Source: Clostridia bacterium (GTDB taxonomy: Bacteria > Bacillota > Clostridia > Oscillospirales > Acutalibacteraceae). Taken from it: a stretch of DNA of 33,235 bases. Location of the stretch: positions 1 through 33,235 of the forward strand of contig JAFSYP010000072.1 in assembly GCA_017449935.1 (NCBI GenBank). Reading direction: 5' to 3'. The notes under the pieces are model-generated. The model saw nothing but the letters and a program-made list of their open reading frames with translations. It did not search any database and was not told the origin of the DNA. This document shows positions 1 through 33,235 of this stretch, piece by piece (position 1 is the stretch's first letter; each line of letters starts with the position of its first letter). The translations under genes were made by a program, and so were the position numbers.

Positions 1-4
1 CATA

Positions 5-727
5 ATGCTGAAATTTGACACAAGAGATAAAAAGCCGAAGGTATATAACATTTTGATCTGCTGTATGATCACGGCTGCTGCGGTCGGTATCCTGCTTTCG
101 ATCGACGCGCAGCGGTTTTCGATCGCGGCCTGTTGCCTGATTGATGTTTGTCTCCTATGCGTGCTGGTCATGCTGCTTGTAGCGTTTTTTCGACAGATGC
201 AGTATAATCCGTACTCCTATAATACGATCTATTATATCGGCTTTGCGCTGGTTGTGCTTTCGGTTTTGGCGATGAGCATTATCGGTACTGTGCGCATGAT
301 TTTCAGCGTGCAGACGATCAACCTGGAGACGATCTTCGGGTATTTGCAGAATTCGGCAAAATTGTATATGCTGCTGTCTTTTCCCTTTGTCCTTGTGTTT
401 TCCGCTGGACTTTGCGTTTCCAATATTGCACTGATCCGACATGAGGGATTCAGTCCGGTCAACGCGCTGGGGATATTGCTGTCTTTTTTGATGCTCGCAG
501 GCGACGTCTTCCTCTTTTTTGCCGATTATTATGTCAGCGGGAGTATGCTGTATGTGATACTTACTATTTCTTTGTTGTATTTGATGTTGATGGTGAAGAG
601 GAGTATTATGATGCGTCACCGCCCGATGTGCTCCCGGGGGGGGCGGATCGCCGCGGTCGGCGCAGACGCCTCCCTCGCGATGACGTCGCCTTTGGCTGCA
701 TCTGACCATCCCCCAACTATGCAATAA
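5..727 (+). CDS. YdcF-like protein, membrane half only (truncated)
   Basis: The 240-residue product has six clear hydrophobic segments (about residues 17-34, 40-62, 76-97, 120-143, 155-173 and 180-197). The stretch around residues 133-158 (SNIALIRHEGFSPVN) matches the membrane part of clostridial YdcF/SanA-like proteins, which normally continue into a DUF218 domain. That domain is absent. After about residue 200 the protein becomes Arg/Ala-rich and unlike any membrane protein, and the change coincides with a run of eight G at 636-643. The gene therefore looks truncated or frameshifted. The start at base 5 gives a natural Lys/Asp-rich N-terminus, but upstream signals lie outside the window. 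Family assignment comes from motif memory, and function cannot be inferred without the catalytic half. Confidence 0.5.
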   Translation: MLKFDTRDKKPKVYNILICCMITAAAVGILLSIDAQRFSIAACCLIDVCLLCVLVMLLVAFFRQMQYNPYSYNTIYYIGFALVVLSVLAMSIIGTVRMIFSVQTINLETIFGYLQNSAKLYMLLSFPFVLVFSAGLCVSNIALIRHEGFSPVNALGILLSFLMLAGDVFLFFADYYVSGSMLYVILTISLLYLMLMVKRSIMMRHRPMCSRGGRIAAVGADASLAMTSPLAASDHPPTMQ

Positions 728-860
728 ATATGATTCATTTGAAAAAACGGGACTTGGCTTTTGCTGCCCGTCTCTATTCTTCAGGAGTTTGCCGACGAGC
801 TGTCGGTGATCCTCGCGCCCGAGATAAACAGAAAATCGGCGGCATTTTAACGAAGAGACG

Positions 861-899
861 CAAAATAACTGCCGCATGGGATCGTGTTCCGTGCGGCAG
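861..899 (-). terminator. probable terminator of the hsp20 gene
   Basis: An 11-bp stem (CTGCCGCATGG at 869-879 against CCGTGCGGCAG at 889-899, one G-U pair) lies 42 bases past the hsp20 stop. On the minus strand it is followed by the T-rich tract TTATTTTG. The T tract is interrupted, so the call is moderate. Confidence 0.55.
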
Positions 900-940
900 G
901 TCGTTGGTGTTTATTCTGTTTTTGCTCGAACGACCGAGGA

Positions 941-1387
941 TCATTCGATCATGATCGTCTTGTGCTCAGGAAGCTTTTGCGTTTCTTTCTTCGGCAGCGT
1001 CAGACGCAGGACGCCGTCCTCGAATTTCGCCTTGACGTCTTCCTCGGTGATCGCATCGCCAACATAGAAGCTGCGCTGCATCGTACCCGCAAAGCGTTCC
1101 TGACGGATGATTTTCCCCTTCTTGTCTTTCTCGTCTTTGTCGAGTCCTTTCGCCGCGGTGACCGTCAGATAACCATCTTCCAGATGCAGCGACAACTCAT
1201 CCTTTTTGAAACCGGGCAGATCGATATCGATCGAATACCCGTCCTCCAACTCATGCACGTCTGTCTTCATTTCGTGCGGCGCGTGCCTGCCGTACAGTTT
1301 TTTTTCGACGTTGTCAAAATCCCGGAACGTCGGAAAACGCATCCAATCGTCAAACAAACCTTCACCGAAAATCATGGGTCTTAACAT
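941..1387 (-). CDS. hsp20: Small heat shock protein, Hsp20/alpha-crystallin family
   Basis: This 148-residue protein is an ATP-independent holdase chaperone that binds unfolding proteins in the cytoplasm. An N-terminal arm (residues 1-36, beginning MLRPMIFGEGLFDDW) precedes an alpha-crystallin domain at about 37-140, with the typical SIDIDLPGFKKDEL strand and the FEDGVLRLTLPKKE motif. The C-terminal tail carries the IxI anchoring motif (I145-M-I147). The length is normal for the family. The start has GGAGGT seven bases upstream. The gene stands alone with its own sigma-A promoter overlapping a CIRCE operator, so repression by HrcA is expected, and a hairpin terminator follows the stop. Confidence 0.95.
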   Translation of the reverse strand: MLRPMIFGEGLFDDWMRFPTFRDFDNVEKKLYGRHAPHEMKTDVHELEDGYSIDIDLPGFKKDELSLHLEDGYLTVTAAKGLDKDEKDKKGKIIRQERFAGTMQRSFYVGDAITEEDVKAKFEDGVLRLTLPKKETQKLPEHKTIMIE

Positions 1388-1487
1388 AGGTCATACCTCC
1401 TTTTTCTTTTTGAAACCTATTGTTAAGAGCATTGGGACGGAGGGTTCGGATCCTTTTGGGCCTTCTCTGTTCCTTTGTTCTGCCCAT

Positions 1488-1516
1488 ATTATACTACGGC
1501 AAATTAGCACTGTCAA
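1488..1516 (-). promoter_or_regulatory. Consensus sigma-A promoter of hsp20
   Basis: On the minus strand a perfect TTGACA (-35, bases 1516-1511) is followed after exactly 17 bases by a perfect TATAAT (-10, bases 1493-1488). It sits about 100 bases upstream of the hsp20 start and its -35 box lies inside the CIRCE element. Confidence 0.85.
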
Positions 1517-1530
1517 CGGGAGAGTGCTAA
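1504..1530. promoter_or_regulatory. CIRCE operator (HrcA binding site)
   Basis: Inverted repeat TTAGCACTG, 9-bp spacer, GAGTGCTAA. The published CIRCE consensus is TTAGCACTC-N9-GAGTGCTAA, so there is one mismatch (position 1512). The mismatched base is part of the perfect TTGACA -35 box read on the other strand. HrcA binding here would block the hsp20 promoter. Confidence 0.92.
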
Positions 1531-1665
1531 TTTTCTGTTTATATATTATGAACTTTCTGTGACATTTACGCCAAATGCTGTTTAATACAGAGTTTTACCT
1601 ATGAGTTTCTTTTGTTTCAACGGTTGTTACAGCGGCAAAACGGGACTGATCGCGCAGGAAAGCAG

Positions 1666-1694
1666 AAAAAAGCCGCCGTCATTCGGCATCGGCT
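1666..1694 (-). terminator. probable terminator of the small-peptide gene
   Basis: On the minus strand AGCC-GAT-GCCG pairs with CGGC-GGCT around a short AATGA loop, then a run of six T follows. It lies 26 bases past the stop of the 41-residue peptide gene, which supports that gene being transcribed. The GAT bulge weakens the stem. Confidence 0.5.
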
Positions 1695-1719
1695 GTGAAG
1701 CAGAGGGAAGATGTTGGTT

Positions 1720-1845
1720 TTAGATATGAGGAAAAAACGGCGCAATGAGTTCCCATATTTTTTGCACAGCTTCTTCGATCAGCGCCAGCGGCGCGAGGAT
1801 CGGTGAAAGCAAAAGCATGGGAAGCGCTCCAAAGATAAAAGCCAT
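1720..1845 (-). CDS. Small hydrophobic peptide, 41 residues, unknown function
   Basis: A 41-residue peptide starts MAFIFGALPMLLLSPILAPL, continues into an acidic/amphipathic stretch (EEAVQKIWEL) and ends IAPFFPHI. The start was chosen because a near-perfect GGAGGTG lies seven bases upstream of this ATG. A longer reading from 1947 exists but has no such signal. A hairpin plus T-run follows the stop. The hydrophobic N-terminal half could span or insert into the membrane. It lies 146 bases downstream of the flavin-reductase-like gene on the same strand and may be cotranscribed with it. I recognise no family. Membrane peptide, toxin-like peptide or signalling peptide are all possible. Confidence 0.6.
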   Translation of the reverse strand: MAFIFGALPMLLLSPILAPLALIEEAVQKIWELIAPFFPHI

Positions 1846-1849
1846 ACGT

Positions 1850-2056
1850 TCACCTCCTCTTTTCATGCTCGGTATGGCCGACACTCCGACGCGGAACCGG
1901 TACGATCGGGCGGATCGGAACGCCCGGCCGCGGTACATAGTGTCCAACCGGCGGACGCTGTAAGGACGGATGTTGTTTTAACGACGCATCGTTATTTCCC
2001 GCGGTTTTCTTTTTCCTGCCGCCGTTTGTCGTTGATGATCTTGACGTGCTCATCAT
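1850..2056 (-). other. Proline/arginine-rich open frame ending inside the next gene's ribosome binding site
   Basis: This frame reads into a Pro/Arg-rich stretch (YVPRPGVPIRPIVPVPRR) and its TGA stop overlaps the GGAGGTG of the 41-residue peptide gene, as in translationally coupled pairs. However, no start codon with a ribosome binding site is visible. The only ATG (2056) lies inside the preceding gene. It may be a coincidental frame in GC-rich DNA. Confidence 0.22.
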
Positions 2057-2930
2057 CGATCAGCGTGACGCCGTTTTCTTTTGCCCACGCGACGCAGCCG
2101 TTGAGCACGGTCTTGAGAAACGGACGCGGAACCTTGACGAAGTTTTGGAGCGCGGCGTCGGTAAACCGGATCGTATCGTCACATCGGTTCGCGGCGTAAC
2201 GAATAGCGGTGATGTCCGTTTCTTTCGGCGCGGGGATGGGCTCCGCTACCGGCTTTTTCCATTTCGGGAACGGCGCATACCAGAAATTCGTGGAGTCGCG
2301 GTAACCGTAATCCACCGGCACGGGCGGGAACGAATCCTTTGTAACGCCGTTGATGATGGCGTCGTAGTATTGTTCCTGCATCAGTATTTTGTCGATGCTC
2401 AGGATGAAATGCGCACCGTATTTGGATGTGATCCCGTTGAAATCGTTGTACGGACCGGGATGTCCGTCGTCGATGTCCTCGGCAGAGAATTTGCCCGCTT
2501 TTTCCAGATCGCTGTTCCATGTGCATTCAAACACCTGAAACGCCTCCGCAATGATCTGCGGACGATCCTTGTCTGCCGGATCTGTCATTCCGTCGATCAT
2601 CGTGAAGCGGTTTTCTTTCATCTTTTCGTCGGACGGTCCGGGATAACCGAACCGCACGGCTTCCCGGAAAGATTTGCGATCATCCGGGATGAAGTTGAGC
2701 GCACACTTTCCTCTATTCAGAAGATTGCGGCATGTGTTGGATGTGTTCCGGCATTCGAGCAGCATGGCATAGCGGCCTTTGCCCGCGATGTAATACGGAA
2801 AGCAAAGGGAATACGAGCCGATGTTCAGACTCCCGTCGTCGTTTACGGTGCTGATGCAGATCGTCGGCATCGGAAAGAAAGACGACGTCTGATAGAAATT
2901 GTCTACGATCCTCAAGTCCTTAAAGCCCAT
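1992..2930 (-). CDS. Flavin-reductase-fold protein with C-terminal PCP_red-like domain
   Basis: This 312-residue cytoplasmic protein starts MGFKDLRIVDNFYQTSSFF. Residues about 1-200 look like an FMN-binding split-barrel (flavin reductase-like) domain, with the PMPTICISTVNDDGSLNIGSYS segment that in this family follows the first strand and lies near the flavin. Residues about 240-305 (from IRYAANRCDDTIRFTDAALQ through WAKENGVTLIDDEHV) resemble the small helical domain seen at the C-terminus of light-independent protochlorophyllide reductase subunit B (PCP_red), which recurs in unrelated redox proteins. A role in FMN-dependent reduction is a family inference and the substrate is unknown. It is followed by the small hydrophobic peptide gene. 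It is preceded by a short gap and then the 34-residue membrane protein gene. Confidence 0.82.
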   Translation of the reverse strand: MGFKDLRIVDNFYQTSSFFPMPTICISTVNDDGSLNIGSYSLCFPYYIAGKGRYAMLLECRNTSNTCRNLLNRGKCALNFIPDDRKSFREAVRFGYPGPSDEKMKENRFTMIDGMTDPADKDRPQIIAEAFQVFECTWNSDLEKAGKFSAEDIDDGHPGPYNDFNGITSKYGAHFILSIDKILMQEQYYDAIINGVTKDSFPPVPVDYGYRDSTNFWYAPFPKWKKPVAEPIPAPKETDITAIRYAANRCDDTIRFTDAALQNFVKVPRPFLKTVLNGCVAWAKENGVTLIDDEHVKIINDKRRQEKENRGK

Positions 2931-2974
2931 TTTTGCACTCCTTTGTTTTCATTGTCATATCCCGATACCGGTAA

Positions 2975-3079
2975 TCATGCAGGAGAGACACTTTTCTTTT
3001 TCCGAATCAGCAGCCCCAATACAATACAAAGCAATCCGACCGAAAAAACCGCCAGGCATCCGAAGATCCATTCGGTCAC
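2975..3079 (-). CDS. 34-residue single-span membrane protein
   Basis: A 34-codon gene starts with GTG and overlaps the stop of the upstream gene as GTGA (bases 3079-3076), a classic arrangement for translational coupling. The product begins VTEWIFGCLAVFSVGLLCIV, forms one hydrophobic helix of about 22 residues, then has a basic cluster (RKKK) and a short tail, as expected for an N-out/C-in small membrane protein. There is no independent ribosome binding site, which fits reinitiation. Function is unknown. It probably works with, or is regulated together with, the upstream 140-residue protein. Confidence 0.6.
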   Translation of the reverse strand: MTEWIFGCLAVFSVGLLCIVLGLLIRKKKSVSPA

Positions 3080-3498
3080 TCCGCATGATTATCCTGAAAA
3101 ATATTGTACAGCCCGTCCGTGAAATCCCGGTAATGCTTCGGGAAGCTTTGCGACCCGGAAGCGTGTATCTTTTGATTCCCGTTTACGATCGCGTTCAGTG
3201 TGAACATCGTGCCGTCCAGGACGTGCTTCGGATGCGGTCCGTTGAATCCGTCCCATGAGAGCAGTTTGCAGTCGTTGAGCAGTTTCAGCACTTTTGGCTC
3301 GTCGCATACGGCACGCTTTTCAAGAACGCGGCGATCCTTGTTTTGTGAATACCGGATCCCGTATTGCGACACCTCGGCTTTGCCGTCTTTCATCACGATC
3401 TCCGTTTCGCCCGTGTAACGCATTCCGCTCGTATGCAGCGTGACGATCTCAAACGAAACGATTTCCTTTCCGTTCTCCGTTGTTTTGTGAAACAGCAT
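3076..3498 (-). CDS. Conserved-looking hypothetical protein, 140 residues
   Basis: This cytoplasmic protein has no signal peptide or membrane span. It begins with a beta-rich region (MLFHKTTENGKEIVSFEIVT) and ends with a motif-like block around residues 85-125 (LLSWDGFNGPHPKHVLDG, then NGNQKIHASGSQSFPKHY) that looks constrained and may be a binding surface. AAAGGA precedes the ATG by about nine bases. The stop overlaps the start of the 34-residue membrane protein by the GTGA arrangement, so the two are a probable operon. I do not recognise the family with confidence and propose no function. Confidence 0.82.
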   Translation of the reverse strand: MLFHKTTENGKEIVSFEIVTLHTSGMRYTGETEIVMKDGKAEVSQYGIRYSQNKDRRVLEKRAVCDEPKVLKLLNDCKLLSWDGFNGPHPKHVLDGTMFTLNAIVNGNQKIHASGSQSFPKHYRDFTDGLYNIFQDNHAE

Positions 3499-3541
3499 CT
3501 GTTCTTCATCCTTTAACCGTCATCGTAATAGTCTGTTCTTT

Positions 3542-3928
3542 TCAATGTGCTTCTATTGCTTTACAAACGAACGCAGCAGTTCCGTCCCCGTTTTCATCAA
3601 TGTGTTTTCTAAAGCGTTCATCTGCCGTATACATCTGACCGAGGCCGGTAAGGATCTCCGCAGTGCAGGTGTAATAGTGTTCCGTAATGTACGCCTGCAG
3701 TTTTTTGACAAGCGCCTGCGCTTCGACAGAATCCGGCGCTGCTTTGCTTTGCATCAGCTCTGCAAATTCACGGAAGATATTTTCAAGTCCGGAATGGATA
3801 CCGGCAAATCGATCTTCCGGATAATCCTTTGTTTTGCGGGCAAACTCCGCATACGCTTCCGTGCCGCCCCATTTTTCTTTAACTTCCGCCTTATATGCAT
3901 CCATTGTGCCGTTGTCAAATGCGTTCAT
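3542..3928 (-). CDS. Stand-alone TipAS antibiotic-recognition domain protein
   Basis: The 128 residues correspond to the TipAS fold, the drug-binding half of MerR-type regulators such as TipA and Mta: AYKAEVKEKWGGTEAYAEFA near the start, then LQAYITEHYYTCTAEILTGL, and a final GTAAFVCKAIEA. In Streptomyces TipAL this domain traps thiopeptides. Here there is no MerR DNA-binding helix-turn-helix, so the protein more likely sequesters a small molecule than activates a promoter itself. The start at 3928 was chosen because AAGGAG lies about eight bases upstream. A longer in-frame start at 3955 has no such signal. Confidence 0.87.
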   Translation of the reverse strand: MNAFDNGTMDAYKAEVKEKWGGTEAYAEFARKTKDYPEDRFAGIHSGLENIFREFAELMQSKAAPDSVEAQALVKKLQAYITEHYYTCTAEILTGLGQMYTADERFRKHIDENGDGTAAFVCKAIEAH

Positions 3929-4039
3929 GTTTTTCTCCTTTCGCGGCTTTCCCATGTGCGTCTGTTCCGTCAGAACCCGATAGCTTTTGTCAAACTGCGC
4001 CTGCGGGAGAGACTCTTTTTTATAGGGAGGCGAATCTGT

Positions 4040-4378
4040 TTAATCGGCGATCAGCGACTTTCTTTTTCCGTGCTTATTCGTCGGATATTCTCTTAAACGG
4101 ATCACGTAATCAAGATTGACGATCGTTTCTTTGCCGTCCTTTTCCAAAACGACCGCATTGTCGACGACTTCTTTCATGACGCCGTCATATGCGCCGGACG
4201 CCACGGTGTTGAGCATGACGTCTTTTCCGATAAACCGCACTGCCAATTTTTGCATTTCCGTATCTCCTTTTTGTCTTCTGATTTTGGCTTCGATATATTT
4301 GTTCGTTTCTTTTCTTTGCTGAGCAAGGATGATGAACAGAATCATCAACGGAATAAAACAAATCCACCATGTGTTCAT
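4040..4378 (-). CDS. Membrane-anchored LSm/DUF6897-like small protein
   Basis: This 112-residue protein has one N-terminal membrane helix (MNTWWICFIPLMILFIILAQ), a charged linker (QRKETNKYIEAKIRRQKG) and a compact beta-rich domain from about residue 42 (MQKLAVRFIGKDVMLNTVAS) ending LDYVIRLREYPTNKHGKRKS. The C-terminal domain resembles short LSm-like proteins common in Clostridia (I recall them as DUF6897, from memory). Those normally lack the anchor. The start at 4378 has GGAG about nine bases upstream and removes a poorly supported 13-residue extension. Function is unknown. Confidence 0.8.
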   Translation of the reverse strand: MNTWWICFIPLMILFIILAQQRKETNKYIEAKIRRQKGDTEMQKLAVRFIGKDVMLNTVASGAYDGVMKEVVDNAVVLEKDGKETIVNLDYVIRLREYPTNKHGKRKSLIAD

Positions 4379-4489
4379 AATGCTGCTCCGTTTCCACAGT
4401 TTTTCATAGTATACCACACATAACCCGATCCCGCAATCTGTTTGTTGGCTTTTTGTCCGGTATGCGGTACGATAGAACCAGCAGACTTT

Positions 4490-4502
4490 GTGACATAGTC
4501 AC
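4490..4502. promoter_or_regulatory. Perfect palindrome upstream of thioredoxin
   Basis: GTGAC-ATA-GTCAC lies 62 bases before the trxA start, in the only intergenic space from which the trxA operon can be transcribed. It does not match the Rex, FNR or CRP consensus spacing. It may be an operator. The downstream TATTCT at 4525-4530 is a weak -10 candidate. Confidence 0.3.
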
Positions 4503-4563
4503 GGAACAGTGTGCGCTGATCTGCTATTCTGGGAGCATAAAGAAAACGCAGGAGGGCATAAAG

Positions 4564-4866
4564 ATGTTACAAATCACAAAGGACAATTTCAAATCAGAGG
4601 TATTGCAGTCAGACAAACCCGTGCTTCTGGATTTCTGGGCGGAGTGGTGCGGCCCGTGCCGTATGTTCTGCCCGATCCTGCAGCAGTTTGCCGGTCTGCA
4701 TCCGGAAGTGAAAGTCGGCAAAATCAATGTGGACGAGGAGCAGGAGCTTGCGATGGCGCACCACATTATGAGCATTCCGTCGCTGGTACTGTACAAAGGC
4801 GGCAGAATCGACAAGACGACGGTCGGTCTGCAGCCGCTGAACGCACTGGAAAACTGGGTTCGATAA
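4564..4866 (+). CDS. trxA: Thioredoxin
   Basis: The 100-residue protein has the canonical thioredoxin fold and the active site WCGPC at residues 28-32, preceded by VLLDFWAE, and the cis-proline segment SIPSLVLYKGG. It reduces protein disulfides in the cytoplasm and is normally recycled by thioredoxin reductase. GGAGGG precedes the ATG by nine bases, and this start gives the usual family length. Ten bases after the stop begins the remnant of a FAD-dependent disulfide reductase, so the pair was an operon for thiol redox chemistry before the second gene was broken. Confidence 0.95.
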   Translation: MLQITKDNFKSEVLQSDKPVLLDFWAEWCGPCRMFCPILQQFAGLHPEVKVGKINVDEEQELAMAHHIMSIPSLVLYKGGRIDKTTVGLQPLNALENWVR

Positions 4867-4876
4867 GGAGGGCTTT

Positions 4877-5125
4877 ATGAGCGAACAAAGAAAAACCGCG
4901 ATCATCGGCGGCGTGGCCGGCGGCGCGAGCTGTGCTGCGCGACGGCGCAGATTGGACGCGGATCGCGAGATCGTGATATTGGAACGCGGCGCATACATTT
5001 CCTATCGTTTATACTTCAAATTGACTTCTGCAATAAACAGATCGCCTTCCTGCGTTGTTGAAAACGAACCGTCATATTCGCTTTTCTTAACCGTGCTTTC
5101 GACGCTGGACAGTCCGTATCCGTGA
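4877..5125 (+). pseudogene. Truncated FAD-dependent pyridine nucleotide-disulfide oxidoreductase (CoA-disulfide reductase-like)
   Basis: The frame starts MSEQRKTAIIGGVAGGASCA with a strong AAGGAGGGC ribosome binding site. Residues 8-42 match the N-terminal FAD-binding Rossmann motif of CoA-disulfide reductase/NADH oxidase-type enzymes (GGVAGGA, then an acidic strand end E-R-G and YIS). Family members run to about 450-550 residues. Here homology stops after about residue 43, at base 5003, which is also where the stop codon of the convergent histidine kinase gene lies. The remaining codons to 5125 are antisense to that kinase. The gene cannot make a functional enzyme. The simplest reading is a deletion or insertion breakpoint. 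Confidence 0.8.
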
Positions 5126-6690
5126 AAGGCCTTGTTCTTTTTGCTCGTTTCATATTTCCCTTGCTTTTTTTGAAGCTTTTGCTCAAACGGATTGGAAATG
5201 GAAATATAAACTCTGTCTTCATGTATTTTGGATGTGATTATGATCTCGCGCTTTCCCGATACATTTTTACAAGCATCGATGGCGTTTTCGATCAGATTGT
5301 GGAATATGGTCGTTATATCGACCCTTCTGACGCCCTGATTCGGGAAAACACCGCTAAACAGAATATCTATATTGTATTGCTGCGCATTTTTCAGCTTGTC
5401 ATACAGGAAGTTATCCAGGAATACGTTGCCGGTGGAAAACTCGCCCTTGGATTCGACGAGCTTTTTGTCCAGCTCTTCGACATACTGCGAGATCTCCTCA
5501 GCGCCGCGTTTTTCCGCCATTGAGGTTAACTCTCTGAAATGCGCCGGCAGATCGTGCATGTATTTTCTCTCCGCTCTGATCCGTGACTCCGAATAGGAGT
5601 ATTGCTCCACCTCCTCTTCTCTTTTTACTTCATAGAATTCTCCCTGAAGCTCCCCGCGCGTAATGTCATACGTTCGTTTGGGAACATATAGAAGAACGGC
5701 GGCAAGGAAAATATTTATCATCAGCTCAAAAGAAAATGCTATTATCTCCTGAAGGTTTTCATTCATGTAATAACCTATGCAGTTGTATATGATGATCAAA
5801 AACGTATAGGAAACAAACAAACCGATCACAGACAAAATATGCTTGACCATATTGATGTTTTTTGTCCAGAAAGATTCGTATCGAATCTTGGTAACCATGA
5901 CATATAAAATAATCATGATCACCATAAAACACCCGTAAGCAAAACCGTTATATCCGGGCAATTTTGGGTTTAAGTCTTCTTTAAAAATATAGTAATATAC
6001 CTGCTTTATAAAGTCCTTAAGACCCTTATTAAAAGGATAGTAAACTATCCAGTTTATAAAGTTCTTATATGGCTTTTCCGTGATTTGTCTGAGCAATAAT
6101 CCGATGATCTGACAAACGGCCATAGGCATGATATGCTTTGCTCTGAACAATCTCATCAGAATAAAAGCGCCGGCGCATATGCTCACAAAGCCGATAGCGG
6201 TTGTAAGAACAGAGCCGATCAGGCTCATCCGCTCATATTCAAAGCCATTAAAATCAAAGAGTTTATACATGAAATTTGTTAATGCGGCTTTTAAATAGTC
6301 ATCACTGCCGGCACTATCAATATTAATATAGTTGGGATTAAATGTGTTCAACAGTTCCGTTTTGGGTAAGTGATTGACGTCGTCTTTTATAAAAAACGAT
6401 TTATACAGTGACGGAGATTCTAAAACTTTAGTTTGGAAATGTGCAATAATTCTGGACAATAAAGCCCCGCTGAATAAAACGGAGGCCGAGATCAGTATTC
6501 TTTTCTTTTCAAATTCGGGCGGACGCTCTCTTAAATAAGACAGAAGCAGTACGCAGGCAACGCATAATACAGCGAAACCGATTGAATCATCTAATACTGC
6601 AATTACAAAGTCAAATATACCGGAAGTTTCTTTACCAGAGGACCAGAAAGCATAATCCGTTAATGCCTCGAAAATGTTCGTAGTGTTCAT
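5002..6690 (-). CDS. Agr-type (GHKL) sensor histidine kinase 1
   Basis: This 562-residue membrane sensor has six to seven hydrophobic segments between residues about 25 and 350, interrupted by an extracellular region around 90-150. A linker leads to the cytoplasmic kinase core: the phospho-acceptor His379 in RKYMHDLPAHFREL, an N-box FHNLIENAIDAC at about 463-475 and a G-box HGYGLSSVES near 522. This is the layout of AgrC-like kinases that sense peptides. It begins 18 bases after its cognate regulator gene on the same strand. Codon use is strikingly AT-rich compared with the cluster to its right. No agrB or agrD is visible nearby, so the ligand is unknown. Confidence 0.92.
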   Translation of the reverse strand: MNTTNIFEALTDYAFWSSGKETSGIFDFVIAVLDDSIGFAVLCVACVLLLSYLRERPPEFEKKRILISASVLFSGALLSRIIAHFQTKVLESPSLYKSFFIKDDVNHLPKTELLNTFNPNYINIDSAGSDDYLKAALTNFMYKLFDFNGFEYERMSLIGSVLTTAIGFVSICAGAFILMRLFRAKHIMPMAVCQIIGLLLRQITEKPYKNFINWIVYYPFNKGLKDFIKQVYYYIFKEDLNPKLPGYNGFAYGCFMVIMIILYVMVTKIRYESFWTKNINMVKHILSVIGLFVSYTFLIIIYNCIGYYMNENLQEIIAFSFELMINIFLAAVLLYVPKRTYDITRGELQGEFYEVKREEEVEQYSYSESRIRAERKYMHDLPAHFRELTSMAEKRGAEEISQYVEELDKKLVESKGEFSTGNVFLDNFLYDKLKNAQQYNIDILFSGVFPNQGVRRVDITTIFHNLIENAIDACKNVSGKREIIITSKIHEDRVYISISNPFEQKLQKKQGKYETSKKNKAFHGYGLSSVESTVKKSEYDGSFSTTQEGDLFIAEVNLKYKR

Positions 6691-6708
6691 ATTTCTCGCC
6701 GCCCTTAA

Positions 6709-7416
6709 TCATTTAAACCTTTTGACATATATCTCGTGATTTTGAACAAAATCGTTGATCCGATCTCTGCTTACGGGGATCGTTCTGCCGTCTTTCATCA
6801 CAATGAGACGGTCACGAATGCTGTAATTCTTTATATATTCAAAATTGATAATATAAGACCGGTGCACCTTGAAAAAAAGCTGCTTGGGGAGTATATCGTA
6901 AATATCCTTCATAAGGTGATTATACTCGACCGTCTGGGTTTTCATTGTGACAAGCGAGGTCTTCCTCTGTGCTTCAATACAGATAATGTCATTTGTATAA
7001 ATAATATCCTCCTGTGTTACCTGTTTGAGTGAAATATGCCTTGAATAAACCGTCGGGAGCATCAGGCTGTTCAACGCTTCGTACAATTCCTCTGTATTAA
7101 CCGGCTTGTGAAGAAAGCGGTGTGTATTGACTTTAAACGCCTCCTGAATGAAGTGCATATACGCGGTCAAAAAAACGATGTAGGATTCAACGTTCTTCTC
7201 TTTTCTCAGTTTCTCGGCAAGAACCATGCCGTCCATTTTGCCTAATTGATAATCGAGGATATACATATCGAATATCTGATCGCACCGCAGCAAGGATTCC
7301 CCCGATGAAAAAGATCTGCAGTGAAGATCATAGTCATATTGGACGGCATATTCGTTAATAAGATTCACAACAAGGTCGTTCTCATATTGATCGTCGTCAC
7401 ATACTGCGATCCACAT
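6709..7416 (-). CDS. LytTR-family response regulator 1
   Basis: The 235-residue regulator has an N-terminal receiver domain with acidic residues D7-D9, phospho-acceptor D55 in MYILDYQLGKMDG and conserved K104 (FLHKPVN). A C-terminal LytTR DNA-binding domain covers about 135-233 (FFKVHRSYIINFEYI). LytTR regulators such as AgrA and VirR bind pairs of 9-bp direct repeats about 21 bp apart. The start at 7416 was chosen because GGAGGTG lies just upstream. A longer frame from 7464 would run through the promoter. It forms an operon with kinase 1 and shares its AT-rich composition. It may or may not control the neighbouring secreted operons, because a second regulator lies in the cluster. Confidence 0.92.
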   Translation of the reverse strand: MWIAVCDDDQYENDLVVNLINEYAVQYDYDLHCRSFSSGESLLRCDQIFDMYILDYQLGKMDGMVLAEKLRKEKNVESYIVFLTAYMHFIQEAFKVNTHRFLHKPVNTEELYEALNSLMLPTVYSRHISLKQVTQEDIIYTNDIICIEAQRKTSLVTMKTQTVEYNHLMKDIYDILPKQLFFKVHRSYIINFEYIKNYSIRDRLIVMKDGRTIPVSRDRINDFVQNHEIYVKRFK

Positions 7417-7435
7417 ACAAACACCTCCGCGACAA

Positions 7436-7464
7436 ATTGTAACAAAAAAGCAAACAGAATACAA
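7436..7464 (-). promoter_or_regulatory. Promoter of regulator 1/kinase 1 operon
   Basis: On the minus strand TTGTAT (7464-7459), a 17-base spacer and TACAAT (7441-7436) lie 20 bases upstream of the regulator start codon. This is a standard sigma-A promoter with a recognisable -35, unlike the promoters of the secreted operons. Confidence 0.7.
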
Positions 7465-7506
7465 GTCTTAGATGGAAAATCGTGTTATTTCAAACCGCTG
7501 CGCGCG

Positions 7507-10500
7507 TCACGGCAGGACGACGCCCCAACCGCCCGCAAGGAAGCGCTTGAGCAAGATCACGTCTGCCAGAGTCAGTACGCCGTCGCTGTCCACATCAGCA
7601 TTCAGGATGTCCGGGTCGGCGTCCCAGCCGCCGACGAGCGCACGCGCCATCAGTACGGCGTCCTTGAGATCGACCTGACCGTCGCCGCTCGCGTCGCCGC
7701 TGATGCGCAGATTGATTTTGAGCGAAGCGTTCTGTACCGTCAGCGGTACAGTTTGCAGCAAGGCGTTCCGCGCGGCGGTCGGCTGGAAGCGCAGTGTGAT
7801 CGGCGTTGTAATATTGCCCTGCTCGATTTCGTTTACGGTGAAGGTAAAAACGAGGATCGTGCCGGTTTCGGTATGACTTTCGGTCGCCAGCGCGTCGTCC
7901 CAGAGAATGCCGAACGGGATGACGGTATTTGCGCCGCTGAACAATGTGCTGCCGCTTTGCAGCATGCCCACTGCCTGAACGTCCGTCAGCGTAAGATATG
8001 CAGGGTCATAATCGAGGGAAAGCTGCAAGCCGACAAGTCCCGTATTTTTAGTCACGTCCGCTGTGACCCGGACCGTTTCTCCCGGGTGCACCGCCGCGGC
8101 GGGCACCGTCAACTGCAGCGCCGCTTCACGCGCGATCTCGATCGGCACATCTGTCGACCGGATCGAGACGGCTTCCGCCCCATCCACATCGCATGCGCTG
8201 ACGCCTTCGCCGGAAATCGAAACGATCGTACTGCCCGCCGTCGCGTCCGGCAGGATCGTGAAGGTAAGCTCTGCCTGCGCCGCATCCGCACCGGGAAGCG
8301 TGCGCCAGTACAGCGTGTCATTGCCGCGTATTTCCGGATCCGGCAGCGCCTCGCACCGCGCCGTCTCGAACCGCAGCATATTCTTGTCATAGTCCAGATG
8401 TATATCCAACTCCGTCAGGGCGTCGATGTTTTGAAGCTGTGCATGTATCGTTACGCTCTGCTCACGACGGCCTGCGGCGCCTTCCGCGGTACAGATCGGC
8501 GTCGGCAGCGTTTCCGTATAGTCCGCGTCATAGCTGTCGCCGCAGACGCAGGTGTAGCGGGTAAAACCTTCATGCAGATATCCGGGCGGCGTGACGACGG
8601 CGGTATAGTCATGCACGTGCCCGCTGTGATCTGTACAGACTGTATATCGAAAAGAGCGAATGTCGCCGATTGTCTGCTGCGTGAGGCTGTTCGCCGTACT
8701 GCTGCAGATCGTCAGATCGTCCGGGCATTTGGCAAATACTTCCGCCCCAAACGCCGCGTCATGCGGCACATGTACTGTGCGCAGCGTGTTGCCCAGCAGC
8801 CAACTTTCAATAGTGCGAACGGAATCGGGCAGGATCAAGGTCCGTAGACTCGCTTCGGAAATGTACGGATAATAACCGAAACCGCCGTTTTGATATGCTT
8901 CAAGTCTGCTTGCCATAAAACCTTCAGTCAGAATATTCCGCAGCGACAGCCGGTCGAAGCATTCCAGTCCTCCGTAGGTTCTTTCGGTATCGTCCAGGAT
9001 CGTCGTCACGGGCCTGCCGGCGATTTCGCTCGGAATGGTAAGCGTCTGTGTTCCGAAATCAAACGCCGACAGATACGGAGAAGAATAATTGCCCGCCAAA
9101 CCGTTGCACAGGAAGTCAAGGTCGCAGCCTGTGATGATGACGCCGTCCGGGTTGGAATAATAATCATAATACATCGGATCGGTCGTATAGTAAAACGGCG
9201 CGGCGTTTTCCTGCAGCGGCGTCAGGTCAAAACTCATTTGGAAGTTTATATCAGCGCTTTCCTGCGGGCTGTAAGGCGACTGTCCTTCGTTCCAAATGGT
9301 TACCGGGACTTCATAGACCACGCCGGCACGCAGCGTGAACGTGATTTGCGAAAGATCGTATCCGGCGTTTGTGTATACAGGATCGCCGAGCGCGTCCGGC
9401 GCTTCCGATTCCTCAAGGACGCCGTTCGAGTTTGTATCCGTGAAGGCGCCTTCTGTGCAGATCGGTCTGTAAGCAGACGACCCGTAACAACCGTTCTGCG
9501 TCCCGTTCAGGATCACGCGTCCGTTTTGCAGCGACTCCGGAACACTGTTTTGAATACCGCACGCATACAGCAGATCGCCGATCTGGACCATGCCGTAATA
9601 GTTTGCGGGTGCGTTAAAACAGATATTGAGCTTTGCTTCACAGTCACAGGGCGCCTTGAACACGATCGTGCGCACAGGTCCGGAATAACCGGGCTGCGCC
9701 TGATCCAAATAAGAACTGTACAGCACGTTCGGATTTTCTGCGTCGACCCCATAATTGCAGAACATCATCTGACGAGTGTTCGGATCAAGGGAGACCGGAG
9801 TTTGCAGATTCATAGCCCAATCATACGCCGCCTGTTCCGCGTCGCTTATGTATGGATAGTTGTTGGCGTACCTGCTGCGGTCATACTGCATGTGCAGATC
9901 CGGCAACCAGATATTCGGGTAAAGCGAAAACTGCGAACCATAGTCATACCGGCATAGGTCATACATCAACGTGGAAAAGAGCAGTCCGTTCGGTTGACTG
10001 CCGCCTTCCATGCGGGAAGATACGCCGAAATGAAACGACGAAACAGAGGTGTCGCCGGACGCAAAAGACTGACAGGGCGATGCGAGCGGATGCGACCAAT
10101 AGGTCGTGGGGTTTTCGGAAAGCATCCAGAACTCCGTTAGTCGCACGCGCTCCGGATATTCCTCCCAAAACTCTTCCCAGTCGTACCAGGTTGTTGTGAA
10201 ATCATTAAACCAAAGCATCCCGCCGTCCGGTGAGGAAAAGTCATCATTCAGTACCGCGGAGCACCAGTTCTCCCAACCTTCCTGTGTACCGTAATACGTT
10301 TCCGCGCCTTCTGCGGTCAGCCACATCGAACCGTCAGGCGAATAGACCGTGACCGGTGTGTCTCCCGCTCCGTACTGTATCCAACTGCCGTTGTAATATC
10401 CATCGCGGTCGACCCACACTTCTCCGTTCGGCGAGGCAAGCGCACACAAGGGATACCTGCGTGCCCACGCTGCGCCTGCCGGCAGCAGCATACTGCAAAG

Positions 10501-10551
10501 CAGCGCCGCGGCAAGTAAAACGGATAAATAGGTTTTGCCTGCTTTTTTCAT
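7507..10551 (-). CDS. Secreted cohesin-dockerin protein 1 (two cohesin-like domains, LRR region)
   Basis: The 1014-residue protein has a signal peptide (residues 1-30, MKKAGKTYLSVLLAAALLCS...). Next comes a large Trp/Tyr-rich extracellular region (31-365) and a calcium-loop-like motif DTNSNGVLEESE near 370. A BspA-like leucine-rich stretch follows (about 500-620, LRTLILPDSVRTIES), then one Cys-containing HxC-type linker repeat (about 640-685), two cohesin-like domains (about 690-808 and 809-950) and a dockerin (951-1014). Both dockerin calcium loops are intact (DASGDGQVD and DVDSDGVLT), and the tail is GGWGVVLP. Carrying cohesins and a dockerin in one chain, it can in principle link to neighbours at both ends. 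It is the last gene of the minus-strand operon starting near 14.2 kb. GGAGGG precedes the ATG by six bases. Confidence 0.93.
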   Translation of the reverse strand: MKKAGKTYLSVLLAAALLCSMLLPAGAAWARRYPLCALASPNGEVWVDRDGYYNGSWIQYGAGDTPVTVYSPDGSMWLTAEGAETYYGTQEGWENWCSAVLNDDFSSPDGGMLWFNDFTTTWYDWEEFWEEYPERVRLTEFWMLSENPTTYWSHPLASPCQSFASGDTSVSSFHFGVSSRMEGGSQPNGLLFSTLMYDLCRYDYGSQFSLYPNIWLPDLHMQYDRSRYANNYPYISDAEQAAYDWAMNLQTPVSLDPNTRQMMFCNYGVDAENPNVLYSSYLDQAQPGYSGPVRTIVFKAPCDCEAKLNICFNAPANYYGMVQIGDLLYACGIQNSVPESLQNGRVILNGTQNGCYGSSAYRPICTEGAFTDTNSNGVLEESEAPDALGDPVYTNAGYDLSQITFTLRAGVVYEVPVTIWNEGQSPYSPQESADINFQMSFDLTPLQENAAPFYYTTDPMYYDYYSNPDGVIITGCDLDFLCNGLAGNYSSPYLSAFDFGTQTLTIPSEIAGRPVTTILDDTERTYGGLECFDRLSLRNILTEGFMASRLEAYQNGGFGYYPYISEASLRTLILPDSVRTIESWLLGNTLRTVHVPHDAAFGAEVFAKCPDDLTICSSTANSLTQQTIGDIRSFRYTVCTDHSGHVHDYTAVVTPPGYLHEGFTRYTCVCGDSYDADYTETLPTPICTAEGAAGRREQSVTIHAQLQNIDALTELDIHLDYDKNMLRFETARCEALPDPEIRGNDTLYWRTLPGADAAQAELTFTILPDATAGSTIVSISGEGVSACDVDGAEAVSIRSTDVPIEIAREAALQLTVPAAAVHPGETVRVTADVTKNTGLVGLQLSLDYDPAYLTLTDVQAVGMLQSGSTLFSGANTVIPFGILWDDALATESHTETGTILVFTFTVNEIEQGNITTPITLRFQPTAARNALLQTVPLTVQNASLKINLRISGDASGDGQVDLKDAVLMARALVGGWDADPDILNADVDSDGVLTLADVILLKRFLAGGWGVVLP

Positions 10552-10648
10552 AACGATCCCTCCGTCTATTTTTCTATTGATATCATTTTCAGTTTTCGGA
10601 ACACTGCGGGATAAACAAAAGATCCAAAATCAGACGGCGTTTTCCGTT

Positions 10649-12235
10649 TTACCGTGCCTCGCGCAATTCGCGGATCTGCCGAACGAGAGAGGGCAAGTTT
10701 TTCCAAAACTGCCGATGCCAGGCAAACGGATTTGACACGCCCTGTGTTTTGAAGGAATCAAACTGCGAAACGTCTTCGTTCCAGGAAAAGCCGTTCAGCG
10801 TCTCAATGCCAAAGTAGAATATACTTCCGGAAAGCTGCGTGAAATCGGGGTCGATGTACAGGACATTACATCTGCCGGACGGGTACATGGAGGAATTGTT
10901 GTCGTACATGATCAGGATGTGGTTGCCCTGCGCGTCCGTATAAGCGCCGGTAAGCAGTACGCCGTGCACGCCGCCGATGCCGTCCGAAAGATTGCCTGTG
11001 AGGATCGTTTTGAGCGGGTGCGATTCGCCGTAGATCTCCAGATAAACCGGCGTGCCCTGTTCGAGCGTGCGGTACATCGCCTGCAGCTGCGCGGTGTATT
11101 CTTTGCCGCCGGGATTGATCGCCACATGGTTGACCAAATGGCAGGCGACCGCCTGATTGTTATAGTAGTTGATCGTGCTCTGCACCAGATCGTCCGGCTC
11201 GAGTTCGGCGACGCACGATACGCCTTGCGGCGAGAGCAGATCCAGTTTGCCGTAATGCTGCAGCAGAACGGTGATCGGGAAGCCGCAGCACGAACCGATG
11301 AAGATCTGCGTCGGCCAAAACAGCGTCATATACATGCAGCCGACGGCAGCCAGAGGCGCAAACGGCGAGAGCGCGAACGTACCGAACCAGTTTGTGAGAA
11401 ACCGCAGGAAATGGGAGCGCGTATAAAGGTACCCGTCGACGTCCGCATTGAACACGGAGTCACTGTTCAGGAAGGAAAACACCTCAGTGCGGTCGATCCC
11501 GATCTTGCACCAAATGGGGGTGAAGATATACTGCTTTCCTGCCTCAGCCGCAATATCCGTCAGGTCCGAATCATGCGTCAGGTCTTTGCCCTCCGGGATA
11601 TTCCGGGGATCATAATAGACTTTCTCGCCGTCCGCCGATTGCCAGCCGACGAGGATGCGGTGATCGTCGGACTGGAGAAAACTGTATCGGCGCGGCAGCC
11701 GGATGACGTCTCCGTCACGCAGCAGCCTTTCGATCGTCATGCCGTCGATCTGAAAGAGGGCCCGGGCGTGGCTCTTGGGCGGGACGGGCGACACGTCGAC
11801 CACGCGGAAACCGTAGGCGGCGCCGGCATAGTCGGTTTGCAACAGAAGCGAAAAGCGGTTGCCGCGCACGCGCACGGCGGCGCCGGAGAGTTCATCGCCC
11901 GCATAGCATCCCTGCATCTGACCGTCCGCATCATAGATCGTCAGCGTGTCGCCGTCTGTTTCGTAGAAGCCGTTCTCATAAAACTTCCGCACATATGTTT
12001 CGGGCGTGTCTTCCGTAATGGTACAATAGTACTGTTGCGGGTGGAAGTACGTATCCGCGGAAAAGGTAATGTACAAAGCGTCCGCATCGCCGGGGTAGAC
12101 ATATTCCCACGTTTGCGAGGTGTTGTTTGCGTACGCATGGGTGCTCTGCGGGTAGACGTCCTGCGCCGCCGGCGAAAAAACGAGGCTGCACAGCACGAGC
12201 GCCGCCGTAAGTACGACTGCAATATATTTTTTCAT
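10649..12235 (-). CDS. Secreted CUB-like plus C39-like cysteine peptidase protein
   Basis: The 528-residue protein has a signal peptide (MKKYIAVVLTAALVLCSLVF). A CUB-like beta-sandwich (about 33-150) shows TWEYVYPGDADALYITFSAD, DTLTIYDADG and YGFRVVD. A linker domain with an InlB-repeat flavour follows (about 165-250, ILVGWQSADGEKVYY). The C-terminal papain-fold C39-like domain (about 305-480) has the candidate nucleophile in GSCCGFPITV (Cys about 314) and His about 421 in GVHGVLLTGAY, with a following Asp/Asn (MYDNN). C39-type domains cleave peptides, often after double glycine, but inactive relatives exist. GGAGGT fixes the start at 12235. It lies in the operon 14099 to 7507, so a role in processing secreted partners or a peptide signal is possible but unproven. 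Confidence 0.87.
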   Translation of the reverse strand: MKKYIAVVLTAALVLCSLVFSPAAQDVYPQSTHAYANNTSQTWEYVYPGDADALYITFSADTYFHPQQYYCTITEDTPETYVRKFYENGFYETDGDTLTIYDADGQMQGCYAGDELSGAAVRVRGNRFSLLLQTDYAGAAYGFRVVDVSPVPPKSHARALFQIDGMTIERLLRDGDVIRLPRRYSFLQSDDHRILVGWQSADGEKVYYDPRNIPEGKDLTHDSDLTDIAAEAGKQYIFTPIWCKIGIDRTEVFSFLNSDSVFNADVDGYLYTRSHFLRFLTNWFGTFALSPFAPLAAVGCMYMTLFWPTQIFIGSCCGFPITVLLQHYGKLDLLSPQGVSCVAELEPDDLVQSTINYYNNQAVACHLVNHVAINPGGKEYTAQLQAMYRTLEQGTPVYLEIYGESHPLKTILTGNLSDGIGGVHGVLLTGAYTDAQGNHILIMYDNNSSMYPSGRCNVLYIDPDFTQLSGSIFYFGIETLNGFSWNEDVSQFDSFKTQGVSNPFAWHRQFWKNLPSLVRQIRELREAR

Positions 12236-12270
12236 GACCATACCTCCAAGATTCTGTATTTCTTTCGGTC

Positions 12271-13272
12271 TCAATAATGCCGCGCGCCGCAGGCACAATA
12301 TTGGTGCGTGCCGGTTACCCTCCAGAAGAACAGGACAAAGCAATAAACAAAAGAGCGGACGGTGTCGCGGTTGAACACGAGCAGAACAGCAAGCGGGAAA
12401 TGGTTCAACTTATGGCACATGCAGGTACAGTCGTCATTCGTCTGCGGGGGTTCAGAATCATTGGTCCATTTGGCGCCGCAGTAAACGCAGGCCAGCGGGC
12501 TGTCCGGATCTCCCAAGTTGCGGGTCCATCTGTGGGCGTCGGGATCGGGCGGCAGGACTTCGGTCGAATAGACTTCGCCGCACGGACACAGCGCGGATTT
12601 ATACCCGGATTCTATGCACGTGGGGGCCTGCTCGACGTAATAATAAACGTGTGTGTGCGTTTCGCCCATCGGAAGAAAGGTATATCGCATCTTGGCGGCA
12701 TAGTTTTCCGCAGCGCTGTCGGGCGATGCGGCGATCCGAAAATCATAGCCGTCGTACGTGTATTCGAGGCGGATGGCGTCGTCCGCGATCGTTGTGACCG
12801 AATCGGGAAACACGATACAGCTTTGGTAAGGGGCGTTCATACTGCAGCTGCCGATCGTCTGCGTGCCGTCCGGGATTACATAGATTTTTCTCCACAGCGA
12901 AGGAAACGCGACTGCCGTTTTGCCGTCCATAGTATACAGCGCGCCGTTGCGCACGGTGAACCACGGGTTGTCGTCGTCCACGGAGAATTCGCGGACCCAA
13001 GAATCGGCATTTTTACCGTAGAACACGGCGCCGTTCAGTACGTCCGGCGTCAGCGCTATTCCGCCCAGCGTTTTCGGTACATATCCGCCCTTTGCACCGT
13101 ACCACGCATCCCACTCCACGTCACGCAGCACATCGCCGTCCGGCGTATGCTCGATCCTGTATCGGAAGCCGTTTTCGATCTCATAGGGCGTTTCTTCCGC
13201 GTGCACGCAGAACATCGTGAGAAATACTATACATGCAGCCATGAAACAAGCTGCGCTCTTTTTCATTTTCAT
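12271..13272 (-). CDS. BspA-like secreted protein with C-terminal CxCGxxHY anchoring-type tail
   Basis: The 333-residue protein begins with a signal peptide (MKMKKSAACFMAACIVFLTM). A BspA/LRR_5-like region (about 90-190, including IYVIPDGTQTIGS and CIVFPDSVTTIAD) precedes a Cys-rich repeat (about 215-265, APTCIESGYKSALCPCGEVY). The C-terminal tail of about 50 residues has CTCMCHK, then a hydrophobic segment, and ends CACGARHY. I recall this Cys-rich/hydrophobic/CxCGxxHY tail at the very end of many clostridial surface proteins, where it behaves like an uncharacterised sorting signal. GGAGGA precedes the start. It lies 23 bases after the upstream gene and 35 before the C39-like gene, so it is in the operon. 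Confidence 0.85.
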   Translation of the reverse strand: MKMKKSAACFMAACIVFLTMFCVHAEETPYEIENGFRYRIEHTPDGDVLRDVEWDAWYGAKGGYVPKTLGGIALTPDVLNGAVFYGKNADSWVREFSVDDDNPWFTVRNGALYTMDGKTAVAFPSLWRKIYVIPDGTQTIGSCSMNAPYQSCIVFPDSVTTIADDAIRLEYTYDGYDFRIAASPDSAAENYAAKMRYTFLPMGETHTHVYYYVEQAPTCIESGYKSALCPCGEVYSTEVLPPDPDAHRWTRNLGDPDSPLACVYCGAKWTNDSEPPQTNDDCTCMCHKLNHFPLAVLLVFNRDTVRSFVYCFVLFFWRVTGTHQYCACGARHY

Positions 13273-13295
13273 GTTTATACTCCTCCTTTTTTCGG

Positions 13296-14099
13296 TCATT
13301 CGTACATGATGTAATCCAGAAGATTGAAGACGTCCTTCGGATTGCGGAACAGTTCACGATCCAAATCGTATCCGTAGGCTTTCAGGGAATCACTGACGTC
13401 GCGCCGAAAGCGCGGCTCCAGCGGGATCAAGATTATGCGCATCACAAAGAAGGCGAAGATGGGTGACATATAGAAGGAAAACAGCGTGTCGGGAAGGCTG
13501 CTTATCCAATGGCAGATGCGCCTGGCACCGTCCGGCATTTCTAAGTCGTAACTCATCCGCTGAGGCATACCGTCGATCGAGGCGAGCTTATCTCTGTCAT
13601 TATGTTTGGTGCCTTCAATATACTTTTGCGCGTTGACGGACCGGTCGACGCTATTGTAGAGCAGACCTTCGGGGATCGACAGGCTGTATGTGTAAATGCT
13701 GTGCAGAATATGGTTTTTTATGTAACCCACGTCGTACAGCGGGGCGCCGATCCGGCCGTCCTTGTTCAGCACCGATACGGTCAGCACGCCTGTTTCGGCG
13801 TCGTACGCCGTCGGCTGCAGCAAGAACTCAGCAATACGGACCGCGTTCATATCAACGAAGAATGTCAGCTTTTTGCCGAAGTCGGCACAGTCGAGAGACA
13901 TCGCGTTCTCCGCCCCCATCCATGCGGGTGTGAAATCCAGCGTCATTTCGCTGACCGTATCGCCCTGCGCTTTTGTGACCGTGATCGACGGCCGGTTCAA
14001 TTCGATCTGCGCGTCCTCCGCAGCCGCGGGCATGATGAACAACGTGGTCAGCATGGCGATACTCAGAAGGATCGCCGTTAGTCTTTTTAGGCTTTTCAT
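13296..14099 (-). CDS. Secreted/membrane protein of unknown function, first gene of the operon
   Basis: The 267-residue protein has a signal peptide (MKSLKRLTAILLSIAMLTTL, cleavage after PAAA). An extracellular beta-rich domain (about 30-210) is followed by a hydrophobic segment around 215-235 (SFYMSPIFAFFVMRIILIPL) and a charged C-terminal tail ending LLDYIMYE. It would be anchored with a short cytoplasmic tail. AAAGGA fixes the start at 14099. The longer frame from 14159 has no signal. The gene is promoter-proximal in the minus-strand operon and follows an approximately 115-base leader. No known domain is recognised. Confidence 0.84.
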   Translation of the reverse strand: MKSLKRLTAILLSIAMLTTLFIMPAAAEDAQIELNRPSITVTKAQGDTVSEMTLDFTPAWMGAENAMSLDCADFGKKLTFFVDMNAVRIAEFLLQPTAYDAETGVLTVSVLNKDGRIGAPLYDVGYIKNHILHSIYTYSLSIPEGLLYNSVDRSVNAQKYIEGTKHNDRDKLASIDGMPQRMSYDLEMPDGARRICHWISSLPDTLFSFYMSPIFAFFVMRIILIPLEPRFRRDVSDSLKAYGYDLDRELFRNPKDVFNLLDYIMYE

Positions 14100-14183
14100 G
14101 ATTCTTTTCCTTTCAATGTTATTGAATTCGTCTACGGTTTCCACTGATATTTTTTTCATAAACCGGTATTTCGGTTTTTGACG

Positions 14184-14200
14184 GAGCGGGCTTCCCGCTC
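14184..14200. other. Short perfect hairpin in the operon leader
   Basis: GAGCGGG-CTT-CCCGCTC is a perfect 7-bp stem with a 3-base loop in the 5' leader, between the -10 box and the start of the 13296-14099 gene. No T-run follows on the minus strand, so it is more likely an mRNA 5' structure than a terminator. Confidence 0.3.
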
Positions 14201-14218
14201 GCGCCTTCTACATTTAAC

Positions 14219-14283
14219 ATTTAACCCCAAACCGGATCACAAATGTGGAAATTCGGAATGAACGGTCGAAAAAACGGAACGAA
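14219..14283 (-). promoter_or_regulatory. LytTR-type tandem operator and promoter A (operon 14099 to 7507)
   Basis: On the minus strand TTCGTTCCG (14283-14275), a 12-bp spacer and TTCATTCCG (14262-14254) form direct repeats exactly 21 bp apart. They are followed after 29 bp by TTAAAT (14224-14219) as the -10 candidate. There is no good -35. The region from the repeats to the -10 (about 80 bp) is also similar in sequence to promoter B. Paired 9-bp repeats at two-turn spacing are the known binding geometry of AgrA-like LytTR regulators. Confidence 0.65.
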
Positions 14284-14306
14284 TAGGAAAAATACGGAAT
14301 TACCGG

Positions 14307-14348
14307 AAAAAGCCGTTCTGGTACAACAAAGGTTGAACAAGGACGGCT
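14307..14348 (-). terminator. Terminator of the lipase/SpoIID operon
   Basis: Imperfect 17-bp stem (14311-14327 against 14332-14348, loop AAAG). Read on the minus strand it runs into TTTTT. It lies about 145 bases past the lipase stop and just upstream of operator A, separating the two minus-strand operons. Confidence 0.62.
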
Positions 14349-14492
14349 CTTGGGTTGTTCCGAACATCCGATCGTGACGGACCCGTGTTATGGGGACAAC
14401 CGCCAAAACGTACTGCACCCCCTATCGTTGTTCTATCCAAGTTGAAGTGCTTTCGCATAGCTGAACGTCTGTTTTGACAGAGTATCTGACCG

Positions 14493-15779
14493 CTATTTTT
14501 CTATCGAACAGAGAAGCGCGGCGTGTCCGGCATAGAAAGCATGCAGTTTGGCAGGGGCTGTCAAAAGTCCGACAGCCTGACCGTGGTCGCCCTTTTGTGT
14601 CGGAAATACGTTCCAGATCCCTTTTTCGGGCGTCGCGGAGCCGTCATACGCCATATGATTCTCGTCAAACGGATAGGTTTCGCTGATCGTGTTGCACAGC
14701 AGATCGCTCTGTTTCCACGCGTCGTCGTAAACCTGTCCGGTCGTTTTTTCTGTGTATTTATCGTGGTGCCCGATCCAGCAGCCGATGGGCGCAATGATCG
14801 GATTGGCGGTGCTGTTCGGCCAGGTCATACCGAAAACACTGTCCTTGTGCGTGGCGTCGAACGCATAGGAGAAATAGTACACGTTCGGGCTTATCTTGAT
14901 CCGATCGTTGAGCGCCTTTGTTCCCTCGGGAGTCAGATCGTATGCGCAGCTGTCGTCGCTGTTCGCCAGGTAATTCTTGACGGCAGAATAATATTCGTCG
15001 GCGTCCTGACAGCCCGGTGTGTTGGAAATGCCGAACTGCTCCAGATGGAAGTCGTACAGCTTGCCGTGCAGCGCTGTTCTGCCCGCAGAGGCGCCGAGGA
15101 GCGCGTTGAAAACCATGATGAAGTCATAGAAGTGTGTCTCCTCGGTCAGCCTGTAGGTCGTCGCGCTGTTCTGCGGCGTCGCGATCGTGGTCACGCTCTC
15201 GATCCAATTCTCTTTCCCGCCGGTAAACAGCGCCGACGCCTTGCCGCTCTTACATGCTTTCACTTCTTCGGGGCAGCCGTAGGTCATCAGATAGGTAAGC
15301 ATACGAATGGTCGTCCCACCGAAGGAGTGACCGATCAGGTGGACCTTTTTGATGCGCCCGTTCGCGTCTTTGCTTCCCCAGCCCGCGAACAGCGGTTCAG
15401 TGTATGTGCGCCCGAAGCGCCTGTGGTTGTGCGCCTTGCTGTGTGCTTCGCCGTAGTCAACGGTGCGTCCCGTCAGCTGCGCGTAAAGCTCGCAGGCTCT
15501 GTCCCATGCGGACGAAAACGGACCGACGGATGCGGAATAGCATTCATACCCCTCTTTGGTCAGATATTTCATCAGGTCGCCCGTGGTCCCGCCCCAATAG
15601 GGGGCGATGGCATTGATCCCCTCGGCGCCGCCCCAGCCGTTGTAGCCGTGGACGAAGACGAACGGATACGCGTTTTTGCAGTCTTTTCCGACAGCAAAAG
15701 CGTGCAGACCGCAGGTTCCCGAGGAGAAAACGATTGCGAGCGTCAGACAAACGCAAAACGCGGAAATCAGTTTTTTCAT
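14493..15779 (-). CDS. Secreted triacylglycerol lipase, Staphylococcus/Geobacillus (family I.5/I.6) type
   Basis: The 428-residue protein has a signal peptide (residues 1-30, MKKLISAFCVCLTLAIVFSS) and an alpha/beta-hydrolase fold. It starts with the oxyanion strand YPFVFVHGYNGWG (38-50) and has the nucleophile elbow GHSFGG with Ser152. The diagnostic motif SSAWDRACELYAQLTGRTVD (89-108) and the His-rich segment HSKAHNHRRFGRTY (113-126) supply the structural zinc site in family I.5 lipases. A C-terminal GDHGQAVG block probably holds the catalytic His. It should hydrolyse esters or lipids outside the cell. GGAGGA precedes the start by eight bases. It is the second gene of an operon with the SpoIID-like protein (30-base gap) and has no dockerin. 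Confidence 0.93.
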   Translation of the reverse strand: MKKLISAFCVCLTLAIVFSSGTCGLHAFAVGKDCKNAYPFVFVHGYNGWGGAEGINAIAPYWGGTTGDLMKYLTKEGYECYSASVGPFSSAWDRACELYAQLTGRTVDYGEAHSKAHNHRRFGRTYTEPLFAGWGSKDANGRIKKVHLIGHSFGGTTIRMLTYLMTYGCPEEVKACKSGKASALFTGGKENWIESVTTIATPQNSATTYRLTEETHFYDFIMVFNALLGASAGRTALHGKLYDFHLEQFGISNTPGCQDADEYYSAVKNYLANSDDSCAYDLTPEGTKALNDRIKISPNVYYFSYAFDATHKDSVFGMTWPNSTANPIIAPIGCWIGHHDKYTEKTTGQVYDDAWKQSDLLCNTISETYPFDENHMAYDGSATPEKGIWNVFPTQKGDHGQAVGLLTAPAKLHAFYAGHAALLCSIEK

Positions 15780-15809
15780 AGTCTTTTCCTCCGATTAAGT
15801 ATTGTTTTA

Positions 15810-16787
15810 TCAGGCGTACCGGATGGAGAAACAGTGGGATCGCAGCGCCGCGGTGCCGTATGGGCGGTAAAGGTTATACAACGTGCGGAACGTATTGCCG
15901 CTCATGGTCGTGTCGCCCACACGGATGCTTGCCACATACCCCACATCGCCTCGTGCGCCGTCGTGGCTGACGATCTCCAGCCACTGCGACGGATCGCCGG
16001 ACAGTATAATGGGCTTTTCGGGATGCGACGCGTTGTAGCGCAAAACCATGGACCGCAGCCCTTTGGCCGTGATGGCGCTGGCGGACACGCTGACCGTTTC
16101 CGGACTGTCTGCGCCGCCCGTCAGGTACGGCAGTTCCGTGCCCCAAACGCTCCGACTGTCAGTGGTCTTGCCGGCGGAACCGGCAAAGAACACGGCGTTG
16201 ACGGCTTCGCCCGCATAGGACATGTACTGTCCCAACACGCTCCTGACCGCGCTGCGTACGGCGGCGGACAGCCTGCATCTTGCTGCAGCGGAACAAGACA
16301 CTTCGCCGGAAGTGAGCGCGTAGTTTTTTGCCTTGAGGAGCGAGTATACAGCCACAGCCTGTGCCTTGTACGCTTCCGCACTGACCGTGCTGCCTCCGAT
16401 CTCCTGCTGCACCGCGCGGACCAGGAAGTCCTCCGTGTCCCGTGTTATTCCGTTGTAGGTCACGCTGGCAGGCGGAGTTTCACGCTCCAGAGAAACGCCG
16501 GGATAGTAATGCAGAAGAATTCGGTCATAACTCCGGCCCTGTTGGGCGTATGCAATAGCGCCGAGCTGGCTCATGCCCACGCCGTGCCCTTTGCCGTACA
16601 CCGTGAATGTGAACATGCCGCAGTTTGGTTTCAGACACGGCAAAAACCGGCGTACGACGGCGATCGCCTTTGCCGCGGAGTCAACCACAGCCGCGTCGTC
16701 CCGCGTACTGCTGCAGGCAAAGCAGAGCGGCGTAAACGTGCACAACAGCAGTACCGCCGTAAGGATAATTGCAAGCCGTTTTTTCAT
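15810..16787 (-). CDS. Secreted SpoIID/LytB-family protein with permuted domain order
   Basis: The 325-residue protein has a signal sequence (MKKRLAIILTAVLLLCTFTP). SpoIID enzymes are lytic transglycosylases acting on stem-peptide-stripped peptidoglycan. The usual order is a block like LxGVVxxEMxxxxxxEALKAQAVAARTY first and GHGVGMSQxGAxxxAxxGxxYxxIL.HYY near the end. Here GHGVGMSQLGAIAYAQQG and ILLHYYPG come at 67-97, then LVRAVQQEIGGSTVSAEAYK (122-141, with the likely catalytic Glu129). The chain ends with the strand that would normally precede GHGVGMSQ. All conserved pieces are present but rotated, so this looks like a circular permutation. GGGAGG lies nine bases before ATG 16787. It is first in the operon with the lipase. 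Confidence 0.88.
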   Translation of the reverse strand: MKKRLAIILTAVLLLCTFTPLCFACSSTRDDAAVVDSAAKAIAVVRRFLPCLKPNCGMFTFTVYGKGHGVGMSQLGAIAYAQQGRSYDRILLHYYPGVSLERETPPASVTYNGITRDTEDFLVRAVQQEIGGSTVSAEAYKAQAVAVYSLLKAKNYALTSGEVSCSAAARCRLSAAVRSAVRSVLGQYMSYAGEAVNAVFFAGSAGKTTDSRSVWGTELPYLTGGADSPETVSVSASAITAKGLRSMVLRYNASHPEKPIILSGDPSQWLEIVSHDGARGDVGYVASIRVGDTTMSGNTFRTLYNLYRPYGTAALRSHCFSIRYA

Positions 16788-16847
16788 AGAGATCAACCTC
16801 CCGTTTCTTTAGTCGTTCAAGCGGGTTTGTCCCTCTCGACGGCTTCA

Positions 16848-16911
16848 TTAAACACCGAACCGGATCGAAAATGTTGCATTTCAGAACGAAAGGTCAAAAA
16901 AGCGGAACAAA
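16848..16911 (-). promoter_or_regulatory. LytTR-type tandem operator and promoter B (SpoIID-lipase operon)
   Basis: On the minus strand TTTGTTCCG (16911-16903), a 12-bp spacer and TTCGTTCTG (16890-16882) are 21 bp apart. They are followed after 28 bp by TTTAAT (16853-16848). About 80 bp here align with promoter A, including the shared core GATCCGGTT just upstream of the -10. No -35 is present. Confidence 0.65.
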
Positions 16912-16935
16912 AAGGTAAAATTCAATTCATATTGT

Positions 16936-17308
16936 TCGACTTTGCGCACGTTTTTTGAAAAAACACACAGCGGGTGATGTTAGCCTGGTGAAAGCCAAAA
17001 GACTCATGACGCAAGATGATTGGCTGTTTGGATTCACGGGGGACTTTGGATCGAGGGCTGCTTCTGCGCTGCGCGTCGTCAATTCCCAAAGTAAATTCCA
17101 CAGTAGGACGAGTGGCGGAAAACAGTGTGGGAAAAGCGGAAATTAGATTGGGAAGAAGATGAAAAGGCAGTTAAAACTGGGAGAACAGAGGTTCAAAACA
17201 GAAAAATGACAAAGGGAACCACAGTCCGGGAATGGATTTCCCAGACTAAATTCAGGTAGATGTGGGATTTAGTTTTGGATAAAACCGGACAAAAGTTTAG
17301 GCGACTGG
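16936..17308. other. Intergenic stretch without a convincing gene
   Basis: This purine-rich stretch lies between the SpoIID promoter and the orphan dockerin and holds no good gene. One plus frame from 17107 to 17370 reads protein-like (for example KGTTVREWISQTKFR, and after a stop at 17257, RRLDDLLGGDFDDAEQVGQF), so it may be a decayed gene. It contains two imperfect direct repeats. No RNA gene was recognised. Confidence 0.3.
17083..17259. repeat. Pair of imperfect direct repeats
   Basis: Bases 17083-17106 (TTCCCAAAGTAAATTC, then CACAGTAG) and 17238-17259 (TTCCCAGACTAAATTC, then AGGTAG) match at about 18 of 22 aligned positions and lie 155 bp apart. They bracket the protein-like frame in this gap. 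They could be element ends or relics of a duplicated segment. Confidence 0.3.
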
Positions 17309-17581
17309 ATGACCTGCTTGGCGGGGATTTTGACGATGCCGAGCAGGTTGGCCAGTTCCGGCGAGAATAAAAAAGAAAACATCGACTGTCTGCCGGGCGA
17401 CGTGAACGGCGACGGGCAGGTCGATCTTATAGACGTAATACTGTTAGCACGTTATTTGGCGGGATGGGACGTTGTGATCGACGAGGTTGCAGCCGACGTT
17501 TACCGCGACGGCGAACTCAACCTCAAAGACGTCGTGATCCTGCGCCGATTCCTGGCCGGTTGGGATGTCACGCTCCAATGA
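17309..17581 (+). CDS. Orphan dockerin-only peptide, possibly a gene remnant
   Basis: Residues about 29-90 of this 90-residue frame form a dockerin. The first loop is intact (DVNGDGQVD) and is followed by LIDVILLARYLAGWD. The second loop is less canonical (DVYRDGELN) and is followed by LKDVVILRRFLAGWD, with the tail DVTLQ. Residues 1-25 have no signal peptide and only a weak ribosome binding site, and they overlap another protein-like frame. The dockerin may therefore be the surviving 3' end of a broken secreted protein. If exported it could cap cohesins. As it stands, export is not supported. A strong terminator follows 118 bases downstream. Confidence 0.5.
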   Translation: MTCLAGILTMPSRLASSGENKKENIDCLPGDVNGDGQVDLIDVILLARYLAGWDVVIDEVAADVYRDGELNLKDVVILRRFLAGWDVTLQ

Positions 17582-17698
17582 TTCCTGTGACCCGGTAACA
17601 CCTGAAACCATGAAAAGCATTGCGGCGATCTCTTGCGCCGAACTGCGTCTTTGCCCTTGACGGGCATCGGCAAGCTTTCGTTCCTTATTCGAAAAATG

Positions 17699-17750
17699 AA
17701 GAAGGGACTTTGTCTCCGTTTTTTTCGGATGAAAAGTCCCTTCTTTTTTA
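17699..17750. terminator. Strong intrinsic terminator, likely bidirectional
   Basis: A perfect 13-bp stem, AAGAAGGGACTTT (17699-17711) against AAAGTCCCTTCTT (17733-17745), is followed on the plus strand by a T-run. On the minus strand it is followed by CATTTTTCG. It closes the orphan dockerin unit and insulates the next operon. Confidence 0.85.
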
Positions 17751-17889
17751 TTCTTTTTCGGGTATTACCGGCTTTTCATCGGCAGCTTAACCGGTTGCGA
17801 TCCCAAGCAGCAGACGGGCCCGGATCCCGTTTTCCTGTGCGAATCGGTATCCGAAATGATTCTGCAATTTCGAACGTGTGTCGGAATAA

Positions 17890-17955
17890 TCCACTCCGAA
17901 AAACACATGATTCACGCCGGGCCGCTTGCTTTGCAGGCGGCCATTATTGTATAGT
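17890..17955 (+). promoter_or_regulatory. LytTR-type tandem operator and promoter C (cohesin-dockerin protein 2)
   Basis: TCCACTCCG (17890-17898), a 12-bp spacer and TTCACGCCG (17911-17919) are 21 bp apart, then 30 bp, then TATAGT (17950-17955). Each half-site differs from the TTYRYTCCG consensus at one position. A GC-rich hairpin (GGCCGCTTGC/GCAGGCGGCC, loop TTT, 17920-17942) fills the place of the -35. The leader to the start codon at 18005 is about 45 bases. The rest of the gap 17582-17889 holds only the terminator. Confidence 0.58.
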
Positions 17956-18004
17956 AATAATGCCAAACAGGGGAGAGTATACAGAAGGCGGGAGGTTCAT
18001 AGTC

Positions 18005-21000
18005 ATGAAAAAGCATTGGGAACGGTTGCTGGCATTTGCGCTGGTATTGATTATTACGGTCGGCGTTGTTCCTCCTGCCGTTTCCGCCCAAGACGGTTTC
18101 TTCTCCGGCGGAAACGGCACCGAGGACAGCCCGTTCCTCATTTCGACCGCGGCGGACTTCGATCACATAGACGACTTTTACGCCGCCTGCGGCGACGATC
18201 TTCCGTCGGATCCCGTGTACTTCACGCAGACGGCGGACATTCTGTTCTATTATAACAGCGAAAACGACAACGACGGGACCGCCGGCTATTACATGTATGA
18301 TTTGAGCCCGTATCCGAACTATACGGAGTATCATCCGGTTCGACCGACGCCGGCTGCTGTGCTGCAAAACGCCGTTTATGACGGCGGTGGGCATACGATC
18401 CGCATCGCGAGCTATCTGGTCGACGGCGAATACACAGGCGTCTTCGGCAGTGTGACCGACTCCACGATCCGCAATCTCTGCGCGCGCTTTGTAGACATTA
18501 GTACGGATGATCCGAGCGGCAGAATGATCTCTACGGCTGAAAACGGCTGCATCGGATTTGTCGCGAAAGCGCAGGACAGCTGCTTCGAGCATATCGAAGT
18601 GATCTTTTATTATGATACGTTTGATTTGTACTCGAACTCCCATTCGGATGTGGAATACAACAATCAGGCGCCTTTTGCGGGCAGTGCGGCAAACTGCTCG
18701 GTTTCGGACTGCTTGGCGTGGTGCTTCGACGGCTGCGGCAGAGGGTTCATCGGCGGCGAGCATCCGACTTTCACCTCGCACAACACGTGGGCGATGCACG
18801 CCGGACAAAACGTCACGGGCGTCGCGACCGTTGCCGAAGACGTTTCTTGTCCGGAGATTGATATGCACATGCGGGAAGACGGACAGATCGTGCTTCGGCA
18901 CATCGATGGAGACGTCATGATGCTGTACGACCAAAACGGCGTTATTGTGCCCAGAGGAAGCGACATGTGTTATTTGCCGGTATATGATCCCGATACGACA
19001 GGCAACGTGTTCACGTTCTGCTGGGCAGAGCATCATACGCAGTTCAACGCGGGCGCGCACGGCACGCTGACGGGCTCGGGCGACTACGGCCTGCGCGTCA
19101 ACCGCGCGGACCGGTACTGCGAGATCACCGGCCTGAGGCCGGTCGCGGACAGCGGCTATGTGTTCAGCGGCTGGACGAACGGCACGAACGGAACGCTTAC
19201 GCTCGAGAGCGACGGCACCTATACGTATCGTATCCGAGTGGATGAGAACATCGCCGGATTCGATGCGCCGGTCGCATCCTGGGCGGCTGATTTCATGGAC
19301 AAGGCTGTCCTGACGGCGAACTTCGCACCGCTCCCGGCGGGGTACGGCTTCTTCTCCGGCGGTTACGGTACCGAGGACAATCCGTTCCTGATCTCGAACG
19401 CGGCGGACTTTGACCATATCGACGACTTCTACGCGGCTTACGGCGATGATCTGCCGTGCGATCCGGTGTACTTTACACAGACGGCGGACATCCGCTTCTG
19501 GTATGACGACGAACAGGACAATGACGGCTGCGAAGGATACAGCATGCCGGATGAATACACACCCGGTTCTGTCGGTGTCGTCAGAACGACGCCTGTTTCC
19601 GAAATGCACAACGCCGTTTACGACGGCGGCGGACATTTTATCTCGCTGATCGATAACGTTAGTATCGTCGACAGTCAGTATGCGGGCTTCTTCGGTCATG
19701 TGACCGATTCCACGATCCGCAATCTCTTCGGGTTGTTTGACGGTCCACGCATGTACGGCACGGCGGGAAACGGCTTTGTCGGCTTTATCGCTTCGGCCGA
19801 GGACTGCCTGCTGCAAAACATTGACGTGCGCGTCGGCAACAGCATCGACAATATCTATTCCGAGACCAACTCTCTGAATACCGGCGTGCTGGCAGGCAGC
19901 GCAGACGGATGCCGTGTGGAAAACTGCATCACGCAGCTGAACTACTATGTCGACGTCTATGACGCGTTTATCGGCGGCGCCAATCCGAGCTATACATTCC
20001 GCGATGCGTGGGCACAGCTTTGGCCGACACCATCCGGCGGCTGGGTGACGGCGCGGAATGTGACCGGCGTGATCCGTAACGACACGTGGGCGGTCGACAT
20101 TTATCTCGACAAGAGTCAGCCGCAGCAGATCGGCATTCCCGAAGGGATGGTACTCATGGACACGCAGGGTACTGTTACGTGGAACAGCCTGACGGGCTAT
20201 GATCCGGACGGCACCGGATACCAATATGACGTCTGGTTTGCGGAAGACGTTACCTTTGAAGCGGGCGCGCACGGTACGCTGGAGGGCGCCGGCAGCTATA
20301 CCGCATACGGCTATTGGAGCGATCCGATCAACGATATTTCCGGATTGAAGCCGATTCCCGATACGGGCTACGTGTTCGACGGGTGGACGATCCTGACGGA
20401 TGAAGGCGTTTCACTCGCGCCGGAACAGGTGCTCGCCCGGCAGTCGGACGGCTCCTTCACCTATACAGCTGCAATGTGCGGCACCGTCACGGTCACGGCG
20501 AACTTCGCGCTGCACGAAACACACACCTTCGGCGACTGGACGGTCGTCACGGAGGCGACTTGCATTTCGACCGGCGAGAAAACGCGTACCTGTACGGCTT
20601 GTGGCTATACCGAAAGCGAAACGATCCCAACGTCCGCACATTCGTATGACGCGGTCGTCACGGCGCCGACCTGTACAGAGGGCGGTTATACGACCTACAT
20701 CTGTTCCGGCTGCGGAGAAACGTATACCGACGACGCGACGGACGCGCTCGGCCATGAGTGGGGCGACTGGATCGTGACGACGCCGGCGACGACCGAAGCG
20801 GCGGGCGAGGAAACGCGCACCTGCAATCGCTGCCGTGTGACCGAAACGCGCACGATCCCGATCATCCTGTCTGCCGTGCTGACCGTGAACGCGCCGGCCG
20901 ATCCGGCCCATACGGGCGACACGGTGCAGGTGACGGTCGACCTGACGCAGAATCCGGGTCTTGCCGGCATGTCGCTCGCGCTGTCGTACGATCCGGACGT

Positions 21001-21487
21001 GCTGGAGTTGACCGGCGTACAGGAGAGCGGTATGCTGCAAAGCGGCAACGTGACGCCCGGACAGGATCTGACGGCGCTTCCCTACAACATTTTGTGGGAG
21101 GACGCGCTCGCGCGGACGCCTCACACCGAGACCGGCACGATCCTGACGCTGACGTTTGCGGTCAAAGAGACGGCGGCGGCAGGGGAGACGACCGTCTCGC
21201 TGACATACGACGCCATGTCGACGTTCGACATAGATCTGCACGCCGTACCTTTGACGATCTCCGGCGCCGCGCTGACCGTGATCCGGCGCACGCCCGGCGA
21301 CGCGGACGGCGACGGAGAGATCACGCTGCAGGATGTTGTGAACCTTACGCGATATCTCGCAGGCGGCTGGGACGTCGAGACAGACTTGCAAAACAGCGAC
21401 GTCAACGGCGACGGCGAAGTCAATTTGAAGGACGTCGTACTCCTCCGCCGTTATCTCGCGGGCGGCTGGGGCGTTGTGCTGGTGTGA
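18005..21487 (+). CDS. Secreted cohesin-dockerin protein 2 with duplicated beta-helix-like module
   Basis: The 1160-residue protein has a signal peptide (MKKHWERLLAFALVLIITVG, cleaved after VSA at about 28). Two homologous modules follow (about 30-446 and 447-836), each opening with FFSGGxGTEDxPFLIS and AADFDHIDDFYAA. Both share a YDGGGH and DSTIRNL beta-helix-type core and end with AGAHGTL and a GYVFxGW repeat. Then come three Cys-containing HxC-type linker repeats (about 837-955, TRTCTACGYTESETIP), one cohesin (about 957-1095) and a dockerin (1096-1160). The two intact loops are DADGDGEIT and DVNGDGEVN, and the tail is GGWGVVLV. GGAGG lies nine bases before the chosen ATG; the frame extends upstream only through the promoter. 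It is probably a surface adhesin or scaffold unit. No enzymatic residues are recognised. Confidence 0.92.
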   Translation: MKKHWERLLAFALVLIITVGVVPPAVSAQDGFFSGGNGTEDSPFLISTAADFDHIDDFYAACGDDLPSDPVYFTQTADILFYYNSENDNDGTAGYYMYDLSPYPNYTEYHPVRPTPAAVLQNAVYDGGGHTIRIASYLVDGEYTGVFGSVTDSTIRNLCARFVDISTDDPSGRMISTAENGCIGFVAKAQDSCFEHIEVIFYYDTFDLYSNSHSDVEYNNQAPFAGSAANCSVSDCLAWCFDGCGRGFIGGEHPTFTSHNTWAMHAGQNVTGVATVAEDVSCPEIDMHMREDGQIVLRHIDGDVMMLYDQNGVIVPRGSDMCYLPVYDPDTTGNVFTFCWAEHHTQFNAGAHGTLTGSGDYGLRVNRADRYCEITGLRPVADSGYVFSGWTNGTNGTLTLESDGTYTYRIRVDENIAGFDAPVASWAADFMDKAVLTANFAPLPAGYGFFSGGYGTEDNPFLISNAADFDHIDDFYAAYGDDLPCDPVYFTQTADIRFWYDDEQDNDGCEGYSMPDEYTPGSVGVVRTTPVSEMHNAVYDGGGHFISLIDNVSIVDSQYAGFFGHVTDSTIRNLFGLFDGPRMYGTAGNGFVGFIASAEDCLLQNIDVRVGNSIDNIYSETNSLNTGVLAGSADGCRVENCITQLNYYVDVYDAFIGGANPSYTFRDAWAQLWPTPSGGWVTARNVTGVIRNDTWAVDIYLDKSQPQQIGIPEGMVLMDTQGTVTWNSLTGYDPDGTGYQYDVWFAEDVTFEAGAHGTLEGAGSYTAYGYWSDPINDISGLKPIPDTGYVFDGWTILTDEGVSLAPEQVLARQSDGSFTYTAAMCGTVTVTANFALHETHTFGDWTVVTEATCISTGEKTRTCTACGYTESETIPTSAHSYDAVVTAPTCTEGGYTTYICSGCGETYTDDATDALGHEWGDWIVTTPATTEAAGEETRTCNRCRVTETRTIPIILSAVLTVNAPADPAHTGDTVQVTVDLTQNPGLAGMSLALSYDPDVLELTGVQESGMLQSGNVTPGQDLTALPYNILWEDALARTPHTETGTILTLTFAVKETAAAGETTVSLTYDAMSTFDIDLHAVPLTISGAALTVIRRTPGDADGDGEITLQDVVNLTRYLAGGWDVETDLQNSDVNGDGEVNLKDVVLLRRYLAGGWGVVLV

Positions 21488-21509
21488 GCCGGGTGTTGAA
21501 TGAAGAATC

Positions 21510-21538
21510 TTGACGCGTCGTGCGAAATGCTGTATACT
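21510..21538 (+). promoter_or_regulatory. Promoter of regulator 2/kinase 2 operon
   Basis: TTGACG (21510-21515), a 17-base spacer and TATACT (21533-21538) lie 35 bases upstream of the regulator start. It is a near-consensus sigma-A promoter without the 21-bp operator repeats, consistent with basal expression of the sensor system. Confidence 0.8.
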
Positions 21539-21573
21539 GCAAGTATACGAATTGCAAACAGGAGGCGGACAAA

Positions 21574-22278
21574 ATGCGTATTGCGCTGTGCGACGACGAA
21601 CGTGAAGAAAACGAAAACCTGTCTCGGCTGATCCGGGACTATGCCGCTGCGCACGACTATGACATTTCGACAGAGTCGTTCACGTCCGGCAGCGTGCTGC
21701 TGCAGGCGGAAAAATACGATCTCTATTTTCTCGATTACATGATGGAGGAAATGAACGGGATCGAGCTGGCGCACGCGTTGAAAAAGAAGTTCAAAAACGC
21801 CGTGACCATTTGCTTTCTGACCGGGTATGACAACATCGCGGAGCGCATCATCAATGAGGGCGTGTACGCCGACGGTTTCCTGCGCAAGCCGGTCGATCCG
21901 CGGCAGCTGCATGTGAAGCTGGATAAATTCTACAAAATGTCCTTTTTTTACCGTTTACAGTTGAAACGTGACGGCGGGTATGATACAGTATATACGCAGG
22001 ATATTTTATTCGTTCAGGCGGCGGACAAGAGATCGCAGATCTATTTCTATGACCGCTGCGAGGAATACCCGATCCTGCTCTCGGAGCTTGAGAAGAATTA
22101 TCTGCCGCCGGAGCTGTTCTTTCGCGTGCATCGTTCCTTTGTGGTCAATATGATGCATATTGCCGCCTATGACAAAAAGACCATCGTCATGAAGTCGGGC
22201 GACAAGGTGGAGATCAGCCGGTACAAACCGTTTCAGGAGGCGTACAGGAACTTTAATTTCAAGCTCAATACACTGTAA
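21574..22278 (+). CDS. LytTR-family response regulator 2, in-cluster
   Basis: The 234-residue regulator has a receiver domain with D7/D8 (MRIALCDDE), phospho-acceptor D54 in YFLDYMMEEMNG and K105 (FLRKPVD). A LytTR DNA-binding domain covers about 135-232 (LFFRVHRSFVVNMMHI). AGGAGG lies eight bases before the ATG, and upstream in-frame codons fall inside the promoter. It forms a two-gene operon with kinase 2 (14-base gap). Its position in the middle of the secreted cluster, and its GC-rich composition matching that cluster, make it the best candidate activator of operators A-D. That link is inference. Confidence 0.93.
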   Translation: MRIALCDDEREENENLSRLIRDYAAAHDYDISTESFTSGSVLLQAEKYDLYFLDYMMEEMNGIELAHALKKKFKNAVTICFLTGYDNIAERIINEGVYADGFLRKPVDPRQLHVKLDKFYKMSFFYRLQLKRDGGYDTVYTQDILFVQAADKRSQIYFYDRCEEYPILLSELEKNYLPPELFFRVHRSFVVNMMHIAAYDKKTIVMKSGDKVEISRYKPFQEAYRNFNFKLNTL

Positions 22279-22292
22279 ACGGGGTGCGGACA

Positions 22293-23642
22293 ATGCAGGC
22301 TGTCGCGGCATGGATCGGCAGTTCCTTCGGCGTGTTTTGGGCGCTGTCTTTTTTGGACAATCTTCTTTTGATTATTTTTTGCGTACTGGCTACACTGACT
22401 GTGTTTCATCTGCCGGTACGCTTTCGTTTGTGGAAAGCGCTGCCGGTCGCTGCTGTCTGCGCGGTGATCGCCACGCTGTCCGCGATGCAGGCGCTGCGCG
22501 GGCTCGGCGGCACGCGAGCGCTGTCCACCGTACAGGTCATTTATCCGTTCTTCTGCACGATGCTGTTCTTCCCGCGGCGGGATTTCTGGAAAAGCTGCAT
22601 CGTCGTGTTCGGCAGCAATCTTCTGGACGTGCTGAAATATCTGGTGCTTATCCTGTTTTTTAACTACGACTTTCAGACGAGCGCGCCGGCGCTGGATCTG
22701 CTGGTGGACGTGCTGCTGTACGCCGCGGCGGTGATCGTGATCGCGGGCGTTTTTCTCGCATACGCACGCCGGAAAAACAGCGCGCTGCTGGTGGCGCGCA
22801 TCAACGTGCCGCTGTATCTGCTGATCGTACTGACGCTGATCGTGTTTATGACCACAATCCTGCTGCTGGGCATCAATCATTCCGGCGCGCGCCCGATCGA
22901 GCTGGCGGTCGTGCTCCTGAACATTCCGCTGTTTACGGGCACGGCGATTTACAGCGCGGTCGTGCTGCTGCGCACCAAGGTTTCGGAGGAAAACTACAAG
23001 GCAATGGTCGATATGCAGATCCGCCACTATGCGCAGATGGAGGCGAAAAACGAGGAGCTGCGTATTTTCCGCCACGATTTCCCCAAGCAGATCCGCCCGC
23101 TTGCGGCGTGTCTGCATGAGGGACGCATCGGGGAGGCCGAGGAGATGCTGCGCCACTTTGACCAAAGCATCGAGTACGCCCGTCCGCGTTTTGCCACGGG
23201 CAACACGATGCTCGACACGGTGCTCGAATGCGCGCAGCAGACGGCAGAGCAGGACGGCGTCTCGATCGTCTGGCAGCCGGGCAGCGTATTTCCCGCTCAA
23301 GGTATTGCGCCGGAGGATATTTATACGATCTTCCCCAACGCACTTGACAACGCGGTGGAGGCGTGCCGCAAGACGGGCAGGCCCTGCGAAGTGTCCGTGT
23401 CGTCTCATGTGACGGGCGGCACGGTCTATGTGCGGATCCAGAACCCGTTCGAGGGCAGGGCTGTCATCCGCGGCGACCGCGTGGAAACGACCAAGGCGGA
23501 CAAAAGCCGCCACGGCTTCGGCACGCAGAGCATAAAAAAAGCTGCCGCAAAATACGGCAGCGATAATGTTCGGTTTTCACAGAACGACGGTATATTTGCC
23601 GTCGATATGGAACTGCGGATGCAGCCGGCGTCCGGTCAATGA
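22293..23642 (+). CDS. Agr-type (GHKL) sensor histidine kinase 2
   Basis: The 449-residue membrane kinase has six or seven hydrophobic segments in residues 1-225 with almost no extracellular domain, as in AgrC. The kinase core has phospho-acceptor His261 in RIFRHDFPKQIRPL, an N-box TIFPNALDNAVEAC (about 345-358) and a G-box HGFGTQSIKKA (about 407). Such kinases usually sense a short, often cyclic peptide, but no agrBD pair is visible here. The ATG at 22293 has GGGGTG seven bases upstream. Its stop overlaps by 7 bases the stop of the convergent DUF6273 gene. Confidence 0.92.
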   Translation: MQAVAAWIGSSFGVFWALSFLDNLLLIIFCVLATLTVFHLPVRFRLWKALPVAAVCAVIATLSAMQALRGLGGTRALSTVQVIYPFFCTMLFFPRRDFWKSCIVVFGSNLLDVLKYLVLILFFNYDFQTSAPALDLLVDVLLYAAAVIVIAGVFLAYARRKNSALLVARINVPLYLLIVLTLIVFMTTILLLGINHSGARPIELAVVLLNIPLFTGTAIYSAVVLLRTKVSEENYKAMVDMQIRHYAQMEAKNEELRIFRHDFPKQIRPLAACLHEGRIGEAEEMLRHFDQSIEYARPRFATGNTMLDTVLECAQQTAEQDGVSIVWQPGSVFPAQGIAPEDIYTIFPNALDNAVEACRKTGRPCEVSVSSHVTGGTVYVRIQNPFEGRAVIRGDRVETTKADKSRHGFGTQSIKKAAAKYGSDNVRFSQNDGIFAVDMELRMQPASGQ

Positions 23643-24526
23643 TGGTGGCCGAAGAGCCACTTCAGCAGGCAGCAGATGATGCCCGCGCCCTTGCCCTTGG
23701 CTTGACAATCGAGCACGAGAAGCGGACGGACGCCGATGATCTCTCCGGAACGCGGCGACATACTCTTCGCGGACTCCGAAACGGCTTTCGTTTTGCTCTT
23801 TGTGTTCGCGCCCTTCGCGGCGTCTCCTCTGCTCGTACAGTGCGGACAGCCGTCCCATTCCGCGCACACACAGACGTCCGATGGTGAAACCGTGAAATCA
23901 TAATTGGGATCGGTCAACTGGAGATAGTTCGTGCCGACAGCGCCGTACAGCGCGGCATAATCGCCGACGTCGGCGGCTGCGCTTCCCGTAATGCCGAAGT
24001 TCGGAACGCCGATGCTGTGACTGGCGGCCTGTTCCTGCGAATCGAACGCGGTCTGGAAGAATGTTCCGTTGAGCCACGTGACGATGGCTTTTGCGTCATT
24101 CTCTGCGGTCGTCAGAACGGACGTGCATACCAAACCCTCAAGGCCTCTGTACTCGATGACTTCCCACGTCAGCGGCTCCCAGCGGAACCATTGGTAGTTT
24201 CTGCCGCTGCGCACCACACGGTAGGTCGGCGTCGAACGCGAAATTGAGCTGTCCGCATCAAAATACACGTCGGCATACTGAATGCTCGTACCGTCCGGCA
24301 AGACATCGGTTTTCCAAGCGGGCGGATTGTTCTGCAGTTCAAAATAAAGCAGCATACCGGTCACGAAGCTTGTGACGCGCGTCTGCGGCCAGGCGCCGAA
24401 CTCAATGATCGAGCCGACTTCCGGCGCCGGGGATTTCGCCGGCGCGCTTTTGCCCTCCGCGACGCAGGGCAGCATCACGGCGAACGCCAGCACGCATGCC
24501 AGGATGACGGATAAGACTTTCTTCAT
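23636..24526 (-). CDS. Secreted DUF6273-type protein
   Basis: The 296-residue protein has a signal peptide (MKKVLSVILACVLAFAVMLP, cleaved near CVAEG). A DUF6273-like domain (about 85-280) contains FRWEPLTWEVIEYRGLEG, TWLNGTFFQTAFDSQEQAAS and a final IGVRPLLVLD. This domain is common on surface proteins of gut Clostridia and of unknown function. A Cys cluster (CVCAEWDGCPHC, about 220-231) may bind metal or form disulfides. The tail ICCLLKWLFGHHH is hydrophobic and ends in three His. GGAGGA lies eight bases before the start, and a good promoter lies 65 bases upstream. It is transcribed against kinase 2 and is not under an operator of the A-D type. Confidence 0.87.
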   Translation of the reverse strand: MKKVLSVILACVLAFAVMLPCVAEGKSAPAKSPAPEVGSIIEFGAWPQTRVTSFVTGMLLYFELQNNPPAWKTDVLPDGTSIQYADVYFDADSSISRSTPTYRVVRSGRNYQWFRWEPLTWEVIEYRGLEGLVCTSVLTTAENDAKAIVTWLNGTFFQTAFDSQEQAASHSIGVPNFGITGSAAADVGDYAALYGAVGTNYLQLTDPNYDFTVSPSDVCVCAEWDGCPHCTSRGDAAKGANTKSKTKAVSESAKSMSPRSGEIIGVRPLLVLDCQAKGKGAGIICCLLKWLFGHHH

Positions 24527-24590
24527 GATAATTCCTCCTTTTCTTGTGGGGGGATTTGTTTTTTTATGCACAGGCACGGCTTCCTTTTCC

Positions 24591-24619
24591 AAAATAGCAT
24601 AGCGATTTCCGTTTGTCAA
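24591..24619 (-). promoter_or_regulatory. Promoter of the DUF6273 gene
   Basis: On the minus strand TTGACA (24619-24614), a 17-base spacer and TATTTT (24596-24591) form a normal sigma-A promoter. It has a perfect -35 and no 21-bp repeats. Confidence 0.75.
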
Positions 24620-24694
24620 GACCCATTTTGAAAAATATTTACAAAAAACTTCCACCGACAGCACGCCTTTTATACAATTATACCACACCCGGAA

Positions 24695-24719
24695 CGTCGA
24701 CTTCGCGTCGGCGTTTTTT
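24695..24719 (+). terminator. Probable terminator between the DUF6273 gene and the 24.8-33 kb operon
   Basis: CGTCGAC (24695-24701) pairs with GTCGGCG (24707-24713, one G-U pair), followed by six T. On the plus strand it would stop read-through from the kinase 2 operon just before operator D. Confidence 0.5.
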
Positions 24720-24734
24720 ATTGAAATACGGCGT

Positions 24735-24799
24735 TTTACTCCGGAAACCGGTCGGTTCACTCCCGCCGGATTGCGGCCGCAGGCAAAAAGGTGTACAAC
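24735..24799 (+). promoter_or_regulatory. LytTR-type tandem operator and promoter D (24.8-33 kb operon)
   Basis: TTTACTCCG (24735-24743), a 12-bp spacer and TTCACTCCC (24756-24764) are 21 bp apart. They are followed after 29 bp by TACAAC (24794-24799) as a weak -10. The geometry is identical to operators A-C. The predicted start of transcription lies about 30 bases before the start codon at 24837. Confidence 0.55.
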
Positions 24800-24836
24800 G
24801 GAAATGAACCAAAAAATGAAGAAGGGGGAAACGACG

Positions 24837-27800
24837 ATGACAAACAGAAAGCAAATCATCAAACGCCTGTTCGGGTTGCTCATGGCCTGCGTGTTTCTGT
24901 TTTCGGGCGTGTTCGGGATGGACGGCGTGTGGTTGACGACGTTCCTGCGCGCATCGGCGACGGACGACCTTACGTTCACTGTGCCGGAGACGATTTATCT
25001 CCAGCCGTGCGTCGGCGGCAGTACGCATATGCAGTATTATCTGAACGTCAATCCTGACGGCTCGGTGCCGCAGGGGTACAGCACACAGGGCAGCGTATAC
25101 TTCTCGAAGCCGTCCGCAACGCAGGTGCAGATCGTATGCGGCAATCCGGGCGTTACACTGTCGACCGGAACGGGGACGAACACGGTCAGCGCGACGATCG
25201 GCGGACAACTGCAGTCGTCTGTGCCTTCCGGCACGACGCAGCTGCTGACGTGGACGGCGACGTACACGGAGAACGGACGGCAAAAGCAGGTGCAGACGTA
25301 TTCCGTCTTATATGCGCCTGCGGAGGATCCGGCCGGCGCCATTGCCGCGGCCAACGCATACAAAAGCGGCGCGAACGTGTATGCGTCGTGCTCCACGATG
25401 ATCTACGGCGCGCAGACCATCAGCGCCGGCCCGACAACGCTCAATCTGAGCGGCGATGTGTGCGGCAGCGTGACGATCGACGGCAGGGGGAAATACGTGT
25501 ATCCGCTGCCGTGTCACACCTGTACGCCGCAGATGTATGCGGGCGCACAGCCGCCGATGACGTCAAATCTGCTCAGATCGGTGGACAACAATACGGCGAG
25601 CGGTACGGCGTACGGGTTCGTGACGACCGACCATACGCGCGATATGTTCGTTGCGGGCGGTATCGGAAAGATCGGCTACGACGTCTCCCGCGTGAACAAG
25701 ATCGGGCATATCCCGAATTTCTACATTCATTCCTTTTTGAACGGCGCGGACTGCGACGAGGGCTTTTCCAGAGCGGACGACTTTTCGGAAAAGGCGTACT
25801 ACTTTATTTCTGGCAGTTCTGCGGCCGATACGAGCGCGACGTACGCACAGACGCAGTACTGGTCGGGGAATTACAGGACGCAGAGCGTCGTCTCTGTATC
25901 GTCCCCGAACGTGAGCGGTATTGCGCTGAACGGCGGCTACAAAACGCTGTACAGCGCCATAACGCGCAGTTGGAAAGTGACGTCGACCTTGTCCGGCTCC
26001 GAACGTGCGCAGGCGACCGCCGCCGCGGCGTGTGAGTTTTACGGCATCAACAAGAGCGGTGTGCGTGCGCTGTATCTGCACGAGCTGTCGCAGGCGCGGC
26101 AGTGCGGCGCGGATACGCAGGCGTGGACGACATATCAGAATCAGATGCGTTCCGCTGCAGCGTATCTCGGCACGCCCATGAATACCGAGTCGTTTAATAT
26201 GTCCGCTTTGACGAGCGCGGCGCAGGCCGTGGCGAACAGCAGTTATGTTTATCTGACGCTGGCGCCGAACGGCGGCACATGGCAGAGCGGCAGCACTTCC
26301 GCGCAGGTCGCCAGACAGACCGCGGGCAGCACATACGCTCTGCCGACCAATCTGACCAGGAGCGGCTATACGCTCGCGGGCTGGCAGAAAGCGGACGGCA
26401 GCACAGTCAGCGGTACATATACGTTCGGCACGGCGGATGAAACGCTGACGGCGCAGTGGACGGTGAACACATTTACGCTCACGCTTGATCCGAACGGCGG
26501 CGCGTTTGCGGACGGCAGCACGGCCAATCGAATCGTAACGAAGCCCTACGGCAGCGCCTATACGCTCCCGACGGATCTTCAAAAGGCCGGCTTTTCCTTT
26601 GCGGGCTGGCAGACGGCTGCCGGCGGTACGGTCGGCGCCTGCTATACCTTCGACGCCGGAAATGAAACGCTGACGGCGAAGTGGGGTGCGGCGGACTATA
26701 CCGTGACCGTTCACAAGGACGAGGGACTGTGGCTGCCCTATTCCGGAACGCCGCTGGCCGATTTTGCCAAAGAAACAAAAACATATTACGGGACGGCAGG
26801 CGGCGTCGTTACGCTGCCGACCTACGGATGCAGCGGCGGCGGATTGAACGCCTATGTGCGATTGAACGGTTCCGGGACGTCGACGGTCGTCGGTTCCTAT
26901 ACGTTCGGCACACAGAACGAAACGCTCTATTCTCAATGGGGCAGCCGCAACGCGCTGATGCTGAGCGCTGGCGGCGGAAGGTTCGCCGACAGTGCGTACA
27001 CCCACTCCGCGTCACAGCGCATTCTTCTCTATGACGACGATTATTACGGCATGGTCACGACGTACAACGGCACGGCCTGCACGATGTTCCGGATGCCCGA
27101 CGCGTCCAACCTGAGCCGCGACGGTTACAGCTTCAGCGGTTGGACGCTCCAGAACGGCAGCACGGGCGCCTTGCTGTCGAACGGCATGTACTACGTCTTC
27201 GATCCGAACACGGTCGGCGTTTCCGAAGCGATCGCACAGTGGACGCGCAACCGCTTCACGCTGATCCTGTCGGGCTTCGCCGGCGTCACATCCGGCTCCG
27301 ACTGGGAGCAGTACGCCGTGCAGACGAACCGCATCGAGATCACACAGGACGCCGGTTCGGTCATCACACTCCCGACCGCCGCGGACGTTTATAATCCCGG
27401 CAACACGTTCCTGGGCTGGTTCTATCTGAATGAAAGCGACAGCGCCGGCGGCAGAACGACATTCACCCTGACGCAGGACACCTGCCTGTATGCGCGCTGG
27501 ACGCGGAACACCTACACGCTCACGCTCGATTTGAACGGCGGATACACCGAGGTGAGCAGACCGGGCTACACATACCCGAACCTTTACAGAGACCGGACCG
27601 TTATAACCGAATCGCAGCAATACGGATACACAGTCCATCTCAGCAGTCTGCACGGCGAGATCTATCCGAAGGAAGGCTACGCCTTTGTCGGATGGCAGCC
27701 GAGCAGCGGCAGCTGGGTCGGTTCCGTTCAGATGGAGGAGAACACCTACGGCGCGCCCAGCCGCGGCTGGTACACGTTCGGCATCGGCGACGAAACGCTG

Positions 27801-29393
27801 GTCGCCCAGTATGAAACGGTCGACTATACGCTCACGTTCGACACGGGCGGCGGCGAGATGCTGGACAGCATGGTCTATACCGTCGAGTCGACCGATACCC
27901 TGCCCGCGGCCGTGAAGACCGGATATACGTTCGACGGATGGAAATGGATACCGGCGAGCGGAACGTACGTTGATCCGAATTACGCCTGCTGGCAGCCGAC
28001 GTCGATCTATCCCGCGCACACCGTTCTGACAGGGCAATACGGCTCCGTTACGCTGACGGCGCAGTGGACGATCGACGTGCATACGGTCACGTTCGATCCT
28101 GCGGGCGGCACGTGGCCGGACGACAACACCACGGCCGCGTACACGTCGACCGGCAGCATCGGCGACGCGCTGATCCTGCCCGACGAACCGGAGAAAGAGG
28201 GCTATTCCTTCGTGGGCTGGCAGCTCTCCGACGGCAGCACAGGCACATTTGACAGCAGCACGAATCAGTATGTGTACGGCACGACCGACGACACGCTGAC
28301 GGCACAGTGGACTGCGAACACATACACGGTCGCATACGACGGCAACGGCGCGACAGGCGGCGTCACGGCGGATTCGACACACACCTACGACACAGCGCAG
28401 ACGCTGACCGCCAACGGCTTCGAGCGCGCGTTCGCCGTGACGTATAACTACAACTACGAGAACGCGATCAACACCACCGATGCGGCAACGGCATCGTTCA
28501 ACGGCTGGAACGACGCGGCGGACGGCTCCGGTACAGGCTACGCGGACGAAGAGAGCGTCCTCAACCTGACGAGCACGGACGGCGAAACGGTCACGCTGTA
28601 CGCGCAGTGGACGGACGGCAGCGTAACGCTTCCGAAACCGTCGCGGCCGGGCTATACGTTCGACGGTTGGTTCACGGATACGGACTTTGCGACTTTGGTC
28701 GGCATGGGCTACGCGTCCTACACGCCCGGCGGGGAGATCACGCTGTATGCCAAGTGGCATGAAAACGGGATGCTGCGGCTGAAGTACGATACTTCGCCCG
28801 GCGGCCGTCCGCTCACACCCGGCGCGACCGTGACGGTCACGGCGGAGATGTGCAGCAATCCCGGCCTGATTTCGCTGATGCTGGATCTGCATTATGATAC
28901 GACGGCGCTGGAGCTGATACAGGTCAACGATCTCCAGCTCTTCGGTACGAACTGCACGTTCTTCCCGCATCCTAATCTGAACGCCGAGCCGTACCGCTGC
29001 ATCTGGTCGGACGATACGGCGCCGCAGAACCACACGGAGATCGGCGACATGGTCGAGTATACCTTCCGCGTGCGCACCACGGCGCAGATCGGACCGAGCA
29101 CAGTCTGGCTGTCCTACGACCCGGACAACACGTTAGATTATCAAATGAATCCGGTCGAGCTGACCACGCAGAGCGTCGATCTGCCGATCTGCGCGATGCG
29201 CGGAGACGTCAATGCGGACCTTGTGATCAGTCTTCATGATCTGCTGACGTTGACCTGGTACTTCCAGGATCCCGCATCGGTCACGATCGCTGCGATCAAC
29301 GCAGACATTGACACAGACGGCGACGTCGATGCGGACGACCAGACGATGCTTTCACATTACTTTGTCGGCGGCTATGGAGTAATACTGCCGTAG
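24837..29393 (+). CDS. Secreted cohesin-dockerin protein 3 with about ten InlB-type repeats
   Basis: The 1518-residue protein has an N-terminal signal segment (MTNRKQIIKRLFGLLMACVF, cleaved after ASA near 40). A novel extracellular domain (about 41-465) contains THMQYYLNVNPDGS and a Ser/Thr/Tyr-rich core. About ten Listeria/Bacteroides (InlB B-type) repeats follow (about 469-1305), each of the pattern TLTLDxNGG, GYTxxGW, LTAQW. Then come one cohesin (about 1310-1452) and a dockerin (1453-1518). The first dockerin loop is abnormal (DVNADLVIS, Gly replaced), the second is normal (DIDTDGDVD), and the tail is GGYGVILP. The repeats make a long stalk. GGGGG precedes the ATG at 24837. Earlier in-frame ATGs at 24804 and 24816 lack a good signal. 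It is the first gene of a four-gene operon. Confidence 0.92.
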   Translation: MTNRKQIIKRLFGLLMACVFLFSGVFGMDGVWLTTFLRASATDDLTFTVPETIYLQPCVGGSTHMQYYLNVNPDGSVPQGYSTQGSVYFSKPSATQVQIVCGNPGVTLSTGTGTNTVSATIGGQLQSSVPSGTTQLLTWTATYTENGRQKQVQTYSVLYAPAEDPAGAIAAANAYKSGANVYASCSTMIYGAQTISAGPTTLNLSGDVCGSVTIDGRGKYVYPLPCHTCTPQMYAGAQPPMTSNLLRSVDNNTASGTAYGFVTTDHTRDMFVAGGIGKIGYDVSRVNKIGHIPNFYIHSFLNGADCDEGFSRADDFSEKAYYFISGSSAADTSATYAQTQYWSGNYRTQSVVSVSSPNVSGIALNGGYKTLYSAITRSWKVTSTLSGSERAQATAAAACEFYGINKSGVRALYLHELSQARQCGADTQAWTTYQNQMRSAAAYLGTPMNTESFNMSALTSAAQAVANSSYVYLTLAPNGGTWQSGSTSAQVARQTAGSTYALPTNLTRSGYTLAGWQKADGSTVSGTYTFGTADETLTAQWTVNTFTLTLDPNGGAFADGSTANRIVTKPYGSAYTLPTDLQKAGFSFAGWQTAAGGTVGACYTFDAGNETLTAKWGAADYTVTVHKDEGLWLPYSGTPLADFAKETKTYYGTAGGVVTLPTYGCSGGGLNAYVRLNGSGTSTVVGSYTFGTQNETLYSQWGSRNALMLSAGGGRFADSAYTHSASQRILLYDDDYYGMVTTYNGTACTMFRMPDASNLSRDGYSFSGWTLQNGSTGALLSNGMYYVFDPNTVGVSEAIAQWTRNRFTLILSGFAGVTSGSDWEQYAVQTNRIEITQDAGSVITLPTAADVYNPGNTFLGWFYLNESDSAGGRTTFTLTQDTCLYARWTRNTYTLTLDLNGGYTEVSRPGYTYPNLYRDRTVITESQQYGYTVHLSSLHGEIYPKEGYAFVGWQPSSGSWVGSVQMEENTYGAPSRGWYTFGIGDETLVAQYETVDYTLTFDTGGGEMLDSMVYTVESTDTLPAAVKTGYTFDGWKWIPASGTYVDPNYACWQPTSIYPAHTVLTGQYGSVTLTAQWTIDVHTVTFDPAGGTWPDDNTTAAYTSTGSIGDALILPDEPEKEGYSFVGWQLSDGSTGTFDSSTNQYVYGTTDDTLTAQWTANTYTVAYDGNGATGGVTADSTHTYDTAQTLTANGFERAFAVTYNYNYENAINTTDAATASFNGWNDAADGSGTGYADEESVLNLTSTDGETVTLYAQWTDGSVTLPKPSRPGYTFDGWFTDTDFATLVGMGYASYTPGGEITLYAKWHENGMLRLKYDTSPGGRPLTPGATVTVTAEMCSNPGLISLMLDLHYDTTALELIQVNDLQLFGTNCTFFPHPNLNAEPYRCIWSDDTAPQNHTEIGDMVEYTFRVRTTAQIGPSTVWLSYDPDNTLDYQMNPVELTTQSVDLPICAMRGDVNADLVISLHDLLTLTWYFQDPASVTIAAINADIDTDGDVDADDQTMLSHYFVGGYGVILP

Positions 29394-29441
29394 AGATAGC
29401 GACCATTCCAAATCAAACATTTTTTAAAGGAGGAAATGAAA

Positions 29442-30137
29442 ATGAAAACCATGAAAAAAGCTATGACGATCCTGTTCGCCGCAATCCTTACCTTTGCCCT
29501 GCTGATCCCCGCGCACGCCCTGGACGGCACGCTTGCCGTCACGAGTATTGCTTCCGCACGCGCCGGCGATACGGTCACGGTGACCGTGTCACTGCAGAAC
29601 AACCCCGGCCTGTACACCGCGTTGGTGGGCGTTACTTACGATACGGCGGCGCTCGATCTGGTGTCCGTCGCGGACTGCGGTCTGTTCGGCGCCTCCGCCG
29701 ACACTATGACGGCGGGCGGCAACCTGGATATGATCCCGTACCGTGTCCTTTGGATGGACAACGTCGGCTCGCTGGTTTCTGCGAGCGGCGACCTGCTGAC
29801 CATCACATTCAAGGTGGCGGACGACGCGCAGCCCGGCACGTACAGCTTTGCCGTGACCTGCGATGCGAACAACACGCTGGACGCAAACATCGATACGTAT
29901 GACCTCGGCACGGCAAACGGCAGCGTCACGGTCGTGCGTATGCCTGGCGACGCGGACGGCAACGGCCAGATCACGCTGCGCGACGCCATTCTGATCTCGC
30001 GCTGGCTTGCCGGCGGCTTTAACATCACGCTCGATCTTTCCAGCGCGGATGTGAACGGCGACGGCATCGTCAATCTGATGGACGTCGTGCTGATCAAGCG
30101 CTATCTGGTCGGCGGCTGGGGCGTCACGCTGCAGTAA
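29442..30137 (+). CDS. Minimal secreted cohesin-dockerin protein 4
   Basis: This 231-residue protein is little more than a linker. It has a signal peptide (MKTMKKAMTILFAAILTFAL, cleaved near AHA), one cohesin (about 26-165, with DTVTVTVSLQNNPGLYTALV) and a dockerin (about 168-231). The two intact calcium loops are DADGNGQIT and DVNGDGIVN, and the tail is GGWGVTLQ. With one binding module of each kind and nothing else, it is an ideal chain-extending adaptor if its dockerin binds the same cohesin class. The ATG at 29442 is eight bases after GGAGG; the ATG at 29436 is too close. It lies 48 bases after the previous gene in the operon. Confidence 0.95.
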   Translation: MKTMKKAMTILFAAILTFALLIPAHALDGTLAVTSIASARAGDTVTVTVSLQNNPGLYTALVGVTYDTAALDLVSVADCGLFGASADTMTAGGNLDMIPYRVLWMDNVGSLVSASGDLLTITFKVADDAQPGTYSFAVTCDANNTLDANIDTYDLGTANGSVTVVRMPGDADGNGQITLRDAILISRWLAGGFNITLDLSSADVNGDGIVNLMDVVLIKRYLVGGWGVTLQ

Positions 30138-30170
30138 CAAGGATCCTTCCTCTCCCCTTACCCCTTTTTC

Positions 30171-30216
30171 ATACGGCAGCGCCGCCGCTGAGCGATCGGC
30201 GGCGGATATGCCGTAT
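30171..30216. other. Large GC-rich hairpin between operon genes
   Basis: ATACGGCA pairs with TGCCGTAT (8 bp), then a 3x3 internal loop, then CCGCCGC with GCGGCGG. No T-run follows. It sits between proteins 4 and 5, just before the latter's AAAGGAG, so an mRNA stabiliser or processing structure is more likely than a terminator. Confidence 0.4.
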
Positions 30217-30241
30217 CCGACTCAGAAAGGAGTACAGCAAT

Positions 30242-32350
30242 ATGAAAGCAAAAAAAAGACGCCAACGGTGGCTCAGCGTTCTGGTATGCATGGCCATGCT
30301 TGCCGCAATGACCGGAACGGCGGACGCGTGGATTGTTTCGCAGAACCGGTTCGGAGAACAATGGGCGAGCGTCAAACTGAACGGCGTTGTGGATGCGAAC
30401 GGCGGTTTTGCGATCTCGGCGGACGGACAGAACTGGAAGCATCACCTGAGTATCGCAGAGATCTTTATGCCGAACCCTTATCAGAACCAGATGAACGGCG
30501 GTTACAGCGATCCATACGGGGCCTATATGTGTAATCTGCCGGTGGTCTCCTTCGATCCGAACGACCTTCTCATGAACGGAAACATGACGTGTGCGCCGGG
30601 CACACACATACCGGACTATTTTTACAATCTTCCGGTCACGACCTGTTTCACGCAGGAAAACGATCCGAATATCTACGCGCAAGTCGTGAACAACGTTGGG
30701 ATCGAGTACGGTTTGATATATGTCAAGCGGGACGTCTGGTCGACGTATGCCGCGACCGGGATACAGGACCCAATGTACGGCGAATTGATCCACATAGATT
30801 CGCCGGTGTCGGACGGCATTCATTTTCTGATAGATCTGCGGTATCTTCAGGTTGCCGCTTTGACGAACGGATCGCTGTGGGGCGGTCACGTTATGCCCGT
30901 TTTGGGTGATTCATACGCGCCGCTGCATGTTCCGGACAACACGTTGCCGGGCGTCTGGCAGGACCAGAACGTCGACGGCGTCTGCGACCAGAACGAGATC
31001 CAGAGCAACATCGCGTTCGGCAGCTTTATGCAGCAGTATCCAACGACGTTCGTGCTGGATGAATCGCAGCTCGATGTGAGCGCGATCCCCCTGAACGACG
31101 TGATCCCGATCCCGATCCTGATGTGGAAAGAGGGACAGTCGGCCGGCAATCAAATGATGTTCACGGAATTGCATTTGAATTGCTTTATTGGATCCAATCG
31201 GTATTTGCCTGTTCCGATCGACGTCGGGACGGTCGTGACGAATACGGGGATGCCGATTTTCGGACACACGGGACTGACCGGGAGCGGCCCGCTCAGTTTA
31301 TGGACGTACCGGGTTACGGACATGGACGGGCGCAACCCGATGTTGCTTCAGCTGTATCAGGACAGCGGCTTCATGCTGGAGGAAGCGTCGCGGACGCTGT
31401 TTTTACCGCACACGATCGACGGAATGTCCATACAGGCGCTCGGCGCCGGGCTTTTCGGATTTTTTGGATACAATCCGAATTATTTCAGCCCGTCGCTGCC
31501 GCTGCAAACGATCGTTGTGCCCGACAGCGTACAATATCTGGAGGATTCGCTGTTCCGGCCCGAGGACGTCGCGATCCCGCGTCTGCATCTGCCTGCCGGC
31601 GTGCAGTTCGATCGACCGTTCCAAACCGGACAGGTCTCGACGGTCTGCACCTGCACGTATGACGCCGCGACGGATGCATACTGTCAGGCGAACAACATTA
31701 CCTATGAAGTGTGCGCCGGCCATACGCCGCATGCGCTGACGCCTCCCGCACCGGCGCTGACCGCGACAGGCGGCAGCGGTACGCCCGGATCGCTGATCCC
31801 CGTCACCGTCCGTCTGGAGAACAATCCCGGACTTATCGCGCTGACGATGCAGGCGAACTATGACACGACGGCGCTCGCGCTGGAAAGGGTCGACGATCTC
31901 GGCCTGTTCGGCAGCGGCACGTTTACGTCGGGCGGCGATCTGACACAGTCGCCGTTTACAGTCAGCTGGTCGGACGATCTGGCGACGCAGGATCATACGG
32001 CGGACGGTGATCTCGTCACCTTCTGGTTCCGTATCCTGCCTGCCGCGGCGGCAGGCACGACGACGGTCACGGTGTCGGATGTGGCAGGCTCGACCTGTGA
32101 CGCGGCGCTGCAGGTCCATTCGCCGCAGTCGGGCGACGCGCAGATCACGGTTTCCGCCATGGCGGGCGACGTCAACGGCGACGGCGTGCTCGACGCGCAG
32201 GACCTGCTTTGGCTGACGTGGTATCTGATCGATCCGTCGTCCGTTCCGGCAGCCGCGACAATCAATCTGGACGCGGACGGCAACGGTACGGTCGATCAAA
32301 ACGATCGGGCGCTGCTGGCGCAGCGGATCGTTGACAATTTCGGAAGCTGA
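30242..32350 (+). CDS. Secreted cohesin-dockerin protein 5, paralog of protein 1
   Basis: The 702-residue protein has a signal peptide (residues 1-29, ending GTADA). Its large N-terminal region (30-400) resembles the corresponding part of protein 1, sharing a calcium-loop-like motif (DQNVDGVCDQNEIQ) and a following PILMWKEGQS segment (VTIWNEGQS in protein 1). A short BspA-like leucine-rich region follows (about 405-475, LQTIVVPDSVQYLED), then one cohesin (about 500-640) and a dockerin (641-702). The loops are DVNGDGVLD and NLDADGNGTVD; it ends VDNFGS and lacks the GGWGVxL tail. The dockerin has the same inserted linker as protein 3 (DPSSVPAAAT-type). AAGGAG is about nine bases before the ATG. 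Confidence 0.92.
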   Translation: MKAKKRRQRWLSVLVCMAMLAAMTGTADAWIVSQNRFGEQWASVKLNGVVDANGGFAISADGQNWKHHLSIAEIFMPNPYQNQMNGGYSDPYGAYMCNLPVVSFDPNDLLMNGNMTCAPGTHIPDYFYNLPVTTCFTQENDPNIYAQVVNNVGIEYGLIYVKRDVWSTYAATGIQDPMYGELIHIDSPVSDGIHFLIDLRYLQVAALTNGSLWGGHVMPVLGDSYAPLHVPDNTLPGVWQDQNVDGVCDQNEIQSNIAFGSFMQQYPTTFVLDESQLDVSAIPLNDVIPIPILMWKEGQSAGNQMMFTELHLNCFIGSNRYLPVPIDVGTVVTNTGMPIFGHTGLTGSGPLSLWTYRVTDMDGRNPMLLQLYQDSGFMLEEASRTLFLPHTIDGMSIQALGAGLFGFFGYNPNYFSPSLPLQTIVVPDSVQYLEDSLFRPEDVAIPRLHLPAGVQFDRPFQTGQVSTVCTCTYDAATDAYCQANNITYEVCAGHTPHALTPPAPALTATGGSGTPGSLIPVTVRLENNPGLIALTMQANYDTTALALERVDDLGLFGSGTFTSGGDLTQSPFTVSWSDDLATQDHTADGDLVTFWFRILPAAAAGTTTVTVSDVAGSTCDAALQVHSPQSGDAQITVSAMAGDVNGDGVLDAQDLLWLTWYLIDPSSVPAAATINLDADGNGTVDQNDRALLAQRIVDNFGS

Positions 32351-32418
32351 CGGAAACAGAATGCGGCAATCCCATTCTATCACGGCTTTCAAGCCTTCAG
32401 GGAAGGAGCGGTCGGACG

Positions 32419-33051
32419 ATGCGGCGACGCAAGTTTAACGCCATATATATAATATGTATACTCTCTGCGCTTCTGTCGGCCGGCTTTTCGGCGTCTGCCG
32501 CATCCGGGACGATCTCGGCGGACGTCGTGTCCGTAAAGCCCGGCAGGACGGCGGACGTCGCCGTGCGCATCGGGAACAACCCCGGCGTTGCCGCGCTGCT
32601 GCTGAACATAGACTATGATCCGTCCGTCCTCACGCTGACAGGCGTTGACAACGGCGAAGTGTTTGCGGACGACACGACGATATTCGGCAAGGATACGGCG
32701 AAAGTCCCGTATACGCTGATCTGGGAAGACGGCTTGTCTGCCGAAAACCATACGGCGGACGGCGTGCTGGCGACGCTGCATTTTGCGGTGAATCCGGACG
32801 CGCCCGAAGGCGACTGCGCGATCACGCCGGAAATAGACGAAGGGTCTACCTTCGACGTCGACCTGAACAAGGTCGTGTTCCGGATACAGAGCGGCTGCGT
32901 GCGTGTGGAACATGCGCCGGACTCGCCCCGTACGGCGATCCTGATCTCCGGCGGCGCCGTTGCGGCTGTCGCGGGATTTACGGTCGCGGGTACGCTGTTT
33001 GTCCGGAAAAAGAGAAAGGACGCGCAGACCGACTGCGTGAGCGCGGATTAA
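32419..33051 (+). CDS. Membrane-anchored cohesin (putative cell-surface receptor)
   Basis: The 210-residue protein has a signal peptide (about 1-28, MRRRKFNAIYIICILSALLS), a single cohesin (about 30-165, TADVAVRIGNNPGVAALLLN and FDVDLNKVVFRI) and a C-terminal membrane helix (about 172-195, ILISGGAVAAVAGFTVAGTL) followed by RKKRK. There is no dockerin. It is therefore the only cohesin here that is fixed to the cell, a logical anchor for dockerins of proteins 1-5. This mirrors anchoring scaffoldins of cellulosomes, although those usually use sortase or SLH domains. It is the last gene of the operon; AAGGAG is about 11 bases upstream of the start. Confidence 0.93.
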   Translation: MRRRKFNAIYIICILSALLSAGFSASAASGTISADVVSVKPGRTADVAVRIGNNPGVAALLLNIDYDPSVLTLTGVDNGEVFADDTTIFGKDTAKVPYTLIWEDGLSAENHTADGVLATLHFAVNPDAPEGDCAITPEIDEGSTFDVDLNKVVFRIQSGCVRVEHAPDSPRTAILISGGAVAAVAGFTVAGTLFVRKKRKDAQTDCVSAD

Positions 33052-33104
33052 AAAAACGAATCCAAAACAAATAAAAAACGAGCTTCTCTTCCGCTTGATA
33101 TGCT

Positions 33105-33150
33105 CCCTCTATGAGAGACAATGAAATAAAAAACATTGTCTACATAGGGG
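33105..33150. repeat. Long inverted repeat covering the transposase ribosome binding site
   Basis: Left arm 33105-33123 pairs with right arm 33134-33150 (core AGACAATG/CATTGTCT and CTATG/CATAG, loop AAATAAAAAA). The right arm contains most of the GGGGG that serves as ribosome binding site for the transposase. It probably belongs to the left end of the insertion sequence. Confidence 0.5.
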
Positions 33151-33159
33151 GAATATTTT

Positions 33160-33235
33160 ATGTTAAAAAGAATACCAATAAGCACGGAAGAAAAGGTTCG
33201 AGTTACGAAAAGATGTATAGAAGGAAAGACAACTC
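33160..33235 (+). CDS. Insertion-sequence transposase, N-terminal fragment (cut by window end)
   Basis: The 25 visible codons (MLKRIPISTEEKVRVTKRCI, then EGKTT) match the first helix of helix-turn-helix OrfA-type proteins of IS3-like elements, which typically begin with STEEKxxxxxRCLEGxxS and then a resolvase-like helix-turn-helix. GGGGG lies eight bases before the ATG. The region is AT-rich, unlike the cohesin genes on its left, so it is a mobile insert downstream of the operon. With only 25 residues, the family remains uncertain. Confidence 0.5.
   Translation, partial: MLKRIPISTEEKVRVTKRCIEGKTT

Follow-up and report, generated by a model that had tools for sequence, protein, structure and literature searches.

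Cohesin together with dockerin is usually taken as the mark of a machine that degrades plant fibre or glycans, and surveys filter for dockerin-borne hydrolases. Precedents for the proteins described below exist in adaptors of Ruminococcus flavefaciens, Amy4 of Ruminococcus bromii, Paenibacillus guangzhouensis and proteins of ANME archaea. The monovalent adaptor scaffoldins of R. flavefaciens, of the ScaC type, carry one cohesin and one dockerin per chain and occur in 5–11 copies per strain; two chains of strain FD-1 combine a pair of cohesins with a C-terminal dockerin (PMC4081043). Many group 4 dockerins of FD-1 sit on LRR and unknown proteins, for which the authors suggest cell-surface structuring (PMC2930009). 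For Amy4 (Sca1) of the R. bromii amylosome, the authors' model allows self-aggregation through the protein's own cohesin and dockerin (PMC5814915). In P. guangzhouensis, 28 of 35 cohesin proteins are single dockerin–cohesin chains, many with N-terminal cargo, accompanied by surface anchors, and Lachnoclostridium sp. MSJ-17, presumed non-cellulolytic, has single cohesins on C-terminal transmembrane helices and many dockerins (PMC11557425). For ANME archaea and their sulfate-reducing partners, cohesin–dockerin proteins have been considered in a context other than cellulose degradation, as complexes that are extracellular or serve adhesion (PMC9012536, PMC10553843).

We analysed positions 1–33,235 of contig JAFSYP010000072.1 from Clostridia bacterium (GCA_017449935.1), a MAG that is 87% complete; this whole stretch of 33,235 nucleotides is the window. 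Twenty window ORFs were searched with Pfam (cohesin, PF00963, cut-off 24.1 bits; dockerin, PF00404), and we assigned signal-peptide-like starts and the membrane helix by eye and hydropathy. The features are as follows.

5002..7464 (−), GHKL sensor kinase (5002–6690) and LytTR response regulator (6709–7464) by Pfam, adjoining the 7507 gene
7507..10551 (−), putative exported protein, 1014 aa: N-terminal cargo of no named family, divergent cohesin-like domain, cohesin, C-terminal dockerin
7537..7698 (−), its dockerin, 32.1 bits (27.8 bits by window Pfam)
7738..8115 (−), its cohesin, 45.9 bits in the genome-wide search and 57.2 bits by window Pfam
8116..8484 (−), its divergent cohesin-like domain, residues 690–812, by hhalign
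17273..17581 (+), lone dockerin frame, 102 aa; dockerin at 17393–17554, 50.3 bits
18005..21487 (+), putative exported protein (ORF listed from 17633): a cargo domain present twice, InlB-like repeats, cohesin, C-terminal dockerin; window Pfam for 17633–21487, 48.6 and 41.9 bits
20888..21247 (+), its cohesin, 53 bits
21293..21457 (+), its dockerin, 48 bits
21520..23642 (+), LytTR response regulator (21520–22278) and GHKL sensor kinase (22284–23642) by Pfam, directly downstream of the 17633 gene
24837..29393 (+), putative exported protein (ORF listed from 24771): N-terminal cargo, seven Listeria–Bacteroides (InlB-type) repeats, cohesin, C-terminal dockerin of divergent code; window Pfam for 24771–29393, 20.8 and 30.1 bits
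28818..29105 (+), its cohesin, 23.7 bits (24.2 with neighbours), the weakest of the set
29202..29363 (+), its dockerin, 35.5 bits
29436..30137 (+), putative minimal exported cohesin–dockerin protein, 233 aa, without cargo; window Pfam, 54.9 and 43.9 bits
29538..29933 (+), its cohesin, 56.1 bits
29943..30107 (+), its dockerin, 47.5 bits, directly abutting the cohesin
30242..32350 (+), putative exported protein, 702 aa: cargo of no named family, cohesin, C-terminal dockerin of divergent code; window Pfam, 37.7 and 36.2 bits
31757..32098 (+), its cohesin, 41.8 bits
32162..32329 (+), its dockerin, 41.1 bits
32419..33051 (+), cohesin with a putative C-terminal membrane helix (anchor), 210 aa; cohesin 53.3 bits, C-terminal hydropathy 1.89
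32932..33003 (+), its transmembrane-like helix (approximate limits), followed by a basic tail

Pfam placed cohesin and dockerin on one chain in all five window proteins with signal-peptide-like starts, as the original prediction had it; in each the cohesin directly precedes the C-terminal dockerin. Only the cohesin of the 24771 chain fell below the cut-off, and it reached 24.2 bits with its neighbours in the genome-wide search. For this chain the signal-like start is ATG 24837 (1518 aa); the 17633 chain has its own at ATG 18005 (1160 aa). Four of the five chains have a single cohesin and dockerin; the predicted second cohesin-like domain of 7507–10551 (residues 690–812) is not reported by Pfam, and hhalign recovered it with 96% probability against a profile of 76 cohesins (at most 0.9% for 20 shuffles). 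The minimal protein, put at 231 residues in that prediction, is there but runs to 233 aa from 29436, and the free dockerin sits in a frame that lacks an export signal, has stop-filled frames upstream and is probably a gene relic. No glycoside hydrolase family was reported in the 20 ORFs searched, in line with expectation. The adhesin-like cargo was borne out for the InlB-type repeats, whereas Pfam reports no leucine-rich repeat on the window chains, so that the BspA repeats also claimed for them are at most short, by-eye ones. Cargo segments have relatives elsewhere: that of 7507–10551 is 26% identical over 482 aa to one of the same genome (C29_83330) and 30% over 674 aa to one of a congener (L096), the 17633 chain has cargo matching C29_78535 with 38% identity across 565 aa, and the N-terminal cargo domain of the 24771 chain is related to six other chain segments in the genome (alignment A1, 21–27% identity). 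Two of the genome's four LytTR matches lie in the window, and the two GHKL/LytTR pairs are possibly regulators of the adjoining cohesin–dockerin genes.

The predicted membrane-anchored cohesin was likewise recovered at 32419–33051. Its most hydrophobic 19 residues are encoded at 32935–32991, and a search of this protein for an LPXTG pattern found none. The genome has three such genes, with C-terminal hydropathies of 1.89, 3.08 and 2.98; judged by hydropathy, 32419–33051 and the other two match the non-SLH type of anchoring scaffoldin, a cohesin with a C-terminal transmembrane helix.

The locus is not self-contained, contrary to the original prediction. The genome has 19 cohesin and 37 dockerin matches. 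Sixteen of the 19 cohesins lie on dockerin-bearing chains (counting C10, whose dockerin is just under the Pfam cut-off at 21.9 bits), the other three all lie on chains ending in a membrane-like hydrophobic stretch, and a further 21 chains carry a dockerin without a cohesin. Outside the window, the genome adds ten linker-free cohesin–dockerin chains, one cohesin–spacer–dockerin chain, two cohesins that have a membrane-like helix, and 20 dockerin-only chains. BspA leucine-rich and InlB-type repeats make up most of the recognized cargo, with some Ig-like (Big_3) repeats. That the network would be free of enzymes nearly held: one of the 16 cohesin–dockerin chains bears a weak GH123-like domain (Pfam 37.7 bits, cut-off 23.1) and one a papain protease, both outside the window, and the dockerin-only chains include two calcineurin-type phosphoesterases, a CHAP, a cyclophilin-like and a sub-threshold PHP domain. 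We scanned 35 of the 37 dockerin chains with Pfam (leaving out C1_31343 and window frame 17273–17581; C33_110000 was scanned without its 5′ part) and found among them neither a plant cell wall glycoside hydrolase, as in a cellulosome, nor a GH13 amylase, as in the R. bromii amylosome. No scaffoldin with several cohesins was found, the 19 cohesin matches falling in 19 different chains, of which only 7507–10551 has a second, divergent domain; a mucinolysome like that of Limousia is likewise not indicated, there being no multi-cohesin scaffoldin and only the lone GH123-like domain, on a cohesin–dockerin chain. Because the MAG is 87% complete, a scaffoldin or partners may be missing from this inventory. 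These findings support a system that appears enzyme-poor genome-wide, with adhesin-like cargo in place of CAZymes.

Set against the described systems, the chains share one cohesin and one dockerin with the ScaC-type adaptors, and the two-cohesin chains of FD-1 are also alike; those adaptors, however, serve a cellulosome with many dockerin-borne glycoside hydrolases, whereas here the cargo is large and adhesin-like and we found no cellulosome (PMC4081043). The group 4 dockerins, too, belong to a cellulosome species rich in glycoside hydrolases, unlike the present genome (PMC2930009). Amy4 resembles our chains in joining cargo, cohesin and dockerin, but it is one protein with amylase cargo against 16 chains with no GH13 match (PMC5814915). 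In P. guangzhouensis the cargo is often GH2, GH20, GH29, GH31 or GH43, compared with one weak GH-like match in 16 chains here; its anchors are SLH domains rather than three membrane-like helices, and it has only one dockerin outside cohesin chains, compared with 21 (PMC11557425). Lachnoclostridium sp. MSJ-17 also holds a cohesin by a C-terminal membrane helix but has only four cohesin proteins (PMC11557425). The proteins of ANME archaea and their partners differ in coming from other phyla, in their cargo of ABC-transporter binding proteins and S-layer domains, and in including scaffoldin-like proteins with up to five cohesins (PMC9012536, PMC10553843).

Relatives in the genus and the order carry the linker-free module too, often beside a cohesin-only gene. 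Among 44 chains of this genome and its congeners with both modules, the gap between them is 0–7 residues in 36 and 75–81 in eight, with none between. In the order, connector genes, as we call the cohesin–dockerin genes, are repeatedly paired with a cohesin-only gene. A same-strand partner of this kind at a distance of at most 300 bp accompanies 1 of 15 connectors in this genome, 5 of 21 in congeners and 19 of 41 in hand-picked loci of the order. These partners have a hydrophobic C terminus in one, four and two cases, respectively, and one further partner (L228) bears three SLH domains; 16 of the 19 partners in the order have no anchor recognized by hydropathy and a few Pfam scans. A papain protease with a lectin-like domain occurs in three congeneric genomes.

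We judge it fairly probable that the window encodes part of an anchored, enzyme-poor cohesin–dockerin surface network in which bivalent connectors sit on membrane-anchored sockets. This reading draws on domain architecture, signal-like starts and membrane-like helices, the genome-wide inventory and recurrence in relatives; from these we infer the binding of pairs, their order and their surface location, and from the family the calcium dependence. The connector's C-terminal dockerin would plug, in a calcium-dependent manner, into a cohesin, and its own cohesin, directly before the dockerin, would offer the next socket. The 32419–33051 protein would be a socket fixed in the membrane that holds the first connector, and dockerin-only proteins, encoded elsewhere in the genome, would fill open sockets as end pieces. 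Since the recognized load is mostly adhesin-like or structural, with few hydrolases, such a network would serve to present binding modules on the cell, not to break down plant fibre. Chain growth by repeated addition of connectors is one form it might take, which we put forward tentatively. The full picture of a non-covalent head-to-tail fibre or mesh of exported linker-free proteins, begun on membrane cohesin anchors (SLH-borne in one relative), ended by dockerin-only proteins and carrying adhesin repeats instead of enzymes, is possible but less likely than not. The 24771 and 30242 dockerins, which lack the feature common to the other 13 of 15 linker-free chains, speak against it. The idea is also less new than first claimed, self-aggregation through cohesin plus dockerin having already been proposed for Amy4 (PMC5814915).

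Polymer formation is not needed if the connectors are type-switching adaptors, their dockerin binding one anchor or scaffold cohesin and their cohesin, of other specificity, taking a different dockerin class, such as the X-module dockerins (C3, C15, C33 and C79), in a two-step display like that proposed for ScaC of R. flavefaciens, for whose cohesin–dockerin chains an adaptor role is published (PMC4081043). We consider this possible but on the unlikely side. Two dockerin classes do separate in the tree (support 97/93). In favour of the network, cohesin-linked and dockerin-only sets fall in the same class, and the first dockerin repeat has Arg at its helix position 18 in 13 of 15 linker-free chains and 11 of 21 dockerin-only chains of this genome; counting against it, rows in that class cluster by label more than in shuffles (12 changes vs a mean of 27). 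For adaptors, 15 linker-free connectors are many for seven X-class dockerin-only chains (ten if all those without Arg are counted). In small-genome congeners, connector cohesins and adjoining C111-type anchors share a mean of 22% of the presumed binding face against 28% overall (5 by 10 pairs), which fits different partners. Of two genomes with two cohesins each (E 0.001), G006 has an RRY-type dockerin only on the connector itself among 7 of 10 matches read, and G010 has none among 7 of 8, its connector dockerin being partly readable and without a Pfam match. Against this, dockerins of this family can do without a cohesin partner: searches at E 0.001 recovered 21 of them in G011 and 40 in G023 but not one cohesin, so an unpaired X-dockerin does not establish that cohesins come in a second specificity. 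In the present genome the faces of the window anchor and the chain cohesins are 39% identical, about as alike as chain cohesins among themselves (36%), a value that is not specific because the window anchor is 42–51% identical to other anchors and spacer chains. Sequence is no safe guide to which dockerin a cohesin accepts.

It seems improbable that this is an ordinary degradative complex, related to cellulosomes or mucinolysomes, whose unannotated cargo is unrecognized enzymes or carbohydrate-binding modules. Large cargo parts do match no Pfam or NCBIfam family, R. flavefaciens likewise has many dockerin chains of unassigned function (PMC2930009), and besides the GH123-like, papain and phosphoesterase domains a chain of one relative (L227) bears a chitobiase C-terminal domain. 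Multi-cohesin chains also occur: congeners G003 and G007 have one two-cohesin chain each, and the loci read in relatives hold seven chains with two or more cohesins, one (L241) with seven cohesins and a dockerin. However, 35 of 36 scanned cohesin–dockerin chains have no recognized glycoside hydrolase (the one exception, a weak match, is among the 16 of this genome, and the 20 of relatives have none), many cargoes are plainly LRR, InlB-type or Big_3 repeats, and this genome has no chain bearing two canonical cohesins. Decay or neutral expansion of duplicated surface genes, with cohesin and dockerin as inherited tails often past binding, would account for the lone dockerin frame, the divergent first cohesin of 7507–10551 and the divergent dockerins of the 24771 and 30242 chains, but is very unlikely given cargo-bearing window frames intact over 700–1500 aa, invariant first and last Asp in both dockerin calcium loops (alignment A3, 32 rows) and the short module gap kept across the genus.

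For the surface network that we favour, the minimal protein of 233 residues offers a small reagent for a direct test of self-assembly. In this genome, cohesins and dockerins lie almost entirely on chains in which no glycoside hydrolase was recognized, and many of these chains are adhesin-like. Should binding be confirmed, the plug-and-socket system known from fibre degradation would also build a cell-surface protein network in anaerobes.

Each of five window chains with signal-like starts (named by start coordinate: 7507, 17633, 24771, 29436 and 30242) was found by Pfam to combine a cohesin with a C-terminal dockerin, which confirms the observation behind the original prediction. Contig C30 (33,235 bp), one of 129 in a 2.95-Mb draft genome of 87% completeness, makes up the entire window. 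Pfam also reported a cohesin in 32419-33051. The weakest cohesin is that of the 24771 chain, at 20.8 bits by Pfam (under the cut-off) and 24.2 bits with neighbouring matches added. A second cohesin-like domain, the first along 7507-10551, had been proposed; Pfam does not report it, and it matched a 76-cohesin profile at 96% probability, with 20 shuffles reaching at most 0.9%. A PDB search matched this chain to dockerins and cohesins, besides weak hits to unrelated entries, and the minimal protein (29436-30137) returned 24 sequences, every alignment falling on its dockerin part. Four genes (24837-29393, 29436-30137, 30242-32350 and 32419-33051) follow one another on the same strand, 42, 104 and 68 bases apart, and look like an operon whose last gene encodes the membrane-helix cohesin. 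Of 20 window ORFs submitted to Pfam, none had a glycoside hydrolase or leucine-rich repeat match, ORF 23636-24979 had no match in the one scan applied to it (NCBIfam), and Rfam at gathering thresholds found nothing in the window. A free dockerin (17273-17581) was ruled out as a secreted part of the system. Other window genes are as follows:

5002-7464, minus strand: LytTR-GHKL pair
10649-12343, minus strand: 564 aa, no Pfam or NCBIfam family above threshold, C-terminal part possibly cysteine-peptidase-like by eye
12271-13299, minus strand: signal-like start, cysteine-rich motif with a hydrophobic stretch at the end, no Pfam or NCBIfam match
14493-15779, minus strand: lipase-like, signal-like start, Pfam Lip_C at 207.6 bits, without a dockerin
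15810-16796, minus strand: SpoIID-like at 20.2 bits (below cut-off), with relatives about 39-40% identical in fetched loci L093 and L059
21520-23642, plus strand: LytTR-GHKL pair

The two LytTR-GHKL pairs flank cohesin-dockerin genes. Two of the four LytTR matches in the genome fall in the window, which makes up 1.1% of it (about 8 in 10,000 by chance). The link to the cohesin-dockerin genes is suggestive only, because genus-wide, counted by eye, just 4 of 32 LytTR matches have a cohesin at a distance of about 10 kb or less. The G+C content is 39-51% over positions 1-7500 and 50-63% over the cohesin-dockerin region (7501-33000).

The proposal that the network is self-contained in this locus was ruled out by a genome-wide inventory, in which cohesins and dockerins are spread beyond the window. 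We detected 19 cohesin matches on 19 separate chains, 16 of which bear a dockerin; it lies directly behind the cohesin in 15 and after a 75-residue spacer in one, on contig C6. The three cohesin-only chains all have a hydrophobic C-terminal stretch (19-residue Kyte-Doolittle maxima of 1.89, 3.08 and 2.98, against at most 1.50 in the 15 linker-free chains), and LPXTG is absent from all three. There are 37 dockerin matches, 16 with and 21 without a cohesin; three, among them the dockerin of cohesin chain C10, are under the Pfam cut-off, and several frames in this genome are truncated at contig ends.

The cargo of the 16 cohesin-plus-dockerin chains, as seen by Pfam, includes BspA leucine-rich repeats (C10, C89 and C122) and Listeria-Bacteroides or InlB-type repeats (24771, 17633, C29_78535, C55 and C122). 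On one chain, C57_15929, a papain protease is joined by lectin-like and Ig-like domains, C29_78535 has the sole GH123-like domain of the set (37.7 bits), and the other cargo is without a Pfam assignment. The dockerin-only chains, of which 19 of 21 were given to Pfam, carry leucine-rich repeats, InlB-type repeats or nothing recognised, together with two calcineurin-type phosphoesterases, one CHAP, one cyclophilin-like and one below-cut-off PHP domain. The system had been described as enzyme-free; nearly all scanned chains of the genome indeed lack a recognised enzyme, but the GH123-like, papain, phosphoesterase and CHAP domains are exceptions. Window chains 17633, 7507 and 24771 have paralogues on contig C29 (C29_78535, 38% over 565 aa; C29_83330, 26% over 482 aa; C29_85959, 26% over 183 aa). 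An N-terminal cargo domain is common to C64 (locus L056), a cohesin-dockerin chain, and C15 (L075), which has a dockerin of the X-module class (X-type) and no cohesin, at 48% over 498 aa; one load is thus carried on two docking classes.

We searched ten congeneric genomes with cohesin and dockerin profiles whose seed sequences came from this genome and its congeners; high scores within this set are therefore partly circular. Chains of three kinds occur repeatedly among these genomes: linker-free cohesin-dockerin, cohesin-spacer-dockerin, and cohesin followed by a membrane-like helix. Congeners have 1-11 cohesins, and the 19 found here are the highest number. Among the 44 chains of this genome and its congeners with both modules, taken without a gap filter, the two are 0-7 residues apart in 36 and 75-81 in eight. 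The 36 tandems of 198-205 aa owe their uniform length in part to their selection, which allowed no more than 10 residues between the modules; L089, L099, L116 and L127 among them are absent from the 32-row tandem alignment. Of 394 genomes searched across the order, at least 56 gave a match at E 1e-15, which may be to a cohesin or dockerin alone; these counts are lower bounds, since no more than eight candidates were scored per genome.

A cohesin-only gene lies within 300 bp of a cohesin-dockerin gene on the same strand in 1 of 15 cases in this genome, 5 of 21 in congeners and 19 of 41 in the order, the last not an unbiased rate because its 36 regions were picked by hand from the order-wide rows. 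These partners have a hydrophobic C terminus in 1/1, 4/5 and 2/19 cases, respectively. Three were scanned by Pfam: that in L228, whose cohesin was called by our own profile alone, has three SLH domains, that in L222 has nothing recognised, and the cohesin-only chain L233:7696-10836 (minus strand), adjoining a cohesin-dockerin gene, has collagen-like repeats. The pairing of a connector (cohesin plus C-terminal dockerin) with a cohesin-only gene is recurrent, but only some of these cases support an anchoring role for the partner. Ten dockerin-only genes lie directly upstream of a cohesin-only gene, including the pair of anchor C111 and its orthologues in four congeners.

On 20 cohesin-dockerin chains of relatives (both modules by Pfam in 18; cohesin by our own profile alone in L229 and L230), Pfam found no glycoside hydrolase. 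Their cargo includes two papain proteases, one carboxypeptidase M14 (L220:3166-5382, plus strand), one MACPF (L226:5455-10437, minus strand), seven LRR_5 and one chitobiase C-terminal domain. Three congeneric genomes each have a cohesin-dockerin chain whose cargo combines papain protease, lectin-like and Big_3 domains (L061:8930-12034, minus; L091:3702-7265, plus; L097:4117-7671, plus). Among the relatives' loci read, seven chains have two or more cohesins, and L241:5570-8599 (minus strand), from an order-level relative, has seven plus a dockerin in a classical scaffoldin-like layout.

Both module trees were built without cohesin matches below 40 bits and without short or duplicate rows; they draw on few columns, and many of their forks lack resolution. 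In the dockerin tree a supported branch (97/93) divides the X-type class, to which the spacer chains belong (19 rows), from a second class with all other rows (63). In the latter, cohesin-linked and dockerin-only rows are mixed, yet clustered by label beyond shuffles (12 changes versus 27). First-repeat codes were placed from the first GD per row; second-repeat codes, misread in several rows through a register error, were excluded, and in relatives the pattern took the wrong stretch in three rows (G001:C103, and G008:C8 twice). Arg occupies helix position 18 of the first repeat in 13/15 linker-free chains and 11/21 dockerin-only chains of this genome; the 24771 and 30242 dockerins, which are sisters (99/96), have Trp instead. 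In the cohesin tree, C111-type anchors (10 rows, 96/93) and C33-type anchors (six rows, 100/96) each group, seven of eight spacer chains fall in a weaker group (84/69), and the window anchor is placed in no supported group.

The main rival to a connector network is that the chains are type-switching adaptors, which we consider rather doubtful. In its favour, connectors next to C111-type anchors in five genomes (G001, G006, G007, G008 and G010) have cohesins that form the sister group (100/96) of the anchor cohesins, and yet mean identity between the two sets is only 22% at the presumed face, compared with 28% overall (5 by 10 pairs), which suggests that the two may have different partners. At E 0.001, two cohesins were found in each of G006 and G010. 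Of the dockerins read in G006 (7 of 10), only the connector's own is of the RRY type; none of those read in G010 (7 of 8) is, and the connector dockerin there, which contains a run of N (L123), is only partly readable. Two readings fit these codes: self-assembly, or an adaptor with a cohesin for X-type dockerins. The adaptor reading is not forced, however, and X-type dockerins were dropped as proof of a second specificity, because no cohesin was found at E 0.001 in G011 and G023, two genomes of the same family with 21 and 40 dockerins, respectively, a situation also reported for Ruminococcus albus (PMC4081043). Moreover, at 37 presumed face columns, chosen from type I complexes, the window anchor shares 39% identity with the chain cohesins of its genome, 42-44% with the other anchors and 51% with spacer chains, and the chain cohesins share 36% among themselves; this is compatible with, and no proof of, one specificity shared by anchor and chains. 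Binding between the cohesin and dockerin of one chain looks unlikely, since almost no linker separates the modules. For cohesin-dockerin pairs of Clostridium perfringens, complex prediction is reported to reach an F1 of 0.9 (PMC12997984).

By definition, and as predicted from sequence, the window encodes a membrane-anchoring scaffoldin together with scaffoldins of the monovalent adaptor kind that carry large cargo. We found neither a multi-cohesin scaffoldin nor dockerin-borne CAZymes, the criteria for cellulosomes, amylosomes and mucinolysomes, in the 87% complete assembly. The nearest architecture is that of Paenibacillus guangzhouensis, where single cohesin-dockerin chains account for 28 of the 35 cohesin proteins but differ in often carrying glycoside hydrolases (PMC11557425). 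Self-aggregation has been proposed for Ruminococcus bromii Amy4 (PMC5814915), adhesion complexes for cohesin-dockerin proteins of ANME consortia (PMC9012536, PMC10553843) and surface structuring for Ruminococcus flavefaciens group 4 dockerins (PMC2930009). In the literature searched, which left most subscription papers outside, we found no account of a genome in which adhesin-like cohesin-dockerin chains predominate. A genome with 16 of 19 cohesins on dockerin-bearing chains nearly free of recognised enzymes seems new, as does a linker-free module recurrent beside cohesin-only genes in the order. What stands of the original interpretation is an enzyme-poor and anchored system, not a self-contained one. 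Head-to-tail growth would be the boldest form of the connector network and is rather doubtful; in its general form, an anchored surface network of bivalent connectors is the reading that we consider probable.
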